Both the position numbers and the translations under genes were made by a program. Below are positions 1-64,000 of a stretch of 64,000 bases of DNA, one piece after another; position 1 is the stretch's first letter; every line of letters starts with the position of its first letter. The stretch covers positions 1 to 64,000 of the forward strand of contig JANRJG010000003.1 of the NCBI GenBank assembly GCA_033875315.1, written 5' to 3'. Under the pieces are notes generated by a model. That model had not been told where the DNA came from. It was given only the letters and a program-made list of their open reading frames with translations, and did not search any database. This DNA comes from Candidatus Methylacidiphilales bacterium (lineage in GTDB: Bacteria > Verrucomicrobiota > Verrucomicrobiia > Methylacidiphilales > CAZTYG01).

Positions 1-268
1 CCCGCCACTCACCGGCGGGCACGGCATACAAACCCCAGTGGATGAACATGCCGAAGCGGGCTTCGCGCCACCATTGCATGCGTGTTTTGCCGGATTCCTC
101 CGGAACAGGGCGTGGTGTGGCGGCGGGGGCCGAGGAGGCGACGACGGCGTCCGCAGCCGAAGGTGCGGGCTGTGCGGATGCTGGCAGCAAGCCGAGGCAG
201 ATAGCGGCCATGAGCACACGGGCGCTGGGGCTGCGGCGGTGCACCGAGGAGTGGCGGATTGTATTCAT
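1..268 (-). CDS. Alpha-L-fucosidase, GH29 (N-terminal part, cut by window edge)
   Basis: Only the first 89 codons lie in the window; the gene continues past base 1. The ATG at 268-266 opens a typical signal peptide (charged start, hydrophobic stretch [11 protein letters not shown]) followed by an Ala/Pro-rich linker. The mature part then begins with [16 protein letters not shown] and VPAGEW, the signature opening of the GH29 catalytic (beta/alpha)8 barrel. GH29 enzymes are retaining exo-alpha-L-fucosidases that release terminal fucose from glycans. The start lies 20 bases after the stop of the preceding alpha/beta hydrolase, so it looks co-transcribed as the last visible member of the minus-strand cluster. 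Family assignment is strong from the motif; exact linkage specificity cannot be judged from this fragment. Confidence 0.85.
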
Positions 269-288
269 TGCGCAGAAATCATGCCCTG

Positions 289-1920
289 TCAGTGAATGAG
301 GAAGGACTGCGTGATCGGTTCGGCAGACTGCACCCTGGGGTCGATTGCGCGGCCGAAGTTCCAAGCACCGACGGTAACTTTCACCGGCCGCTTCGCGCGC
401 GGCGGAACTTTCGTGAGACGGAGCGTGTCGCCCTCGATCTCGGCGGGGCCCTCAATGACAAAGAAATCCACGGGCAGGCCCGCGCTGGATTGCGCGGCGA
501 GTTTGACGGAGGTCCCCTCTTTCAGATCGGCAATCGGCGGGAAGGTGATTGTCTGCGGTGCTCCGTCCTTCAGGCGGGCGCCATGCTTGACCACGGCCGG
601 CTGTTCGTAGAGCGCATGGGTCTGGTCACCGGGGTGCGATGCCATGACCATGACGCCATCGGAGGGCCGGACCCAGGAGAATCGGTCCATTGCCGGGCGG
701 AAGGTATCGGGTCCGGTTTGGCGGCCTCCGCCGCTCCAACCACCGATCAGGCGATACGTAACCGGGCCGGCAGCGTGGGTGAGCGGGCGCGGGGCAGGTT
801 TGGAGAAGTCGGTTGAGGTTTCACTGAGAAAGCCGGCTTTGACGCGGAAGGATTGTCCGTCCTCCAGCGGACGGAACGGCACCTCCATCATCCAGCCGGG
901 AGGCAGGGGCTTGTCACCGTCGAAAAAGGTCAACTGCTGGAGCTGCTTGCCCTTGTGCTTTGCGCCAAAGGCATCGTTCGCCCGGGCCAGTTCTTCATCG
1001 AGGTGCCAGAACGCCATCGAAGCATCGCCGGTGTAATCCTTGAAGGCGGCGGTCGCGTGCCGTGCCTGTCCGAAGAAAGTCACATCCCCCAACCAGCCTG
1101 CCTGCTGGGGGATGTCACGAAGCTTCGGTGCCACCCCCGGCGGTGGATGCTTCTCCGGAATGCGGCTGCCCGCCGCCTTCTCGATGAAGAGGGCGACATA
1201 CTTCGCGAGATCTGAATACCAGCTGAAGTGGCCGGTGCCGGGCTCAACGAGCGCGCTCATGAGGGCATTGTGGCCGCGGGCACGGAAATCGAGCAAACCA
1301 CCCCTTACCCAGCGCCAGTGGTATTCGGGCGTGCGGACCGGATTGCCCCAGGATTCATACTGGCCGGTGATGACGAGCACCGGAATGTTGTTCAACACCG
1401 CCCCGCCGTCCCCGAACTGCGGCTTGATGCCCTCGGGCGGACCGATGGGTGCGGCTTTCAGGCCAATGACGCCAAAGACGCGCTCGGGCATCGCATAACC
1501 GGCATGCCACGCGAAGATCGCACCACCGCTGTGACCGATGGTCAACAACGGCGCCTGGGCGATCTCGCTGTAACCCGAGACTCCGGCCAGACCGTCCAGG
1601 ATCGCCTGGAGGCGATTTCTACCATCCCCTCCCTCACGCAGATCACTCCCGATGCCGATGGTGCTCTTCATATCGAGCACGAGGGCCAATCCGGCCCGCG
1701 CGGCGGCGGAACGGATGGCCGGATCCTCCATGAGATTTTTCTCTAGGATGACCTGACCACTCAGCACCACGCCGCGGACGTGGTCACATCCGGGCGGAAT
1801 CCACAGGAACGCGCGTCCCTTGCCGTCGACTGTCGATATGGAGAACTGCCATTCCGCCGTATGACCAAGCGATTGGGTCAAAGCCAAGAACCCAAAAAAA
1901 CAAAGCAAGCGGGTGCTCAT
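289..1920 (-). CDS. Secreted alpha/beta-hydrolase with C-terminal Ig-like domain
   Basis: A 543-residue exported hydrolase. The chosen ATG at 1920 gives a clean signal peptide ([17 protein letters not shown]); an upstream GTG at 1959 and ATGs at 1956 and 1950 are alternatives, and no clear ribosome binding site decides. Residues ~30-270 look like an alpha/beta hydrolase: the nucleophile elbow GHSGG has its serine near residue 131, and GTGHFSW carries a likely catalytic histidine. The second half is beta-rich. The last ~80 residues (from ITFPPI, through GLPVDFFV and VPPRAKRPV, to FGRAID) match the bacterial Ig-like domain common in secreted verrucomicrobial proteins. The likely role is esterase action on a decorated polysaccharide, but the substrate is unknown. 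It follows a heparinase-like gene by only a few bases and precedes GH29. Confidence 0.75.
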
Positions 1921-1965
1921 GGAGAGGGTGCGTGTTGGTGTGGGCTCCATGAACATCACGCTGAT

Positions 1966-4500
1966 TCAGCGGATCTCCGCAGCCTCACCGCCCGTCCGTT
2001 GAATCTTGATCCGGCTGCGACCGTCCTCACCCGGACTGAAGACCAGGGTGTCTTTCTGATCGGGCCATTGGATGGTCAACTTGGTGCGCTCCGGATTCCA
2101 AGCCGTTTCGGGAAGCGGGTCACCTTCACGGTGGGGGTAAAGAAGCACCTTGAATCCGGGATTGGCGGAACGGCTGGTGAGATGGAGCCGGTTGAGGGTG
2201 ATATCGGGTTGGGGCGGATTCTTGACAGCGACATCCTCCACTTTGGCCACGGTTTCCTCGAGCTTGTCGACATCGAGGACACGAACCAGCAGCGAACGGG
2301 GTTTGTCCGAGGGCAGGGCGAGGGAGACATCAGGCGAGTCGCTTTCGCGCAAAGTGATGTCGGCGGCTACGGTGTTCTTGTCATTGGAGGTCAGGACGGT
2401 CGAACCAAGAACCACATCCCGTGGCATCGTCATGCCCCACACGTATTCACGCGGGGTGTCATCGATCTGGAGATCATCGACGATCAAACCATATGGGCGC
2501 GGACCGCGGACGAGGCCGACGGTACGGAAGGCCTTCTTGACGTTCAATCGCTGATACCAATCCCCTTTGTTGGTCTCCCCGGAACCATGATTTCCCGATC
2601 CCGGTTTTTCCGAGGAATACCAGTCGGGCAACGAACCGATGGGCAAATCCATCCAGGGCAGTGGCGAGGGTGTGAGGCGGAAGAAGTTGTAGGATTTGGT
2701 TTTGGCAGTCAGGGCAACGGAGCCGGCGGGCTTTTCCAGGCCGGAGGTTTGGTAGTTCCATGGATTGGAAAGGTCGGTGGCTTCAAAGGTGGCCAGGGCA
2801 TGGTCCGTGAATCCGACACAGCGGGCTTCGGCGGTGGAGGGACCCATGCCATCGACCATGAGGACGGAACGCATGATGGGCATGTATTGTTCTTTGATCT
2901 GCCGCGAGGACTGGTAGATGCTCCAAAAACGGCCCTGGCCATAAAAATTGAAATGGGAACGGTCACAGTATTGATGGCCACCGGGAATGGCGCGGTTGAG
3001 GTAGTTGAGGTAGACGGCATCCTTGGACCAAGCGGAGCGGGTGAACAGATTGCAGGTATCCTCACTGAAGTAGGTCAGGGGCCGGTCCCGGGTGATGAGG
3101 GCGTATTCCTCGGCCTCGGGGGTGTCGGCGATGTCGGAGGCAAAGATGGCGCAACAGAGGGCATCCATCGTTGAGAAGGGATGGCGGGTGTTGATGGTCT
3201 TGGAAGCGACATTTTCGTAGTCGCTGGAAATCTGGTTGCGGTAGATGAAATTACCCGCGGCATCGCCGGGGAAGAGGGTGTGATACATGAGGACATCGGC
3301 ATTGCGGGCGATTTTACTGCCGGATTTGGCCATGGAGTCGCAGAAGGTGAAGTGATTGCCCCAGGGACTCATGGCAGCGATGAAATAGTTGTGGTAGGCC
3401 GAGCGGACGCTGCTGTGGCCGAGTACGTTCAAGTCTTTGCCGCGTTTGGCCAGAATGACCATGTGTTCGATGAACATGAAATTCTTTCCCCAGCCCTCGA
3501 AGGCTTCGCCCGTCGGATAGATGGCGTTGATGAAGTTGATCTGGGCGTCGGCAAAGCGCTTGAAGGCACCCGGGTCGTAGCCGGGCTCGCCTTCGATGGC
3601 ACAGATGGCAAAAAGGGCGCGGCAGCCCCAGGAAATCCAGTTGCTCGGACCGGCGTGGAGCGCTTGCAGGGTCTCGCAGCCGATGCCGGACATGCCCGAG
3701 GTCGCCCGAACCAGGACCTTGCGGACCTGGTCCCGTTGCGCGTGGGTCATGTAGTTGTAGGCGAAGTCGTAATCGAGACCGAGGGTGAACTCGCGGGTCG
3801 GCCCCTGGGAAATCACCCGGGCATCCTTGAGGCTGGAGGCGTTGCGCGGATTGGCCAGGTTGGCCTCCAGTTCCTTCTCGGCGATTTTGGAAAATGTGGT
3901 GATGGCGGAGGCGACCTTTCTGCCCCCTTCCTGGTCGTCGTCGATGAGGCAGCGGAAAGCCTCATACATCAGACAATAGGCGACATTGCTGTCGAGTTTT
4001 TCCACTTCCTGGCCGGCGACGAGGGACTGGTACGACTGAGCGAACTGGGCCTTCGGACCGGTGATCGTTTTCTCCAAATGCGCGCGGATACCGGCGATGG
4101 CCGCCCGACCGGCGTTGGTTTCAGTGAGGCGCTTGCGCAGATCGGGCAGGTCGTCGGCATTGAAAATCACACGGGGGTGGACGCCGGCGGGTGGCGGGGG
4201 CTTGACGAAGCGCTTATCCAGTCCGGTTTCGTCCAGAACCATCCGCACCGGTTTGCTGAAATAGGTGCGGATTTCGTCTTCGGTGTAACCGAAGTTGTTG
4301 CGCCGTTTGAGCAATTCCGGATCCAACTGGCGCTCAACCACGCGCACATCCTTGCCGAGGGATGCGGCGGCCGAGGGAATCAGGTTCCCCTGGGAGTCGC
4401 GGATCCCGGGATAGGTTCCCGCGGGCAACTCGGCCCCAGCGGGTGCGGCCAGCAGGGAAAAACCGACAAAGAGAGGGAGGAAGATCAATCCATCTTTCAT
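1966..4500 (-). CDS. Heparinase II/III-like secreted protein (paralogue A)
   Basis: An 844-residue exported protein with signal peptide MKDGLIFLPLFVGFSLLAAPAGA. It has the layout of heparinase II/III-type polysaccharide lyases: an N-terminal (alpha/alpha) toroid (~100-450) and a C-terminal beta-sandwich. It shares with four other proteins of this cluster the entry motif PAGVHPRVIF, the toroid motif NWxxW...AIEGEPGYD, the sandwich motif VRGPRPYGLIVDD, and a C-terminal strand LVFSPGEDGRSRI. The sandwich active-site motif, HxHxDxGxF in classical members, reads HQYCDRSHF here (~507-515), so the second histidine, equivalent to a zinc ligand in Pedobacter heparinase II, is tyrosine. Lyase activity is therefore plausible but not certain. 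It lies 18 bases downstream of an SGNH hydrolase gene in the minus-strand cluster. Confidence 0.8.
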   Translation of the reverse strand: MKDGLIFLPLFVGFSLLAAPAGAELPAGTYPGIRDSQGNLIPSAAASLGKDVRVVERQLDPELLKRRNNFGYTEDEIRTYFSKPVRMVLDETGLDKRFVKPPPPAGVHPRVIFNADDLPDLRKRLTETNAGRAAIAGIRAHLEKTITGPKAQFAQSYQSLVAGQEVEKLDSNVAYCLMYEAFRCLIDDDQEGGRKVASAITTFSKIAEKELEANLANPRNASSLKDARVISQGPTREFTLGLDYDFAYNYMTHAQRDQVRKVLVRATSGMSGIGCETLQALHAGPSNWISWGCRALFAICAIEGEPGYDPGAFKRFADAQINFINAIYPTGEAFEGWGKNFMFIEHMVILAKRGKDLNVLGHSSVRSAYHNYFIAAMSPWGNHFTFCDSMAKSGSKIARNADVLMYHTLFPGDAAGNFIYRNQISSDYENVASKTINTRHPFSTMDALCCAIFASDIADTPEAEEYALITRDRPLTYFSEDTCNLFTRSAWSKDAVYLNYLNRAIPGGHQYCDRSHFNFYGQGRFWSIYQSSRQIKEQYMPIMRSVLMVDGMGPSTAEARCVGFTDHALATFEATDLSNPWNYQTSGLEKPAGSVALTAKTKSYNFFRLTPSPLPWMDLPIGSLPDWYSSEKPGSGNHGSGETNKGDWYQRLNVKKAFRTVGLVRGPRPYGLIVDDLQIDDTPREYVWGMTMPRDVVLGSTVLTSNDKNTVAADITLRESDSPDVSLALPSDKPRSLLVRVLDVDKLEETVAKVEDVAVKNPPQPDITLNRLHLTSRSANPGFKVLLYPHREGDPLPETAWNPERTKLTIQWPDQKDTLVFSPGEDGRSRIKIQRTGGEAAEIR

Positions 4501-4518
4501 GGGGTTGTCCCGTCCGGT

Positions 4519-5940
4519 TCAAGGAAGGGGCTGACCCCAGGCGTCGAGCAGATCGCCGAGAACGATGATCTGGCCGACAGAAAAACTGTTTTCTTTGTAT
4601 TTGTCCGGATTGTTGCGGAAATCGGCGTCGGTGTTCTTTTTCTTGAGCAGTTCTTCCTTGGGGGGGACTTCGTCGGTGAGTGTCCAGACGGCGGTGTGGT
4701 CACCCATGGGAACGGCGGGCAGCGGGGCGCCGACGTAAACATGGGCATTGGCGTAAACCGTGAAGAGGACTTTTTTGACCGGGGCGCCCCCGTCCACGCT
4801 GACCGTGATGACACCGGAGTCGGGACCTTCCATGCCCTTGAATCCGATGTGGGTTCCACGGAATCGCACGGTCATCGAGGCTCCCGGCTGGATGGTGCGG
4901 TAGAGGAAAGGGAACCAGTTGTAGAAGTTTTTCCCGAAGCGGCGGCAGGAGGGGCCGTTGGCGGCGGTGAGCTTGGCCCAGTCGCCCTTGAATTCGGCCC
5001 TTCCGTCGGCGGCGATGGTCTTGGCTTTATCCCAGGGCAATGGGGACAGTGGCTCCGGCAGCGGACGCGGGCCGGTTTCGCCCGGTGGGATCTGGGACAA
5101 CTGTTGGAGACCGCGGATGGCGGCCTCGCCGTTCATGACATGGCCCTTCTCGCTGGGGTGGCTGCCGTCGTTGCTGAAGATGATTTTGCCGTCGGCAGTC
5201 AGTCCGTCGGGGGTCTTGGGGGCCTGGTGGATGAGCTTGCCCTCGGCGAAGAGTTTGGCGGCTTCCATGCCCATATTGATCGAGGGCAGGTTGTAATGGG
5301 CCGCCACACGATCGTGCAGAGAAATGGAATTGGAGCAAATACCCTGTTGGGCTTTTTGCAGCATTTCGGCGGTCACCGTGTAGGCAAAGCAGATGTCGAC
5401 GTCAGGGTTGGCCGTGCGGAGCTTGCGAATGATTCCTTCCAACGCACCCGTGACTTCCTCCGGGCGGTCCCGCACATCGCTGCCGTCGTTGAGGGAAAAC
5501 TCGATGAAGACCACATCGGGTTTTTTGGCGACGAGGTCATCGTCCGCGCGGAAGACCCCGACTAGGGAACCGGAGCCGCCGACGCTCGCGTTGACCAGTT
5601 CGAACTTGGCCTTGGGAAAGGTTTTGCTGAACCAATCCATGGTCATGGTGCGCCAGCCGGGGGCGGCCGTGATGCTGCCTCCGTAGTAGCCGAGGATGAC
5701 CGTTTCGCCGCGGTTGATTTTGGCAAAGAGACGGGGCAACCCGCCGCGGGCATGGAGTTCGGCCGCAGGCATGGGTTCGGTGGGCGACTTGGCCTTGGCG
5801 GCTTCGGCGTTGGCCGCCGTGTAATCCTTTTCGTGCCCGATGATTTCCGTGCTGGGAGATGGAGAATTCGCCGGGGGGCTTTGCGACCAACCACAAAGGG
5901 GGCCGACAATCAAACAGGAGAGAACAAGGAAGTAGCGCAT
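4519..5940 (-). CDS. Secreted SGNH/GDSL-type hydrolase
   Basis: A 473-residue protein. The ATG at 5940 (MRYFLVLSCLIVGPLCGWSQ) gives a good signal peptide; an in-frame start at 5973 only adds a polar leader. The catalytic domain shows the SGNH blocks: GYYGGSIT (nucleophile serine; GGS instead of GDS), a glycine-rich NASVGGSGS, FIEFSLNDGS (the Asn block), and DGSHPSEKGH near residues 253-262 carrying the Asp/His pair. Residues ~310-470 form a separate beta-rich domain (MTVRFRGTHIGF, VSVDGGAP, VWTLTDE) that may bind carbohydrate. Such enzymes usually de-acetylate polysaccharides or oligosaccharides; here the neighbours are heparinase-like and GH2 genes. The 128-base gap upstream is the longest within this half of the cluster and carries a TTGCA repeat pair, so an internal promoter is possible. 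Confidence 0.82.
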   Translation of the reverse strand: MRYFLVLSCLIVGPLCGWSQSPPANSPSPSTEIIGHEKDYTAANAEAAKAKSPTEPMPAAELHARGGLPRLFAKINRGETVILGYYGGSITAAPGWRTMTMDWFSKTFPKAKFELVNASVGGSGSLVGVFRADDDLVAKKPDVVFIEFSLNDGSDVRDRPEEVTGALEGIIRKLRTANPDVDICFAYTVTAEMLQKAQQGICSNSISLHDRVAAHYNLPSINMGMEAAKLFAEGKLIHQAPKTPDGLTADGKIIFSNDGSHPSEKGHVMNGEAAIRGLQQLSQIPPGETGPRPLPEPLSPLPWDKAKTIAADGRAEFKGDWAKLTAANGPSCRRFGKNFYNWFPFLYRTIQPGASMTVRFRGTHIGFKGMEGPDSGVITVSVDGGAPVKKVLFTVYANAHVYVGAPLPAVPMGDHTAVWTLTDEVPPKEELLKKKNTDADFRNNPDKYKENSFSVGQIIVLGDLLDAWGQPLP

Positions 5941-6028
5941 CGTGGTCTGACCTTGGAACCGCCGTGCCATCATGGAGACGGGGATCTTCCCAAAATGCTG
6001 GATGCAACTATTTAGAAGTCAATGGCTG

Positions 6029-6050
6029 TCCTTGCAATTTTTGCATTATT
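6029..6050. promoter_or_regulatory. Putative operator: TTGCA direct repeat
   Basis: In the 128-base AT-rich gap between the GH2 and SGNH genes, TTGCA occurs at 6032-6036 and again at 6041-6045, a 9-base period (TTGCA-N4-TTGCATT). The same spacing occurs in inverse orientation in the leader of the whole minus-strand cluster at 43557-43571. It probably precedes an internal transcription start for the SGNH and downstream genes. No convincing -35/-10 pair could be fixed, so the regulatory role is inference. Confidence 0.35.
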
Positions 6051-6068
6051 TGCCGTAATCGGCCGTAT

Positions 6069-8894
6069 TCAGGGTGAATCGAGTTGAAGGGTGGTGGGTC
6101 CCAGGAGACCGGTTCTACCTTCTGATCCGGCCTGAAGCAGGACGGTCAGGGTTCGGCGCTGGCTCGAAGGGGGAACGGCAAAGCTCAGATCGTCAGCGGC
6201 GGGTTGATCTTTTTGGGCTACCCTTTGGCCATCGAGAAAGACCTCGGCCCGGCCGGAGACCTTCCTGAGCAGCGCCCGACCTCCCCTGCCCTGGAGGGCT
6301 TTCCAAGGAGTGAAGGACGAGCGGTACAAAGCCCATTGTCCTTCGGGGAGTTTTTGCGCGTTGCCCGGAGTGACGCGGGACCATGAATTCATATCCGCAT
6401 CGGACATGGTCTGCAGGGGGTCCGGGCGCTCCGCAGAAGGAGGCGACATGCGCCAGCCGGACATGTTGAACAGGGGCTCGGTGTGCGGAACGGACGGGAA
6501 GGGGTCGGTGTTCCTGACCTCGAGGCGGATCTCTGCGGACTTCAGGCCCGGGGCGGAGGCGCTCACCACGACTAGCCCGGAACTGTCCGGGGCGGATTGC
6601 ACGAGGAGCTGGGCCAGACCATGGAACAGTTTCCGCATCGGACCCTTTTCCGGGTCATGGCAGTTGTGGTCTCCGTTCCCGTGGCCGATGTTCCGTCCGG
6701 GTCCTTCCACCGAAAAGGTCACCGGGGCATCGGCACCGGGGACCACGCGGCCGGCGTCATCGACACCCGAAACGGTGATGGGCAGGGTATCGCGCCCATC
6801 GCCGAGAAGGAAATCCCGATCGGGCTCAAGCCTCAGGGCGGTGGCCGGGCCGGTGGTTTCCACCTTGGTCCGGATGACTTCTTTGCCCGCGGTGGTGCCC
6901 ACGGCCTCGAGGGTGCCGGGTTCATAGGGCACCTCCCACTCGACGTAATCGTAGGGCGGGCGGGGTTTTTCGCCGAGCGGGCGGCCATTGAGCGATAACG
7001 CGACCTTCTCCGCGTTGGTCATGGCGATGACCCGGATGGGCTGCCCCTCGCGCCCTGCCCAGTTCCAATGGGGGGCCAGAGCGAGCACGGGACGGTCCTT
7101 GATCCAATTGGAACGATGAATGTGATAGGCCGTCTTGGGGAATCCGCAGAGATCGAAGATGCCGAAGACGGAAGAGACCGATGGCCAGGAGAGACGCTGC
7201 GGCTCACCGCGGTAGTCGAAACCCGTCCAGACAAAGCCGCCCGCGAGGAAGGGACGCTCGGCGATGGCCTTCCAGGCGGCGCGGTGGGATTTGCCCCAGG
7301 CGGCATGCTCCTCGTCATAAGAAGCGATGACGTTGCGCTTTTTGTCGGTTTCGTACTCGCCGCGGGTCATGAAGGCCGAGGTGTCCTCGGAACTGGTGAT
7401 GGGGAGGTCCGGGTGCTTCTCATGGAAATCATCGTAGGAAATATCGACGTAATTGAAGCCCATGACATCGACGGCCTCGAAGACGCCGTGTTCGTTCATC
7501 ATACCCCCGTTCATGGCGGCGGTGACCGGGCGGGTGGCGTCGAGCTTGCGGACCTCGGCAGCCATGCGGCGAACCATTTCACGGCCCTGCTCGGTGCCCT
7601 GCATCGGTTCCTCGTTGAAGACCGACCAAAGGAAGACGCTGGGGTGGTTGCGGTCGCGGAGCAGCATGGTGCGCAACTGGCCGAGGTACTCCGGGGTGTG
7701 GTTGAAGTTGCGGTTTTCGTCCATGACAAGCATGCCGAGGCGGTCACAGGCCTCGAGGAATTCTGGGGCGGGCGGGTTGTGGGCGGAACGGTAGGCATTG
7801 CTGCCCAATTCCTTGAGCTTACGGACGCGGAAGTCCCAGAGGGAGTCGGGTACGGCCACCCCCACCCCGGCGTGGTCCTGATGGTTGCAGGTGCCTTGGA
7901 GTTTGAGCGGTTTGTCATTGAGGAAAAATCCCTCTTTGGCGTCGAAGCGCAGCGTGCGGAACCCGCACCGGGTCGAAGTCGAATCGGCCGTGCCCTGATT
8001 ACGTTTGACAGTAGCTTTGACGGTGTAAAGAACCGGATCGTCCACGGACCAGAGTTTGGGGGTTCCGCTGGGCGTAAGTGGTAAGGAGACGGTGGTCTGC
8101 CCGAGCGCCGGGACGGTGACGCTGGATGATTCCCGGAGGACCGGCTTGCCCGTAGGGTCGAACAACTCGGCACTGACTTCCACCGCCGCACCCTGGGTTT
8201 CGATATTCGACAGGGTGACCTCCACGGGAACCGACCACCGGCCCTTGGGATCACGGACCGGATTGGCATAAAGTCCGTAGGTGGCGATGTGCACCGGGCT
8301 GCGTTTGACCAGCCAGGTGTGGCGGTAGAGGCCCGCCCCCTCATACCACCAACCCTCCATGGGATTGGCATCGACACGCACCACGATGGTGTTGAGTTGG
8401 TCGCCGTAGGTGGCGATGGGAGTGAGGTCGATCTGGAACGGAGTGTAACCGCAGAAGTTGCGGTGGACGAGGAGGCCATTGACCCAGACGGTGGCGTGGG
8501 TGGCGATGCCCTCGAACTGCAATTCGAGATGCCTGCCCTTGTCCGCGGGGTCCAGTCGGAGGTAGCGGCGGTACCAAGCGACGCCGCGCGGGCGGTAGCC
8601 CTGGGAGATGTTGGCTTGGGGATCGAAAGGGCCTTCCACGGCCCAGTCATGGGGGAGATCCAGGCGGCGCCAGTCGCTGTCGTCATAACCCGGGGCGGCC
8701 GCACCCCAGGCTTTGCCTGCTTTGGCATTTTCATAGCTCGGGCCATGGCCGGTGATGACGGGCATGGGGATGTCGCCCAAGTAGAAGCGCCAGTCTCCAT
8801 CAAGGGAAAGCCGTTGGCGCGCCGTGTCAGCGGCATGGAGCACGGAGGCGGAGGCAATGTTCATGACGAGGAGTGTGTGGATCAGATATTTCAT
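6069..8894 (-). CDS. Secreted GH2 beta-galactosidase-type glycoside hydrolase
   Basis: A 941-residue GH2 enzyme with signal peptide MKYLIHTLLVMNIASASVLHA. The ATG at 8894 overlaps the stop of the preceding SGNH gene (ATGA), which argues for this start over a TTG six bases upstream. The N-terminal jelly roll has the typical RLSLDGDWRFYLGD and DDSDWRRLDLPHDWAVEGPF. The Ig-like domain and TIM barrel follow, with HNPPAPEFLEACDRLG, the acid/base in SVFNEEP (Glu428), and a probable nucleophile Glu503 in ITSSEDTS. Beyond the barrel lie Ig-like domains (GVDDAGRVVPGADAPVTF) and a C-terminal jelly-roll portion (AQKLPEGQWALYRSSF). Family knowledge points to a retaining exo-beta-galactosidase; other GH2 specificities cannot be excluded. 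Full-length and apparently intact. Confidence 0.92.
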   Translation of the reverse strand: MKYLIHTLLVMNIASASVLHAADTARQRLSLDGDWRFYLGDIPMPVITGHGPSYENAKAGKAWGAAAPGYDDSDWRRLDLPHDWAVEGPFDPQANISQGYRPRGVAWYRRYLRLDPADKGRHLELQFEGIATHATVWVNGLLVHRNFCGYTPFQIDLTPIATYGDQLNTIVVRVDANPMEGWWYEGAGLYRHTWLVKRSPVHIATYGLYANPVRDPKGRWSVPVEVTLSNIETQGAAVEVSAELFDPTGKPVLRESSSVTVPALGQTTVSLPLTPSGTPKLWSVDDPVLYTVKATVKRNQGTADSTSTRCGFRTLRFDAKEGFFLNDKPLKLQGTCNHQDHAGVGVAVPDSLWDFRVRKLKELGSNAYRSAHNPPAPEFLEACDRLGMLVMDENRNFNHTPEYLGQLRTMLLRDRNHPSVFLWSVFNEEPMQGTEQGREMVRRMAAEVRKLDATRPVTAAMNGGMMNEHGVFEAVDVMGFNYVDISYDDFHEKHPDLPITSSEDTSAFMTRGEYETDKKRNVIASYDEEHAAWGKSHRAAWKAIAERPFLAGGFVWTGFDYRGEPQRLSWPSVSSVFGIFDLCGFPKTAYHIHRSNWIKDRPVLALAPHWNWAGREGQPIRVIAMTNAEKVALSLNGRPLGEKPRPPYDYVEWEVPYEPGTLEAVGTTAGKEVIRTKVETTGPATALRLEPDRDFLLGDGRDTLPITVSGVDDAGRVVPGADAPVTFSVEGPGRNIGHGNGDHNCHDPEKGPMRKLFHGLAQLLVQSAPDSSGLVVVSASAPGLKSAEIRLEVRNTDPFPSVPHTEPLFNMSGWRMSPPSAERPDPLQTMSDADMNSWSRVTPGNAQKLPEGQWALYRSSFTPWKALQGRGGRALLRKVSGRAEVFLDGQRVAQKDQPAADDLSFAVPPSSQRRTLTVLLQAGSEGRTGLLGPTTLQLDSP

Positions 8895-9934
8895 TGGCAA
8901 GAGTGTGCGGAGGCCAGCAGTCGGGCCAGCGCGGCCCCCATGAGAATATGCCCCTCATCCGAGGGATGGACAAGATCGCACTCCAATCCGTCCGCGTCCG
9001 GCAAAAGGGCCGTGCCGTCCATGAACCGCACCTGTGGATGATTGATGGTGGCCACCAGGCGGGGGACGATGGCATTGAAAAGAGGCGTGCGGAGGGTGTC
9101 ATCGTTCTGTGCCCGGGAGTGGAATGCCCGGTTGAGAAAGATAGGGGTGACGTAGACCGGTTTGCCGGGATGGGCTTGGTGGAGGGTGGTGACCAAGTGA
9201 CGGGCACGCGACTCAAATTCCTCCGGCGTGGCCCAACCGGTCATGTTGACTCCCAACTCCAGAAAGGCGGCATCCCAATCCTGCAGTGACGCCAAGAAAT
9301 CCACCATTTCCGGTTCGCACATGCAGGAGCCTGGAATGGCCTTGCAGAGCAGATCCATTCCTGTGGCGCGTGCTGCCTGTTGGAGGTAGGCATTGGAAGG
9401 GTGGAAGGCATTGGCCCCGTAGCTGATGGAAGATCCGTAGGCCAGCAGGGTGGTTGACGGGACTTCCTCCGCCCGCGGCGGACGGAGGTCGTGGCCGAAT
9501 GATTCCACACCGTGGTAGCAGGCCAGCGCATCGTGGTGGAACAGGATGCGCCAGACCCGGGGGGCGAAACGGCGGCGAGGAAAGATGTCAGGCTCCACTT
9601 GGCCAAAAAAGGGCGGATCCTCCAGGAACAAGGATGTGACGGATCCCGGCCTGAGCACATGGTGCGAATGCGCGTGGTCCCCCCGGTAAACGATCAAGGA
9701 GGTCTCCTGTTCGAGGACCGAGAGATAAATCCTCACAAAGGGGCCGCGCGTGATGAAGCGGATTTCACAGCCAGCCGCCCTCTGGGAAAAAAATCGTCCG
9801 CGCGAATGGTTTTTAAAACCCAGACGGTTGGCCAGAGCCGTAGGAAACCGCAGCAACTGCAGACCTCCCGAAGCCGGGTGGGATTTGAGTTCCTCCACAT
9901 TGTGGAAAAGAACTTGGTCGTGGATCAGCGACAT
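8891..9934 (-). CDS. SGNH/GDSL hydrolase, two-domain, no signal peptide
   Basis: A 347-residue protein starting at ATG 9934, with a GAGGCAGG ribosome-binding-like stretch just upstream; an in-frame TTG at 9958 is the alternative. No signal peptide is visible, unlike most neighbours. Residues ~1-150 form a beta-rich N-terminal domain of the type found before SGNH domains in carbohydrate esterases. Then LLAYGSSISYG holds the nucleophile serine, FLELGVNMTGW the Gly/Asn blocks, and DLVHPSDEGH near the C-terminus the catalytic Asp and His. It is most likely a cytoplasmic deacetylase acting on imported oligosaccharides, though a non-classical export route is possible. Its stop codon overlaps the GH2 start by four bases, indicating translational coupling. 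Confidence 0.8.
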   Translation of the reverse strand: MSLIHDQVLFHNVEELKSHPASGGLQLLRFPTALANRLGFKNHSRGRFFSQRAAGCEIRFITRGPFVRIYLSVLEQETSLIVYRGDHAHSHHVLRPGSVTSLFLEDPPFFGQVEPDIFPRRRFAPRVWRILFHHDALACYHGVESFGHDLRPPRAEEVPSTTLLAYGSSISYGANAFHPSNAYLQQAARATGMDLLCKAIPGSCMCEPEMVDFLASLQDWDAAFLELGVNMTGWATPEEFESRARHLVTTLHQAHPGKPVYVTPIFLNRAFHSRAQNDDTLRTPLFNAIVPRLVATINHPQVRFMDGTALLPDADGLECDLVHPSDEGHILMGAALARLLASAHSCQ

Positions 9935-9975
9935 ACTGGAACCTGCCTCATGGTTCAACGGACAAATGCAGAAGC

Positions 9976-12141
9976 TTATGTTCCATAATTGAGATCCTTA
10001 TCCTGATAGGGGGAGTGTTCCGGCCCGCGCTTGAGTTCGGATTCATCCGGCAACACCGGGCGGAATTCGTCCACCTGCAATCCGATTTTATCGAACGGGA
10101 TCGGTTCGAAACCGGGAATCTTTTGGAAAACAGCCGAGTCCGGTTTGAGACCGAAGTTGCCTGCGGCGGCATCGATGAAGCCAGGGTCTTCTGCCATGGT
10201 GAGATTGTCCTGCTCCAGAATGATGTCCGGGTTGTTCTTGAACTGGGCATTCATTTTCAGTTCCGAGGGGGCGGGATTCTGGGAGACAATGAGGTTGCCG
10301 ACGAATCTTGTCCGCCAGGGAAGTTCGGGCCGGTTGTCGAGCATGGTGGCCAATTCCGGGTGGGCGGACTTCCACGGTTCCTGATCGGGGTTGAGTTCCT
10401 TGACGCGGTTGATCAGGCGGGCGTTGGTGGCGTATTTGCGTCCGACCCCGCGGTCGTCCATGCCGAAGACCGATCCGGATTCCTTGATGAAGATGTTGTG
10501 GTGGATGTTGTTGTCAGGACCGGAGGCGATCCAGACACCGGTGCGGGGCCCCTTGAAGATGTTGCCGTAGGCCTCGTTGCCCGAGGCCCCGTCGTCCGGA
10601 TTGATCCCGCCGACCGTGTCGTGGATGTAATTGTAACGGATGACATTGCCACGCATGGTCCAGTCGAGCCAGGAGTACCAGGCCCCGGTGTCCTTGGTGT
10701 CGAACGCACAGTAATAGACCTCATTGTATTCATAGAGGTTGTCGTTGCCGGAGTATAAGAAGGCATCACGGGGGGCATGGTGGAGACAATTGTGGGCGAT
10801 GCGGATGCCCAAGGCATCCCGGATGGCGTTGCCACCGGCGGGGTTGCCCAGCACACCGACGTGCACGCCGGCGGAATACTGGCTTTTCAGCACGCCGTAA
10901 TGGTGCAAATGGTTGTTGAGGACGAAGTTTTCCGAAAGGGTGAGGGCTTTCCGGTCACCGCCGCTGATGTAAACACAACCGGCCCCGATGTCATGGATGT
11001 CGCAGCTCTGCACGCCCGAACGGATCCCATGGATGACAACACCCCTACCGGCCAGATTGAACAGACGTGAACCAAGGACACGGCAGTTTTCAACCTGTTC
11101 CATGACCATGCCATCCCCCAGGGAGTGGGCCAGGGTCAGGCCGCTGAAGTCGAGGTGGCGCGCCTCCTGGACGGAAACAAGGGGCTGGGTGAGCTGGGTG
11201 ATCGAGATCACACTTCCCGGGCCAGTTTCCCGGGGCCAGACGTAGAGTACTCCAGTCGTGAAATCGAGTGCCCACTCGCCGGGTTGGTCGATTTCTTCCA
11301 GCATGTTGATGGCACACCAGGGCTCCTCGCCGCTTCCCTGCGGGCGTTTGTATTTGGAACCGATGCCGTTGACCAGACCGGTGGCAAATGTGATGGTCCG
11401 GGCGGTGGTGTCGACCGCCGCCACTTTGAGGGCCGGGTCTTCCCAGCCAACCCGCCACTGGCCCTTGAGCCAGAAATTTTTGTTCTCCGTCCAGCGGGAG
11501 GGACGGTCGTCGCGGTATTCGAAGACACCCGGAATGTTTTTGTCCCCGACGGTGAGAACACTCTTCATGGTGGTGTAGCCTTTGTTGGGCCAACGGGAAC
11601 GGGGCAGGCGACCCTGGGCATCAAACAACTCGAAGATGCCCCCTTGGTCATCGAATCGGTCGGGATAGGGACCCGTGCTTGTGAGTCCGGCGTCCTTGAC
11701 CGACAAGGCCAGAACCTGGCCGCGGGCCGCCGGGTCGAGCCGGCGAACCAGAGCGGGATCTTCCACTTTCCGGAATTGTGACAACGGAAAGTCACGGGCC
11801 CCGGAAAACACCGCCGTGCCCGGTTTTTGTGCCCGGTAGATGACAGGAGATGCCGGGGTGCCGGAATCCTCGGCACTGAACTCGAGCGATTGGGTGCGGG
11901 GATAATGGCCGGGCAGGAATTCCACCACAACGGGACCTGGCGGCAGGGCCGATGTTTTCCGGAGCGCGCGCAACTCATCACGGGCGCGTTCGGGCGTGCG
12001 GAAGGCGGTCGCCTCGGTTTTGCCATCACGGTCGTCGCCGCCCTTTTCCGAAACATATATCTTGAAGTCCGCGCGGGCGGCGGCGGGCAAAAATGCGGCA
12101 ACGGCCAGTGCGATGATGAAAACGGGGAGTCTGGGGTTCAT
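9976..12141 (-). CDS. Secreted right-handed parallel beta-helix protein
   Basis: A 721-residue protein. The ATG at 12141 opens a signal peptide (MNPRLPVFIIALAVAAFLPAAARA); upstream in-frame codons overlap the DUF5703-like gene and lack coding character. The mature start YVSEKGGDDRDG...AFRTPERARDELRAL is the usual entry of DUF1565/pectate-lyase-like beta-helices. It is followed by PGHYPRTQSLEFSAEDSG and NMLEEIDQPGEWALDF. Solenoid turns rich in N, G and I run to ~690 (NHLHHYGVL, NCLHHAPRDAF, NYIHDTVGGINPDD, NIFIKESGS). The fold fits a polysaccharide lyase or glycosidase acting on uronic-acid polymers, but no catalytic residues can be assigned. The central module of the 2218-residue protein and the plus-strand protein at 59-61 kb share the same opening and layout. 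Confidence 0.8.
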   Translation of the reverse strand: MNPRLPVFIIALAVAAFLPAAARADFKIYVSEKGGDDRDGKTEATAFRTPERARDELRALRKTSALPPGPVVVEFLPGHYPRTQSLEFSAEDSGTPASPVIYRAQKPGTAVFSGARDFPLSQFRKVEDPALVRRLDPAARGQVLALSVKDAGLTSTGPYPDRFDDQGGIFELFDAQGRLPRSRWPNKGYTTMKSVLTVGDKNIPGVFEYRDDRPSRWTENKNFWLKGQWRVGWEDPALKVAAVDTTARTITFATGLVNGIGSKYKRPQGSGEEPWCAINMLEEIDQPGEWALDFTTGVLYVWPRETGPGSVISITQLTQPLVSVQEARHLDFSGLTLAHSLGDGMVMEQVENCRVLGSRLFNLAGRGVVIHGIRSGVQSCDIHDIGAGCVYISGGDRKALTLSENFVLNNHLHHYGVLKSQYSAGVHVGVLGNPAGGNAIRDALGIRIAHNCLHHAPRDAFLYSGNDNLYEYNEVYYCAFDTKDTGAWYSWLDWTMRGNVIRYNYIHDTVGGINPDDGASGNEAYGNIFKGPRTGVWIASGPDNNIHHNIFIKESGSVFGMDDRGVGRKYATNARLINRVKELNPDQEPWKSAHPELATMLDNRPELPWRTRFVGNLIVSQNPAPSELKMNAQFKNNPDIILEQDNLTMAEDPGFIDAAAGNFGLKPDSAVFQKIPGFEPIPFDKIGLQVDEFRPVLPDESELKRGPEHSPYQDKDLNYGT

Positions 12142-12175
12142 GGGATTTGGCTTCGTACGGATGAGGGTTCTTTTT

Positions 12176-14488
12176 TTAGTTCTTTGGCAGAATGACATCG
12201 GCGGAACGGGAGGGGGGCGAAACCTTGAGGGCCACCAGTTGTCCGTCACGCACATCGCCCTCGACCGTGGTATCGAGCGGGGCCCGCAGCTTGAAACGGG
12301 CATTCCAGGTTTTGGGCCAGGAGGGCAGAAGCCGGATGGTCTTGCCCTCGCATTGCATCAGCATGAGCTGGAGGCCATGTTCTCCATTCCCGCCATTGTC
12401 CTGGTCGGGTTCGTAGTCGTGGCCTTTTTCCCAGAAGGCGGGGAAGCGCAGGCGCTTGTCCCCGCTGGTCAGGCATTTGGTGACGCCGGCTTTGGCGACA
12501 TCGGTCAGGCCGAGGTAAGCCGACTGGACCGGGTCCTGGTGCCAGCATCCACTGCGCTTGTGGAGCCGGACATCGAATGCATTCAAGGCGAGGTCCAGAT
12601 CCGGCTTGCCCAGTCCGTAGTGGCGGAAGGGATAGACCGCGTAGAGCTCGGGATTCTCGGAATTGTGGGGCTTGAGTTCCTGTCCTTCTTCGGCGGGGAG
12701 CAGCATTTTTTTCCCAGCCTTTTCTCCCACGGGAATGGGCGGCAATTCGGAAGCCAGTTTTTTCCAGGCCGCACGCATGTCCGCGTCGGTCAATTCCTCC
12801 GGCAATTCCCGCAGCCGTGCCAGCACCCAGTGCAGTCCGGCGATGTCCGGAAGGGGGTTGCGCACGGCCCAGTACATCTCGATGGAGTTGTTCGGCTCCA
12901 AGAGCAGAGTTCCCCTTGCATCGCGGGGAAAGTGTTGGGAAAAGAATGTCAGACCCGCATTGACCATCGGCAGGAGGGTTTCCCTGACGAACTTTTCATC
13001 GCCGGTGTAGGCATAATAATCCAGCATCATGGCGCCGAGTTCGAGTACCGGCGTGAAGTAGTGCTTGGTGTAGCTGCCCGCCTCATTCGGTTTGATGTTC
13101 GGGATCCCCCCCCAGAACGGTGCGGTTTCGGCCATGTAGCTGCCGTCGTGTTGATAGAATTGCCTGACCGATGCGGCATTGTTCTTCACCACCTGGGCAT
13201 ACATCCGGAAAAGCGGTTGCATCAGATCGTAATCACCGGACATCAGGCGAGGCCAGTACATCGGGCGGGTGTTCTGGAACCAATACTGGCCGCCCCAGGC
13301 CCGGTAATCCGCTGTCACCGGCGCGAAGGTTTCGATTCCGGTGGCCTTGTCTTTGCCCTTGCTGAGGCGTGGGTTGTCGACAGTGAAGATGCTGCCGTTG
13401 AATTTGATCGGATAGGCGCCACGACCGGCACAGGCGGTGACGAAGCGTTGCAGGATGTACCCGCGGGTGACTTTTTGTGCGTCGGGATCTCCTTCGAGAT
13501 AGATCCAACTGCGGGACCAGAACGCTTTCCACCACGCCAAGTGGGCCGCACGGCTGGTTTCGCGGTCGAGGGCCGCGATCTCACTAGCCGTTTTGTTCAA
13601 TTGCCCGACCCATGTGTCCACCGTTTCCGTGATCGATGACAGCAGCACCACGTTGAATTGGAATTTGTTCGCGGGTTGCGGGGTCTGGAGCGCGTTTCCC
13701 CCGTCGGGATGGGCCATCCACCCCTCGGCCACAATCGTGCCCCCGAAAGTCAGATTCCTGACCGCGGCCTCTGAGGTCTTTTCATTGTGGTGATACCAAG
13801 TGAGGCGTCCTTTCTCCAGCGGCAAGACCACATCGGGACTGATCTGTTCGCGCCCGTCGTTTTGCCAGACATAGCTTTCAGTCAGGGTCGGATCTTTGGG
13901 CTGCGGTTGGCCAAAGCCCTCGGCCGCTGTCCGCCAGGGATCAAGCCGAACCGTGGCCGAGATGGATGGGGCGGATTCGGTTTCCACCCTCACCACCGGA
14001 TGGTGGGCATCGACCCAAATCCGGACCGTAGTCGCCTGGTCCCCCTCCCCTCCCCTGATCTCGATCTCCCCTTCCCTCAGCTTGAGCGTGTGCCGGAAGC
14101 CCTTGCCCAGGAATGGATTCGGCGAAAGACTCAATCGCACGCGACCCACCTTGGCCAGACCCAATGTCCGGTTGGGCGCTTCCGTCCAGGCATCGGTCTT
14201 GGACAGGTAGAAAAGAATGTCGCCGTTCGCCTCGGTCCAGACATTGATCCCGATATCGCCGTTGCCGAGGGGCATCGAGTCGGCCGAACTTTTGCCCAGT
14301 GTGGTCCACGTTTCGTTGTAGCGGCTGAGATCTTCCAGAGCTGGGGGTTTAGACTCCGGCAGGGCAGAGGCGGATGTCCCGGTGTTGAACCAGGACAGAA
14401 CAAACAGACCATGAAGCATCTTGCCTAAAAGATTCCGGAACATGAATGGCAATTTATGGCACGAAGTAGACATAGTTGGGATAGTCAT
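12176..14488 (-). CDS. DUF5703-like secreted protein, GH95-type fold
   Basis: A 770-residue protein whose N-terminal motif SADSMPLGNGDIGINVW followed by GDILFYLSKTDAWTE is characteristic of DUF5703 proteins, a poorly studied family found in polysaccharide loci. Architecture: N-terminal beta-sandwich to ~300, a helical toroid with WWKAFWSRSWIYLEGD, YWFQNTRPMYWPRL and LLEPNNSIEMYWAVRNPLPD, then a short C-terminal beta domain (IRLLPSWPKTWNARFKLRAP) like that of GH95/GH65-type enzymes. Two starts are possible: ATG 14488, used here, and ATG 14443, which would leave a more classical signal peptide (MFRNLLGKMLHGLFVLSWFN). It is probably a secreted glycosidase of unknown specificity. It lies between a beta-helix gene and a heparinase-like gene. 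Confidence 0.72.
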   Translation of the reverse strand: MTIPTMSTSCHKLPFMFRNLLGKMLHGLFVLSWFNTGTSASALPESKPPALEDLSRYNETWTTLGKSSADSMPLGNGDIGINVWTEANGDILFYLSKTDAWTEAPNRTLGLAKVGRVRLSLSPNPFLGKGFRHTLKLREGEIEIRGGEGDQATTVRIWVDAHHPVVRVETESAPSISATVRLDPWRTAAEGFGQPQPKDPTLTESYVWQNDGREQISPDVVLPLEKGRLTWYHHNEKTSEAAVRNLTFGGTIVAEGWMAHPDGGNALQTPQPANKFQFNVVLLSSITETVDTWVGQLNKTASEIAALDRETSRAAHLAWWKAFWSRSWIYLEGDPDAQKVTRGYILQRFVTACAGRGAYPIKFNGSIFTVDNPRLSKGKDKATGIETFAPVTADYRAWGGQYWFQNTRPMYWPRLMSGDYDLMQPLFRMYAQVVKNNAASVRQFYQHDGSYMAETAPFWGGIPNIKPNEAGSYTKHYFTPVLELGAMMLDYYAYTGDEKFVRETLLPMVNAGLTFFSQHFPRDARGTLLLEPNNSIEMYWAVRNPLPDIAGLHWVLARLRELPEELTDADMRAAWKKLASELPPIPVGEKAGKKMLLPAEEGQELKPHNSENPELYAVYPFRHYGLGKPDLDLALNAFDVRLHKRSGCWHQDPVQSAYLGLTDVAKAGVTKCLTSGDKRLRFPAFWEKGHDYEPDQDNGGNGEHGLQLMLMQCEGKTIRLLPSWPKTWNARFKLRAPLDTTVEGDVRDGQLVALKVSPPSRSADVILPKN

Positions 14489-14499
14489 AGTGATGGGGA

Positions 14500-17013
14500 T
14501 TATTTGTCGGCCGAGACCAGGGTTCTTCCGTGAGGATCAGTCTTGAAGTTCCACTTCTGTGTGCGGCCCCGCAGGGTGAACTCCAACTGGGTCCGGTCTT
14601 CGTTCCAAACGGTCAGCGGGTTTTCTTCCCCATGTCGGTAGGGGAAGAGGAGAATACGGAAGTTGGGGGAAACGGAACGACTGGCAATGACGAGGCGCTT
14701 GTCCAAACCAAAAGACCTTCCACCACTGAGGCTGCCTTGGACCACGGTTGGAGTGAGCGTGTCACGACGTTCGAAGGTTTCCAATCGGACCGAAGGACGG
14801 GTCTGGTAATCCCGCGCCAACTGCGGTTCATTCATGTTCAAGATCCGGACCAGGAGGAGGCGGTCGCCGCGCACCGGCTTGGGCTGGCCGTTTTCATCTC
14901 GCTTGAGGGTGGCATCGCCGAGCACCAGGTCATTGTCCTTGTAGGAGACGACTTCCGTGTTGGGCCCCGTCTGCATCAACCATTCGTAGAGCCGTTCCTG
15001 CTGGTCCTTCTGGATGTCGTCGGTAACGATCAGGTAGGGAAACTTGCCCCTGTGGAAAGCCACCGTCCGGAAGGCCCGTTGGACGGGATTGAAGGGATAG
15101 CGGATGGGCCAGGCGTCCTCATCCCAGAGCCGCACATCACCCTTTTCAAACCCCTTCCAAAATTGCACCACTGAGGGACGGTTGTCCTTTTCGCCACGGA
15201 TGCCGGCCATTTTCTTCTGAAAGTCGGCGGCCTCCGCGCGGTAGCTTTCCCAACGGGGAAACTGGAAACGCACAAACGTCTCCGGGTTTTCCGTCAGGAT
15301 TTGTTTCGGCCAGAACCAATCGTAGGCGGGCTTGGCATCGCAGGAGGCGATGAGGTTGTCCCCCTTCTCCTCAAGCCCCAACCAGACACCGGGTCCGGGC
15401 CAGTAACCCTGGCCTTTGCCGTCAATGAGGATCCCGTTGTGGTGGCGGGCTTCAACGGATCGGAAGTTATCCTTGGCCCAGACCCGTCCGAGGGCGGCGA
15501 AGGTGAAATGGCCGCGATCACTGTGTTCGTGGCTGGCGCCAACGGAATCCGTGCGGCATTCAAATTGCAAGTGCGCGGCATCGGCCTCCCAGGAGCTGCG
15601 CGTGCTGAGGGAACTGCGGACGGAATCGAAAAGGGTCCGCGGCGCGTCAAGGACGACGAGGTCCCGGGCCGGTCCATCCGAATTGGATTTGACCACCGGT
15701 TCCTCATCGACCCACAAGATGGGCTCGATGATGTGAAACCCGCCCTGGAATGACTTTTCCCCATTGGCCTGGCGGAAACTGCGCCAGACCGCCTGGATTT
15801 TCGGGTCGGTGGGAAAGAAGTAGCGCCAAAGAGAGAGCGTGCCGATGGAGGGGCCGGCATCGCCGCCGTCCCCGTAACTCAACCACTGGTCGCGCGAGGG
15901 CACGGTGGTATGGAGATACCAGTCGACCATGGAACGGAAATGCCCGTGGGTCAGCAGCGGAGCACCACGTCGCTGGGCGGCCACGATGAACGGGTTGGCC
16001 CAGACAAGTCCGAACTGGGTGTAGCCCACGGCCTCGGTGGACATGCCGGCGGGTGAAATCCCGTAGGTGAGGTAGTCTCGTGCGATGTCAACCCCCATCT
16101 TGTAAACACGCGGGTCGTAACCTTCTTCTCCCTCGATGCTCAAGGCCAGGAGCGGTTGTTGGAGGCCGACGGCACACCAATTCCAATTGCGGAAGTGGTG
16201 GGGCAGGCGCGCGCCCATCCAAAGTTTTCCGTAGGTGGCGGCGGCAATGGTCTTGCGGACGGATGCGCGCTGCGCCTCGGTCATGAACGGGTGGGAGAAG
16301 TCGTAGGCGTAGCCGAGCAGGTGGCCCCCGACTCCATCACGCAAACCCTGGTCGGAAAGTTCGGTGCCCGTCTTGGGACCGGAGGTTTTGGCCCGCCAAG
16401 AGTCGTCGCCCATGGGCAGGGTCGAGGCCTTTTCAATACCGGGACGGATCATCTCGGCGTAAGTGGCAATGGCCGTGGCGGCCTTTTTGCCACGGTTCAG
16501 ATCCTCGGTGATGAGGGCATCGAAGGCCTCGAGGACGATGGCGTATAAAAAGGGCTGATAGTGCCCGACACCGGGGGGCATGCCCTTTTTTTCGCGCACG
16601 AGGGCGTTGACGGCATCGGCATCGCCCTTGGCCAGTTTCTGATAAAATTCGCTGCCCCAGTTCTTGGGATCGCGGATGCTGGAGTCGAGCCGTTGCTGGA
16701 GTGTGCTGTAGAGCGCCTTGCCGACGCTGGTTTCCTTCAAACGACGGCGCAGACCGGGCAGGTCTTCCGGGCTGATGAGGAGACGGGGGTGGACGCCGGG
16801 TTCGGGCACCGGTGATAGGCGGTCACGGGCCAAGCCGTCTTCGCGTTGCTGGACTTCCACCGCTGGCGAAGCAGGGAAGGGGTATTCCCCGTTGAGAATT
16901 TGATCGGCGGACAACTCACCGGGCAGGTGGAGTGGAGCTGGTTCCGCGTACAGAGACCAGCCCGTGAGCACCGTCAAAAGCCACCAGGCGGACAAGGTCG
17001 GAAGGGATCTCAT
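14500..17013 (-). CDS. Heparinase II/III-like secreted protein (paralogue B)
   Basis: An 837-residue protein. The frame stays open upstream to 17634, but ATG 17013 gives a proper signal peptide (MRSLPTLSAWWLLTVLTGWSLYA), and the upstream part overlaps the GH95-like gene antiphase, so I start here. It has the cluster's shared heparinase-like layout: PEPGVHPRLLISPEDLPGLRRRL, a toroid with FRNWNWCAVGL and SIEGEEGYDP, then a beta-sandwich with VTDDIQKDQ and a C-terminal strand. The sandwich motif SHEHSDRGHF (~493-502) keeps the full HxHxDxGxF signature, so this paralogue is a good candidate for an active lyase. The substrate is presumably a uronic-acid-containing polysaccharide. It follows the GH95-like gene by 49 bases and precedes the DUF5703-like gene by 11. 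Confidence 0.83.
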   Translation of the reverse strand: MRSLPTLSAWWLLTVLTGWSLYAEPAPLHLPGELSADQILNGEYPFPASPAVEVQQREDGLARDRLSPVPEPGVHPRLLISPEDLPGLRRRLKETSVGKALYSTLQQRLDSSIRDPKNWGSEFYQKLAKGDADAVNALVREKKGMPPGVGHYQPFLYAIVLEAFDALITEDLNRGKKAATAIATYAEMIRPGIEKASTLPMGDDSWRAKTSGPKTGTELSDQGLRDGVGGHLLGYAYDFSHPFMTEAQRASVRKTIAAATYGKLWMGARLPHHFRNWNWCAVGLQQPLLALSIEGEEGYDPRVYKMGVDIARDYLTYGISPAGMSTEAVGYTQFGLVWANPFIVAAQRRGAPLLTHGHFRSMVDWYLHTTVPSRDQWLSYGDGGDAGPSIGTLSLWRYFFPTDPKIQAVWRSFRQANGEKSFQGGFHIIEPILWVDEEPVVKSNSDGPARDLVVLDAPRTLFDSVRSSLSTRSSWEADAAHLQFECRTDSVGASHEHSDRGHFTFAALGRVWAKDNFRSVEARHHNGILIDGKGQGYWPGPGVWLGLEEKGDNLIASCDAKPAYDWFWPKQILTENPETFVRFQFPRWESYRAEAADFQKKMAGIRGEKDNRPSVVQFWKGFEKGDVRLWDEDAWPIRYPFNPVQRAFRTVAFHRGKFPYLIVTDDIQKDQQERLYEWLMQTGPNTEVVSYKDNDLVLGDATLKRDENGQPKPVRGDRLLLVRILNMNEPQLARDYQTRPSVRLETFERRDTLTPTVVQGSLSGGRSFGLDKRLVIASRSVSPNFRILLFPYRHGEENPLTVWNEDRTQLEFTLRGRTQKWNFKTDPHGRTLVSADK

Positions 17014-17062
17014 GGATGAACGAGCAGTTTGGAGGTGGAAAGGAGGGGAAGCGATAGGAAAT

Positions 17063-19396
17063 TCATGGGGTCTGTGGCGGGGTCCATGGGATGGCCACTT
17101 CCGGCCAGAATTGTTCCGAGGTGATCTCCCTGCCCTTTTTGACACCGAATGGGTTGGCCGGGCCGCTGGAAACAACTTGGATCGTGGCCTCCGAAGCCGG
17201 GGCGGTGGCTGGCTGGAGAAGGACTTCTTCTTGTCTCTGCAGATCGATGCGGTACTCACCGGGAGCCTCTTCCACAACGGCCAAAGTCCGCGGGGCGGTG
17301 GCCCGCAAAGGCCCTTTCCAGTCAGGCACCCGGAGGCGGCAGGGGGCACCCGACTCGCTGCGCAAACGGACCCAGGTGGTCCGGCCATCGCGTCGCGCGG
17401 CTGAAACGATGAATCCGTCCATGGCACGAAGGTTCTCGAAACAAGCATCCTTCCAAGTGGTGGGGACGGCGGGAAAGACACGGATCGTTCCCCGCCAGCT
17501 CTGCAGGAGCAAATCCATGGTGGAGGAGGCGGCGCTGAGCGGCGTTTCGATGCAGGGATTGCGTCCTCCCGTTTCGACATAGAGGGTGTTGGGCAGGACC
17601 TTCCCTCCCCCGCGCACGTTGTCGAGAAAGTCATTCAACATGCCGAGGGCTTCATCGCCGAGTCCGAGGGAGGCGTAAATGGCCGCACCTCCGGTGAAGG
17701 AATATCCCGCAAGCCCTTTGCCGCCTCCGATCCCGTGCCAGTGCCGCACCGATCGGATGAGGAGCTCGCGTTCACGCGGATCATCGGGATTCATTTGATA
17801 GAGCGGATAAAGCGGCAGCAGGTGGGAAAAATGACGGTGGGATTCATCCAGGGGCTGGTTGCTGCCGATCATCAGGCCATTGGCATCCACGGGATAATCC
17901 ACCAATCCGGCCAGCACGCGGCGCCACTCCGCCTCCTCCGCCGGGGCCGGCCCGCCGGCATGCTCGCGCGCTTCGATGAGGGCGTTGAGGAGCCAACGGA
18001 GAAGCCCCAGGTTGTAATTGGTGTCATCGAAGGGGGCGAATCCATGGAATTCGGGTGAACCCATCTGGGGAAGGCCGAGCCGGCCATCGGGCCGTTTCTG
18101 CAAGCGGGCGATGTAGGCATCCGCCATCCGCTTCGCCTTGGGCATCCAGCGCTGCTGGATGCCGGGCCAATCCCCGGCAAAGCGCAGATGCCACCAGTAG
18201 TTGTGCAGTGCCCAGGCAAAATCCCCCAATGTGCGCCCCTTGGCGGCGGGAATGAAAATGGACTCGAAGTGTTGATCGACGAGGTCCAGGTAGTTCTGGC
18301 CGATTTCCAAACGATTGCCGGCATAGACCGGCCAATACGTGAGCTGGATGTTGAGGTTCCACCAGATACCCGGCCATTGGCTGACCCGGAACCAGGGTCC
18401 GAAAAGATCGATGGCGGGGGCGTCCTCCCTCCATGCGGCGGCCAGTTTGTGCATTTGCAGCCAGTAGAAGGCTTCCAATCGCGTGTCCGGCACGCTGAGG
18501 AATGTGCGCGGGTAAAAATCATGCCACCAGTTCCGGTGGCTTGTGACCCACCCGGCCAGAGGCGAGGAGGAAACACGCCGGACATCCGCCACGGCCAGCG
18601 GGGCCGATTTGTCCAGTTGGGGAACCTCATTGGCCGTGCTGACATACAGCACCGAGCTGACTCCACCCCCAGAACGGACCTCCCGCCATGCGGTGGCGTA
18701 GTCACCCCCTGCCAGAAGTTTCTGCAGGCAAACCGAAACATCCCCGTCCTTGGAGGAAACCGGATCGGGATTGGTCTGGTATTTTTCCTTGGCCGCCTGA
18801 TCGGGTTTGACCTGGGCCCGGGGCGATGCGGGATTGCCCGGCCGGAATTCCCACTGCCATGGGACAGGCCGGCCCGTGGCGTTTTTTTCCGTTGAGGTCA
18901 CTTCGACCACCTGGACCATTTCCTGCCGGAGACTGAGCGCGCGGAAGCGCAACTCCCCCAGATCGGTGACCACCGTCCCGGTGATCTCCGCATTCCACAA
19001 ATCCTGCCGCAAGGTCCCTCCCGTGATTTTCCCGGCCGGACGCAGGGCCATGCGTCCGATGTCCAAACGGGGATAATCAAAAAAAACCGACGCCCCGGAA
19101 ACCCCCATGGACGACTTGCGGTCCGGTGCCTTGCGATGGTCGGTCACGTCGGCACGGCCCAGGTGGAAATCCAGCCGGTTGTCATTGAGCGTGGCATATA
19201 CCACCATACCCAACATGCCATTCCCGACAAAAGCCCCTTCGTTCCACTGGCGGGGCAACTGCTCCCAGACCATGTCCTGCCGCTCCATAAACTTCGGCCA
19301 ATCGACCGCCGCATGCATATAACCGGGAGCCAGAACTGCGAGGGTCACCGTCAGAGTTTGCACTGCCAAACTTTGAATGAACAGGACGTGCTTCAT
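17063..19396 (-). CDS. Secreted GH95-like alpha-fucosidase/galactosidase
   Basis: A 777-residue protein with signal peptide MKHVLFIQSLAVQTLTVTLAVLAPGYMHA. The N-terminal beta-sandwich carries WNEGAFVGNGMLGMVVYA, the typical GH95 opening. The (alpha/alpha)6 barrel follows, with WWNLNIQLTYWPVY (Asn347 and Asn349, equivalent to the catalytic Asn pair of the Bifidobacterium fucosidase AfcA), FDDTNYNLGLLRWLLNAL, ESHRHFSHLLPLYPLYQ, and a C-terminal sandwich with VFPAVPTTWKDACFENLRAMDGF. GH95 members are inverting alpha-1,2-L-fucosidases or alpha-L-galactosidases; divergence here leaves specificity open. With the GH29 fucosidase at the left edge it supports a fucosylated or galactosylated substrate. 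Twenty bases separate it from the upstream heparinase-like lipoprotein. Confidence 0.82.
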   Translation of the reverse strand: MKHVLFIQSLAVQTLTVTLAVLAPGYMHAAVDWPKFMERQDMVWEQLPRQWNEGAFVGNGMLGMVVYATLNDNRLDFHLGRADVTDHRKAPDRKSSMGVSGASVFFDYPRLDIGRMALRPAGKITGGTLRQDLWNAEITGTVVTDLGELRFRALSLRQEMVQVVEVTSTEKNATGRPVPWQWEFRPGNPASPRAQVKPDQAAKEKYQTNPDPVSSKDGDVSVCLQKLLAGGDYATAWREVRSGGGVSSVLYVSTANEVPQLDKSAPLAVADVRRVSSSPLAGWVTSHRNWWHDFYPRTFLSVPDTRLEAFYWLQMHKLAAAWREDAPAIDLFGPWFRVSQWPGIWWNLNIQLTYWPVYAGNRLEIGQNYLDLVDQHFESIFIPAAKGRTLGDFAWALHNYWWHLRFAGDWPGIQQRWMPKAKRMADAYIARLQKRPDGRLGLPQMGSPEFHGFAPFDDTNYNLGLLRWLLNALIEAREHAGGPAPAEEAEWRRVLAGLVDYPVDANGLMIGSNQPLDESHRHFSHLLPLYPLYQMNPDDPRERELLIRSVRHWHGIGGGKGLAGYSFTGGAAIYASLGLGDEALGMLNDFLDNVRGGGKVLPNTLYVETGGRNPCIETPLSAASSTMDLLLQSWRGTIRVFPAVPTTWKDACFENLRAMDGFIVSAARRDGRTTWVRLRSESGAPCRLRVPDWKGPLRATAPRTLAVVEEAPGEYRIDLQRQEEVLLQPATAPASEATIQVVSSGPANPFGVKKGREITSEQFWPEVAIPWTPPQTP

Positions 19397-19416
19397 GATC
19401 GTTGGTGTCCAAAAAG

Positions 19417-22400
19417 TCAGTGGGCGACGGGTACCGTGGAGAATTTTTGCCAGACGTAAAGCCGCTCAACAGCGGCGGCATCCATGGCGGTATTATAGAA
19501 GTGGACCGACTGGGCGGCCACCTCGGCGTCACCATATTGGCTCTTGCCACCCAGGACAAAGGTCTTGCCCCACGACCACCTGGCAGCCGAATCCAGGGGA
19601 ACCGCAGCCATGCGCCGCCCGTTGCGGTAACTGGAGAGCGTGGACCCATCGCTGCTGAAGACGACATGCGTCCAACTGGAGAGCATGGACGAGGGCCAGC
19701 CGTCCTTGAGTGTGCGGAGGAACTGGTGGCGCATCGTTCCCTGTATGAATTCAGAACCGATCACCCCATCCACATTCAAGTAGGATCCCATGAACGGACC
19801 GCTGCGGGTCTTCAACCAGCAGGAGACCGTGAACGGCTGTCCCTTCATCTCGGTGGCAAAGCCGAGCGGACCGCCGATCCCCTCGGGACCCACCACGACG
19901 GCCTGCCGTCCGTTCATTCCGGCGGTGAATGTGCGCTCGCCGAGGGGAATTGGAATTGCGGCCGCCACGCTTCCCGGCAAGGGAGAGAATGCCCCGTCCA
20001 CCGCCCGATCAAACTCCCAGCCTGCGATGAAGCCGGGCAGCCGCAGGGGATCGTAACCCTCCTTCTTGAGGACCTCGAGCAACGCGGGAATTCTGCGCAG
20101 CTCCTCAGTGATGGCGGTGGAACCGGGGTCTTCCAAAGCGGGTACGGTCTTCTTCATATCCAGCACCATCTTGCCGTCACGTTGGATACCTAGGACCGTC
20201 CTGCCTTCAGGCGACGGCGCGAAGGTGAGGACGTCCTTCTGATCGACAAAGCTGACTTGCAGCGAGGCCCGGTCCGCATTCCATTCTGTCTGCGGCAACG
20301 CCTCGCCTCCCCGGAACGGGTGGAGAAGCACCTTGAATCCGGGGGCGGCCGCACGGGTGCTGAGAGTCAGCAGATTGACCTTCTCCCGCAGCTCGATCCG
20401 GTGGGGTGCTCGCGTTCCCTCAGCATTCAGGACACGGATCAACAGGCCCGGTTCCCCCGTCTTGAGCGCGCCCGACGGATCGAGGCTGGCATTACCCGCC
20501 AGGACAATGTCCCCCGGCTGAAGCTCGCCGGTGCCACCCCGGGCCTCGACCACATCGGGCATCAAGGTTAGGTTCCAGTCATAACGTGCCGGAAGTCCGT
20601 CACGTTCCACATCGTCGATCACCAGCACGTAGGGCCGGGGTCCGCGCACCAAGCCCGCCGTGCGGAAGGATCGGAGCACCGGGGTGTTCACCTGCCGCAG
20701 GTAGGGCGTGAGGACGCCATCCGGCGCGATCCAACTGTTGCGGAACTTCAGTGGCTGTCGGTAAACAGGCTGGTCCACTTGGGTCCAAGCAAAATCGTTG
20801 AACGACTGGTTCACCAGCTCCCAGCTCATTCCGCGTTCGACCATGTCCTTTTCCACATCCTCTCTCCGGATGTCGCGGCCATCGGTGGTCTTCGAGGCGC
20901 TGCTCCAGACCCAGTCCCAACAATATTTCGCGTCGCCGGTCATAAAGGTGGCGAGAGGCTGGTCCGCGAAGTCCACCACGCGGGCCGGTGTGCTGGTGTC
21001 CTGCCCGGCCTCATCGATGATCACCGTGCTGCACGCCCAGGGGCCCTGGTCCTTGGAGGGAATGGTGATCCAGGGACGGCCCTTGCCCGTGAGCATGATT
21101 CCGTTGCGGTCCGGATAGGGGTGACCTCCGCTCGCCCCGCGGGTATGCATGGTGAGGAAGGTGGCCTCACGATCCCACGATGAGCGCGTCATGAGAAGTG
21201 CGCGCTGGCCGCAGAAAAAAGTGTTCCCGATGTTGAGCTTCTCCGGTTGCACCTCCGGCGTATAGGCCGTGGCAAAGATGGCCGAGGTGATCGCCTGATG
21301 CGCCAGCGAATGCAGACCATGCGGCAGTTCTTTGTAATCGTCCTGCACCATGGCGCGATAGACGAAGTCCGTGGTCTTGTCGTTGGGATAGAGATAACGA
21401 GCCACCACGAGATCGTGCGGAGTAGTGAATCCCCCCTTGATAGAACCAAGAATGTCAAAGACGGCGAAGTTATCCCGGGTGGGCAACATGGCATAAGCAG
21501 AGAACTTGCCGTAGTAAGCGCGAACCAATGGATGCTGGGTCAGCGGTTCCAATCTGTATTTATGCGCCACACGATCCATCACCACAGCAGCATCAAGTCC
21601 GAAGAGCAGCTTACCCTCGCCTTCATAAGCGGCTCCGCTGTCAAAGAAGGAGTAGGTGTAAAAGTTACGCCAGCCACGGTAGAGGGCGAGATATTTGAGA
21701 TCGTTAAAGCCCGGCTCCCCTTCGATGGCCATCAGGTCATAGACCCAATACGAGAACGTGGCCCAGTTGCTTCGGCTGGCCTCGGCGTTGTTGAAAGAGC
21801 CGTAGTTGTCGGCCCAGGCGGAGAGCAGAACGAGCTCTTCGTGGATGATTTTTTTCTGCTCGGGGGTTAAGTAGTTATAAATGAAATCATAAATGAATCC
21901 CAGGGCACAGGCGTCGGTGCGACCGGTGGAGGGTTTGGGCGGCTCGCCTTCCTTGACTGGTTTATCGTTGGCCGCACGGCGTTCCTGTTCCAGTTTGATC
22001 GCGGTGATGGTGGCCTTGGCCAACACCTCCGCGGCGGCCTTGTCCTCCTCAATCAAGCAACGAAAGGCCTCGGCGGCACCCGGCTTGAAAAACAATGCGG
22101 GAGAGTTTTTTTCATAGGTCTGCGGACGCCCGCCTGAAGCCAGTATGCTGTAGTAATCCTCCCGTTTGGGATTGTAGCCACCAATCCTGTGTAAGTCCAC
22201 GAACCGGCCCCGCACATGGAAGCCGCCATTTGCCCAGTCTGGCTGGGCATAATCAGCCTTCTCGTCGTAAGTCAGTTTGAGCGCGTGGGACCAGGCGAGG
22301 ATGTTTTTCCACGCCTCTTGTCCAGCACGATCCTCCTTGAGGCGCTTGCGGAGCGCGGGGAGGTCTTCCGGGGAGAAAAAGATGCGCGGATGCACCCCCG

Positions 22401-22758
22401 GCGCTGGCACGCGTCCGACCGGGCGCACTCCCTCGCTGCTGAACTTCACCCGGGAGGAACCGTAGTCCCGAGGCTTGAACTGCGTCCATGGCAGAGGATC
22501 TTTGGAATGATAGGACCAGACCTGCTTATCCCGGTAGGCAGAGGCCTCCAACAAGGGATCGAGGCCGGAGGCGGAGACTGAAGGCGCAGGGGTCGACACC
22601 TCGGGTCCCAAAGCAGCGGAGGGCGGGGTGGTGGATGGATCTTGCGCGGCAGGGGTGGCCGGCGTCGTGTTCGCAGGTGGTGGCTGACAGGACGCTAGGG
22701 CTAGTAAAAGGATGCAGCAGGAACAGCGGCAGAGCCGAGCGAATTGGGACTCAATCAT
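19417..22758 (-). CDS. Heparinase-like lipoprotein with C-terminal LamG-like domain (paralogue C)
   Basis: A 1113-residue lipoprotein: the leader ends in LLLALASC, a lipobox, followed by a long Pro/Thr/Ser tether. PAPGVHPRIFFSPEDLPALRKRL opens the heparinase-like toroid (NWATFSYWVYDLMAIEGEPGF), and VRGPRPYVLVIDDV marks the beta-sandwich. The active-site motif is degenerate: HPYPDRNGI (~543-551) in place of HxHxDxGxF, losing the second His, the Gly and the Phe. After ~860 comes a jelly-roll that looks like a LamG/concanavalin-type glycan-binding domain (FTVSCWLKTRSGPF, WTHVVFSSDGSTLSSYRNG, ARWSWGKTFVLGGKS). It could be a surface-anchored glycan-binding pseudoenzyme or an altered-specificity lyase. 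Its ATG overlaps the GH43 stop (ATGA), so the two are translationally coupled. Confidence 0.8.
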   Translation of the reverse strand: MIESQFARLCRCSCCILLLALASCQPPPANTTPATPAAQDPSTTPPSAALGPEVSTPAPSVSASGLDPLLEASAYRDKQVWSYHSKDPLPWTQFKPRDYGSSRVKFSSEGVRPVGRVPAPGVHPRIFFSPEDLPALRKRLKEDRAGQEAWKNILAWSHALKLTYDEKADYAQPDWANGGFHVRGRFVDLHRIGGYNPKREDYYSILASGGRPQTYEKNSPALFFKPGAAEAFRCLIEEDKAAAEVLAKATITAIKLEQERRAANDKPVKEGEPPKPSTGRTDACALGFIYDFIYNYLTPEQKKIIHEELVLLSAWADNYGSFNNAEASRSNWATFSYWVYDLMAIEGEPGFNDLKYLALYRGWRNFYTYSFFDSGAAYEGEGKLLFGLDAAVVMDRVAHKYRLEPLTQHPLVRAYYGKFSAYAMLPTRDNFAVFDILGSIKGGFTTPHDLVVARYLYPNDKTTDFVYRAMVQDDYKELPHGLHSLAHQAITSAIFATAYTPEVQPEKLNIGNTFFCGQRALLMTRSSWDREATFLTMHTRGASGGHPYPDRNGIMLTGKGRPWITIPSKDQGPWACSTVIIDEAGQDTSTPARVVDFADQPLATFMTGDAKYCWDWVWSSASKTTDGRDIRREDVEKDMVERGMSWELVNQSFNDFAWTQVDQPVYRQPLKFRNSWIAPDGVLTPYLRQVNTPVLRSFRTAGLVRGPRPYVLVIDDVERDGLPARYDWNLTLMPDVVEARGGTGELQPGDIVLAGNASLDPSGALKTGEPGLLIRVLNAEGTRAPHRIELREKVNLLTLSTRAAAPGFKVLLHPFRGGEALPQTEWNADRASLQVSFVDQKDVLTFAPSPEGRTVLGIQRDGKMVLDMKKTVPALEDPGSTAITEELRRIPALLEVLKKEGYDPLRLPGFIAGWEFDRAVDGAFSPLPGSVAAAIPIPLGERTFTAGMNGRQAVVVGPEGIGGPLGFATEMKGQPFTVSCWLKTRSGPFMGSYLNVDGVIGSEFIQGTMRHQFLRTLKDGWPSSMLSSWTHVVFSSDGSTLSSYRNGRRMAAVPLDSAARWSWGKTFVLGGKSQYGDAEVAAQSVHFYNTAMDAAAVERLYVWQKFSTVPVAH

Positions 22759-24299
22759 AGGGTTTCAATAGTAGGATTTGCAATCTCTTCAAACCATGCG
22801 AATTCCGCCCAAGTGGAGGAATCCCGGCCAGAGCCGGTAGCATAAAGGGCCGTGAGGTTTCCGATGAAACCCCCGGCTAGCTCCGTGGACTGGTGGCGGA
22901 CCTCGGAGGCACCCAGTTCCTTCCAACCTTCGGGCAGACGGACCTCAAACCGCCAATATGCCTTGTCCGACCCGTCCCATCCTGCGGAGACCGCCAGTTC
23001 AACCGGGCCTTCGGGCAACGCATGCCATTCCGATTCTGCACGCAGCGAACCGCAGCGTCGCGCAAAGCGCACTCCCCTCCCCGCTGCGCCTATGCCCATT
23101 TCCAGGGCGGACCAGTGGCGTTCATTATAATGAACTACCAAACCCGCGCGATCGCCGGTGTCGGCAGGCTTGAAATCAAGCAAAGTCGCAGCACGAAACG
23201 AGTGGTCCCGGATTCTGCGCCCAAGAAAAGCCAGCGGCTCGGGATCATCCAGGCAGGGAGGCGCGCAGCGCAAGGAAAGGCTACCCGGTGTGCGGACCAG
23301 AGACCAGGCATCCTGCCGCGGTGTGCGGCGATGGATCCACCCGGGATCCGGGAACGGTTCATCAAATTCATCACGGAAGCGGATTCCCTCGACCACCGCA
23401 GTAGTTGAATGAGCAAAGGGAACTGGAAGCCTCATCGGTAGGGGTAGTGGAACGACGGGCCAGCCATCGCCATCCCAATGCACGGGTGCGAGGCAGGTCT
23501 CGCGTCCTAGGTGATGCATGGGCGGATAGCCAAGCGGGCGGATCGCCAGGAATACCATCCACCAATCGCCCGATTCCAATTCCACCCAGTCCGCATGCCC
23601 GGTGGCCTGCAAGGGGTGATCCAAACTGCGGTGGGACCCAATCGGGTTCCGCGAACAAGGTTCATAAGGTCCCAGGATATCCCGGCTGCGTGCCACCGTG
23701 ATCATATGGCCGTATTCCGTGCCCCCTTCCGAAATCAACAGGTAGAACCAGCCATCGCGCAGAAAGAGGTGCGGACCTTCGGGATATTTCCCTCCGGTTC
23801 CTTTCCAAACAAGGGACGGGGCATCCAGCAGGCAACCGCTTTCGACATCCAAACGTGCCAACCAGATACCCTGTTGGTCGGGCGCGGAAACCGTTAACCA
23901 TGCCTCACCCCGATAGAAGAAGAGGGAAGGATCTATCCCTTCAATCGCAATGGGCAGGGGATCGGACCATGGCCCCTCCGCCCTTTCGGCTTGTATGATG
24001 AAATTGCCAATGCCAGACACGTCGGTGCACACCAAATAAAAGCGGCCGCCGTGGAACCGGATCGTGGGGGCAAACAGCCCCTGCGAAGTGGGCGTGCGGC
24101 TGAGATCGATCTGGCTGCCCCGGTCAAGGGCATGGCCGATGGGCCGCCAATCCACCAAGTTGGTGCTGTGGTGCAGGGGCAGGGCGGGGAAAAATTCAAA
24201 CGAACTGTTCACCAGATAGAAGTCCCCTCCGACGCGGCAAATACTGGGATCGGGATAGAAACCCGGAAGCACCGGGTTTTTGAAAGTGGCTTCATTCAT
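22755..24299 (-). CDS. GH43 beta-xylosidase/alpha-L-arabinofuranosidase, probably cytoplasmic
   Basis: A 514-residue GH43 enzyme from ATG 24299; an in-frame start three codons upstream is possible. The five-bladed beta-propeller shows all three catalytic acids: general base Asp17 in GFYPDPSI, pKa-modulating Asp123 in GIDPSLF, and general acid Glu174 in YPEGPHL. A C-terminal beta-sandwich (~330-510) with FRAATLLDFKPADTGDRAG and HWSALEMG is typical of beta-xylosidase-type subfamilies of GH43. No signal peptide is present, so it probably acts inside the cell on pentose-containing oligosaccharides, matching the GPH symporter encoded at 57.5 kb. It is the only clear pentosidase in the window. Confidence 0.9.
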   Translation of the reverse strand: MNEATFKNPVLPGFYPDPSICRVGGDFYLVNSSFEFFPALPLHHSTNLVDWRPIGHALDRGSQIDLSRTPTSQGLFAPTIRFHGGRFYLVCTDVSGIGNFIIQAERAEGPWSDPLPIAIEGIDPSLFFYRGEAWLTVSAPDQQGIWLARLDVESGCLLDAPSLVWKGTGGKYPEGPHLFLRDGWFYLLISEGGTEYGHMITVARSRDILGPYEPCSRNPIGSHRSLDHPLQATGHADWVELESGDWWMVFLAIRPLGYPPMHHLGRETCLAPVHWDGDGWPVVPLPLPMRLPVPFAHSTTAVVEGIRFRDEFDEPFPDPGWIHRRTPRQDAWSLVRTPGSLSLRCAPPCLDDPEPLAFLGRRIRDHSFRAATLLDFKPADTGDRAGLVVHYNERHWSALEMGIGAAGRGVRFARRCGSLRAESEWHALPEGPVELAVSAGWDGSDKAYWRFEVRLPEGWKELGASEVRHQSTELAGGFIGNLTALYATGSGRDSSTWAEFAWFEEIANPTIETL

Positions 24300-24354
24300 C
24301 GATCGCACGTTTCCCTTAACGGTTTAAAACAGTGGATAGGAGTGGCCGGCTTCA

Positions 24355-27153
24355 TCAGTCTGAAGCAAGGATTTGGGAGCCTCCCCGCTGCACGGTGAAG
24401 CGGGTCCTTCCGGCAGGATCGGTGGTGGAAAAAGCGAGTGTGTCTGTCTGGTTGGGCCACTGGATCGTGGTGGTGGCTTTGGTGGCATCCCAGCTGATTT
24501 TCGGGAGGGGCTCTCCGATCCTGAAGGGGATCAGCGCGATGCGGGAGTTGAGGGCGGTCCCGCGCCGGCTGACGTATAGTCGGGTGCGGGTGATGATCTG
24601 GGTGGCTTTGTCCGCGGTGTAGCTCCGCACGTCGAGACGGATGGGTTGCTCGGTCGCCCTGGAGAAATTCCACAACTGGGGTGCCGCGGTTACAGGAACG
24701 TCAAGCAGGACCACCAGCAGGGCGGGCGTGCCGTTGGGAGATTTTTGAACCTCGGTCAATCGCCACTGATCCCCGCCTTCGGCCTTGACCAGAACCGCGG
24801 AGGCGGGATTGCCGGCGGGAAATTCGATATCGGCGAGGCGCACGCTGTTGGGGACCTGCATGACCCAGTCGAAGTCGTGATCCCGGCCGTCCCCCTTGTC
24901 AACATCGTCGAGGATGAGGACATAAGGACGCGGGCCGCGAACGAGGGCGGCGGTGCGGCAGGCGGACTTCACGGGGTTGGCGGAAGCCACGCGCATCGTG
25001 GGCCCCCAGTTTTGTTTGAAGTAATGGTCGCCCCAGATGCGCATTTTGTAATTCTGTGTTCCACGGAAAAAGGCGACCACTTCGGGGTCGGTCTCCGGGG
25101 TGATCTTCCAGTCTTTGGCGTCGGGGATGGTCCACTGGAATTGGGTCGGACCCACCCAGCCGTGGTTGTAGGCGGCGGAGATGTCGGCCGAGGCCACAGC
25201 GCCGGATTCGGCCAGAAGGGAGCCAAGGAATTTGACCCGCGGCGGGTAGGCCACGTCCGCGAGACCACGGCCGCCGATGCGGACGTTGGAGTGGTCATAG
25301 GAGAAACCGGATTTTGCCCCGGCCTCAACCGCCCACATCTCACCATCGGAGGCGAGGTAAAAATGACCGGCATCATGGTGTTGGTGGCCGATGGTGCTGA
25401 GATTGGCTCGGACTTCGAACATGAGGAAAAGCGCGTCGGTGCCAGGACCGGAACGGGTGACAAGAAGACCGTGGACGGGATCTGCGAAATCGAGGGGAAG
25501 TTGGATGGACGCGCGCGCCTTCGCCAGGTCACCCGCTCCGCTCCAATCCGCGCAGTCGTATGGAGTCGGGCCCATGGTGTGGGCGGGGGTGAGAGGAGTC
25601 AGTTTGCGCCAGTTGATGTTGGCCGCATTTTTGCCGGCGGATTTCGATAACGCCGCTTCAAGGGACTGCTGGTAATCACCGGGATTGAAGTTGGCGAGGC
25701 CGGGCCGATCCTGGCGCATGAGGAAGTTCCCCGCCGCGGCGATTTTGCCGCCGGGATAAAAGGCGGTGAAGAAGTGGCCGTAGGCGAAGTTGGCATTACC
25801 CCATGTTCCGTTGTTGACGTTGTATTCGCCCGACGGGACCACGCGCTGGGCCTGTGCGAGGGGAAGCTGGCGAAGGTGGGGATGACCGAACTGGTTCTCC
25901 CCCCGGCGGGCGAGGGCGATGGCGGTGAGCATGGCGTAATGAAATCCGGCGCCAATCTTGCCGTTGCTTTCAAAGATCGTGCCTTGGGGGCTGATGCCCC
26001 ATTGCAGGTAGCCCTTGAGCGTGCGCAGTGCGGCCGGTTGAATGTCCGGGTCGTAGCCCTTCTCGCCTTCAATCGCCAGGGCCGTGAGATAGTGTTCGAG
26101 GTCCCAGCCGGTCCAGTTGGTTTCAGCCCAACGGGCGGGGCCGTTCATTCCGTAGGCGAGACGACCGGAGGTGGCCGAGGCCACGGCGTGACGGAGGATG
26201 TCCCGTTGTTCCTCGTTCATCCAAGGCGCGGCGAGGTCGTAGCAGAAAGCCAGGTTGTTGCCCCCGGCGACACCGAAGATGGCCCGCCAATAGTCACGGG
26301 GGGCGAGCTGACGTTGATGCTGCTCGGTGGCGTAGGCGTCGATGAACGGATTGCGAAGGCGGTAGTAGTTGGCGATCGCGGTGGCCGTCTGGCGTCCACG
26401 CTTGGTGTCGCCATCGAGAAGGGCCTGGAATGCCGAGGCGGCGAGCAAGTTAGGCAGGTAGGCGGTGTGAAGGGTGTCGGGGAGCGCCTGCTTGTAGCCA
26501 ACGAACCAATGGCGGGGCGGGATGACGAGGGTGATGGAGCTGACTTCCTTCGGCGGCTCCGGGGTCAAAAACTTCAAGTCGGCCGTGTCCCCCGCCATGA
26601 GTTTGGCGTAGATTTTTCCTTCGTCGGAAGCGGGGTTATACAGAGTTTGTTCCAGCAGGAAGCGGGTTTCAATCAGGGCCTTCTGACCCGTTTTGCTTTG
26701 TTCAAGGCGGCGCTTGATCAGGGGTATGTCGCCCGGACTGAAGAGAATGCGTGGATGGACACCGGGCGCAGGGACGGCAGATCCGAGCAGGGTGGGGTCG
26801 AAGCCCGTGAGGTCATGGGCCGATGGAGGGATATCCGGGTAGACCGTTTCCGGGCCTTGGTAGAGTTTGATCTGCGCGGGGGTGGCGAACTCGGTCCAAT
26901 GTCGCTGTTCGCGCAGCGCGGGGATGGACTGCCGCAAGGCTTCGGGATCGGCGAGGGTGGCGGGAGTGTCCAACCGGGAAGATTTTGCGGGCTGGGCTTC
27001 TGCGGCAAATGGCGAGGCCGCGTACAAGAAGAGGGCGACCAAGGTGAGATGAACAAAGCGGGTGGACGGCGGGAATGTTCCTGCCGTGCTGGCGGGCAGG
27101 CTTGCCGTCCGATCACTTTTTTGCGGGATGTCAGGAGTCATACGGGTATCCAT
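24355..27153 (-). CDS. Heparinase II/III-like secreted protein (paralogue D)
   Basis: A 932-residue protein with a long N-region before the hydrophobic export signal (FVHLTLVALFLYAASPFAAEA, residues ~33-53). An N-terminal segment with the phrase TPAQIKLYQGPETVYPDIPPS precedes the common motif PAPGVHPRILFSPGDIP. The toroid has ETNWTGWDLEHYLTALAIEGEKGYDP and FESNGKIGAGFHYAML. The beta-sandwich motif GHQHHDAGHFYL (~587-598) retains HxHxDxGxF with an acidic EMWAVEAGAKSG after it, the strongest match to a functional heparinase II/III active site in the cluster. VRGPRPYVLILDDV and a final strand (TLAFSTTDPAGRTRFTV) complete the architecture. It is most similar to the adjacent upstream paralogue E, so the pair looks like a local duplication. 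A 118-base gap lies upstream. Confidence 0.85.
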   Translation of the reverse strand: MDTRMTPDIPQKSDRTASLPASTAGTFPPSTRFVHLTLVALFLYAASPFAAEAQPAKSSRLDTPATLADPEALRQSIPALREQRHWTEFATPAQIKLYQGPETVYPDIPPSAHDLTGFDPTLLGSAVPAPGVHPRILFSPGDIPLIKRRLEQSKTGQKALIETRFLLEQTLYNPASDEGKIYAKLMAGDTADLKFLTPEPPKEVSSITLVIPPRHWFVGYKQALPDTLHTAYLPNLLAASAFQALLDGDTKRGRQTATAIANYYRLRNPFIDAYATEQHQRQLAPRDYWRAIFGVAGGNNLAFCYDLAAPWMNEEQRDILRHAVASATSGRLAYGMNGPARWAETNWTGWDLEHYLTALAIEGEKGYDPDIQPAALRTLKGYLQWGISPQGTIFESNGKIGAGFHYAMLTAIALARRGENQFGHPHLRQLPLAQAQRVVPSGEYNVNNGTWGNANFAYGHFFTAFYPGGKIAAAGNFLMRQDRPGLANFNPGDYQQSLEAALSKSAGKNAANINWRKLTPLTPAHTMGPTPYDCADWSGAGDLAKARASIQLPLDFADPVHGLLVTRSGPGTDALFLMFEVRANLSTIGHQHHDAGHFYLASDGEMWAVEAGAKSGFSYDHSNVRIGGRGLADVAYPPRVKFLGSLLAESGAVASADISAAYNHGWVGPTQFQWTIPDAKDWKITPETDPEVVAFFRGTQNYKMRIWGDHYFKQNWGPTMRVASANPVKSACRTAALVRGPRPYVLILDDVDKGDGRDHDFDWVMQVPNSVRLADIEFPAGNPASAVLVKAEGGDQWRLTEVQKSPNGTPALLVVLLDVPVTAAPQLWNFSRATEQPIRLDVRSYTADKATQIITRTRLYVSRRGTALNSRIALIPFRIGEPLPKISWDATKATTTIQWPNQTDTLAFSTTDPAGRTRFTVQRGGSQILASD

Positions 27154-27271
27154 GAAATCGGAAGCACCAACAGACGGCCCCGGGCCGGGGATAGATTCCG
27201 CCGGACCGCAGCATTCATGCGAGGTTTCCGATCATTCTGTTCAAGCTCACCGTGCCAAGGATGTCAGCCGA

Positions 27272-30200
27272 TCAGGGTCCGAGAATGGTTTTGCCGCCCC
27301 GGCGGATGATCAGCCGGGTGCGCGGGTCGTCACCTTGTGTGAATGCCAGTTCGTCCACCTGACCTTCCCAGTTCACCCTGGCCAGACCCTTGGCGGGATC
27401 GTAGTCGACTTTGGGCAGTGGTCCGCCAACACGGACCGGCAGGAGGAGGACGCGGAAGGAGGCTTGGGCGGCCTTGTGGTGGATGACCAAGCGGTCCATG
27501 TATTGCGTAGCACCCTTGCGGTCTTTCTGGCCCTCGACGGTCTCCGTGGCCAAAAGCGGCATGGACTTCTCAGGTTGTGTCATGCCGAGGGCATATACGA
27601 GCACCATGGGGTCCCCCGTCTTGGGCTCAAGCACGGGCTTGCCCGGGGGAGCCTTCAAGTCGGTGTCCTGGCCGGTGGTGGCCAGAGCAATGGCGTTGGC
27701 TGGAAGTCCCTCCACCTTGGCCTGCCAGACGCCACCGTTGAGCATGGCCGTCCACTGGTAGTGGCGGACTTTCTCGTCCTTTTTCAAGTCATCAACCACA
27801 AATCCATAGGGATGGTCCCCGCGTACGAGACCGACGGATCGGAAGACGTGCTGCATGGGATTAAACGGAGCACGGCTGGTGGCGATGTAATTGCCGTAAG
27901 TGTAGTTCGACCACCATGGACGGAGTTTGTAGCGGGCCGTGCCGGCGAAGATGCGTGCGATCTGCGGGCTGGGGTCGAATTCCCAGCCCAGGGCACGCGT
28001 GGCTTCCGGCCAGACCTGGGGTGGTTGCGTATTCCACCTCCAGGAGTAGGCGTAAGTCAGATCCGCGGAAGCCATGGCGGCTTGTCCACAAACCAGCGAA
28101 CCCAGGTAAGTAGCGGCGGCGTTGTAACCATTGACCACACCATCAATACCTTCGGCCTGGGACTGGCCATCCACTTGGACCAGATTGTGGACATTGCCGG
28201 TATACCACTGGGTGAAGGGCGACTCGGTGATCCAGTTCACGCCAAGGGCGGAGAAGTGGAACATGCCGGCATCGGCGTGATGGTGGCCCGCCCCGAGGTA
28301 GTGGTTGGGGCGCACCATCATATTCATCCAAGCGGCGTCCTTTTCAGGGGATGAGTAGGCGGAAAACACCCCATGAACCGGGGCATTGAAATCCAACGGC
28401 AAACCGAGGGAGGACCGTTCGGTAAACACCGCGTCCCCATCAAAGAGGATGTTGCGCGTGAAACCGGGATAGGTCGGGCTGGGCAGCCGGAGGCGCGGGG
28501 TTTTCTCCACCAGGGCCCGATAGGCAACAGGATCGAATTTGCTTTCCGGCAGCACGAAACCCACGGTATCGGCGGGTTGGGTCCGAAGGGGGATATCGGT
28601 GGAGATCAAATAATCAGCCAGTCGATTGTCAGGATACAAGCCCTTGAACTGGTTGACCAACGACATGGACAGCTTCTGGCGGCTGTGGGGCGAATACTGC
28701 GTGCCGCTGTTGACTATGACCCGTCCGTCGGGCGAGGTCATGAGGGCCTGGCCCTCGAGGAGCTTGCGCCAATGAGGATGGGCCAGGAGGTTTTCCCCTC
28801 GCCGGGCGGCGATGACCATGGAGAGCAGCTGGAATTGGAATGCCCCCGGATTCTTGCCGTTGCTTTCAAAGACGACCCCGGAAGGGTCGATGCCCCACTG
28901 GCAGAAGGCCCGTGCGCTTTCCAGACCGGAAGCGTAGGCCTCGGCATCAAAGCCCGGCAAGCCCTCTATGGCCGCCACGGCAATGAAATGAGGCAGGTCC
29001 CAGGCCATCCAATTGACGTCGCGGAAACGGACCGGGCCATCCTGCCCGTGCGAGCGGCGTCCATAGGTGGCCTTGGCGATGAAGCGCCGCATAAGGTCCT
29101 TTTGTTCGGGTGTCATCCATTTCCCCGAGAAATCAAGGGCCGGGCCGAGATTCATGTGTGCGACCAATCCATGAATGTTCCGCCAGTGGGTGCGGGCACC
29201 GTAGGCGTTCAATTCCAGCAATGTCCCGTCAGGATTGCGCAGGGAGGAACCGAACTCGGAATCGCTGATTTTAAGAAAAGCGTCGAGGAGGGGTTCGCGC
29301 AGCTTGTAGTAATTTGCGACAGCCGTGGCGGTGCGCCGCCCGAGTTCATCATCATCGTTCAGAAGCGCGTAAAGGGCGAGCGCGCTGAGGCATTCGGGCA
29401 CATAAGCAATGTGGGAGTTGTAGATGCCTGGTTTCTGCCCCTTGAACGTGTGGCCCGCCATGAAATCCGCCTTGCCGGCCGGCACATCCCATTCCAGGCC
29501 TTCCAGATTTCCGGCGGCGAGTTTTTCGAAAATAGCTCCGTCACTGGTCTTGGGATCGAGCCAGCTTTTCTTGAATAGGACCTCCATCTCGATGAGGGAT
29601 TTCTGACCGCTGATGGTGTTTTTGATGCGGCGGCGAAGTTCGGGCAGGTCCTTCGGACTGAAAAAGAGCCGTGGATAGACCCCCGGGGCGGGCACTTCGG
29701 ATCCGAGGAGTGTCTTGTCCATTCCTTTGTCGTCATAGGCCGAAATAGGAACCGGTTCCCATTCGGTTTCCGGTCCATTGAGCAGCGCCATCTGCTCCGG
29801 GGTGACCTTGACATGGGCGGTCCACGGTTTTTGGCGGGCTCCGTTCGGGATGAACTTTTCGGCAATGGAAGGATCGGCGAATTTCTCGGGGGTATCGAAG
29901 AGCGCGATCACCGCGTCCATGCGCGGGCTTCCAGAGTCCGGCCAGACGGGAGCCGAGGCACCGAGGAAAACCAGGCCCGATGGGTGCGAGAAGACACCAA
30001 GACCCGCTGCCCGTGCAACTTCCTCCAGCGCCACGTAGCTTTCACCACGCACCGTGAGGGAGGCAGAGCCCTGGGGAATTCCTCCATCCCTGGAGCCCGG
30101 CAGCAAAGTAACCAGCTTTGAAAGCACCGAGGCAGGAACGATTTCAGAGGGCGCGTAGACCCATCGGTCGGCAATCATGGCCAGATCGGCAGGCACAGGG

Positions 30201-30538
30201 TTTGGTTTGGGATCCTTGACAGAGAGCACGGGAATGAAGGATGCAGGCACGAAGAGCTTTCCTTCTTTCCACACAGCCTCGGCCCGCAGCAGGTTCTTTT
30301 CACTCAGGCGTACCCGGTGTCCCCGGACATAGGCATAGCGGCTTCCGGGGAACACGGCTATTCCGCCACGGATGATTTCAAGCGCGGATGCATCCGCCGA
30401 ACGGGTGTAAGGAAGACCCTGATCCTGGGGCGGTGGTTCCGGGGGGGGCGGAATGGGTGTGGGTGACTGGGCCTGTAGAGCAGATAGCAGGACAAAGCCG
30501 AGAATGCCGAGTGTGTGAAAGATGCGGGTGATTTTCAT
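27272..30538 (-). CDS. Heparinase II/III-like protein with copper-amine-oxidase-N-like domain (paralogue E)
   Basis: A 1088-residue protein from ATG 30538 (signal peptide MKITRIFHTLGILGFVLLSALQA). Residues ~45-215 are extra compared with the other paralogues. They resemble copper amine oxidase N-terminal repeats, with short beta elements such as VRGHRVRL, KLFVPASFIPVL, SLTVRGESYVALEEVARAAGLGV, a module usually linked to cell-wall or glycan binding. The segment TPEQMALLNGPETEWEPVPIS and PAPGVYPRLFFSPKDLPELRRRI open the lyase-like part. The toroid has VNWMAWDLPHFIAVAAIEGLPGFD, and the sandwich motif GHHHADAGMF (~747-756) keeps HxHxDxGxF. VRGDHPYGFVVDDL and the closing ELAFTQGDDPRTRLII follow. 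It is likely an active lyase with an accessory binding module. It sits 22 bases downstream of the 1298-residue beta-helix gene. Confidence 0.83.
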   Translation of the reverse strand: MKITRIFHTLGILGFVLLSALQAQSPTPIPPPPEPPPQDQGLPYTRSADASALEIIRGGIAVFPGSRYAYVRGHRVRLSEKNLLRAEAVWKEGKLFVPASFIPVLSVKDPKPNPVPADLAMIADRWVYAPSEIVPASVLSKLVTLLPGSRDGGIPQGSASLTVRGESYVALEEVARAAGLGVFSHPSGLVFLGASAPVWPDSGSPRMDAVIALFDTPEKFADPSIAEKFIPNGARQKPWTAHVKVTPEQMALLNGPETEWEPVPISAYDDKGMDKTLLGSEVPAPGVYPRLFFSPKDLPELRRRIKNTISGQKSLIEMEVLFKKSWLDPKTSDGAIFEKLAAGNLEGLEWDVPAGKADFMAGHTFKGQKPGIYNSHIAYVPECLSALALYALLNDDDELGRRTATAVANYYKLREPLLDAFLKISDSEFGSSLRNPDGTLLELNAYGARTHWRNIHGLVAHMNLGPALDFSGKWMTPEQKDLMRRFIAKATYGRRSHGQDGPVRFRDVNWMAWDLPHFIAVAAIEGLPGFDAEAYASGLESARAFCQWGIDPSGVVFESNGKNPGAFQFQLLSMVIAARRGENLLAHPHWRKLLEGQALMTSPDGRVIVNSGTQYSPHSRQKLSMSLVNQFKGLYPDNRLADYLISTDIPLRTQPADTVGFVLPESKFDPVAYRALVEKTPRLRLPSPTYPGFTRNILFDGDAVFTERSSLGLPLDFNAPVHGVFSAYSSPEKDAAWMNMMVRPNHYLGAGHHHADAGMFHFSALGVNWITESPFTQWYTGNVHNLVQVDGQSQAEGIDGVVNGYNAAATYLGSLVCGQAAMASADLTYAYSWRWNTQPPQVWPEATRALGWEFDPSPQIARIFAGTARYKLRPWWSNYTYGNYIATSRAPFNPMQHVFRSVGLVRGDHPYGFVVDDLKKDEKVRHYQWTAMLNGGVWQAKVEGLPANAIALATTGQDTDLKAPPGKPVLEPKTGDPMVLVYALGMTQPEKSMPLLATETVEGQKDRKGATQYMDRLVIHHKAAQASFRVLLLPVRVGGPLPKVDYDPAKGLARVNWEGQVDELAFTQGDDPRTRLIIRRGGKTILGP

Positions 30539-30560
30539 GTTGCGTAGTGGTGTTATGGGA

Positions 30561-33500
30561 TTAGTTGGCGAGTGGGGAATGGGTGACAATCAAACGCATG
30601 AAGCGTCGGGCGGCTTCGGAGACGGTCAAAAAATCCTGAACTTCGACCGGACCGGCGGGGATTTCTCCGCCACGGAACTCGGAAACAGTCTGCCAAGGAC
30701 CGGACACCAAGTTATCGGTGGCCTCAATCCGGTAGACCAGGGAGGGATCGGAGATGATACTGAAAAGTGCGCGGAGGCGGTCTGCGGACACTCCCAGCGA
30801 TGATGACAAAACCACTCCCCCCTGCGTGGGATGATTGCCCGTGGCATACTCCACCAAATTGTCCGCACCGTCACGATCCGGGTCGGCATTGTCGGCCCCC
30901 GCGCCAGTGGCAACGCTGGCGCCGAAGTATTGCTGTCGCCAGGACTGCAGAGGGGAAAAGAAACGGATATTGTCGAAGACTGCCGTGGCGGTTGTGTTGC
31001 CGGTGCGGGGGGCGACGACAAAGCCGACACTCAGGGTTGATCCGTTCATGGTGTTGGCCTGGGTGGATAGTGTGGTCCACGTGGTCCCATTGTCGGAGAA
31101 TGCCAGTGTGAAGGTGCCGCCCTGGCGGGTCATTCGTAGCCACTCAGGAAAACCGCTTGTGCTGCTGGCAGAGCCGCTGAAAAAGTTGGTGCCGGTGGCG
31201 GAACCATTGGTGGCGGTCTTGTGCTGAAAATTCACGGATCCGCTTCTGAGCATGTGGATGGTGCTGTAGCGGGAGCCGGCGCTGGTGGTTTCCCGGAAGA
31301 TGATTCCGGCCTTGGCAGAAGCGTCCGTCGAAGAGAACGAGACAAGCCGCGCCGTGAACACCCCGTCTCCCTGCCAAGGCATGGAAAGGTAGGTGTTGGA
31401 GTCGTTTGTGCCGGTCCAAAGATCGGCGGTGACTCCACCACTGGTGGCGCCCCCCGCACCGACAATACGGATGGAGTCGGCCGCCAAAATCTCCACTGTC
31501 CCGGGGGCGACACCGGCTGAGGGATTGATCTGTTGGAGATTCCCCGGACCCGGGAAAACGGTCACTGTGAAAGATGCATTGGCCGTGGTGCTTCCATTGT
31601 TGGCAGTAACGTTGACCGTGGTGGAGCCCACGGGGAAGAGTGAACCGGAAGGAGGATTGGCGTATGCCGTGGTGGTGGCCGTGAAGCCATCGCCCGCGCT
31701 CACCTCAAAGTTGACCAACGCCCCACTTGGACTGCCGCTGATGGTCAGATTGTCCGGTGTGGAAATGACGAGGCCCGTGATGGTCATGTTGCCCGCGACC
31801 GGTGTATGGCTGTAATTGGGATCGTTGATCCACGCCGTGATGGGATAGGTGCCGGGGAAGACTCCCTGGCCAACGATCGAAACCCGGGTGGCGAGGCCGG
31901 GGGGATTGGTCGTGACGACCGGCGAACCCACAGCGCCCGTGTAAGGAAGGGAGGAATTACCGATGGTGAGCGTGGCGGCCGGGCGCTGAACGCTGATGAG
32001 CGCGGCGCGTGTTCCAAAAAAGTCCGCGTTGGCCACGATGGCTTTGGCGGTGTATTGGCCGGGGCTCGCAGGAAAAGTCGGTGACCCGTCGTAGGTGATG
32101 ACCGGGGTGATCGAAGACTGGGTGGAAGTCGCTGTAACAGGGGCGGAGGCAGTAGGGGCCGATGTGTTGGCAAGCGTGACCGTGACAGCCGTGCCCGTGG
32201 TGATGAGGAGTCGTCCGGTGGTGCTCGCCTCGTAGATTGGATCGTCGAGGGTGGCCACGATGTCGTAGTATCCCGGGAGCGTTGGCAGCGTGGTGGAACC
32301 GTTGTAGGTGATGGTGATGGATGATGTTAGGCCTTCAATGGGGAGCACACCACGGACCGGGACGGGAATGTCGGCCAGTGTGTAGGCAGTGCCGTTGATG
32401 TCGGACGTGTAGGATTTCCTCACAATCATTGGAGCGAGCAGACGGGAGGCGGGGACCATGGGAACCGGAATCGGCGACGTGACCTCCGAGCGGACACCGC
32501 TGATCAGCAGGGGTGTGGTGCGCTGCATGTCGACCTCGAGGGCCATGGTGAGGGGGATTTTAGGGGCCCCGGCTGGACGGACCGTGAGCGTCATCGGTTT
32601 GGTTGTGGTGCCATCCTGATTGCGGGCCGAGAGCGTGAGGTTGTAACTGGTCTCGGTGGTGACGGTGGGAAGGGTGCCTGAGATCAGGCCGGTGGTGGCA
32701 TTGATCGAGAGCCCTGCGGGCAGGCCGGTTGCCGAGTAGTTGGGGGTCGTGATGGCGGCGACAACATTCGACACGGGCAACTGATAGGACCACGCGGCAC
32801 CCGAGAGAACGACGAGTTGGGCGGGCGTGCGGATGGTAGGCGGCAGGTTGATACGAACAGGCAGATTCGCCTGATGGGTGTGCGGATTCCTGGCCGCACG
32901 CAGGCGGGTTTCGAGCTGGTTGGCATAAAGCGAACGGACCGGCATGCGAGTTCCATTGTACCAAGCCTCGGCCTTGCCCAGCAGGCCGGCAGGGACACCA
33001 CCGGAGTTGCGCCACGCGGCGGGGCCGCCATTGACGGCGGTGGTGCCGAACGACCAGTTCGGCGAGAGCGGCATGTTCTCAAACGTGAGGGTGTTGGTGA
33101 CGACATTCCATGCGACGCAGAAGGCGGAAGGTCGCTCGAGCTTCACCTGGAGCCCGACGGTGGCGCTCAACTCGGAAATATTGTCCCAGAGCCCACCGTT
33201 GTTCCATTCGGCATGTGAGCCGGATTCGTTGAAAGAGCGGCTGGAGACGCCGTCAACAAAGACATTGGGCCCCGGAGCGGCGGGCCAGTTGATGATGAAC
33301 GTGTGACGACCGTTGCGTCCGATATTGTTGCTGACGAGACCCATTTCACCGGTGAGGACGAAGCTGTATCGGCGGCCACCCTGCAGGATGGAAATGCCAT
33401 CGTGGCACTGGGAGCGGTTGATGGTGATCTTACGTGTCGAGGTGTTCACGTAGGCGATGGAGTAGGCAAAGTGGCGGGCGGTGCACCCGTTCACGAAGCC

Positions 33501-34457
33501 GTCCTCGACCTCGGTGAAATCGAGCGCGTTCCAGACGTGGTTCTCATCGGTGTCCGATGCATAGGTGCTCTCGAAGTAGATATCGGAGACACCGACGTTG
33601 GTGATGTAGCTGAAGGCGGTGACCGGCACGACGTAACCGCGGCCCCATGCCGGGTCGAGTGGCGAGGTGATGGGCGCGTCGAGGGTGATGGAGTTGGGGG
33701 TGACGGCGGTGACAATGCGATTGAACGTGATGGCAGGATCCTTGTCCACGGTGGCCGCCGTGTTGTAGTAGCTCGCCTTTTGCCACGCGATCGAACCGGG
33801 CCAGCGAACCTGGACACGCTGGCCGACGGTGAACGGATGGCCGGAGATGGGGATCACATTCGTCCCGCCCGGAATGTAAACATTGTCCACCAGCGTTCGG
33901 GTGGTTCCTGCGGTGATGCCGCCTCCGTCGAAGGCGATGAGCCTTGAATTGCGGGTGTTGCCACTTTGGTTCTCATTCGTTGTGCCGACCGCATAAAGAC
34001 GGGTGCCGGTGAGCGGGTGGTCCCCCTCACCGCGGATGACGACGCCGGAGGCGGTGACACGGATTCGGTTGACGGAATGAATTTCCCAACGTCCAGCCTT
34101 GAGAAGCACGGCGCCACGGAAGCCGTTCACCAAAGGGCGTGTGGCGATGAAGTCAATGGCGGCCTGGATGCGGTCCGTCTGGTCGCCCGTGCCGGGCTGC
34201 AGGGTTACGAGCACGGGCACATCGTAGCCACCGGGCTCGCCGGGGACGGGGGTGTTGCCGTATTGGAAACCCACGGTCGAAAAATCGGGAATGCGGTCAC
34301 CGTTGGGGTAGGGATAATAGGTGATGGATTGATCCGGGTTGATGCCCAACGGGAGGCTGAATTGCGGGGTGGAAGCGTGCAGGACCAGGGGCAGGACCGC
34401 AAAATGGCCGCAGCCGATGGCAAGAATCAGACGACACATCAATTCCGGGCAATTCAT
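30561..34457 (-). CDS. Secreted pectate-lyase-like beta-helix protein with multiple Ig/MBG modules
   Basis: A 1298-residue exported protein whose leader includes MCRLILAIGCGHFAVLPLVLHA. Modules in order: pectate-lyase-superfamily beta-helix (~90-530; GDQTDRIQAAIDFIATRP, GVVIRGEGDHPLTGTRL); a putative-Ig (He_PIG) domain (~542-628, LPAGLSINATTGLISGTLP); MBG-type repeats (~635-885, TYDGSPTFPASPGQYTAKAI); a HYR domain (~895-965); a DUF1349-like sandwich (~972-1165, GDGVFTARLVSFSSTDASAK); and a C-terminal cassette with DPDRDGADNLVEYATG and RRFMRLIVTHSP. The catalytic residues of the helix cannot be assigned. The last ~330 residues are closely similar to those of the neighbouring 2218-residue protein. 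Its ATG overlaps that gene's stop (ATGA). It is likely a secreted polysaccharide lyase or hydrolase with adhesive modules. Confidence 0.8.
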   Translation of the reverse strand: MNCPELMCRLILAIGCGHFAVLPLVLHASTPQFSLPLGINPDQSITYYPYPNGDRIPDFSTVGFQYGNTPVPGEPGGYDVPVLVTLQPGTGDQTDRIQAAIDFIATRPLVNGFRGAVLLKAGRWEIHSVNRIRVTASGVVIRGEGDHPLTGTRLYAVGTTNENQSGNTRNSRLIAFDGGGITAGTTRTLVDNVYIPGGTNVIPISGHPFTVGQRVQVRWPGSIAWQKASYYNTAATVDKDPAITFNRIVTAVTPNSITLDAPITSPLDPAWGRGYVVPVTAFSYITNVGVSDIYFESTYASDTDENHVWNALDFTEVEDGFVNGCTARHFAYSIAYVNTSTRKITINRSQCHDGISILQGGRRYSFVLTGEMGLVSNNIGRNGRHTFIINWPAAPGPNVFVDGVSSRSFNESGSHAEWNNGGLWDNISELSATVGLQVKLERPSAFCVAWNVVTNTLTFENMPLSPNWSFGTTAVNGGPAAWRNSGGVPAGLLGKAEAWYNGTRMPVRSLYANQLETRLRAARNPHTHQANLPVRINLPPTIRTPAQLVVLSGAAWSYQLPVSNVVAAITTPNYSATGLPAGLSINATTGLISGTLPTVTTETSYNLTLSARNQDGTTTKPMTLTVRPAGAPKIPLTMALEVDMQRTTPLLISGVRSEVTSPIPVPMVPASRLLAPMIVRKSYTSDINGTAYTLADIPVPVRGVLPIEGLTSSITITYNGSTTLPTLPGYYDIVATLDDPIYEASTTGRLLITTGTAVTVTLANTSAPTASAPVTATSTQSSITPVITYDGSPTFPASPGQYTAKAIVANADFFGTRAALISVQRPAATLTIGNSSLPYTGAVGSPVVTTNPPGLATRVSIVGQGVFPGTYPITAWINDPNYSHTPVAGNMTITGLVISTPDNLTISGSPSGALVNFEVSAGDGFTATTTAYANPPSGSLFPVGSTTVNVTANNGSTTANASFTVTVFPGPGNLQQINPSAGVAPGTVEILAADSIRIVGAGGATSGGVTADLWTGTNDSNTYLSMPWQGDGVFTARLVSFSSTDASAKAGIIFRETTSAGSRYSTIHMLRSGSVNFQHKTATNGSATGTNFFSGSASSTSGFPEWLRMTRQGGTFTLAFSDNGTTWTTLSTQANTMNGSTLSVGFVVAPRTGNTTATAVFDNIRFFSPLQSWRQQYFGASVATGAGADNADPDRDGADNLVEYATGNHPTQGGVVLSSSLGVSADRLRALFSIISDPSLVYRIEATDNLVSGPWQTVSEFRGGEIPAGPVEVQDFLTVSEAARRFMRLIVTHSPLAN

Positions 34458-37400
34458 GGCGGCGGTGAATGCGTGACGACGAGCCGCATGAAGCGTCGGT
34501 CGGGATTGGATGCACCGACGGCGACAATGTCGGCAATCTCGACCGTCCCCGCGACGCCAGCTCCGCCACGGAATTCCGATACGGTCGTCCAGGTGGCCGG
34601 AAGGAGATTACCGGTGGCCTCGACCCGGTAGGTGATCCAGGGATCGGCAATGACGTTGAAGACCAGGCGCAAGCGGTCGCGCGATGCCCCAAGCGAGTGG
34701 GCGACGCCGGGGTTTGCAGACTGCGGCGAAGTACCGAGGGCGTATTCCATGAGGTTGGATAAACCGTCACGGTCGGGATCGGCGTCATTGGAAGCGGTGC
34801 CGTTGTTGCTACTGGAGCCGAGATTGGCCAGACGCCAGGTGGAAAGAGCGTCAAGCGGACCGGTGTTGAGCATGGACGAAGCAGAACCTTCACCCACGAC
34901 ATTTGTCGCTGTGATCTGGTAGTAGGCACTGCTGCCCGGACTGAGACCGGTATCGGAATAAGAAGGGGTCGTGAGCCCGGTGGCCACCATCTCGAACGGG
35001 TCGTCGAGAGTCGCGGCGCGGTAGACGGAATAGGAATCGGCGTTGGCGACCGGACTCCAGGCAAGGGCGACCTGTCCCGAACCGGGGGTGGAGGTCAGGC
35101 CGGCGGGTGCGGCGGGTTTGCCGAGGAAGGAAACGTTGTCAAATACCGCGGTGGCGGTGCCATTGGCGGTGCGCGGACCAACGGCAAAACCGACAGTGAG
35201 GGCATTTCCATTGAGGGTGATGGTACGGTTGGCGCCAAGGGCGGTCCAGGACGTGCCATTCGAGGAATAGAAGCAACTGAAGGTGTTGCCAGAACGGACC
35301 AGGCGTATCCACTCCGGAACGCCGCGGCCGGTGACGGAGTTGGTGAAGAAATTGGTTCCCGACGTGGCTCCACTGGTAGCGGTCTTGTGTTGGGCCCAGG
35401 CATCCCCTTTGCGCAGCAGATACATGAAACTGTACTTCGATCCCACCGAAGTGGTTTCCCGGAACATGATGCCGGCCTTGGCCGAGCTGTCGGTGCTGGT
35501 GAAGGAAGCCAGGCGCGCGGTAAAGATGCCGTCACCGGTCCAAGGTTGTGAGACGTAAGTGAAGTTGTCGTTGTTGCCGGTCCAGATATCGCCGGTGATG
35601 CCGGTGGTTCCCCCGGTGGCATTGACCGTGAAGTTGCCGCTGGTGCCGTTGTGGGTGGCTGTTCCGAGGAAATTGTAAGAACCCACATTGCGCACGCTCC
35701 AGGGATTGGGCAGTCCGGGGGCGGTGACGGTGACGGTGAAGTTGGCCAAGGAAGTATTGCCGACCGCATCGGTGGCGGTGATGTTGACCGTGGTTGTGCC
35801 GATGGCAAAAAGCGAGCCGGATGGCGGAGTGACCGTGGGGGTGGCGATACCGGTCACAGCATCGACGGCCGTGACCTCGAAATCCACCACGGCACCGCTG
35901 GATGAACCGGCGGCAACCGTGATGTTTCCGGGCGTCGTGATGACCGGGCCGGTTGTATCCGGTGAAACGATGGGCGAAAACAACTGCCAATCAGCCAGGT
36001 GGAGCGAGGACGGGTCCCCGTTGTTGGCCGTGATCTCCAATCGGTAATAGGCAAAAGCCAGATTGTTGGTGAAGCCATAGGTTTTAGTCTGGCCCCGGCT
36101 CGTGAAAACCTCGCCGCTGCGGGTATCCAGCACCGCCCAATTCAAGCCGTCATTCGACCCGAGGAAGCGCCAATCGCGGGGATCGCGGGCGGGATTGTCG
36201 GCGGCGCTGGTCACCTGGTACTGCGTGACCTGCCGGGTGGTCGCCCCTGCGAACCGGTATTGAATCCAGCCGGTGTTGGCGTTGCCCGATGTTTGCCAGG
36301 CAGTGGAAGCATTACCATCAAGGGCCAAGGCTGCGGCAGTGCCCTCGCTGGAGGCCGAGGGAGTACCCCCGGTGGCCACGGGTTCGGAAGGGTACGTGGT
36401 GCAGGCGTTGGATTGCTCGGCCCACATTTCCCCGGCGGAATTGACCGCGTAGAAGCGGAAGTAGTATTGCGTGCCCGGGGTGAGCGAGGACAGTGTCCGG
36501 GACAGTGTGCCGGAGCCCGGCGTGCCGAGGTTTTCAGCATGATCCCAGGAAGCCGCAGTAGTACCGCCGTCGGTGGTCCCCCAGTAGAGATAGACCGTGG
36601 CGTTGGCATCGAACTGGGGATAAACGAGAGTGCCATTGAATGTGGCCACGTTGGACCCAAGGTTCGAAGCCCGGTCGGTCGTGATGAATGGAGGGTAAAC
36701 TTTCGCATCGGAGCGGTACTCATCGTTGTAGAGTCCGGCCATTTCGAGGGGGACCGCCTGGAATCCGGGCAGGTCGGTGAAGGCCCGTGAATCGGGACGG
36801 AAACGGAAATCATCGGCGGCAAAGTCGACGAAACCCGGGTCTGTCGTGTATTCCTTGTTCGGACCCGAAGCGAGGACGGTGGCGTTGGATGAAGAGGACG
36901 TGTAAGCGGTGGCGTTGGCCGTGACGCGGTTCCAGACGATGCCGGAGGTGTAGTTGTCGTAGGTCAGGTTTCGCTCGATGGTGCCCCCGGGGGCTGAGTA
37001 AATCTTGAAACCGAAGCGACAGTTGACCGCTACATTGTTGATGTAGGTATCGGTCAGGGGCACCCCGGCCGTGGGCGTGCCACCTGGCGTCTGGTCATAA
37101 AATCCGGTGCCGCGGGTCTCGTTCGGGTCGGTGCGGAGGTTGACCGTATTCCCGTAGACAGTGGCATTGATGTGGTCGGAGTCAAAGTAGATCCCCTCCC
37201 CGTGCTTGCTGTCGTGGACGTAATTGTAGCGGATGGTGCTGTTGCTGAGGTAATTCGAGGCGTAAGCATAGATGCCTCCCATGTCATTGGAGAAGTAGCA
37301 GTAGTTGCTGATGTCATTGTATTCAATCTGGTGGTCATAATCCCTCCACAACATGCCTACGTGCGGGCTGCCGCTGGTGGTGTTGTGGGCGATGCGGGCG

Positions 37401-40400
37401 CCGACGGAGGGCTTGCCGTATTGGTATCCGGCGTCGACGGCGGCGGCATAGACGCGGACGACCCGGGCGTAGTTGTTGACGCGGTTATTGACGACAAAAT
37501 TGTTATGGGGCACGCGGGGGCTGGCGGTGTTGTTTCCACCGCGGACGAGGACACCACCGGAGGCGAGTTCCTCCATGTTACAGCTGACGACCCCATTGTA
37601 GGTGCCGCCGGAAAAATTGTTCATATCGACCGGATAGCCGCCCATGTTGCGGAAGGTGCAACCGGTGACGAGATTACGGGAGCCACCGAGGATCTGCACC
37701 CCCTGTCCCAGGCCATACTCGAAACGGATGGACTGGAAGGTGGTGTGATTCCCCGAGATCTGGACCAAGGCGGAGCCGAGGTCGGAGAGGACGATGCTGT
37801 TGTCGGCGGGTTGGGCGGCGGAGTCCATAAGGAAGTAGAGCCGGTTGCGGCTGAAGTCGACACACCACTCGCCGGGCTGGTCCATTTCTTCGAGGAGATT
37901 GACGACCCAGTAGGGTTCGGTCTTGCTGCCGGCCGGGCGGGAATACTTGTTGCCGATGCCGTTGCTGATACTGACCCCGTTGGCCAGGGCGATGGCTTTC
38001 TTGGTGCCGGTGTCGAGGAACCCGACCTTGGCTCCGTTGATCTGCCAGGGGACACGCCAGTACCCGACGACCCAGACACCCCCCTTGGCCAGGGCGGACT
38101 GCCATCGGAGGATATTGGGCTCGTCCGCCGTGTTGTAATGGAAGGCCCCGCCGACAGGAATGACCGTGCCATTGCTGGTGGTGTAATTGCCACCGACATT
38201 GAGGTAACCGGTGCCGGCGGTGTCGGCCCCGGTGGCCACGCCGTTCATCTTGAGATTGGCGGTCAGGGAATCGTCAGCCAGGTTGCGGTTCGGGTAGCGG
38301 GAGAGGATTTTGCGCTCGCCGTTGTAAAAAACTTCGAGAAGACCGGCGCTGCCGCCGGCCATGACGTTGCGGATCTGCCATTCGTTGAACGTATTCGGGA
38401 AGGGCCCCTTGTGCACCACACCGAGGGAGGCCAGGTCCACTTCCCAGATGCGGGAGGCATCAACTCCTGGGGCCACACGGGAGAGTTCGCTTGAAGCCAA
38501 TGGGGTGAATTGCGAGGAAAGGAGGGATTTGCCCCCGGATATGATGGCGGTTTCACCGGGGTATCCGGCATAGACAACTGGGGCACCACTGCTGCCCGAG
38601 TCGGTGGCGTTGAGGGTGAAGGTGCTGGTGCGGGTGTAGGTACCTCCGCGGAGGTAGACCATGGCCCCGCCCGCGGGCAGCGGACGCGGGAGGGCACGGA
38701 GGGTGTTGCGGGCTTTTTCCAGTGTGAGGAAGGGGGCACCGATGGAGCCGTCATTGGAGTCGGAGCCGTTGGGAGCGACGTAAAGCGTGATGGCGGGAGT
38801 GGGCTGGTCGATGCTGACACGCACCCCCCATTGGCGGGTGTACGTGGAATTGTCCGAATAGGTTTCCCGGACCTGGAGCCAATGGGTGCCAACGGCATTC
38901 ACGTCGGGTTGGTAAGTGAAGGAAGATGTGCCGTTGCCCGTGGCCGCCCCATTCATAAGCCACTGGTAGGCGAGGGCTCCGGCACTGGCCTGGAAAGTAT
39001 GCGAGGAGCCGGCGGGAACAACCACGCTGCGGGTGGTGCGGGGAAGAGCGACGGTCAGTGTGAAGGCGGAACTGGTGGTGGTGCCAACGGAGTTGGTGAG
39101 TACAACATCGTAGGTGCCGGAGTCGGCACTGGCGGCCGACGGGATGACGAAACTGGATGAGGTGGCCCCATCGATGGCCACGCCATTTTTGCGCCACTGG
39201 TAGGTGACCGGGGCCAGGCTTTGCACGGCCACCGAAAAGGTGACCGTCTCCTCTTCCAAAACTGTGGCGGGGGCCGAACTGGAGGTGACGGCGGGCGCGG
39301 TGACAGCGAGGTATTGGCCAAGGGTGAGGTTGCCCCCGGATTGGGTGATGACGAACGAGCCGAGCCCGTCGGAAGTGAGGATGCGGCTGCCGGAGGGGGC
39401 ATTGGCGAACGAGCCCGTGAGGTTGGCCGTGCTGGTGAGGATGGTGAAGGTGGCGTTGGCGGCCGGAGTGAATGAGGAGAGCCGGGAGAGGATCAAATTG
39501 CCGCCGAGGGTGGCCGAGCCGGAAACGGACAGGCAGTCGTACTGGCCGTTTTGGAATCCGGTGGCCTGCGTGGTGCCCCCGATATCGATGGCCAGAGATC
39601 CACCGGTTGCGACGTAATTGCCGGTGAGGGTGGTGCGGCCGGCGGTACCATTGCCCCCCGGGGAAAGGCATCCGCCATGGTTGTAAAGAGTGCCGATGCC
39701 CACCGAATTGGCGGCGGGATCGGAATGGGGCGGGCCGCCGGCGGTGCCGTTGGCGGAAGCGTAGCCGAGAGCCGTGGCGTTGAAGGCCCCGACCGCCAAA
39801 GTGCCGCCAAGGAAATTGAAGTTACGGATATTGCCGGTGCCGGGGTTGACGACTGCGTTGGGGGGGGAACCGGACGATCCGTTGGTACCGGGGCTGGCGG
39901 GGGTCGTGCCCTGGATGGCCCCCGCGCTGAGGAGGGTGCCGCCGGAGAGGGTGTAGGACGCGAGGATGTTGGATACCGGAGTGTATGTGATGTTGGCCCC
40001 GCTGCCACTGCTGGTCAGTCCACTATGACCGATGGTCAGCGTGGTGGTGTTTCCACCGTTGGTGCCGCCGCCCACCGTGATCCCATTCTGGAAAGTGCCG
40101 CCGGTCTGGGCCAGGTGCGTGCTGATGGCCACGCCGAGGGAGTTCCCGCCATTGACCGAGCCATTCGCTTGAGCCAAGTCGACCAAGCCACCCGAAATCT
40201 GGAGGGTGGCGGTGCCATTGCTGCCCACCGAGCCAAGGGCGAACTTGCCGCCGTTGGAGTAAATGGAACCGACGTTGGTGACCTTCAAGGTGCCGCCGCT
40301 GACCGTGATGTTGCCGGCGCCCAGGAAGCGCGCCCCGTTGAATGCGAGGGTGCCGCCGCGGACGTCGAGTCTTCCGGAAAAGAAGTCGGCGGAGCCATTG

Positions 40401-41110
40401 CGGGCGAGGTCGCCAAAATTCCACGTGCCGGAATTCACCCGCACCGTCCCGTTCCCAGTCACGGTCAGGGCCCCATAGCCGGAGCTGGTGATGAGCGTAT
40501 TGTTGCTGGTCGTGGCCGGGGCATTGGAACCGTCGCCGCCGAGGACCAACAAACCACCGCTGCGGGCGACAACGAGAAAGGCACTTGTGCTGTTTCCGGA
40601 GAGGTTGACACTTTGACCCGTCGCAGGGCTCAGAACCACATGGCCGGTGGCATTGCCCCCATTGACGGTGATTGTATTGCTGTTGTTTCCAGTCAAGTTG
40701 CCAGTGACAAGAAGAGTGCGTCCGGGGCCCACTGCCCAAAGCTGGGCGGCCGAAAGCACCACCGGGGCCTCGATGGTGAGATTTTGTTGCGCCTGGGAGA
40801 GGTCGACCCCGCCGGAGCCGACCGTCAGATTGCCCCCGGTGCTGATGGTGATGGGTTGGGAAGGATTGAGGATCTGTACTTGGCGGATGGCCAGTCCGGT
40901 CCCGTTGCCCGTGGACACGGTCCCATTGGCATAGGTCCCGTTCCAAGTGATGTTATCCGCCGACGTGGGCAGGGAGGCGGGATTCCAACTGGCTGCCTGG
41001 TCAAGCGGGGCGGTGTTGTCGGCCTTGGTGTAGGTCGTCTGGGCCCGCGCCGTAAAAGGGGTCAGCGCGAGCAGCGCAATAACGATCATCCAATGGGGAC
41101 GCCGGATCAT
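34454..41110 (-). CDS. Giant modular secreted beta-helix protein with autotransporter-type repeats and CBM32-like domain
   Basis: A 2218-residue protein from ATG 41110 (signal peptide MIRRPHWMIVIALLALTPFTARA). Modules in order, with approximate residues: autotransporter-type beta-strand repeats (25-600); Ig-like (603-688, VTYQWRKNGVAIDG); right-handed beta-helix (770-1460; YVAPNGSDSNDG, LRGGTYTRTSTFTLNATDSG, LEEMDQPGEWCVDF, NYVHDSKHGEGIYFD); FN3-like (1470-1560, LTPGTQYYFRFYAVNSAGE); F5/8-type CBM32-like (1565-1713, LALDGNASTAWQTSGNA); HYR (1720-1793); DUF1349-like (1803-1997); FN3 (2000-2077, VALAWSPVANADSYSVYRA); and a terminal cassette with DPDRDGLSNLMEYALG and FMRLVVTHSP. The beta-helix is presumably the enzyme; the rest would be glycan-binding or surface-display parts. 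No outer-membrane barrel and no PEP-CTERM tail are present. It is the second gene of the cluster, 14 bases after the toroid gene. Confidence 0.8.
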   Translation of the reverse strand: MIRRPHWMIVIALLALTPFTARAQTTYTKADNTAPLDQAASWNPASLPTSADNITWNGTYANGTVSTGNGTGLAIRQVQILNPSQPITISTGGNLTVGSGGVDLSQAQQNLTIEAPVVLSAAQLWAVGPGRTLLVTGNLTGNNSNTITVNGGNATGHVVLSPATGQSVNLSGNSTSAFLVVARSGGLLVLGGDGSNAPATTSNNTLITSSGYGALTVTGNGTVRVNSGTWNFGDLARNGSADFFSGRLDVRGGTLAFNGARFLGAGNITVSGGTLKVTNVGSIYSNGGKFALGSVGSNGTATLQISGGLVDLAQANGSVNGGNSLGVAISTHLAQTGGTFQNGITVGGGTNGGNTTTLTIGHSGLTSSGSGANITYTPVSNILASYTLSGGTLLSAGAIQGTTPASPGTNGSSGSPPNAVVNPGTGNIRNFNFLGGTLAVGAFNATALGYASANGTAGGPPHSDPAANSVGIGTLYNHGGCLSPGGNGTAGRTTLTGNYVATGGSLAIDIGGTTQATGFQNGQYDCLSVSGSATLGGNLILSRLSSFTPAANATFTILTSTANLTGSFANAPSGSRILTSDGLGSFVITQSGGNLTLGQYLAVTAPAVTSSSAPATVLEEETVTFSVAVQSLAPVTYQWRKNGVAIDGATSSSFVIPSAASADSGTYDVVLTNSVGTTTSSAFTLTVALPRTTRSVVVPAGSSHTFQASAGALAYQWLMNGAATGNGTSSFTYQPDVNAVGTHWLQVRETYSDNSTYTRQWGVRVSIDQPTPAITLYVAPNGSDSNDGSIGAPFLTLEKARNTLRALPRPLPAGGAMVYLRGGTYTRTSTFTLNATDSGSSGAPVVYAGYPGETAIISGGKSLLSSQFTPLASSELSRVAPGVDASRIWEVDLASLGVVHKGPFPNTFNEWQIRNVMAGGSAGLLEVFYNGERKILSRYPNRNLADDSLTANLKMNGVATGADTAGTGYLNVGGNYTTSNGTVIPVGGAFHYNTADEPNILRWQSALAKGGVWVVGYWRVPWQINGAKVGFLDTGTKKAIALANGVSISNGIGNKYSRPAGSKTEPYWVVNLLEEMDQPGEWCVDFSRNRLYFLMDSAAQPADNSIVLSDLGSALVQISGNHTTFQSIRFEYGLGQGVQILGGSRNLVTGCTFRNMGGYPVDMNNFSGGTYNGVVSCNMEELASGGVLVRGGNNTASPRVPHNNFVVNNRVNNYARVVRVYAAAVDAGYQYGKPSVGARIAHNTTSGSPHVGMLWRDYDHQIEYNDISNYCYFSNDMGGIYAYASNYLSNSTIRYNYVHDSKHGEGIYFDSDHINATVYGNTVNLRTDPNETRGTGFYDQTPGGTPTAGVPLTDTYINNVAVNCRFGFKIYSAPGGTIERNLTYDNYTSGIVWNRVTANATAYTSSSSNATVLASGPNKEYTTDPGFVDFAADDFRFRPDSRAFTDLPGFQAVPLEMAGLYNDEYRSDAKVYPPFITTDRASNLGSNVATFNGTLVYPQFDANATVYLYWGTTDGGTTAASWDHAENLGTPGSGTLSRTLSSLTPGTQYYFRFYAVNSAGEMWAEQSNACTTYPSEPVATGGTPSASSEGTAAALALDGNASTAWQTSGNANTGWIQYRFAGATTRQVTQYQVTSAADNPARDPRDWRFLGSNDGLNWAVLDTRSGEVFTSRGQTKTYGFTNNLAFAYYRLEITANNGDPSSLHLADWQLFSPIVSPDTTGPVITTPGNITVAAGSSSGAVVDFEVTAVDAVTGIATPTVTPPSGSLFAIGTTTVNITATDAVGNTSLANFTVTVTAPGLPNPWSVRNVGSYNFLGTATHNGTSGNFTVNATGGTTGITGDIWTGNNDNFTYVSQPWTGDGIFTARLASFTSTDSSAKAGIMFRETTSVGSKYSFMYLLRKGDAWAQHKTATSGATSGTNFFTNSVTGRGVPEWIRLVRSGNTFSCFYSSNGTSWTALGANRTITLNGNALTVGFAVGPRTANGTATAVFDNVSFLGKPAAPAGLTSTPGSGQVALAWSPVANADSYSVYRAATLDDPFEMVATGLTTPSYSDTGLSPGSSAYYQITATNVVGEGSASSMLNTGPLDALSTWRLANLGSSSNNGTASNDADPDRDGLSNLMEYALGTSPQSANPGVAHSLGASRDRLRLVFNVIADPWITYRVEATGNLLPATWTTVSEFRGGAGVAGTVEIADIVAVGASNPDRRFMRLVVTHSPPP

Positions 41111-41124
41111 GCAAGATTGGGGAG

Positions 41125-43422
41125 TCAGGGTTTGGAAGTGCCGGAGGAGGCTGGTTTTTTTTGCGCAAGTATCTGCTGGAAATTCTCCCAACCGGGAAGT
41201 TGCTCATCGGGGGAGGGATTTTCCACCAAGACCGCGGTGGCGTGGGCAGCGAGCTTGAGGGGCTCGCCGTTCGGACCGGGAACCGCGGGGGCGGATTGGC
41301 TGGAGAGAAACAACGCAGCTTTGCCCGCAGTCCGGGGCGGCTGGACCGTGACTTCAGAGGCTCCGGGATTCCCCGCAACCCAGTAGCGTTTGCCAGCCAG
41401 AGAGACGCTGAATCCCGCAGCTTCCTGAGGCTGGAGGAGGTGGCGCACCTCGGCCCGCTCCTGCGCCCAGGCGGGTTTCACTTCGACCAGACACCAGGCA
41501 TATTTGGCTGATGCCACTTCGCAGGTGACTTCGGTTGTGGGGAATGCAGGCAGGCGGAAGGGCACCAATTTCGGTTCAACTTTGGCAAAGTTTTGCTCGA
41601 GGACCCGCACCACAAAATCGCCGTAGCTCCACTCATTGGGGCCGAGTGATTTGATGGTTTGTTTCGGTCCGTTGACGGTTCCACCGGTGCCAAGACGGAT
41701 GACGGCCTGGAGATCCGCAGGCGGGGCATCGGCTTTGATCGGATCGACGGCCATCCAGCCGATCAGGCGGTCAGGCAGGGTGAGCCATAACTGCCTTCCG
41801 TTCCAACCCGAAAGTTTGCCCTTTTGCGAACTGCCGAATGTGGCCATTTCATACGTGGCGGTGAAGGCACTGAACGACCTGCCGATGATCCGACTGGAGC
41901 GCATGCCGGATGTCAGGCCGGCCCAGGAACGCGGGTCGTCGGCTTTGGCACCGACGCGCACCCGCGGGCCGACGCCCATGAGGAAGGTTTGCAGGGAAAA
42001 ATCCGGCTGGGCGATGAGGGCTCCCAAAAGAGTGGCGTGGCCGGGCTCGTCTTCCGGAATATCACGCAGGGTGGCGGCGTAACTGAAGCGGCCATACCAA
42101 GCGCGGGGCCCGTCGATGTTGCGGTCGGGATAAGTGACCGCATCCGGCAAGGGAAGTGGTTTGACATCTCTCCGGTACCAAGCAACCGGAATACGGGCCT
42201 GTTCCCAGCGGCGGAGATCCTTTGGTTTCGGATCGGGCTCGCCCAAAATGCCGCGTACGTAGGGATTCCCGGTGGCCCCGGCCACGTGCTCCCCGCCGGC
42301 AATCCCTTTGAGCGCACTGTTCCAAGTGTGTTTCCATGATGGGGCAGTCCAATATTCGGCCATGCGTCCGATGCTGACCGGGCCGTACCACTCCAGGCGT
42401 TTGAGCCAAGCGAGTGGCTGCGGGTCGCCACTGATTTCATGGATTTGCGCGAAAAACTGGGCGATGACATCGTGGTAACCACAGGATTCGTTCTGGCTCC
42501 AAATGTAATGGGTACCACCGTCGGGCAGGATGGCCTTTTCCTGGGCATACAGCAGCTGGCGGGAGGCCTCCAGCATGGCTGCGTCCTCGAGGTAGAGGCC
42601 GAAGTTGAGCAGTTCCAAGGACATGGCCAGATGGATATTGGCATAGCCCTTGGTGTGGAATTCGCGGTGCCCGGCGCTGTAAACCATCACTTTGTCTCCC
42701 GCCGTGCGCATGGCCTGGTCGATGAGGGCCTTCTGGGAAGGGAGCAGCAGCCCGGGATAAAGCCGGGTGAATTCACGCAGGGTGATGGCCGCCTGGCTGA
42801 TGGCAAAATCGTCGTAGACCGACTGGCCCCCTTTGATTTCTGAAAAGTTGGCCAGCGCATCGGCATAGGCCAGAAGTCGCTGAAGCAGGCGGTCCAGGAT
42901 TTCCGGGTCACCTTTCATCGGGCTGGCGGGATTGGCGAAGAGCCAGAAAAACGCTTCCATTTTTGCGGCGGTATCGCGCGGGTTGTATTCGCCCTGGGAG
43001 GTGGCCGATCCAAAGAGGGGTTCCGTGTCCGCCACCGGCCAGGCGACATCCGGTTGGGCCAGGGAGGACCGGGCTCCGGCCATCAGACGATCCAGGTAGG
43101 GGTTGTTGACGGGTGTCAATGGAGGACGCAGGACGCTGAGGTTGCGGGCCGATGAAGCAGGCGTGCCGAATGGTTCAGCGGGCATCGCAAGTGCGGCATC
43201 GATTTCCGTGGCCATGACGGACGCACGATTGTCATTCGCCGGACAGGAACCCAACCGTTCGCAAGCGACCATGAGCACGACTTTTTTGAGCTTCTCCGCC
43301 GGTGTTTGCTCTGGGAGGGATTGGATTTTCTGCGAAAGATCGCTGACGGGAGAGGTGATTGCCCCGTTGATCCAAACGAGTGACAAGATTGGCAAAAGAA
43401 ACGGGTAAGAGACGGCTTTCAT
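41125..43422 (-). CDS. Secreted (alpha/alpha)-toroid protein, candidate novel polysaccharide lyase
   Basis: A 765-residue exported protein from ATG 43422 (MKAVSYPFLLPILSLVWING). I cannot place it in a named family. The N-terminal two thirds look helical and toroidal, with YDDFAISQAAITLREFTRLYPG, YANIHLAMSLELLNFGLYL, and the striking LPDGGTHYIWSQNESCGYHDV. The C-terminal third is beta-rich (WYGRFSYAATLRDIP, RSFSAFTATYEMATFG, YAWCLVEVKPAW, GFSVSLAGKRYWVAG). Toroid plus beta-sandwich is the layout of PL8, PL12, PL15, PL17 and PL21 lyases, but the PGVHPR, VRGPRPY and HxHxDxGxF motifs of the other five lyase-like paralogues are missing. Candidate catalytic residues are the conserved-looking Asn/His/Tyr around QNESCGYH. 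It is the promoter-proximal gene of the 43-kb minus-strand cluster, which suggests an important early role. Confidence 0.7.
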   Translation of the reverse strand: MKAVSYPFLLPILSLVWINGAITSPVSDLSQKIQSLPEQTPAEKLKKVVLMVACERLGSCPANDNRASVMATEIDAALAMPAEPFGTPASSARNLSVLRPPLTPVNNPYLDRLMAGARSSLAQPDVAWPVADTEPLFGSATSQGEYNPRDTAAKMEAFFWLFANPASPMKGDPEILDRLLQRLLAYADALANFSEIKGGQSVYDDFAISQAAITLREFTRLYPGLLLPSQKALIDQAMRTAGDKVMVYSAGHREFHTKGYANIHLAMSLELLNFGLYLEDAAMLEASRQLLYAQEKAILPDGGTHYIWSQNESCGYHDVIAQFFAQIHEISGDPQPLAWLKRLEWYGPVSIGRMAEYWTAPSWKHTWNSALKGIAGGEHVAGATGNPYVRGILGEPDPKPKDLRRWEQARIPVAWYRRDVKPLPLPDAVTYPDRNIDGPRAWYGRFSYAATLRDIPEDEPGHATLLGALIAQPDFSLQTFLMGVGPRVRVGAKADDPRSWAGLTSGMRSSRIIGRSFSAFTATYEMATFGSSQKGKLSGWNGRQLWLTLPDRLIGWMAVDPIKADAPPADLQAVIRLGTGGTVNGPKQTIKSLGPNEWSYGDFVVRVLEQNFAKVEPKLVPFRLPAFPTTEVTCEVASAKYAWCLVEVKPAWAQERAEVRHLLQPQEAAGFSVSLAGKRYWVAGNPGASEVTVQPPRTAGKAALFLSSQSAPAVPGPNGEPLKLAAHATAVLVENPSPDEQLPGWENFQQILAQKKPASSGTSKP

Positions 43423-43595
43423 GAAATGTACAGGCCTGAGCACAGGAGATGGATCCTCAACGAAAGAATGGAAAATCGAATAGACATCAGGTGATTCGAT
43501 CCAAGTTTACTTATTGGAGGGCAACCATACTTTTGCATTTTCTTTGCAGATTGTAAATGCAACGCATGCAATTTTTGTCCGTCTGGCAGAAAAAA
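43423..43595 (-). promoter_or_regulatory. Leader and putative operator of the 43-kb enzyme cluster
   Basis: AT-rich intergenic DNA between the first gene of the long minus-strand cluster and the terminator of the PEP-CTERM gene upstream. It carries two TTGCA-type pairs: TTGCA at 43533-43537 and 43544-43548, and the inverse form TGCAA at 43558-43562 and 43567-43571. The latter pair has the same 9-base period as the repeat at 6032-6045. Promoter for the cluster must lie here if the upstream terminator works; exact -35/-10 boxes are not convincing. Confidence 0.5.
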
Positions 43596-43625
43596 ATACA
43601 CCCCGGTTTTGCAACCGGGGTGTAT
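43596..43625 (-). terminator. Strong intrinsic terminator of PEP-CTERM gene
   Basis: Perfect 13-base inverted repeat (ATACACCCCGGTT / AACCGGGGTGTAT) with a 4-base loop TTGC. Read on the minus strand it is followed by a run of T residues (the A-run at 43590-43596 on the plus strand), the classical Rho-independent layout. It lies 60 bases past the stop of the PEP-CTERM gene and insulates it from the enzyme cluster downstream. Confidence 0.88.
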
Positions 43626-43685
43626 GTGATCAGCTCTTCGAAGAGCCGGACTGAACTGGCGGTATTCGCGCGGGGCGGGGGTGCT

Positions 43686-46600
43686 TCAGCCTTGGATGCG
43701 AGCTTTGCGACGCAAGGCAATGAGTCCAGCCAATCCGATGCCCAGGAGGAGACCGGTGGAGGGTTCCGGGACCACGTTGAACTGGCTGACGAAGCCGTCG
43801 ACCGTGCCGCCCGCGAAGTTGGCCGTTGAAACCGCTACGGTGCTCAGGTTGACCGTGTAGCTGCCACTGACCAAGGCATTGTATTGGGCCAAGGTGTAGT
43901 AGGACGTCCCGTTATAGCTGTTGGCGCCCGACCCATCGCCGAGCACGAAGAAGTTGTAGGAGCCGTTTTGGATGTTGGCCAGGAAGGTCAGGTCGTTGTC
44001 GGTGAAGAAGCCCCCTTGGAAGGTCAAACCCGGGCTGAGCGAGGACACAGCCAGATAGACGTTGACGGCATTGGCGGCACCCAGATCGGCGGTGAACGGT
44101 GTAGCACCAGTCAGGCGAAGGACGTCGTTGACGCTGGCCGAGGCGTTGCTCCAGTCAGGAGCCCCGGCGGCGGTGAATTCAAAGTTGTAATCCAATCCAC
44201 CGGTGGGATTTGTACCAGCCGCCGTCATGATACCGGGGCTGTTGCCCGGGTCGATCGAGCCGTTGCCGGCCAATACGAGGCTGCCCAAGTTACCCGAGCC
44301 GGCGATGGAACCGCCATTGTTGGTCAGCCCGGCTGCCAGTGCCGTGCTGCTGTTGTAACGGAAGGTTCCGCCGGCATTCACCGTGATGCCGCTGGTGCTG
44401 TTGATGGATCCCGTGCTGCTGATCAAGAGCGTGCCGCCATTGACAGAAGTCGATCCGGTGTAGCCATTGGTTCCACTCAGGGTCATGGTGCCCGTGCCAT
44501 TCTTGGTCAGTGAACCACCGGTGCCATTGATCGCTCCGGAAAAGGTAGTGGAGCCATTGTTGCCACCGACAATCAGGTTCTTGGCCCCGAGGTTCGTCGT
44601 ACCATTACCAGCCAGTGAGCCGATGGTCGTGGAGGGACCATTGATGGCGGAGACGTCGAAGGCGGCGTTGTTGGTCAGGGCGGTGGTGCTGGTCAGCGAG
44701 CCGGCTGAGCCGAGAGCCAGGGTGCCACCGGTGATGGAAGTGGCCCCGCCGTAGGTGCTGGTGCCATTGATGGTCAGCGTGCCGCCTCCGGATTTGGACA
44801 GGCCGGCGGTGTTCGTGTAATCAATTCCGTTGGCGAAGGTCACGTTGTTGCCGTTGGTGTCGAGGCTGACGGTCGAGTTGCTGTAGCGGATGCGCTGGGA
44901 GTAGTCGGTGGTGACGCCACTGCCGAAGCGGAGGGAACCCCCGGTGAACTGGACGAAGTTGTTGGAAGCGGCGGTGGTATTGCCGAAGGCGGCCGCGCTC
45001 TGGACCTCGACGGTACCGCCCCGGAGGATGGTGCCGCCGGTGTAGGTGTTGGTGCCGTTGAGGGTGAAGGTGCCGTTGGTGGAGGCGCTGCCGAGCGTGA
45101 GCGGGGCCGAGTAGGTGTTGCCGGTGCCGGTCGTGGTCGAACTGATGTTACCAGAGACGGTGAAGTTGTTGCCGCCGATGACATCGAGCGCGCCCCCGGC
45201 GAGGCCGATGGTGATGTTGCGGTGGTTGGCCCCGGCGCTGTTGAGGGCAAAGGAACCGCCGGTGGTGTCTGCTTCGAGGGTGCCGCCGTTGAGGGTGACG
45301 GCGACGCCGGTGGTCGAGTTGCTACCAAGCGAGCCGTTGCTGTTGATCGAGAGGGTGCCCCCGGCGATGAGGGTGGCGGTGCCGGAGGTGCTGCCGTTGG
45401 TGCCCCGCAACACGAGGCGGCCGGTGCCGTATTTCTCAATGTTGCTGCCGAGAAGGTTGGTGGCCGTGCCGTTGATGGTGAGCGTGCCGCTGCCCCAGGT
45501 TTGGAAGATCAGCGGGCCGCTGGCCGAGCGGATGTTGCTGGCATTGACCTGAATGGTGTAGTCGTCGGCACCCGTGAAGAGGAGACCGCCGGAACCTGAG
45601 ACGGTTCCGTTGCCCAGTATCATACCCGTACCGCCATTGATGATCATGGTCTGGCCAACGCCGTTCGTACGGATACGCAGGGAGCCGAGGGTGGTGGAAG
45701 ATGTGGTCAGGTTGCCGGTGTGGCTGTACATGGTGCTGTTGCCCCCGCCCGAAGTCACAGTGGCCGTGTAATCGCCATCGGCCAAGCCGACGATGTTGGT
45801 GGAGCCGTCATTTTTCGCCCAAGTGGTGCCGCCGACGGTGGCGCGGGCGGCGCCGGTGCCGAGGCGTCCATTGGTGTTGCCCGTGTTGGTGGTGGCGATG
45901 TTGTCGGCGCCAACGTTGAGCGAACCACCGGTGAAGGTGATGGTCCCGAGGGCGATGGTGGAGTTGCCGCTGGAACGCGTGACTTGGCTGCCTCCGGTGT
46001 TGACGGTGGTGTTGAGGACCGCCTCGGTATGGTTGCCCCCACTGAGGTCGAGGGTACCGCCAAGCAGGGAGAGAGTGGCGTCGTCAGCCAGCTTGCTGTT
46101 GTTGTTGCTGGTGCCGTAGTCGAGGACGAGGCGGCCTCCTGAGACGCTGGTGGTGGCAGTGGAGCCGCTGAAGGTGTTGGCGCCGCGCAGGGTCCATGTG
46201 CCGGACCCAGCCTTGTTGAGGCTCATGGTGCTGTTGGTGCCCCCCGCCATCGTTCCGGTGATCTCGCTGCCGGTGGAGGAACCGCCGAGCACGAGCGTCT
46301 GGGTGCGGAAGGTGGCATCCCCGGCGAGGGTGGAAACGCCATTCATCGAAAGGCTGGCGGAGCCGAGGGGGTTGAGGACCGCGCTCTGAGCGCCGTTGTT
46401 GACCCCGAAGGTGGTGGCGCCGGTCACCGAGACCTTGGCGGGACCGCCCGTGGTCGAGACCACGAGCTGAGCCTTCTGGTTGAGAAGAGCAGAAGAAAAC
46501 TGCTGGTCGAAACCGTCGAGGCTCAGGTCGAGAGTCGGACTGGCGGAGTTACCATTCAGACTGAGCACTGGAGCGATGCCAGAGTAGGTCATCGAACCGC

Positions 46601-47363
46601 CGGCGGCATACCGCAGCCGTCCCATAAAGCTGAAGTTGCTGAAGTTGATGGTTGAAACACTCTGGAGGGCGGCGGCGTTGCCGAGGATGAGGCTGACAGC
46701 GGTGCTGCTGCTGCCACCATAGCTGATGTTGCCGCTCAAGGTGTTGGCAGCATTGAAATAGGTCAGGCCGGTGTTGTTGAGGTTGAGACCGGTGATGGCA
46801 GGGCCGGTGTTGTTGTTCAACCCGCCGTTGAAATAGGTGTTGCCCGAACCTGCGAGGGTGAGGGACTTGGAGGCGTTGCCGGAGTTGGCCGAGACCGCGC
46901 TGTTGAAGACGAGGTTGCCGTTGTTGGTGATGGTGGTGGGGTTGGCACTGAATTCCACCTTCGCGCCGGAGCCGACAGCGCCGAAGGTCACGATCCCGGC
47001 ACCCGCAGTGATGGTGATGTTGGAACCAGAGCCGGCGAGCGAAATGACCTGATCGGCCGGGCTGGTGCTGTTTCCCCCGAGGAGGGTGGTCGCCCCGGTG
47101 CCGCTGAAGGTGAAGCCAAGGAGAGAACGGTTGCCCCCGAGGAAGACGCTGGCGTCGTTGGCGTTGGTGAAGGTGGCGCTATCGCCGGAGCCAGGGACCG
47201 GAGTGGCACTCCAGTTCACCGTGTCGGTCCAGAGACCCGAACCACCGCTCCACGTGGCATTGGCCGCGTGCGATTGGTTGCTCCAGAGTGTGGCGAGACC
47301 GGCCAAAAGGAGGGCCGAAGGCTGGAGGTAAGAATTGAGGCGGGCGATGGAACGCTTTAACAT
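43686..47363 (-). CDS. PEP-CTERM surface protein with autotransporter-type beta-strand repeats (1)
   Basis: A 1225-residue protein from ATG 47363; its leader contains LLLAGLATLWSNQSHA. The mature part is a low-complexity, Gly/Ser/Thr/Asn-rich solenoid with many passenger-associated transport (PATR-like) units such as GTWTLRGANTFSGST, GTLTINGTSTYGGATSITGG and GTMTLSGTNGYTGSTSVNGG. The region around 1010-1060 ends in the phrase IDPGNSPGIM. The tail is a textbook PEP-CTERM sorting signal: VPEPSTG, a hydrophobic helix (LLLGIGLAGLIAL), then RRKARIQG. PEP-CTERM proteins are processed by exosortase, usually for display in the envelope or an exopolysaccharide matrix; no exosortase gene is in the window. 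It is expected to bind glycans or build surface layers rather than catalyse; that role is inference. A strong terminator follows. Confidence 0.85.
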   Translation of the reverse strand: MLKRSIARLNSYLQPSALLLAGLATLWSNQSHAANATWSGGSGLWTDTVNWSATPVPGSGDSATFTNANDASVFLGGNRSLLGFTFSGTGATTLLGGNSTSPADQVISLAGSGSNITITAGAGIVTFGAVGSGAKVEFSANPTTITNNGNLVFNSAVSANSGNASKSLTLAGSGNTYFNGGLNNNTGPAITGLNLNNTGLTYFNAANTLSGNISYGGSSSTAVSLILGNAAALQSVSTINFSNFSFMGRLRYAAGGSMTYSGIAPVLSLNGNSASPTLDLSLDGFDQQFSSALLNQKAQLVVSTTGGPAKVSVTGATTFGVNNGAQSAVLNPLGSASLSMNGVSTLAGDATFRTQTLVLGGSSTGSEITGTMAGGTNSTMSLNKAGSGTWTLRGANTFSGSTATTSVSGGRLVLDYGTSNNNSKLADDATLSLLGGTLDLSGGNHTEAVLNTTVNTGGSQVTRSSGNSTIALGTITFTGGSLNVGADNIATTNTGNTNGRLGTGAARATVGGTTWAKNDGSTNIVGLADGDYTATVTSGGGNSTMYSHTGNLTTSSTTLGSLRIRTNGVGQTMIINGGTGMILGNGTVSGSGGLLFTGADDYTIQVNASNIRSASGPLIFQTWGSGTLTINGTATNLLGSNIEKYGTGRLVLRGTNGSTSGTATLIAGGTLSINSNGSLGSNSTTGVAVTLNGGTLEADTTGGSFALNSAGANHRNITIGLAGGALDVIGGNNFTVSGNISSTTTGTGNTYSAPLTLGSASTNGTFTLNGTNTYTGGTILRGGTVEVQSAAAFGNTTAASNNFVQFTGGSLRFGSGVTTDYSQRIRYSNSTVSLDTNGNNVTFANGIDYTNTAGLSKSGGGTLTINGTSTYGGATSITGGTLALGSAGSLTSTTALTNNAAFDVSAINGPSTTIGSLAGNGTTNLGAKNLIVGGNNGSTTFSGAINGTGGSLTKNGTGTMTLSGTNGYTGSTSVNGGTLLISSTGSINSTSGITVNAGGTFRYNSSTALAAGLTNNGGSIAGSGNLGSLVLAGNGSIDPGNSPGIMTAAGTNPTGGLDYNFEFTAAGAPDWSNASASVNDVLRLTGATPFTADLGAANAVNVYLAVSSLSPGLTFQGGFFTDNDLTFLANIQNGSYNFFVLGDGSGANSYNGTSYYTLAQYNALVSGSYTVNLSTVAVSTANFAGGTVDGFVSQFNVVPEPSTGLLLGIGLAGLIALRRKARIQG

Positions 47364-47599
47364 AGTTTTATCCGGTAGGTGGTCGTAAATTTGTAGCCTG
47401 AGTAACAATCGAATGCAATACCAGTCCTTAGTTTGCAACAAATTACGTGCAATTTAATGGTATTAATGGCATGTCTCTTCGCCATCGCGAGGTCATTGAG
47501 GTGAGTTCCACCTCCTCCCCCAATCTTTGACGTGAAGTGCTGAAGTTGGTGCGGTGGCATTGCCGCCATCGAACCTGTTGGCCATTTCGAAATCCGACC
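47364..47599 (-). promoter_or_regulatory. Leader of PEP-CTERM gene 1 with TGCAA repeats
   Basis: A 236-base gap between two PEP-CTERM genes. The half next to the downstream gene is AT-rich and contains three TGCAA copies beginning at 47414, 47434 and 47448, so the first two are 20 bases apart, or two helical turns. They resemble the TTGCA/TGCAA elements found before the enzyme cluster. The half next to the upstream gene has a weak hairpin (GGTGGC-ATT-GCCGCC around 47563) without a T run. No gene is seen here. Confidence 0.35.
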
Positions 47600-50500
47600 T
47601 CAAAGAGGACGCGCCGAGCGGCGGCGTAGGACCATGAGTGCCGCAAGACCGATACCGAGAAGGGCGTAGGTGGAGGGCTCGGGAATGGCGGTGTAGCTCA
47701 GCACGAGATCATTTCCGCTTTGTGCCACGGCCCATGTGCCGCTTTCCAGATTGGTGAAGCCAGCGGTGTCGATGGTCCAGAAGGAACTGTTGAAACCGGT
47801 GATACCGCCGGTGGTGCTCAGGATGGTCCAGCTCTGGTTGACTTCCGAGAAGTTCGGGGCCAATCCGGCCAGGTTGCCCGCGGTCAGCGAAAGCACATTG
47901 AGTTCATAAACACCCGTCGAGGCCCCGGTCAGGGTCAGGCTGCCGTTGATGGCGACCCGGTCGTAGTCCGTTCCGGCAGTCGTGCCAATGAAGTTGTTGG
48001 TTTCCCAATCGTAGGTGTAGGAGGACCAGTTCTGGCCGGCTCCCAAATTCAATGTTCCCGGGCTGTTGCCAGGGGAAAGCACGTCGCTGAGGCTGTTGAG
48101 GGCCAGATCGCTGTTGATCGTGCCCGTGCCGGCGATGGTGCCCCCATTGAGCGTGACGGGGGCCGTGACCGCGATGGACGAGTTGTTGCGGAAGGTGCCA
48201 CCGGCATTGATGACCACTCCCGAGGTGCCACTCAGGTTGCCGGTGGAGGCCAAGAGGAGCGTGCCACCGTTGACCGTGGTGGCGCCGGTGTGGTTGATGT
48301 TTCCCGACAGAGAGAGGGTTCCGTTGCCCGTTTTGCTGAGCGCACGTCCCGTGCCGCTGATGCCCCCGTTGACCGCCAGGGTGTTGGCGGCATTGGCCAC
48401 ATTCACGTTGAGGTTGCTGTTGAGGGTCAGGGGCACGGCGATGGTGTTGGTGTTGCCCGAGGCACTGGTGTCGCTGAGGGTGGCCGCGGCGTTGTTGCCG
48501 GTGTTGTCCAAAATCAGGGCCCCACTGCCGCCGTTGGCAATGGTGTAGTTGTGACCGGCCACGGCGCTGGCAAACTGGACGCCCTGGATGTTGCGCGTGG
48601 CACTCAAGTTGACGGTGTTGGCCCCGACGCCCGTGCCCGCCCCATCGGCAAATTGCGCGATGGCCCCAGAGGCCTGTGTGGAGGGGCTGGCGGTGGAACC
48701 CGCATCGAAGACCGTCCAAGATCCCGCAGAGGCCGCATCCCAACTGCTGTCACTGGCTGCGTTGTAGGTGTTGGTGGATTCGTAACCGCCCACAGAGGCG
48801 CGGTAGGAACCGACATTCGTCAATCCACCCACGTTGGCGGTGGACCCGGTGTTGTTGACGGCGACCAGCATCGAAGATAGACCATCGGCCAAGACCACGC
48901 GGGTATTTCCACCAGAAGCCACCTGGCCATTGGTGAATGAGCCCGTGACGCCACTGGCACTGCCGGTCACGATGTTGTAAAGCGTGGTCGTATCGGAGGG
49001 AGGAGTGTAACCATTGTTCAAGGTCAGGGCCAGACGTCCACCCAGAGTGGTGGCTCCGGAGACCGAGACGTTGTCATATCTATTGGTGGAGGTTTCATGG
49101 TAGGAACTGGCGGCGGTGGTTCCACCGATGCCCAAGGCCAGGGTGCCGCTGTTGATCTGGTAGCCACCGGTGATGGCGGTGCGTCCGGAGTAGAGGGTGC
49201 CCTGGTAAGTATCCCCGGGGGCCATGACCGTGGTCGCTCCGTCCTGCACCAGCGTATTGTTGCTGCCGCTGCTGAGGAGATTCCCCCCCAAGTAGGAGCC
49301 GGCCGTGAGCGTGCCACCGGTCCAATTGAAATTGGAAGTGCCGTTGGTGGTGGTGTTGTTGCCCGCTCCGGAGACGGCCCCGAAGACGCGCAGCGTGCCA
49401 CCTGAGAGGTTGTAGGAGGAAGTATGACCCTGGATCACGGTGCTGTTCCCGGCCCCGATGGCCAATCCGGAGTTGATGTTGTTCGCGGCCACCAGATTGT
49501 TATCGGGTGCTCCGATGTTCACCTGCCCGCCTGTCTGGTTGAACGTGGCGTTACCAGTTGATGAGGCGGTGCCTCCCCCCAGCGCGAGTGCCGACAAACT
49601 GCCGCTGTTGGTGTTGGGGGTGGCGATGAAGGTGCCCCCATTGACATTGATGACGAAGTTGTTGACCCCGTTGTTTTCCATGTTCATGGAGGTGCCGTTG
49701 ATCTTGAAGCTGCCGGAATTGAGGGTCAGATTGCCGCCCCCGCTGCCGAAGTAACGACCACCGGCCAGCGTAACATCGGCACCGTTGATGATTTGATTGC
49801 CGACGACATTGGCGGCGTTGCTGGTGGCATTGAAAAAGAACTTCCCGCTGTTGTAGTTGACGGTCGAGGTGCCATTGAAACCCGTCCAAGCCGAGTTGAA
49901 GTTGTAGATACCAGCGCCCGAGAGGTTGAGCGTACCGCCGGCTGAGGCACTGAGGGTGGCGAAGTTGTTGACCCCGGAGGCCAGGTTGACGGTGGCGTTG
50001 CCCGTGCTGTCAAGGGTGATGGATCCCATCCCGCTGGCGCTACCCACCGTGGCACCGAGGGTGAACGTGTCGTTGCGATTGAGAGAAAGACGGCCGTTCT
50101 GCAGATTGAGGGTTCCGAGGACGTTGCCCGTGGCATCGTTGTTACCAACGCGGAGGACGTTGCTGAGACCACCGGAGCCGCCATTGACGAGGACCGTGGC
50201 GCCGGAGCTTCCGATGCTGGCTCCCGAGGCACCGCCGACGAGAACAACGTGCGTGCCCGTGCTGGCATTGGTGCCGCCACCGATGGTGGTGTTGCCCGTG
50301 TAGCTGTTGGCACCGGTGAGGTAAAGGGTATTGCTGTTGGTTCCGCTGTTGAGCAGGACCAAGCCGGTGACTCCCCCATTGTCGACAATGTTCGAGGCGA
50401 TCGTGCTGTGTCCAAGTTGATTGCGGTTGTTGTTGTTGACGATGATGAGATCGCCCCCGCCGGAGGGGCCGGTCAGATTGCCGCCGCTGATCTGGGAGTT

Positions 50501-52030
50501 GTTGGCGCCGACAGTCGACGTGAAGAGAATCCCGTCATTGACGGCCAACGTGCCGGTGATGGTGACATTCTGGTTCGAGGCATTGGCAAAACGGAGCGAA
50601 TTGATGGTGGCATTGCCAACCGTGCCGGTGACCGCAGCGCCGGTGGTGTAGTTGGCCGTGGGACTGGTCCAGAGGGTTGAATTGTTTTGCGTGGTGTAAG
50701 TGGTGGCAACCAAATTGGAGCCGTTGTTGGTGGCGAAATCGTTGCCGATGACCACACCCTTGACCAATCCACCCGCATCGTTGGCGGTGCCGGTGGCCTT
50801 GTAGGAAAAGCCACCCACCGTGGTGATGGAAAGAAGTGCTCCGGGGTCACGTGTGATGGAGGCGAAGTCGATGGTGTTTGTTCCCGATCCTGCAGCGGCC
50901 CGGAATTCGGAAACCCCCGGTTTGAGCGTGGTGCTGGCAAAGGTTTGGGAACTCGTGAGGCTGGAGTTGCCACGGAAATAAAGCGAACCGCCGCCGAGTA
51001 TGAGATCGGAGGAAGAATCGATGAGGTTGGTGAAGTTCCCAGTATGCAGGCTACCATCGACAAAGAGCAGGCCGGCGTTGATCGTGGTGTCGCCTTTGTA
51101 GGTTTGCTTTTGACCTGCGGCAAATGCCATGGTGAGTTGGCCCAGACCGGTTTTGGTCAGACCCGCGGTATTGCTGCCCCCAGAGTTACCAAGAACAGTG
51201 CTCCAGGTTTGGCTGTTGCCCGCCGTGTCCACTGTGAACGTGGCCCCATCATTGATGGTGATGCGGGAGGACGGATCGGACAAACCCGCAGCCGTCACGA
51301 GCGTGGCGTTACCACCGATGGTGATGACTCCCGCGGTGCCAAGAGCGGTGGCGTTGTTGACCACGAGCGTACCGGCATTGAGGGTGGTGCCTCCCGTGTA
51401 GGTGTTGGCATTGTTCAAAACCCATGTGCCCGAACCATTCTTGACCACTGAAAGGGTGGAGACCGTGGCGTTTTGAGATATGACACCGGTCAGAATATTC
51501 CCATACTGGGCGCGGAAGCCACTGTTGGTCCCGTCCAAGTTGAGCGTGACCGCCCCGGTGTTATCGCGGGTGTTGAGACGGTTGACGATGATTCCAGAAC
51601 CGAAGACCCCGCTGGAATTAAGTGTGACGGTACCGTTGAGGGATAGCGCCTGGTCCCCGCCGCCGGTGCCGATGCCAAAGCTGGCAATCCCCCGGTAGGT
51701 GGAATCCAGTTCGATGGAAGACCCGTTGTTCAAGATAACCCCCAACGCGCCGGGTTGAATGGCATAGCTATTAGTCACATTTGTGGTGCTGCTGAAAAGG
51801 AATCCACCGGATGGCGTGCCCGTGGTCACCGAAACGAACTGGTCACCCGTCGTGTTGAACACCGCCACATCAGCCCCTCCGGGAGCCACCCCACCGACCC
51901 AGTTGGAACCGGTGGTGAAAGCGTTGTTGGTGTAATTGCCTGACGAAAAGGTGATGTTGGCCGCATGCCCCATCGCACAGATCCACGAAAAAGAAGCAAA
52001 GGCGGCGAATAACTTGATGGTGTTTTTCAT
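47600..52030 (-). CDS. PEP-CTERM surface protein with autotransporter-type beta-strand repeats (2)
   Basis: A 1476-residue protein from ATG 52030 (signal peptide MKNTIKLFAAFASFSWICAMGHA). Repeated beta-strand units of the PATR type are dense, for example GTWVLNNANTYTGGTTLNAG, LYLTGANSYTGNTTIGGG and GTLSLSGNINHTGATTVNGG. The C-terminal region carries GTLLLASTGNLSGTSGVVINAGGTF and LSPGNSPGTL, shared with the other two PEP-CTERM proteins of the locus. A ~150-residue terminal globular part then leads to AIPEPSTYALLGIGLAALMVLRRR, the exosortase sorting signal. It is probably displayed on the surface or in the matrix. It is the longest of the three, and its repeats have clearly diverged from those of its neighbours rather than being recent tandem copies. 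Its 497-base upstream gap suggests its own promoter. Confidence 0.85.
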   Translation of the reverse strand: MKNTIKLFAAFASFSWICAMGHAANITFSSGNYTNNAFTTGSNWVGGVAPGGADVAVFNTTGDQFVSVTTGTPSGGFLFSSTTNVTNSYAIQPGALGVILNNGSSIELDSTYRGIASFGIGTGGGDQALSLNGTVTLNSSGVFGSGIIVNRLNTRDNTGAVTLNLDGTNSGFRAQYGNILTGVISQNATVSTLSVVKNGSGTWVLNNANTYTGGTTLNAGTLVVNNATALGTAGVITIGGNATLVTAAGLSDPSSRITINDGATFTVDTAGNSQTWSTVLGNSGGSNTAGLTKTGLGQLTMAFAAGQKQTYKGDTTINAGLLFVDGSLHTGNFTNLIDSSSDLILGGGSLYFRGNSSLTSSQTFASTTLKPGVSEFRAAAGSGTNTIDFASITRDPGALLSITTVGGFSYKATGTANDAGGLVKGVVIGNDFATNNGSNLVATTYTTQNNSTLWTSPTANYTTGAAVTGTVGNATINSLRFANASNQNVTITGTLAVNDGILFTSTVGANNSQISGGNLTGPSGGGDLIIVNNNNRNQLGHSTIASNIVDNGGVTGLVLLNSGTNSNTLYLTGANSYTGNTTIGGGTNASTGTHVVLVGGASGASIGSSGATVLVNGGSGGLSNVLRVGNNDATGNVLGTLNLQNGRLSLNRNDTFTLGATVGSASGMGSITLDSTGNATVNLASGVNNFATLSASAGGTLNLSGAGIYNFNSAWTGFNGTSTVNYNSGKFFFNATSNAANVVGNQIINGADVTLAGGRYFGSGGGNLTLNSGSFKINGTSMNMENNGVNNFVINVNGGTFIATPNTNSGSLSALALGGGTASSTGNATFNQTGGQVNIGAPDNNLVAANNINSGLAIGAGNSTVIQGHTSSYNLSGGTLRVFGAVSGAGNNTTTNGTSNFNWTGGTLTAGSYLGGNLLSSGSNNTLVQDGATTVMAPGDTYQGTLYSGRTAITGGYQINSGTLALGIGGTTAASSYHETSTNRYDNVSVSGATTLGGRLALTLNNGYTPPSDTTTLYNIVTGSASGVTGSFTNGQVASGGNTRVVLADGLSSMLVAVNNTGSTANVGGLTNVGSYRASVGGYESTNTYNAASDSSWDAASAGSWTVFDAGSTASPSTQASGAIAQFADGAGTGVGANTVNLSATRNIQGVQFASAVAGHNYTIANGGSGALILDNTGNNAAATLSDTSASGNTNTIAVPLTLNSNLNVNVANAANTLAVNGGISGTGRALSKTGNGTLSLSGNINHTGATTVNGGTLLLASTGNLSGTSGVVINAGGTFRNNSSIAVTAPVTLNGGTIAGTGTINSDLALNSLSDVLSPGNSPGTLNLGAGQNWSSYTYDWETNNFIGTTAGTDYDRVAINGSLTLTGASTGVYELNVLSLTAGNLAGLAPNFSEVNQSWTILSTTGGITGFNSSFWTIDTAGFTNLESGTWAVAQSGNDLVLSYTAIPEPSTYALLGIGLAALMVLRRRSARPL

Positions 52031-52269
52031 GATTAGACCCCAGTTTTGTAATCGCAGTAAGTACAATCAACGCATTTACTGCCTAGGAGATAGCTTAGTT
52101 CTGTATCCATTTCTTTAGCAATCTATTTTTAGTATTAAAATGCAATATTTTGGCACGCCAGAATCATTCGCAGCATTGTTGGAGGATTGCTGAAAGTTTG
52201 AGCGCGATACGGAATCCGCACAAAAACCCACTTGGCACTGCATCCATGCTTTATCCACGAGCCACTTGA

Positions 52270-52440
52270 ATGAAGCGCAGGGAGTGCGTGTCAACCACAT
52301 CAACGCAGTTAACTAGCAAATGCGCGAAGAGATTGAAGCAGAAACTCTTGGCATTGAGGGCTTTAAGTGATAACCCAACTCCGATTGGTGAACGAAGTTA
52401 TCGCTTAGTCCAAGTTGAATGGATTAAGCGATATAGATGA
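52270..52440 (+). CDS. Doubtful small basic protein (56 aa)
   Basis: ATG at 52270 to TGA at 52440 encodes 56 residues with about nine Arg and six Lys (it begins MKRRECVSTTSTQL and ends VEWIKRYR). I recognise no family, and no clear ribosome binding site precedes it. It lies in an AT-rich gap and contains the TAAGYGATA repeats described separately. A frame of this length can arise by chance, or it may be the remnant of a decayed gene. Confidence 0.15.
   Translation: MKRRECVSTTSTQLTSKCAKRLKQKLLALRALSDNPTPIGERSYRLVQVEWIKRYR
52364..52433. repeat. Inverted and direct TAAGYGATA repeats
   Basis: TAAGTGATAAC at 52364-52374 faces GTTATCGCTTA at 52397-52407 (10 of 11 positions paired, 22-base spacer), and a further direct copy TAAGCGATA lies at 52425-52433. 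This could be a regulator-binding site, a recombination scar or chance. Nothing around it identifies a mobile element. Confidence 0.4.
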
Positions 52441-52527
52441 CAAAGGCGCTCGGCTTGTCTCGCCTAGGCCCGGAGACGGCGGAAGATCGCGTTCCGCCTT
52501 GGATGCCTTTGGTGGAGCGGGGAAACC

Positions 52528-54357
52528 CTAGGAGCGATGCTTGCGGCGCAAGGCGATCAGGCCTGCCAGACCAAGGCCCAGAAGGGCGAAGGTGGAGGGT
52601 TCGGGGATGGCGGTGTAATTGATGTAAAGCTTGTCCAGATTCCCGATACCACCCTGGGTGACCGAAAAGGTTCCGGTGGTGGAGTTCAAGAAACTGTCGG
52701 AAAAGACAAACTTGTCCGCACTGAAGCCGGTGATATCCGCCGCCGCATCGACAAAGAGCCATTGGTAGGAGTTTGTATCGACAAAGTTCTGGGCCAAACC
52801 AGCGGCCTGGAGCGCATCCAAACTGACGATTTCGATGGTGAACTGGCCGGTGCCCGCAGTGATGTTGAGGCTGGCGGCGTTGAGCAAGTCCCAACCCGCG
52901 GTGGTCGAGCCGGCGGCACCGGTGGCATCATTGACTTCAAACTGGAAAGTACCCGCATTGGCCCAGGTGACGGCCCCCGTGGTCATGTTGCCCGTGCTGT
53001 TGCCGGGGGCGAGGGATTGGTTGGCACCGATGGAGAGGGCGACACCGGCCAGGTTGGATCCGGCGACGGTACCGGAGTTGAAAGTCAGGGTGCCGGTGAA
53101 GTTGGATGCCGAGTTGTAGGCAAAACGGCCGCCCGAGACGGTGACATTGCGTGAAAGCGCGGTCGAGCTGTCGTAACGGAAGGTCCCGCTCGTGTTGACG
53201 GTGATGTTGGAGGTGCTGTTGATGGAACCGGTGCCACTGACCAAGAGGGTCCCACCGTTGACGTTGGTCATGCCCCCGTAGGTGCCCGTCGTGTCCGAGG
53301 TGTTGCTGTTGCTACCGGAAATGATCAGCGTACCGATACCGTTCTTGTTCAGCGTCGTGCGCTGTCCAGCATTCGTATTGTCTTTGAGTTGCTCGTTGCC
53401 GGAAAGGGTGATGTTCCCGGAACCTCCAAAGCTGTAGGCCGAGTCTGCAGTTCCGGTGCCTTGGTTGTTCAGAATGTTGCCTGTGAGCGTGAGTGTGGAA
53501 TCCGCGTTCGTGTTGCGGATTTCCGAGCCGGTGGTGCGCCGGTCGAAATTGAATGTGCGATTGGAGGTGGCATTTCCACCTGAGTATTCGAAAAATCCGT
53601 TGTCACCCACGGTCCCCCCACCCATGGTGATGGCCGTGTTGGTGCCGCCGTCGCCGAAACTGCTGGCGTCTCCGAAATTGCCCAGGGACGAACCGATGGC
53701 GCGACCCTTGATGATTTGGAAGTTGTCCGTCTGACTGGCGTTGCCGAGGTTCACGACAGTGGTAGCCGAGTTGATGACCACTTGGGCCGTATTCAGATTG
53801 ACGTTGTTGGTCAGATCCACCGTACCGGCCCGGGTGATATCAAGCCGACCGGCGCCGGTGATGTTCAGGAAGAATCCATTGTCCGTGATGGACGGGGCGT
53901 TCAAAACGAGGTTGCCCGTCCCAGTTCCGCTTGAGGCATTAATCGTCCAAGTTTGGTTGGCTCCCAGAGCAAACGTATTGCTGAACGTCAATGCGGAGGT
54001 GTTGGCCGCCTTGGTCACGCCACCGGCACCAATCGTGATCACCCCATTGCCTCCGGAGATGTTGAACGCCCGGGCTGCCCCGCTTACGGGAGCAGCATTC
54101 ATGGTGATTCCCAAGACGGATATGTCCGCAGCTACTCCCGCGGTGATGCTGGTTGCGGTCAGGGTATTGTCAATGATGATCGTGTCACTGGCCGTAGGTG
54201 CCACGCCACCCACATAACTTGCACCAAAATTCAGAGAAGTGGTGTTGTTTCCCTTTGTGACAGTTTGCGCAGAGACCGTCTCCAGCATCGCGTAGGCGAA
54301 AAAAAGCAACAAGCACGGCATCACAAGACGGGCTGAGAAAAGAATGGCGGTCTTCAT
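52528..54357 (-). CDS. PEP-CTERM surface protein with autotransporter-type repeats (3)
   Basis: A 609-residue protein with an export signal (ARLVMPCLLLFFAYAMLETVSA) and a terminal sorting signal AIPEPSTFALLGLGLAGLIALRRKHRS. The middle is a beta-strand solenoid with PATR-like units (ITLSGNEQLKDN, GTLIISGSNSNTSDTTGTYG, GGTLLVSGTGSINSTSNI) and the LAPGNSTGNM phrase corresponding to the DPGNSPG motif of its neighbours. Its opening (TVTKGNNTTSLNFGASYVGGVAPTASDTI) resembles the mature start of the 2218-residue enzyme (TTYTKADNTAPLDQAASWNPASLPTSADNI), hinting at a shared surface architecture. It is transcribed divergently from the LacI regulator gene across a 103-base AT-rich spacer, so the two could be co-regulated. 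The function is structural or adhesive by inference. Confidence 0.85.
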   Translation of the reverse strand: MKTAILFSARLVMPCLLLFFAYAMLETVSAQTVTKGNNTTSLNFGASYVGGVAPTASDTIIIDNTLTATSITAGVAADISVLGITMNAAPVSGAARAFNISGGNGVITIGAGGVTKAANTSALTFSNTFALGANQTWTINASSGTGTGNLVLNAPSITDNGFFLNITGAGRLDITRAGTVDLTNNVNLNTAQVVINSATTVVNLGNASQTDNFQIIKGRAIGSSLGNFGDASSFGDGGTNTAITMGGGTVGDNGFFEYSGGNATSNRTFNFDRRTTGSEIRNTNADSTLTLTGNILNNQGTGTADSAYSFGGSGNITLSGNEQLKDNTNAGQRTTLNKNGIGTLIISGSNSNTSDTTGTYGGMTNVNGGTLLVSGTGSINSTSNITVNTSGTFRYDSSTALSRNVTVSGGRFAYNSASNFTGTLTFNSGTVAGSNLAGVALSIGANQSLAPGNSTGNMTTGAVTWANAGTFQFEVNDATGAAGSTTAGWDLLNAASLNITAGTGQFTIEIVSLDALQAAGLAQNFVDTNSYQWLFVDAAADITGFSADKFVFSDSFLNSTTGTFSVTQGGIGNLDKLYINYTAIPEPSTFALLGLGLAGLIALRRKHRS

Positions 54358-54402
54358 GTTAGAAATTTATGCGACATGCCCAATGGGGGCAATTATTTTT
54401 TA

Positions 54403-54428
54403 CGTAATGTATTGTAATATTTCGTAAT
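54403..54428. promoter_or_regulatory. Three 10-bp-phased GTAAT repeats in a divergent promoter
   Basis: CGTAAT at 54403-54408, TGTAAT at 54413-54418 and CGTAAT at 54423-54428 lie exactly ten bases apart, on one face of the helix, in the spacer between the PEP-CTERM gene 3 and the LacI gene. For the plus strand, a weak -35 (TTGTAA at 54412) and -10 (TATGCT at 54435) with 17-base spacing can be drawn. The element is a good candidate for autoregulation or a cooperative regulator, but there is no direct proof. Confidence 0.45.
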
Positions 54429-54460
54429 TTAATATATGCTCGATCTCTACAGGACATTCC

Positions 54461-55525
54461 ATGCCCCGCACCGCCTCCCCACGTCCCAACCTTTCCATGA
54501 TGGCCCGCAGGCTGGGGGTCTCCGTGCCCACAGTCTGGCGGGCCATGCGCAACGCTCCAGGCATTCACCCCGAAACACGTGCCCGGGCCCTTCAACTCGC
54601 GGCGGAACTGGGCTACGAAAGTCCCGCCCGGGCCGACGGGGTGGCATTGAAAAGCCGGGACCACTTGGTTCTGGCCCTGACCCATTTGATGTCCTCCAAC
54701 CCGGCACAGGATTTTATCACCGGGATGAACCGGGCCTCCTTGAGCTACAACCTCAACATCCTCACCCACCAAGTGGAGGCGGGCGCGTGCAGCCAATTGC
54801 TTGATCCGTCCTTCCAACCCAAAGCCATGCGCTCGGGTCTGGTGGACGGTTTGGTGTTGATCCACCGCTGGCCTGCCGAAGTGGCCCGGCACCTCGCGGA
54901 AAAATGGCCCGCCGTATCCATCGTGCATCACTACCCCGGCGTTCCAATGGAACATGTGGGCATCGACGACCGCCAAGGCATGCTGGCCCTGGTCGAACAC
55001 CTGCACGCCGGAGGGCATCGTCAGATCGGTTTTTTTGGCTTCTGCCGTGAGATGAGCTGGGCCTGCAGTCGCCTCTCCGCTTGGTTTGAAGCCCTGGTCC
55101 TGTGCGACCTGCCCTACGAACCCCGCGATGTGATCCCAGTGGAGATCGACCTGGCCCTGGCCATGAACGAATTCCGGGTAGGCGAATGGGAAAAAAAAGT
55201 CCTGGAGCGGGTCCGCAAAGGAACCAATGCCTGGGTCTGCAGCAGCAGTGGCACGGCCAACACGCTCTGTCGCTTTCTGCTCGAAAAGGGATTCCACCTC
55301 CCTGCGGATGTGGCCGTTGCCGGATACCACCGTGGGAAGTTCAACATCTGGCCGGACCTACCGGATATCACCACCACGGAAGTATCGGATATCGACCTGG
55401 GGGCCACGGCCATCCGCCGACTGACCAACCGCATCATGCATGGCAACGAACCGACGCGTTCCATCCTCCTCCCCGCCGCCCTTCACTTGGGGCAGACGAC
55501 ACGGACGACCTCCAAAAAAGCGTGA
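54461..55525 (+). CDS. LacI-family transcriptional regulator
   Basis: A 354-residue protein with an N-terminal LacI-type helix-turn-helix (LSMMARRLGVSVPTVWRAMRN, then PGIHPETRARALQLAAELGY). A periplasmic-binding-protein-like sensor domain follows (HLVLALTHLMSSNPAQDFITGM, GLVLIHRWP, HVGIDDRQGMLALVEHL, GHRQIGFFGF, LPADVAVAGYH). The stretch joining the two domains is short and unlike the classic hinge helix. LacI-type regulators usually repress carbohydrate genes until a sugar binds; the inducer here is unknown. The gene is divergent from the PEP-CTERM gene and directly precedes an AraC-type regulator whose GTG start overlaps its stop (GTGA), so both should be made together. The candidate binding sites are the GTAAT triplet upstream or the TTGCA repeats elsewhere. 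Confidence 0.9.
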   Translation: MPRTASPRPNLSMMARRLGVSVPTVWRAMRNAPGIHPETRARALQLAAELGYESPARADGVALKSRDHLVLALTHLMSSNPAQDFITGMNRASLSYNLNILTHQVEAGACSQLLDPSFQPKAMRSGLVDGLVLIHRWPAEVARHLAEKWPAVSIVHHYPGVPMEHVGIDDRQGMLALVEHLHAGGHRQIGFFGFCREMSWACSRLSAWFEALVLCDLPYEPRDVIPVEIDLALAMNEFRVGEWEKKVLERVRKGTNAWVCSSSGTANTLCRFLLEKGFHLPADVAVAGYHRGKFNIWPDLPDITTTEVSDIDLGATAIRRLTNRIMHGNEPTRSILLPAALHLGQTTRTTSKKA

Positions 55526-57165
55526 AACCCCTGCTTCCCATTATTCAAGTAACCCAAGTGCTCTCAGCCAGACGGGGGGTGGTTTCGTCGCGCGAAGTCT
55601 GGGAAACCGACGGTGTTCCAGAGGATCTGCATTTCAGCCTCCTGATCGACACAGGGGCGGGATTGAAGTTTTCCCACGCCGGCCAAACTCTGCGCGCAGC
55701 ACGCGAAGGCTTATTCATGGTGCGCGACCATGGGGTGAAGGTGGTGTGCGAACCGGTAGGGCCACCCTTCCCCCGCTTTCTCACTGTGAGCGTCCGGTGT
55801 CAACCACCCAGGGCCGCCACATCGCTGGCCGGCGGGGGAATGCTTGAACTCGATGCGCCCGGGCGCCAGCGGGTTCAGGCTCTCATGGAGTGGATACTGG
55901 ACCTGATGCGAATCCGCAACCCCACGGACGCCAAAATGGCCCGGCGTGTGGCGGGACTGTTGCTGGACTTTCTCCTTTGCGGGGAGGCCTCGGCCGGTCT
56001 CCTGGGCCGTCCGTCCCCTCCACCGCTGCCACCAGTCATCACGCGGGCACTGATGTTGATGCATGCGCACGTGGACCGAACGGGGGGAAGGTCAAACAAT
56101 CTGCAACATCTGGCCCAGCGCGCCGGGGTCAGTCCCCGGACCCTGAGGCGAATCTTCCTGCAAACACTTGGCCTGAGACCCCGGGATTGCCTAGGCCGAA
56201 TCCGGGTGCGGCAGGCAGCCCAGATGATCCGCGATTCCGCCCGCAGCCTGGCAGATATCGCTGCCACCACGGGATTTTCCGACCAGGGGCATTTGGCCCG
56301 ACATTTCCGCAGCGCCTACGGCATGTCCCCTGCCGCCTTCCGTGCCAACCCCGCCATTGCCATCGACCGCATGCCCATCCCCGGCCTGACCGCTTTAGAG
56401 CCCAACACATTTGTACAATTTGGCATCCGGGATGTTGACCTGTCCGGCAGCACAACGGCGGCGGAGATGGAAAAGGGCCTCATGCAACTGCTTAAAAAGC
56501 AACAGGGTCCGCGCGTCACAGGCCAGTGGACTCCGCTGGAGCCGGGCCGCGCCCGCCGCGCCTGTCTGCGCACGCCCAACCGATGCTGGTTGAAGAGCGG
56601 CCTGCTGTGGGAAAACTTGCGCAGCGGCCGCCTAGATTTTTTCGGCGTCCCGTTCTGGCTCCCGGAAGAGACTCCCGAGCGTCCCTCTGCCGTGGTGTTT
56701 CCCAGCAATTCCGCTCCGGATGAAGTCTCCGTGGACGGGGTCGACATCGACCTCAAAGGAAAAAAATACACCCGCCTGGCCCTGCTCCATGCCTGCGCCT
56801 ATGCCGGCCTGGGCAGCGGCCCCGTGGCACGGATCGGACTACACCCAGCCAACGGCGGCAGGGTCTCGTTCGCGATTCATCTGGCTTCCGAAGGAACCCA
56901 GGCATCCCCCACCAGAAGCCGGCCCGAGGATCCCCTTCTCTCCGATTGGTGGCCCCTGTATCTTGGGCAGGCCAATGCCTCCTCCAAACCTGTCTTGATC
57001 GTGAATCCGGATTCTCCCCTTTTCAACATCCGCCGGGCCTTTCTTTGGGAATGGCAAAATCCACAGCCGAATGTGCCCCTCAAGAAAATGACCCTGCGCC
57101 CCTGCGGGATCTCTGGAGCCTGTTACGTCCTGTTGGCCCTTTCCGGACAAGTCGCCACTGTGTGA
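55522..57165 (+). CDS. AraC-family regulator with C-terminal beta-sandwich-like extension
   Basis: The frame is open far upstream inside the LacI gene, but coding character begins at GTG 55522, which overlaps the LacI stop; I take this as the start, giving 547 residues. Residues ~1-180 are a beta-rich sensor-like domain of AraC type (FSHAGQTLRAAREGLFMV). Residues ~190-278 are the AraC double helix-turn-helix (NLQHLAQRAGVSPRTLRRIF and SLADIAATTGFSDQGHLARHF, ending GMSPAAFR). About 265 further residues follow, unusual for AraC proteins. They read like the glycoside-hydrolase accessory sandwich with FFGVPFWL, IDLKGKKYTRLALLHACAY, LLSDWWPLYL and AFLWEWQNPQPN. This could sense a glycan or oligomer. 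It probably activates the locus together with the LacI protein; its targets are not proven. Confidence 0.82.
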   Translation: MKPLLPIIQVTQVLSARRGVVSSREVWETDGVPEDLHFSLLIDTGAGLKFSHAGQTLRAAREGLFMVRDHGVKVVCEPVGPPFPRFLTVSVRCQPPRAATSLAGGGMLELDAPGRQRVQALMEWILDLMRIRNPTDAKMARRVAGLLLDFLLCGEASAGLLGRPSPPPLPPVITRALMLMHAHVDRTGGRSNNLQHLAQRAGVSPRTLRRIFLQTLGLRPRDCLGRIRVRQAAQMIRDSARSLADIAATTGFSDQGHLARHFRSAYGMSPAAFRANPAIAIDRMPIPGLTALEPNTFVQFGIRDVDLSGSTTAAEMEKGLMQLLKKQQGPRVTGQWTPLEPGRARRACLRTPNRCWLKSGLLWENLRSGRLDFFGVPFWLPEETPERPSAVVFPSNSAPDEVSVDGVDIDLKGKKYTRLALLHACAYAGLGSGPVARIGLHPANGGRVSFAIHLASEGTQASPTRSRPEDPLLSDWWPLYLGQANASSKPVLIVNPDSPLFNIRRAFLWEWQNPQPNVPLKKMTLRPCGISGACYVLLALSGQVATV

Positions 57166-57549
57166 AATAAGGGCCTATCCAAATAGAATCTAAGCCGGAA
57201 CGCGGCAGTTGATTTCGCGCAGTATCGCCGAGAAGAAAAGAAACGGATAGGTGACGAAAAGGGATACACCGAACGGTGATCGGCCTCTTCTGCTATGCCC
57301 ACGCATTTTTCCTCTGAGTTCTCTGTGTCCTGCACCCCGCTGAATAGCGGGGCTGTCGTTGATCTGCATTTTTACGGCTAAAGCTTATCCGGAAAAAGCC
57401 TGTTGCACTGGCGCCATGGCCGTTTTGTCTGCATATTCGTCCGTTTTATCCCTTTCTTATTCCGGCAGGCCTCGCAAAGATAAATTGGCATAGCAGTTCA
57501 ATAATGGCTTCGTGAACGATCTCCCAACCCGCCTCCACACCCTCTGAAC
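57166..57549. other. Intergenic region before the symporter gene
   Basis: 384 bases without a credible gene. A 7-base perfect stem (CCCCGCT / AGCGGGG, loop GAAT) at 57335-57352 may end the regulator transcript, but no T run follows. At 57309-57330 the run CCTCTGAGTTCTCTGTGTCCT resembles a low-complexity CTCTGTG-type sequence I have seen as a dispersed intergenic repeat in environmental genomes; whether it recurs in this genome cannot be seen here. The remaining AT-rich part should hold the promoter of the symporter unit. Confidence 0.4.
57335..57352 (+). terminator. Possible terminator hairpin after the AraC gene
   Basis: Perfect 7-base GC stem with a four-base loop, 170 bases past the AraC stop. 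It lacks the U-tract of a canonical intrinsic terminator, so it is only a candidate. Confidence 0.25.
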
Positions 57550-59046
57550 ATGAAAGATCCCGTCCGGGTTACGCCTCTCGTTTCGAGTTCCCCCGCCATT
57601 ACCCCGGAGTCCCCTGCTGCAGGCCCGGTCCTGAAAACTCCTGAACATTCCTCCGTTTCCAAACCCCTCACCTTGGGCGAAAAAATCGGGTACGGCTCTG
57701 GGGGCATCGCCTTTGTTCTGGCCTATTCGTTGCTGTCCCAGCTGGCCTTTCCGATCTTCAACATCTCTCTGGGTATGAACGCCACGTTGGTGGGTGTGGC
57801 CCTTGCCGTGGGTCGGTTCTGGGACGCCATCACCGACCCAGTAATGGGATGGTTCAGCGACAACGCACGGACGCCATGGGGACGACGCTGTCCATTTATC
57901 CTGCTGGGCGGATTGCTCTGCGCCCTCACCTTTCCGCTCTTCTGGTTTATCTCGCGCGGATGGCCGGAATGGGGCCAGTTCGCGTGGCTCACCGGCTGCA
58001 TCATCCTATACTACACATCCACCACGGTTTTCTGTGTGCCCTACCTTTCCCTGGGCTACGAATTGAATCCCGACCCGATCGAACGCACCCGTCTGCAGGC
58101 TTGGAGCACTTATTTCATTGCAGCGGTCTCGCTGGGCATGCCCTGGATTTATCGCGGTGCTCAATCGGAGGTTTTTCCCGACACCCTCACAGGGATGCGC
58201 TGGCTGGGAGTGCTCTGCGGGGTCGTGTTTTTCGCCTCCGCGCTTCCGGTCTTCCTGGGATGCCGCGAGCCACGCGATGCCTCCGCGCTCCAAGGCGAGA
58301 AATCCTCTTTCTGGAACGGGTTTGTGCTAACGCTGTCAAACCGGCCATTCGTTCTGCTGGTTCTTGGAGTCGTGACCACCATGCTGGCCGTGCCAACCTT
58401 GATCGGCTCGCTCGCCGTTTACATCAATACTTACTATATTTTCAATGGCGACACCAAGACCGGCGCTGCCTACGCGGCCGCGTTTACGACGCTTTATTAC
58501 ATCGTGAAATTCACCATCCTTCCCTTTTCAGTCAAACTGGTGGCGCGCTTCGGCAAGATACGGGTCATGCAAGGCGCCCTGTGGGTGGGCATTTTCGGCT
58601 CGATCAGCCAGTATTTTCTTTATACACCGGCCGCTCCTTGGTTGCAGTTTGTGACGGCGCTCTTCCTCTCCCCGGCCCTCACCTGCTTCTGGTTGCTCGT
58701 GAACCCGATGAAAGCCGACTGCACCGACTACGACGAATGGAAAACCGGGCAACGCCGCTCGGGCAGCTACGCGGCCGTGGCCAACTGGATGGAAAAGATG
58801 GCCATGAGCGTATTTCTGGTTTTTTCCGGGATGTTGCTCGACTGGAGCGGCTTTGATCCCGCATTGGGGGCGGCGCAGGCCGAACAAACCACGTGGATCT
58901 GGCGCATGGCCTTCGCAGGGGTGCCCGCAACCGGTTACGCCATCGCGTTGGTTTGTCTGCATTTTTATCCGCTGACCGATGAAAAAATGAGCGCCATCCG
59001 CGCCGATTTGGAAGCCCGCAACATCCTGCAGGAACAAGCACCTTGA
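57550..59046 (+). CDS. GPH-family sugar:cation symporter (MFS)
   Basis: A 498-residue inner-membrane transporter of the glycoside-pentoside-hexuronide:cation symporter family (MelB/XynB/UidB type). A ~40-residue hydrophilic N-terminus precedes LTLGEKIGYGSGGIAFVL, the typical first segment. Family marks follow: VGRFWDAITDPVMGWFSDNARTPWGRRCPFIL (the loop 2 motif with Asp and the R-PWGRR signature, shown here in part only as WDAITDP and GRRCPF) and FCVPYLSLGYELNPDPIERTR. About twelve hydrophobic helices can be counted. It would import oligosaccharides, uronides or pentosides produced by the secreted enzymes, for final cleavage by the GH43 and cytoplasmic SGNH enzymes. Its stop overlaps the TTG start of the next gene, so transport and lysis are co-expressed. 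Confidence 0.9.
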   Translation: MKDPVRVTPLVSSSPAITPESPAAGPVLKTPEHSSVSKPLTLGEKIGYGSGGIAFVLAYSLLSQLAFPIFNISLGMNATLVGVALAVGRFWDAITDPVMGWFSDNARTPWGRRCPFILLGGLLCALTFPLFWFISRGWPEWGQFAWLTGCIILYYTSTTVFCVPYLSLGYELNPDPIERTRLQAWSTYFIAAVSLGMPWIYRGAQSEVFPDTLTGMRWLGVLCGVVFFASALPVFLGCREPRDASALQGEKSSFWNGFVLTLSNRPFVLLVLGVVTTMLAVPTLIGSLAVYINTYYIFNGDTKTGAAYAAAFTTLYYIVKFTILPFSVKLVARFGKIRVMQGALWVGIFGSISQYFLYTPAAPWLQFVTALFLSPALTCFWLLVNPMKADCTDYDEWKTGQRRSGSYAAVANWMEKMAMSVFLVFSGMLLDWSGFDPALGAAQAEQTTWIWRMAFAGVPATGYAIALVCLHFYPLTDEKMSAIRADLEARNILQEQAP

Positions 59047-60941
59047 TCCCACGACACTTCCCCTTGGCTCTCATCTTCCTGCCTGCGCTAGCACTGGCCA
59101 GCAATCCCGTCGAATTCTTTGTGGCTCCTGAGGGCGGCAAAGACGGTGACGGGACCCGCCAACGGCCCTTCACCCGGTTGGAGACCGCGCGGGACGCCGC
59201 ACGGGCCGCAAACCAAGCGGGCAAGGGACCAGTGACCGTCCATTTCCTCGGCGGCACCTACCGGCTCCGGGAGACCCTCCATCTGGATGCCGGGGATTCC
59301 GGACGGGGCGGAGCACCCACCGTCTATCGTGCGGCGAAAGGGGTGCTTCCGGTGCTCAGCGGAGGGGAAGTGGTGACCGGCTGGCGTGTCACCGAAGCCA
59401 GCGCCGGCCTTTATGAAGCCACGGTCGGCCCTGCCCTTTTCCGCCAGGTCTACTTGGATGGCAAGCTTCTGACGCGGGCGCGCCACCCAAACGGAGGCTG
59501 GCACGGTCCCTTCTGGCGAATGACGGGAGCGGATATCAAGGGCCGACGATTGCACATCCAGCGCGACCTTTGGGACGAAGTGAAGGCCCTGGCGGGAAAG
59601 TCTGTGCTGGAGGTGGTCTGGAACGGCCATTGGACCCATTACCGCGGGAAAGTCGGGGCAGTGGAAAAGGCGGACGGGCACACGGCCATCGGAATCGATT
59701 CTCCCGACGAGGCCTCGTTTTTCGTGAAGCCGCTGGATTACTTCAAGAACGTCCCCTTCTATTTCGAGGGAGCCGCCACGTTCGTCGATGAAGTGGGAGA
59801 GTGGCATCACGACCCCGCAAGCGGAATCTTGCGCGTCCGCTTCGGTTCCGGGGTCGACCCTTCCTCGCATGTCGTCGAAGTGCCCCGCTTGGATGTGTTA
59901 CTCACCGTCGAAGGAACGCCGGACCAACCCGTGCGGCATCTGGAAATTCAAGGCCTTGGTTTTGAGACAAGCAATTGGACGCGTCCCAGCACCCGCTCGT
60001 TTCCTTCCACCCAGTTGGCCCAACCCTACGGCGGACCCCGTGACTACGAGGGCAGGGACTACCCCACCGGCATGATCCGCGTGCGCCATGCGGACGGTTT
60101 CGCAGTGAGAAAATGCCGCATCCGCAACGCTGGAGCGACCGGAATCCAATTCTGGCAGAATGTTTCCAACTCGGACATCGAGGGAAACGAAATCGGCCCG
60201 GTGATGGCCAATGGAATCGAAATCGATCCCGAGTCGCGCCCTTTGCGCTTCATGGAAGCCGAGGGCCCCGGCGATCACGAACGCCTGATCCGTGAACGCT
60301 GCACCAACAACGCCATTTGGAACAACCGCATCCGTGAATGCGGCCGCCAATACGTCAACGGTGGCGCCATCCTGGCCCACTTCGTCAGCAAACTGTTGGT
60401 CGACCACAACGAGATTTCCGACCTGCCTTATACGGCCATCCAAATCGGCAACCAACCCGGTGGCTACAAGGACTGGGGCTGCCATGAAAACCGGGTCCGA
60501 GGCAACCGCATCCAACGGGTCATGCAGTTGCTGGATGATGGCGGGGCCATTTATACCCTCGGTGGCCAGCAGCACGGAACAGTCATAGAAGAAAATTATA
60601 TCTCCGATCTGGTGCGCAACCCCTGGACGGGCAATGTCTGGCTCGCGGGCATCTACTTGGACAACTTCACCCAATTCGTGACTGTGCGGCGCAATGTCAT
60701 AGTCAATGCCCCCACTTTCTACGCGTCAATCAATGGCGCCAAAGACAATACCTTCATCGAAAATGAAGGCCTGACCATCCAAGACCAACAGAAGGACGGC
60801 TTACGCCCGGGGACACAGCGCGTGATCGGCTTTCGTCCCATGAAGGAAATCGAAGCGGTCAAAGATCAATCAGGGCCGCGACCCGGCTATGATCCCCGTG
60901 CGCCACGCAGCGGCGATTCCGGTAAAAAATCAATTCTTTGA
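59043..60941 (+). CDS. Secreted right-handed parallel beta-helix protein
   Basis: A 632-residue protein that must start at TTG 59043, inside the preceding stop (TTGA overlap), because this gives an immediate signal peptide (IPRHFPLALIFLPALALAS) and there is no suitable ATG nearby. The mature sequence begins EFFVAPEGGKDGDGTRQRPFTRLETARDAARAA, the same entry as the minus-strand 721-residue protein. Then GTYRLRETLHLDAGDSG, VDEVGEWHHDPASGILRV, and solenoid coils with NRIRECGRQYVNGGAI, NEISDLPYTAIQIG and NYISDLVRNPWTGNV follow. It is likely a polysaccharide lyase or hydrolase on a uronic-acid polymer; no catalytic residue assignment is possible. It belongs to a plus-strand unit with the symporter. 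Confidence 0.8.
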   Translation: MIPRHFPLALIFLPALALASNPVEFFVAPEGGKDGDGTRQRPFTRLETARDAARAANQAGKGPVTVHFLGGTYRLRETLHLDAGDSGRGGAPTVYRAAKGVLPVLSGGEVVTGWRVTEASAGLYEATVGPALFRQVYLDGKLLTRARHPNGGWHGPFWRMTGADIKGRRLHIQRDLWDEVKALAGKSVLEVVWNGHWTHYRGKVGAVEKADGHTAIGIDSPDEASFFVKPLDYFKNVPFYFEGAATFVDEVGEWHHDPASGILRVRFGSGVDPSSHVVEVPRLDVLLTVEGTPDQPVRHLEIQGLGFETSNWTRPSTRSFPSTQLAQPYGGPRDYEGRDYPTGMIRVRHADGFAVRKCRIRNAGATGIQFWQNVSNSDIEGNEIGPVMANGIEIDPESRPLRFMEAEGPGDHERLIRERCTNNAIWNNRIRECGRQYVNGGAILAHFVSKLLVDHNEISDLPYTAIQIGNQPGGYKDWGCHENRVRGNRIQRVMQLLDDGGAIYTLGGQQHGTVIEENYISDLVRNPWTGNVWLAGIYLDNFTQFVTVRRNVIVNAPTFYASINGAKDNTFIENEGLTIQDQQKDGLRPGTQRVIGFRPMKEIEAVKDQSGPRPGYDPRAPRSGDSGKKSIL

Positions 60942-60963
60942 CAACCTTACCGCATCCCGTTCT

Positions 60964-63633
60964 ATGTATACACACAAGCATCGGTTTCATCGCGAAGTGA
61001 TCCCGGCACTGGCCGTTTCGCTGGTCTTGTGTACTTCCGGATGCGACCGAGCCCATTCTCCCCCTCTCCCCTTCAAATCTGACAATCCTGTGACTGAATC
61101 GTCCCCAACCACCGCAACGAAACCTGACACACCACCTGTGGAAGCACCATGGAAACCGACCGCCATGCCGGACAACGGATTCGAACAGGCGGAGTCGTCT
61201 TGGGATTTTTCCGCCGCCGAGGGAACGGCCCGCATCGCACCCGAGGCCGCACGCTCGGGCACGAAAGGGCTGCGAATCGAGAGCCGGCACGATGACAAAA
61301 ATGCCTTCATTCTCGGACCCAAACTCCAAGTTGATCCGGAGTCGGCCTACCGGCTTACTTGGCAGGCGCGGGTCGTCTCTGGTGCGGGCACCAACATCTA
61401 CCTGCGCTTTCTGGGCCCAGATGGCGCCGAATTAAGCCGGGAAGAAGGCCGGATCGGCACCGGGAAACCCAGTGAGTGGAATCCGGGTTTCGTCAACGGG
61501 ATGCCCCCGATGCGCGCGGTCTCATTGCAAGTGCTGATCCAGCGACCAGGTTTTCGTAGCCCGAACTACGTGATTGATGTGGACGACCTCGAACTCCTGA
61601 AGAGGCCCATCGTGATCGCGGCACCCTGGCGGGCCACTTACAAACTACGTCCCGAGGATAAGAACCAGCTCACCGCAGCGGACGTGGTCGGACCGGACGG
61701 ACTGGTTTACCCGGATTTTACCTACGCCGGGCTTCCGGGCGGCATTCCCAAACTGCCGGTCGCTGCGCGGATGGCCGATCTCGGCGTGCGCGACGGCGAC
61801 AGCATCGCAGCCCTGTTGGAGCAGACGGCGGCGAGGGTCGCGGCTGAAGGTGGAGGCGCAATCGAACTGGGAGAAGGGACTTTCTATCTCGACGAACCGG
61901 TGATGGTTTTTGGAAACAAAGTGGCGATTCGTGGAGCCGGACGCGAGAAAACACGTTTGATCTTCCGCTACCATGTGCCCTACGGCAACGTGCGCTTTTT
62001 CCGGTTGAAAGAAGGCCAGCAAATCGACCAGGGCACGTCCATTGAATTTCACGCCAATCCGCGCGATCTGGTGGCGATGGAATTGAAAGCAGGAGACAAG
62101 AGCCTGTCCCGGAAAGTGCGGGCGGATCATTGGGGCAATACTTTTGCCCTTCGCATCAGCGGGAACCAAGTGCTCGGATTGCTCGGTGAAGGGGAACATG
62201 GGCTCACCGCCATCGCAGAATACCAAAACGGCGACCGAGCCGAGGCGACCATCCGACTTCGTCTAACCAAAGGATTCTCCGGTGAGCCCTCACCGGACCA
62301 ACTGGGGGCGATCAATTTTGTCGGCCGCGGCCAGGTCTCCAGTCCGAAACCGCTGGTAGCCGACGGGCGCCGTGGCGACCAGGTGATCCGATTGGCGGAC
62401 GGACATGGATTCAAGCCCGGCGACAAAATCAGCCTGGTGGCACCGGCCAGCGATCGATGGAAGAACCTGGTCGGACACCACTCCCACTGGAAAATTCAAG
62501 CGCAGAACCTGTACCAGATCGACTCGGTGACCGGAGGCAAACTGACGCTGAACCAGCCCCTGCGGGTGGAGTTTCTGGTTGAGGACGGCTCGTATGTGGT
62601 CAAATTCACCACACTCAACATGGGCGGGATCGAGAACCTGCACTTGGAGCAGATGGTGGTGCCCGGGCAGCCAGCACCCGGCCCGCGCATCGGGCATACC
62701 CTCTGGCACGCCATTGACGACCTGTGGACCACGGGCGTGAACACCCAGAACGTCTGGGGTTTTTGGATGCACGATGTGACCGTGCGCAACGTCGGGCGCA
62801 ACTCGGCCTACTTCCTGATGTCAAAGCACATCGAAGTGCGCAACTGTCTGTTTGACGAAGCGATTTTCAAGGGAGGGGGCGGCACCGGCTACATCGGTTT
62901 TGACCGCACCTGGGACAGCCTGATGGATACCGTGGAGGTGCGCGGCATGCGGCATGCGCCCAACCTCCAATGGAACTCATCCGGTAACGTGATCCGCAAC
63001 GGCCGCTTCCTCGGCAGCGACGGCCAGTGGCACGCGGGGTGGACACACGAGAACCTGCTTGAAAACAACTTCATCGATGCGCGGGGAGGCGACGGCAGTT
63101 ACGGACACGGTCTCTATGCATCGGGCCCTTGGAGTGGCATCCATGGCCCGCAGGGCCCACGCAATGTGGTTTACGGAAACGATGTCATGGCCCGCAAAGA
63201 CTGCCTGCACATGCTGGGAGGAAACGAAGCTTGGATGATCCTGCACAACCGCTTCGTCTCCGAAAACGGCCGCGCGGTCTATGCGCGGGAAAAAAGCTTC
63301 GATCATATCATACGCGGCAACGTTTTTGTGCTCCGCAAGGCGGTTAAACCGGCGGTCCTACTCGGTGCCGACAGCGTGGGTGTGGAACTCTTCCACAACA
63401 CTTTCTTTGGCGTGACAGCTCCATTGGTCGAATTTGCCGGTGGCCGCACCCATCTATTGCGCGACGAAGGCAACACGCTGGCATCGGACGTGCCCTCCAC
63501 CTTGCCTGACCGTCCGCAGCCGGCGGAGCCTTCTATTTTTCAGTGGCAGCGCGACCACGCCCCTGCCATCCGCGCGGCCGCTGCTACACGAATTTCCAAT
63601 CCCACTACAGAACAAAAACCCAATCCTAACTAA
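60964..63633 (+). CDS. Lipoprotein beta-helix enzyme with N-terminal CBM-like domain
   Basis: An 889-residue protein from ATG 60964. An upstream in-frame ATG at 60889 overlaps the previous gene, so the later start, which opens directly into the lipoprotein leader, is preferred. The leader ends in LVLCTSGC, a lipobox, followed by a Pro/Thr/Ser-rich tether. Residues ~65-215 resemble a CBM4_9-like sandwich (NGFEQAESSWDFSAAEGTAR, YVIDVDDLELL). From ~270 comes a pectate-lyase-type beta-helix: GDSIAALLEQTAARVAAEGGGAIELGEGTF (quoted in part: GGGAIELGEGTF), VAIRGAGREKTRLIF, and HIEVRNCLFDEAIF. It is probably an outer-surface polysaccharide lyase. The preceding beta-helix gene is 22 bases upstream and the next gene starts 2 bases after its stop. 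Confidence 0.8.
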   Translation: MYTHKHRFHREVIPALAVSLVLCTSGCDRAHSPPLPFKSDNPVTESSPTTATKPDTPPVEAPWKPTAMPDNGFEQAESSWDFSAAEGTARIAPEAARSGTKGLRIESRHDDKNAFILGPKLQVDPESAYRLTWQARVVSGAGTNIYLRFLGPDGAELSREEGRIGTGKPSEWNPGFVNGMPPMRAVSLQVLIQRPGFRSPNYVIDVDDLELLKRPIVIAAPWRATYKLRPEDKNQLTAADVVGPDGLVYPDFTYAGLPGGIPKLPVAARMADLGVRDGDSIAALLEQTAARVAAEGGGAIELGEGTFYLDEPVMVFGNKVAIRGAGREKTRLIFRYHVPYGNVRFFRLKEGQQIDQGTSIEFHANPRDLVAMELKAGDKSLSRKVRADHWGNTFALRISGNQVLGLLGEGEHGLTAIAEYQNGDRAEATIRLRLTKGFSGEPSPDQLGAINFVGRGQVSSPKPLVADGRRGDQVIRLADGHGFKPGDKISLVAPASDRWKNLVGHHSHWKIQAQNLYQIDSVTGGKLTLNQPLRVEFLVEDGSYVVKFTTLNMGGIENLHLEQMVVPGQPAPGPRIGHTLWHAIDDLWTTGVNTQNVWGFWMHDVTVRNVGRNSAYFLMSKHIEVRNCLFDEAIFKGGGGTGYIGFDRTWDSLMDTVEVRGMRHAPNLQWNSSGNVIRNGRFLGSDGQWHAGWTHENLLENNFIDARGGDGSYGHGLYASGPWSGIHGPQGPRNVVYGNDVMARKDCLHMLGGNEAWMILHNRFVSENGRAVYAREKSFDHIIRGNVFVLRKAVKPAVLLGADSVGVELFHNTFFGVTAPLVEFAGGRTHLLRDEGNTLASDVPSTLPDRPQPAEPSIFQWQRDHAPAIRAAAATRISNPTTEQKPNPN

Positions 63634-63635
63634 CC

Positions 63636-64000
63636 ATGAGAATTAACGCATCCGTCACCCGCTTGTTCTTGGCAGCGTTCTTGATCCAGACGCCGATCCA
63701 CAACCAAACCCAAGCCGCCGATCTCAATATCAAACCAGAAGGCTGTCCCACCGCCGTGACTCTGGAAGCCGGGGGGCGCAAAGTCCCCACATTGAAATTC
63801 GATCCTACAGCGACCACACTGCATTTCCTGCCAGTCGCAAAAGAAGAACAAAATTGGGCGGGAAAAAGCTACCTCAACTTGGAGTTATTCAATTCCAACC
63901 CCGGTCAGACGGAATTCGTGGTCCTGCTCCGTGACGGAGCGGACACCAAGGCCGCCGATCTCTTCCCCCGGGTCTACTTTTGGACCAAGGTCAAAGCCGA
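63636..64000 (+). CDS. Secreted protein, truncated at window end (unidentified)
   Basis: The ATG at 63636, two bases after the lipoprotein stop, opens a signal peptide (MRINASVTRLFLAAFLIQTP). 121 codons are visible before the window ends. The mature start (LNIKPEGCPTAVTLEAGG, then SYLNLELFNSNPGQTEFVVLL) is beta-rich and looks like an N-terminal sandwich of a larger secreted glycan-active enzyme, but I cannot name a family from this part. Co-transcription with the symporter unit is clear from the spacing. Confidence 0.7.
   Translation, partial: MRINASVTRLFLAAFLIQTPIHNQTQAADLNIKPEGCPTAVTLEAGGRKVPTLKFDPTATTLHFLPVAKEEQNWAGKSYLNLELFNSNPGQTEFVVLLRDGADTKAADLFPRVYFWTKVKA

Follow-up and report, generated by a model that had tools for sequence, protein, structure and literature searches.

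The solved families of the toroid lyase fold share Tyr as their common acid/base residue (PMC11848413). In the PL35 lyase GAGase II, the metal is bound by His403, Asp405, Asp421, and His457 (PMC12088678). The PL40 ulvan lyase Uly1040 (9VTK, ~850 aa) combines an Asn-Trp neutralizer (Asn245-Trp246), a Glu (Glu301) four residues ahead of the acid (Tyr305), and an Asp-His-His-metal relay (Asp358, His485-x-His487), and its Y305K, H487A, and D358A variants are each inactive (PMC12915356). Here, we describe a locus encoding five secreted relatives of these enzymes, only one of which has Tyr at the catalytic position.

Organization of the locus

All five paralogs, A to E, were found as ORFs within an operon-like run of 16 genes on the minus strand of the window, i.e., the whole 64-kb stretch of DNA analyzed (Table 1), bearing out the claim of an earlier note on this DNA that they lie in one direction. 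Genes encoding GDSL, GH2, SGNH, beta-helix, DUF5703, GH95, and GH43 proteins are interspersed among them. Relatives of the serine-hydrolase-like protein at the end of the run were repeatedly found adjoining these lyase genes, and homologs of the first gene of the run adjoin B-type genes in other genomes.

Table 1. Features of the paralog locus, with positions in the window
Feature	Position	Strand	Basis or remark
Predicted secreted serine-hydrolase-like protein (GHSGG)	289..1959	-	without Pfam or NCBIfam match
Paralog A, secreted toroid/beta-sheet lyase-fold protein	1966..4500	-	ORF, homology, and model
GDSL/SGNH esterase	4519..5973	-	PF13472, 5e-14
GH2 glycosidase	6069..8900	-	family match
SGNH hydrolase	8891..9958	-	family match
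Right-handed beta-helix protein	9976..12303	-	weak GH141 insertion-domain match
DUF5703_N and GH95-type catalytic domain	12176..14488	-	domain match
Paralog B	14500..17013 (ORF open to 17634)	-	ORF, homology, and model
GH95 glycosidase	17063..19396	-	family match
Paralog C	19417..22758	-	ORF and homology
GH43 with GH43_C2	22755..24308	-	domain match
Paralog D	24355..27153	-	ORF and homology
Paralog E	27272..30538 (ORF open to 30589)	-	ORF and homology
MBG/Ig-repeat protein	30561..34457	-	domain match
Multidomain beta-helix protein with Ig, F5/8C, and HYR domains	34454..41191	-	domain match
First gene of the run	41125..43443	-	without family match
Rho-independent terminator, 13-bp stem and T-run	43596..43625	-	between the operon and the upstream PEP-CTERM gene

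Family membership and fold

Searching the genome with profile A1 recovered all five paralogs and three further members (E 5e-167, 7e-137, and 7e-95), bringing the family in this genome to eight rather than five; across the toroid and beta domains, the paralogs share 25-33% identity with A. Pfam and NCBIfam searches with the five paralogs gave no useful family name, and against Pfam Hepar_II_III_C (PF07940; curated cut-off 24 bits) D scored 14 bits and A, B, C, and E had no match. Modeled with AlphaFold (pLDDT 92 and 90), A and B matched heparinase/alginate-lyase structures in Foldseek (E 1e-17 to 1e-21), the best being PL15 (E 1e-17 and 7e-21), followed by PL35, PL39, and PL21. Profile and fold matches together mark the paralogs as true homologs rather than chance resemblances. 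As modeled, A and B are members of the (alpha/alpha) toroid plus antiparallel beta-sheet uronate lyase clan (PL12/15/17/21/33/35/39 and the dermatan sulfate epimerase DSE), and C, D, and E are placed in the same clan by sequence homology. This genome also encodes a distant heparinase-type protein (L001) that has retained Tyr and HxH.

Active-site residues of the five paralogs

Catalytic positions were mapped on PL35 GAGase II, PL40 Uly1040, DS-epimerase, and 166 homologs, and the metal ligands of GAGase II were mapped onto the family by numbering; Y331 of B aligns to Tyr246 of GAGase II (8khv). From the clan's catalytic set of Asn, Tyr, and His, all five paralogs carry Asn and His, whereas only B has Tyr and the other four have Lys. 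The clan metal site (His, Asp, Asp/Glu, His) is, by residues, complete in B, D, and E and incomplete in A and C. In the alignment, B has N278, E327, Y331, D382, and H495, with H497/D499/D515/H525 as metal ligands. A has N287-W288, E335, K339, D388, and H509, with Y511/Y529/R544 at ligand positions of its relatives, and C has N331, K383, D435, and H546, with Y548/I566/C576 at those positions. D (N346, K399, H590) and E (N526, K579, H769) retain the ligands H592/D594/E610/H621 and H771/D773/E789/H801, respectively, and lack the Asp that in PL40 activates the catalytic base, reading NGT and SGT there. C also carries a C-terminal Laminin_G_3 (ConA-like lectin) domain (residues 971-1097), while in E and its orthologs the family match begins at about residue 185, after an N-terminal extension common to them.

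The motifs quoted in the earlier note are all exact (A, GGHQYCDRSHF; B, ASHEHSDRGHF; C, GGHPYPDRNGI; D, IGHQHHDAGHF; E, AGHHHADAGMF), including the Tyr at the second His of A and C. The loss of the metal site that it proposed for these two paralogs is supported and goes further than claimed, as three of the four ligands are lost together: the equivalent of Asp421 is Tyr in A and Ile in C, and that of His457 is Arg in A and Cys in C. Its grouping of B, D, and E as intact was misplaced, since D and E share Lys with A and C and are without the activating Asp. Judged by these residues, B is the only canonical member among the five.

Conservation across homologs

The first His is present in all 166 homologs, Asn in 159, and the Glu four residues ahead of the Tyr/Lys column in 161. 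That column reads Tyr in 63 and Lys in 83, with Lys fixed in two large clades (83/83 sequences, five phyla), and changed only twice on the tree; an origin of Lys on two occasions was not established, as a single Lys clade was not rejected (p-AU 0.40). Besides the catalytic His, A and C keep Asn, Trp, Glu, Lys, and Asp, with Asn replaced by Tyr in two of the 16 A-clade rows. HxY as one ancestral state common to A and C was rejected (one-clade model, p-AU 3e-36); the second His gave way to Tyr independently in the two lineages.

Both remaining ligands were lost in 73 of 85 non-HxH proteins, and all were kept in 56 of 81 HxH proteins (Fisher p 6e-21 and 1e-18, values that ignore relatedness and are given no weight here). 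With relatedness corrected for, ligand covariation amounted to ~4.4 agreeing versus 0.7 opposing independent pairs, a weak trend in the expected direction that was not significant (median p 0.22). The A and C clades are old and widespread, and their dN/dS (0.14-0.30 and 0.12-0.23) is as low as that of B (0.18-0.33), which led us to reject decaying copies and also argues against purely binding proteins.

Co-occurrence in genomes and downstream pathway

Each of the 11 genomes holding the family has a B-type member, and Lys-types always occur together with a B-type. A- and B-type genes sit side by side in L112, L116, and three Lentisphaera genomes, and B, E, and GH88 all lie within 20 kb in L173. 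In Zobellia, the B-type gene adjoins SusC/SusD and a hybrid sensor. A tblastn search of B against plasmids, seeking annotated PL40-like neighbors, gave no match.

GH88/105 and KduI are the usual steps following lyases. Neither was detected in the window genome, a MAG that is 95.65% complete, nor in G042 or G407; the window genome and G042 do have UxaC. Both GH88/105 and KduI are present in other genomes rich in Lys-types (G366, G386, G264, and Lentisphaera).

Discussion

On balance, we regard the locus as a secreted polysaccharide-degradation operon built on one lyase fold used five times. The account of the paralogs that we somewhat favor has B as a conventional lyase and A, C, D, and E as re-tooled relatives, with different uronate linkages of a single decorated polymer as their targets. 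In B, Asn-Trp would neutralize the uronate carboxylate, His, activated by metal and Asp, would take the C5 proton, and Tyr331 would protonate the leaving group. The other four would remain enzymes in which, from the residue pattern, Lys may substitute for Tyr as proton donor/acceptor. With the metal site of A and C dismantled, their His would be activated by Asp alone, an Arg probably occupying the third-ligand place in A; D and E would have held on to the metal site and lost the activating Asp. Within the one polymer, Lys-types would most likely cut, or otherwise process via C5-proton abstraction, distinct uronate linkages or epimers, and GH2/GH43/GH95 enzymes and esterases could strip its side chains. 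Division of labor on one polymer, as the earlier note had proposed, is plausible and fits the co-inheritance of the paralogs with B-types, but not with the boundary between active and altered paralogs where it was drawn.

Given that Uly1040 Y305K, H487A, and D358A are inactive, a Lys-type without some compensating change could be inactive too. A and C, or all four Lys-types, might accordingly be non-catalytic polysaccharide-binding paralogs holding the polymer for B, an idea that the earlier note had raised for the altered copies and that the lectin-like domain of C and the constant company of B-types would suit. However, a binding protein would have no need of a His-Lys pair, and here the His is universal, Lys is invariant in its clades, the cavity Asn, Glu, and Asp are kept, and constraint equals that on B; we consider a binding-only role unlikely. 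Nor does it seem probable that the metal site of A and C persists with other ligands such as Tyr, Cys, or the retained Asp. The equivalent of Asp405 is indeed kept (A D513, C D550) and Cys576 of C sits at the third-ligand position, but across the 16 A-clade sequences that position is invariantly Arg (R544) and the Asp421 position invariantly Tyr, while C-clade sequences have Ile at the Asp421 position and in some cases Met instead of the Cys, making this by far the least probable of the alternatives.

Slightly better placed than a binding role, though still improbable, is a different reaction in the Lys-types, starting from C5-proton abstraction or directed at another bond: C5-epimerization, terminal-uronate dehydration, or hydrolysis. 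DS-epimerase ranks with the best matches in both sequence and fold. Lys serves as the acid in an unrelated ulvan-pathway dehydratase (PMC8511951), and for iduronate the PL28 lyase NLR48 employs Tyr/Lys (PMC12915356). That the window genome has neither detectable GH88/105 nor KduI is in keeping with a non-lyase reaction; on the other hand, both occur in other Lys-type-rich genomes, and their absence may reflect MAG gaps or an exolytic route bypassing GH88.

All five types are conserved across phyla, which suggests that the altered ones are a re-tooled, working version of a well-known enzyme fold. A designed Tyr-to-Lys change is dead in Uly1040, yet in nature Lys has become fixed across a large, conserved group inherited together with canonical members; an open-access literature search found no report of such Lys-types. 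Tentatively, the 83 sequences may constitute a large, unrecognized Lys/His enzyme class, within which the A and C lineages would have become metal-free independently, their ligand positions taken by Arg or neutral residues. Paralogs A to E offer a comparative set from one organism for how a fold exchanges its acid/base pair and loses its metal, and may reveal enzymes for uronate linkages without a known lyase.

Comparison with known systems

The PL15 enzymes (Atu3025, 3A0O; exoHep, 6LJA) are the best Foldseek match of both models and the best profile match (5e-10), but identity is 10-13% at a TM of ~0.5, and they use His311/Tyr365/His531 and no Lys. PL35 GAGase II (8KHV) and GAGase VII (8KHW) share the toroid and two-layer beta-sheet (Foldseek TMt 0.65-0.70), and Asn192/Tyr246/His401 and the Mn ligands of GAGase II correspond residue by residue to B. 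Compared with PL35, which is of ~580 residues, A, C, D, and E are without the Tyr, and A and C also without metal ligands. PL35 membership was rejected: profiles A2 and A3 reach 8khv at E 1.7e-6 and 7e-6 and identity is 10-14%, indicating clan rather than family relationship. B has an equivalent of every position in the Uly1040 set, whereas A, C, D, and E lack Tyr305 (Lys instead) and at least one further position. Nevertheless, 9VTK ranks 17 for B in Foldseek (TMt 0.48, 10% identity), is not among the matches listed for A, and was not returned by profiles A1, A2, or A3 at E<=1; PL40 membership from the Asn-Trp motif was therefore rejected at the family level, leaving 9vtk as a distant fold match. 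For DSE (6HZN), the profile match spans the toroid and HxHxD, and Tyr261 falls in the Tyr/Lys column, but identity is 11-12% and DSE is an epimerase with Tyr, not Lys. PL21 heparinase II, PL12, PL17, PL33, and PL39, all matched by Foldseek, have the same two-domain fold and a Tyr/His pair (PMC11848413); unlike A, C, D, and E, all use Tyr, and most reportedly contain a structural metal.

Active-site residues of the five paralogues

Catalytic and metal positions in the five paralogues (A to E) were transferred from two experimental studies, on PL35 GAGase II (PMC12088678) and PL40 Uly1040 (PMC12915356). GAGase II uses Asn192, Tyr246, and His401 for catalysis, and Ala mutants of the metal neighbours His403, Asp405, Asp421, and His457 lose all or most activity (PMC12088678). 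The Uly1040 site comprises Asn245-Trp246, Glu301, Tyr305, Asp358, His485, and His487, whereby mutants Y305F/K/R, H485A, H487A, and D358A are dead (PMC12915356). HMM alignment placed Tyr331 of B on Tyr246 of 8khv (offset 22, checked on His401/Asp405/Asp421) and the Lys column of the remaining paralogues on Tyr261 of DS-epimerase (offset checked on His450). Judged by these alignments, B has a canonical site, A and C a Lys with a dismantled metal site, and D and E a Lys with the metal site retained and the activating Asp missing.

The five unidirectional ORFs and the motifs quoted in the earlier note match the minus strand exactly, and its metal-site claim for A and C was correct and understated (Y511/Y529/R544 in A; Y548/I566/C576 in C). 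However, its division into intact B, D, and E versus altered A and C shrinks to B alone as the intact member, since D and E also carry Lys and lack the Asp. What it missed, and the finding of interest here, is the Tyr-to-Lys swap itself, found in four of five paralogues and 83 of 166 homologues.

Features of the operon, its surroundings, and related loci
Feature	Position	Strand	Site residues or remark
A	1966-4500	-	N287 K339 D388 H509 Y511 D513 Y529 R544
B	14500-17013	-	N278 Y331 D382 H495 H497 D499 D515 H525
C	19417-22758	-	N331 K383 D435 H546 Y548 D550 I566 C576
D	24355-27153	-	N346 K399 (no Asp) H590 H592 D594 E610 H621
E	27272-30538	-	N526 K579 (no Asp) H769 H771 D773 E789 H801
GHSGG protein	289-1959	-	predicted secreted, serine-hydrolase-like
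772-aa protein	41125-43443	-	operon head
Strong terminator	43596-43625		upstream limit of operon
Three large repeat proteins	43686-54357	-	glycine/asparagine-rich, PEP-CTERM-like C-termini
AraC-type regulator, MFS sugar transporter	55102-59046	+	
Four sulfatases	same contig (C3), 143732-212779		distant from operon
Further family members	C3:87207-89606; C2:2008-4179; C18:37492-39498		same genome
HEGSE subgroup	L040 5138-9871; L116 16398-21917; L083 2948-7810		loci of relatives

Predicted structures

AlphaFold models of A (pLDDT 92.1, pTM 0.92) and B (pLDDT 90.1, pTM 0.90) were of high confidence, with the active-site loop block 331-340 of A lower (mean pLDDT 79). Foldseek E values of 1e-9 to 1e-21 linked them to PL15, PL35, exoHep, DS-epimerase, PL39, PL21, PL12, PL33, and PL17, with identity of just 9-14% and query-normalised TM of ~0.5; PL40 (9VTK) ranked 17th for B. 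Hence, the toroid lyase fold is well supported by the models, and all solved families are distant.

Conservation, phylogeny, and constraint

B to E share 25-33% pairwise identity with A, and the genome (3.15 Mb, 95.65% complete) encodes eight family members. The family is patchy, reaching E 1e-40 in 10 of 388 genomes sampled across the phylum (Verrucomicrobiota as defined by GTDB), with 2 to 17 copies per carrier. Among 166 homologues collected for active-site columns, the catalytic His was kept in all and Asn in 159, while the Tyr246 column held Tyr in 63 and Lys in 83, the latter in Verrucomicrobiota, Lentisphaerota, Planctomycetota, Bacteroidota, and Armatimonadota. All 22 proteins with Tyr at the second His (HxY) carried Lys. 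Both other variable ligands were gone in 73 of 85 non-HxH proteins, and all ligands were retained in 56 of 81 HxH proteins. The genome also encodes a remote heparinase-type protein (L001) with the ordinary Asn/Tyr/HxH set, so Lys is no quirk of this genome. In a further subgroup, HEGSE replaces HxHxD and Lys lies one residue earlier (ESIKG), by its motifs a third mode of site alteration; its members carry long extensions at the C-terminus that resemble PA14 or lectin domains on visual inspection.

Trees built with active-site columns removed (FastTree, 166 rows; IQ-TREE, 60 rows) both resolved two Lys clades, one holding A and C and the other D and E, and each tree had two Tyr/Lys changes. A single Lys clade was not rejected (p-AU 0.40). 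A single HxY clade was (p-AU 3e-36), hence A and C acquired Tyr at the second His independently. The HxH state changed ~10 times in the 166-row set, and independent pairs for ligand covariation (~4.4 agreeing vs 0.7 opposing) lay in the expected direction, not significantly.

Constraint on A and C is no looser than on B, with dN/dS against orthologues (NG86) spanning 0.14-0.30 (A), 0.12-0.23 (C), 0.18-0.33 (B), and 0.15-0.26 (E) and standing at 0.28 in D, values that are rough because synonymous sites are near saturation. K339, D388, H509, D513, Y529, and R544 were invariant over 16 A-clade sequences, which points to a site rebuilt rather than decayed. A B-type member occurred in all 11 whole genomes carrying the family. 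Types A and B lie next to each other in L112, L116, and three Lentisphaera genomes, as do C and E in L133 and L109 and B and E in L158, L162, L173, and L176; a B-type of Zobellia is found with a SusC/SusD pair and a hybrid two-component sensor. E has an N-terminal extension (residues 40-280), common to its orthologues, and in those of L046, L047, and L133 the family match begins at ~residue 185.

Operon content and downstream pathway

The operon comprises sixteen minus-strand genes, from the terminator down to position 289, that overlap or are separated by mostly short gaps (longest ~120 bp). Interspersed among the paralogues are GDSL and SGNH hydrolases, GH2, a beta-helix protein, DUF5703+GH95, GH95, and GH43. 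This gene set has the make-up of a locus for degrading a predicted heteropolysaccharide target that is decorated, probably esterified, and uronate-containing. No sulfatase lies within the operon, so the target need not be sulfated. The GHSGG protein, without a match in Pfam or NCBIfam, has relatives near lyase-family genes in ~14 other loci (e.g., L133, L158, L162, L173, and L109) and is a candidate new carbohydrate esterase family. The 772-aa protein, which may be another enzyme yet to be recognised, had no sequence match in Pfam, NCBIfam, or PDB; a 46% identical homologue adjoins a B-type gene in L073/L159. The repeat proteins immediately upstream are separated from the operon by the terminator.

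Despite eight toroid lyase-family genes, neither GH88/105 nor KduI was detected in the genome, nor in the comparison genomes G042 and G407; other family carriers do have both. UxaC is present here and in G042. The customary route for lyase products is absent or altered: products may leave as monomers, other unsaturated-uronyl hydrolases may exist, or some Lys-types may not eliminate.

Proposed mechanism

We favour catalysis by all five paralogues. In B, Asn-Trp would neutralise the uronate, a metal/Asp-activated His would take the C5 proton, and Tyr would be the proton donor; in the Lys-types, Lys would perform the role of Tyr. Lys has precedents in uronate elimination in other folds, namely a PL28 enzyme for iduronate (as cited in PMC12915356) and ulvan dehydratase (PMC8511951). 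Since the Tyr/His roles of the clan switch with the uronate epimer (PMC11848413), an acid/base swap among paralogues of one operon would fit a polymer in which at least two kinds of uronate linkage occur.

Follow-up and report, generated by a model that had tools for sequence, protein, structure and literature searches.

The AraC-type regulator P0001 continues, behind its double helix-turn-helix (HTH), into a predicted β-sandwich module whose homologues are found on exported glycosidases and β-helix enzymes and on two other kinds of regulator. It is encoded in the window, by which we mean the whole 64,000-nucleotide stretch of Candidatus Methylacidiphilales DNA analysed here. The most far-reaching interpretation, to which we give a probability of about 40%, is that AraC, GntR and LacI regulators, at least three HTH families in Verrucomicrobiota, took over an accessory module of exported polysaccharide-degrading proteins, giving one-component sensors that respond inside the cell to the same polymer fragments that the enzymes hold outside. 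The results below support a module of the glycosidase-accessory kind within cytoplasmic regulators, and a β sandwich as its modelled fold. Judged from homology and gene context, direct oligosaccharide sensing by the module is plausible, and the occurrence of the module on three regulator kinds across Verrucomicrobiota suggests, but does not prove, direct sensing of sugar chains.

The reading frame of P0001 (Table 1) was translated from 55522-57165 and runs through 547 residues without a stop. Its start codon, GTG, shares the bases GTGA (55522–55525) with the stop codon (TGA) of the upstream LacI gene, and such a 4-base start/stop overlap is an arrangement typical of translational coupling. The HTH_18 match exceeds the curated cut-off, and P0001 thus has the two HTHs of the AraC/XylS family. 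Beyond this match Pfam gave weak HTH-like matches only, with none in residues 276–547, and NCBIfam matches run through the HTH region only, which leaves the tail without a name. A transmembrane segment was looked for in P0001 and none was found. The initial annotation had described an AraC regulator with an extra domain behind the HTH, and this description holds: there is a single frame, an HTH_18 match and a tail with homologues elsewhere, and the segments quoted for it are present (IDLKGKKYTRLALLHACAY at residues 409–427, SDWWPLYL at 474–481 and FLWEWQNPQPN at 507–517). The extent of the domain has to be revised, since the predicted fold begins near residue 330 rather than at ~285, the intervening part of the tail being a linker with a predicted helix. 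A sequence break between HTH and tail, looked for as a possible refutation, was absent: the frame is open and codon-position G+C is continuous over the boundary.

Table 1. Coordinates of P0001, its parts, its neighbours in the window and related genes of the same genome
Feature	Position	Strand	Evidence or remark
AraC-type regulator with C-terminal β-sandwich module, 547 aa (P0001)	55522..57165	+	open-frame translation
N-terminal region of P0001, residues 1–190	55522..56091	+	aligned with cupin regions of L021 and L026
AraC double HTH of P0001, residues 197–275	56110..56346	+	Pfam HTH_18, E 1.1e-22
Linker of P0001, residues 276–329, one predicted helix (~313–326)	56347..56508	+	AlphaFold model, modest pLDDT
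Predicted β-sandwich module of P0001, residues ~330–547	56509..57162	+	sequence searches, profiles, AlphaFold model
LacI-family regulator, 354 aa	54461..55525	+	LacI HTH E 1e-6, Peripla_BP_3 sensor E 6e-15
GPH/MFS_2-type sugar symporter, likely in the regulated locus	57550..59046	+	MFS_2 E 7e-65
Right-handed β-helix protein	59043..60941	+	weak similarity to GH141 insertion domain
Second right-handed β-helix protein	60889..63633	+	weak CBM_4_9 similarity
PEP-CTERM protein, first of three adjacent	43689-47453	-	
PEP-CTERM protein, second of three	47600-52066	-	
PEP-CTERM protein, third of three	52528-54357	-	
Second AraC protein with module, 515 aa (G000:C9, contig 9)	L021:4117-5664	-	
AraC protein with best full HTH match in the genome (contig 18)	L022:2573-3775		
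GH2 protein with module, 1901 aa (contig 40)	L143:3425-9127	-	
GH2 protein with module, 1646 aa (contig 40)	L144:1307-6244	+	

With P0001 alone as query, no related loci were found. A module alignment restricted to regulators retrieved 28 loci; a profile built from P0001 and a second AraC protein of the same genome (L021) reached more relatives in the order, and its enlarged version reached the class and the phylum. The match of P0001 to the module profile (E 1e-70) is circular, P0001 itself being one row of the alignment. Evidence of membership independent of the profile comes from a single-sequence search, in which P0001 matched L021 with E 1e-12, and from the pairwise match to L105 given below. 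In the genome search, with either the whole of P0001 or its tail as query, residues 367–540 aligned to the tail of L021 at 30–31% identity (E 7e-12 to 1e-12).

The AraC fusion was seen four times (the window, L021, L026, which equals L095, and L105, which equals L145), each time with HTH_18. A search for it in other genomes, proposed in the initial annotation, was thus successful: L026/L095 and L105/L145 come from two genomes other than that of the window, L105 from another class of Verrucomicrobiota. L105 is colinear with P0001 from the HTH via the linker to the module over 371 residues, HTH included, with a pairwise E of 6e-30. Because the same AraC fusion occurs in a second gene of the window's genome and in two other genomes, chimeric assembly is excluded; that an assembly or gene-prediction artefact joined an AraC gene to an unrelated frame is refuted by these independent fusions as well as by the unbroken frame, and its probability is practically nil. 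All four AraC fusions adjoin carbohydrate genes: a GPH symporter and β-helix proteins in the window, GH38, GH2 and a ricin-lectin protein at L021, GH1 and MFS at L095 and GH28 at L145. The Pfam AraC_binding cupin is present in L021 and L026 and found no match in L105 or in the N-terminal region of P0001, residues 1–190 of which align weakly with the cupin-bearing regions of L021 and L026. The suggestion of two possible ligand-binding domains in one regulator is thus half supported. Elsewhere in the genome of the window, the AraC protein L022 seems, by reading, to have a PAS-like sensor at its N terminus and a normal HTH at its C terminus, and it adjoins MFS transporter and oxidoreductase genes.

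Many profile matches were proteins of 600–700 aa consisting of a GntR-HTH, Peripla_BP_3 and the module. Among the copies placed in the tree, 28 stand behind a GntR-HTH with a LacI-type sensor and one belongs to a LacI regulator (L057, LacI-HTH + Peripla_BP_3 + module). The GntR fusions are found in Opitutaceae (Rariglobus and others), Spartobacteria LR76, Puniceicoccaceae and other Verrucomicrobiota, and at 8 of 17 sampled loci GH78, GH94, GH38, GH31, GHL6, a SASA-esterase or a BNR/sortilin-type protein is encoded within 4 kb, a raw count in GH-rich genomes. At L089, L090, L092, L097 and L098, which form one group from Opitutaceae and relatives, a gene for a LacI regulator directly faces the GntR-sensor-module gene in convergent orientation, and at L089 a GH31 gene follows.

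The tail had been said to resemble a module of secreted glycosidases, and profile searches supported this by finding homologues on exported glycosidases and β-helix enzymes. Exported or enzymatic carriers include a GH20-like protein (L030), β-helix proteins (L054, L106 and, from Lentisphaerota, L099) and a GH5/39-like protein (L038). The genome of the window itself encodes two large divergent GH2 proteins with the module, ~3 kb apart on contig 40, one of them with a lipoprotein-type N-terminal signal; the second (L144) has a convergent LacI gene behind it. The module is also found on Ser/Thr kinases and pilin-like proteins, so that the host proteins alone do not imply sugar binding. In several genomes of the class it stands behind the Ser/Thr protein kinase domain (L069, L140).

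The family is marked by the motifs GVPF, LHxCGY, DWW and EWxNPxP, which in P0001 read GVPF (375–378), LHACAY (422–427), DWW (475–477) and EWQNPQP (510–516), and by the full-length profile P0001 is a member. Across 106 copies, Gly369, Phe378, His423, Asp475, Trp476, Trp511, Asn513, Pro514 and Pro516 (P0001 numbering) are common to most cytoplasmic and exported copies, and P0001 keeps them all. It has Arg346 in place of a nearly invariant Asn and Glu-Pro in place of the preceding Asp-Leu, in the part where the alignment is least sure. In a maximum-likelihood tree of 68 modules, the regulator copies (AraC, GntR, LacI) and the β-helix copies lie on the same side of a branch with UFBoot 82 / SH-aLRT 99, and GH20, other GH and kinase copies lie on the opposite side. 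The tree gives no firm order of the AraC, LacI, GntR and β-helix copies, and the window copy is its most divergent row (end branch 2.83). For these two reasons we do not state how many times regulators gained the module.

AlphaFold2, run with 27 aligned rows (the window and related loci), gave a model of pLDDT 78 and pTM 0.79; single-sequence AlphaFold of the tail was unusable (pLDDT 32). The model, which starts at residue 300, has a helix at model residues 14–27 (~313–326) and then twelve strands that form an all-β sandwich. In a Foldseek search of the PDB, AziU3/U2 alone reached E <0.001 (7wuw_A; E 1.2e-5, TM 0.53 for the query and 0.65 for the target, rmsd 5.1, 13% identity). AziU3/U2 of Streptomyces sahachiroi (PDB 7wuw) is an aziridine synthase according to a review (PMC12559475), and it differs from P0001 in its chemistry and in not being a regulator. 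The next matches were the N-terminal lectin domain of BC2L-C, CBM11, CBM16 and GH50 agarases (E 0.006–0.1, low TM-scores), which score like the unrelated β proteins around them. Given these weak lectin and CBM matches and AziU3/U2 as the sole significant one, the fold alone does not support glycan binding. Of the glycan-binding sandwich anticipated in the initial annotation, the all-β sandwich is what the model retains.

By sequence, no relatives of the module were found in Pfam, NCBIfam or PDB sequences (phmmer and profiles for the PDB), and 27 members gave no match to a Pfam CBM family at E ≤ 1. The module is like CBM11, CBM16 and the BC2L-C lectin in its predicted all-β sandwich, and in other proteins it is attached to glycoside hydrolases; it differs in that the fold similarity is weak and no Pfam CBM matches its sequence. 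It thus has the CBM-like character of a sandwich on carbohydrate-active enzymes (GH20-like, GH2 and β-helix) but lies outside the CBM families of Pfam.

AraC/XylS regulators typically, though not obligatorily, carry an N-terminal cupin-like domain for ligand binding or dimerisation. P0001 is like them in its double HTH and its position in a sugar locus, but its HTH lies mid-protein and is followed by a tail of ~270 residues. An HTH at the end of the protein is a fair rule for AraC regulators, with exceptions in Rob, an AraC-family protein whose effector domain lies behind the HTH (PMC8279559), and in the NCBIfam models AryK, Btr and Rsp. These three models match P0001 in or near the HTH and have hundreds of model positions following that HTH; on P0001, the Btr, AryK and RobA matches end at or near the HTH end, RobA covering residues 191–279 only. 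The C-terminal domain of Rob is GyrI-like and that of Btr is binding-protein-like, and a GyrI-like (Rob-type) domain was not found in the P0001 tail with Pfam or NCBIfam RobA. Rob, Btr, AryK and Rsp are like P0001 in having an effector-type domain after the AraC HTH, whereas the added domains of Rob and Btr have other folds and the predicted enzyme-accessory-like β sandwich of P0001 has no sequence similarity to the tails of any of the four. The GntR-HTH + Peripla_BP_3 combination is an AraR-like architecture, and known AraR-type proteins stop after the sensor. Many close copies of the module are on such regulators here, beyond the AraR-type end, whereas the HTH of P0001 is of the AraC type. 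Effector domains after the HTH are thus already known from AraC regulators; what differs here is the domain recruited and its joining to three HTH families. We found no description of a regulator-module fusion in Verrucomicrobiota in the open-licence literature, which is weak evidence of absence.

These observations lead us to propose that P0001 is an AraC-type regulator that acts in the cytoplasm on a carbohydrate-use locus, which would comprise the LacI regulator, the GPH symporter and the two β-helix proteins. The ligand of the module would be an oligosaccharide or sugar acid that the exported enzymes release and the cell imports, and its binding would alter the seating of the HTH on DNA or its contact with polymerase, so that the processed substrate would switch the locus on. 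P0001 may also cooperate with the LacI protein of the overlapping gene. A sugar or oligosaccharide as the ligand is our best guess, at even odds, because of the homology to enzyme accessory modules, the residues conserved in both settings and the gene context.

There are other possibilities for these observations. The module could be a dimerisation or structural domain without a ligand of its own, replacing or stabilising the N-terminal AraC arm, which is weakly recognisable; the LacI partner or a divergent cupin would then do the sensing. As neither P0001 nor L105 gave a cupin match, something else may hold the dimer; also, the GntR and LacI fusions already have a Peripla_BP_3 sensor, and a conserved Asn is missing from the window copy. 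However, L021 and L026 have both cupin and module, and the enzyme copies have the conserved polar and aromatic residues too, where dimerising of a regulator cannot explain them. We consider such a role unlikely.

Docking to another protein, such as the LacI protein of the overlapping gene, would fit the 4-base overlap, the LacI genes next to five related GntR fusions and the GntR-Peripla_BP_3-module single chains, which unite what the window has as two chains. No LacI gene lies next to L021, L095 or most GntR fusions, however, which makes docking quite improbable. Still further down in probability, and hardly credible, is an enzymatic activity that the module retains or formerly had: it is hinted at by the AziU3/U2 fold match (E and TM-scores above) and by the conserved His and Asp, but identity to AziU3/U2 is only 13% and the module is appended, in the style of an accessory module, to many proteins that have their own catalytic domains. 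A sugar or oligosaccharide ligand ranks ahead of all of these.

Verrucomicrobiota have large polysaccharide-degrading gene sets, and little is known of their control. With a module common to enzymes and three regulator kinds, the ligand of an enzyme copy would predict the signal of a regulator, and vice versa. The module has no Pfam or NCBIfam name though it is present in many genomes of the phylum, and its description would improve the annotation of both enzymes and regulators.

Some further candidates were considered around the window. All window ORFs were scanned for the module and it was absent from the β-helix neighbours, which were thus rejected as carriers. An origin of the LacI and AraC pair by fission of a LacI-sensor-module protein was also rejected, the window LacI being not specially close to L057. 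A check for a link to PEP-CTERM/PATR neighbours (the window, L074, L021 and two Rariglobus loci) showed that it does not hold generally. The last PEP-CTERM gene of the window is divergent from the LacI-AraC pair. Two of the three PEP-CTERM proteins have clear PATR (passenger-associated-transport) repeats, and PATR proteins also adjoin the GntR-module regulators L074 and L076.
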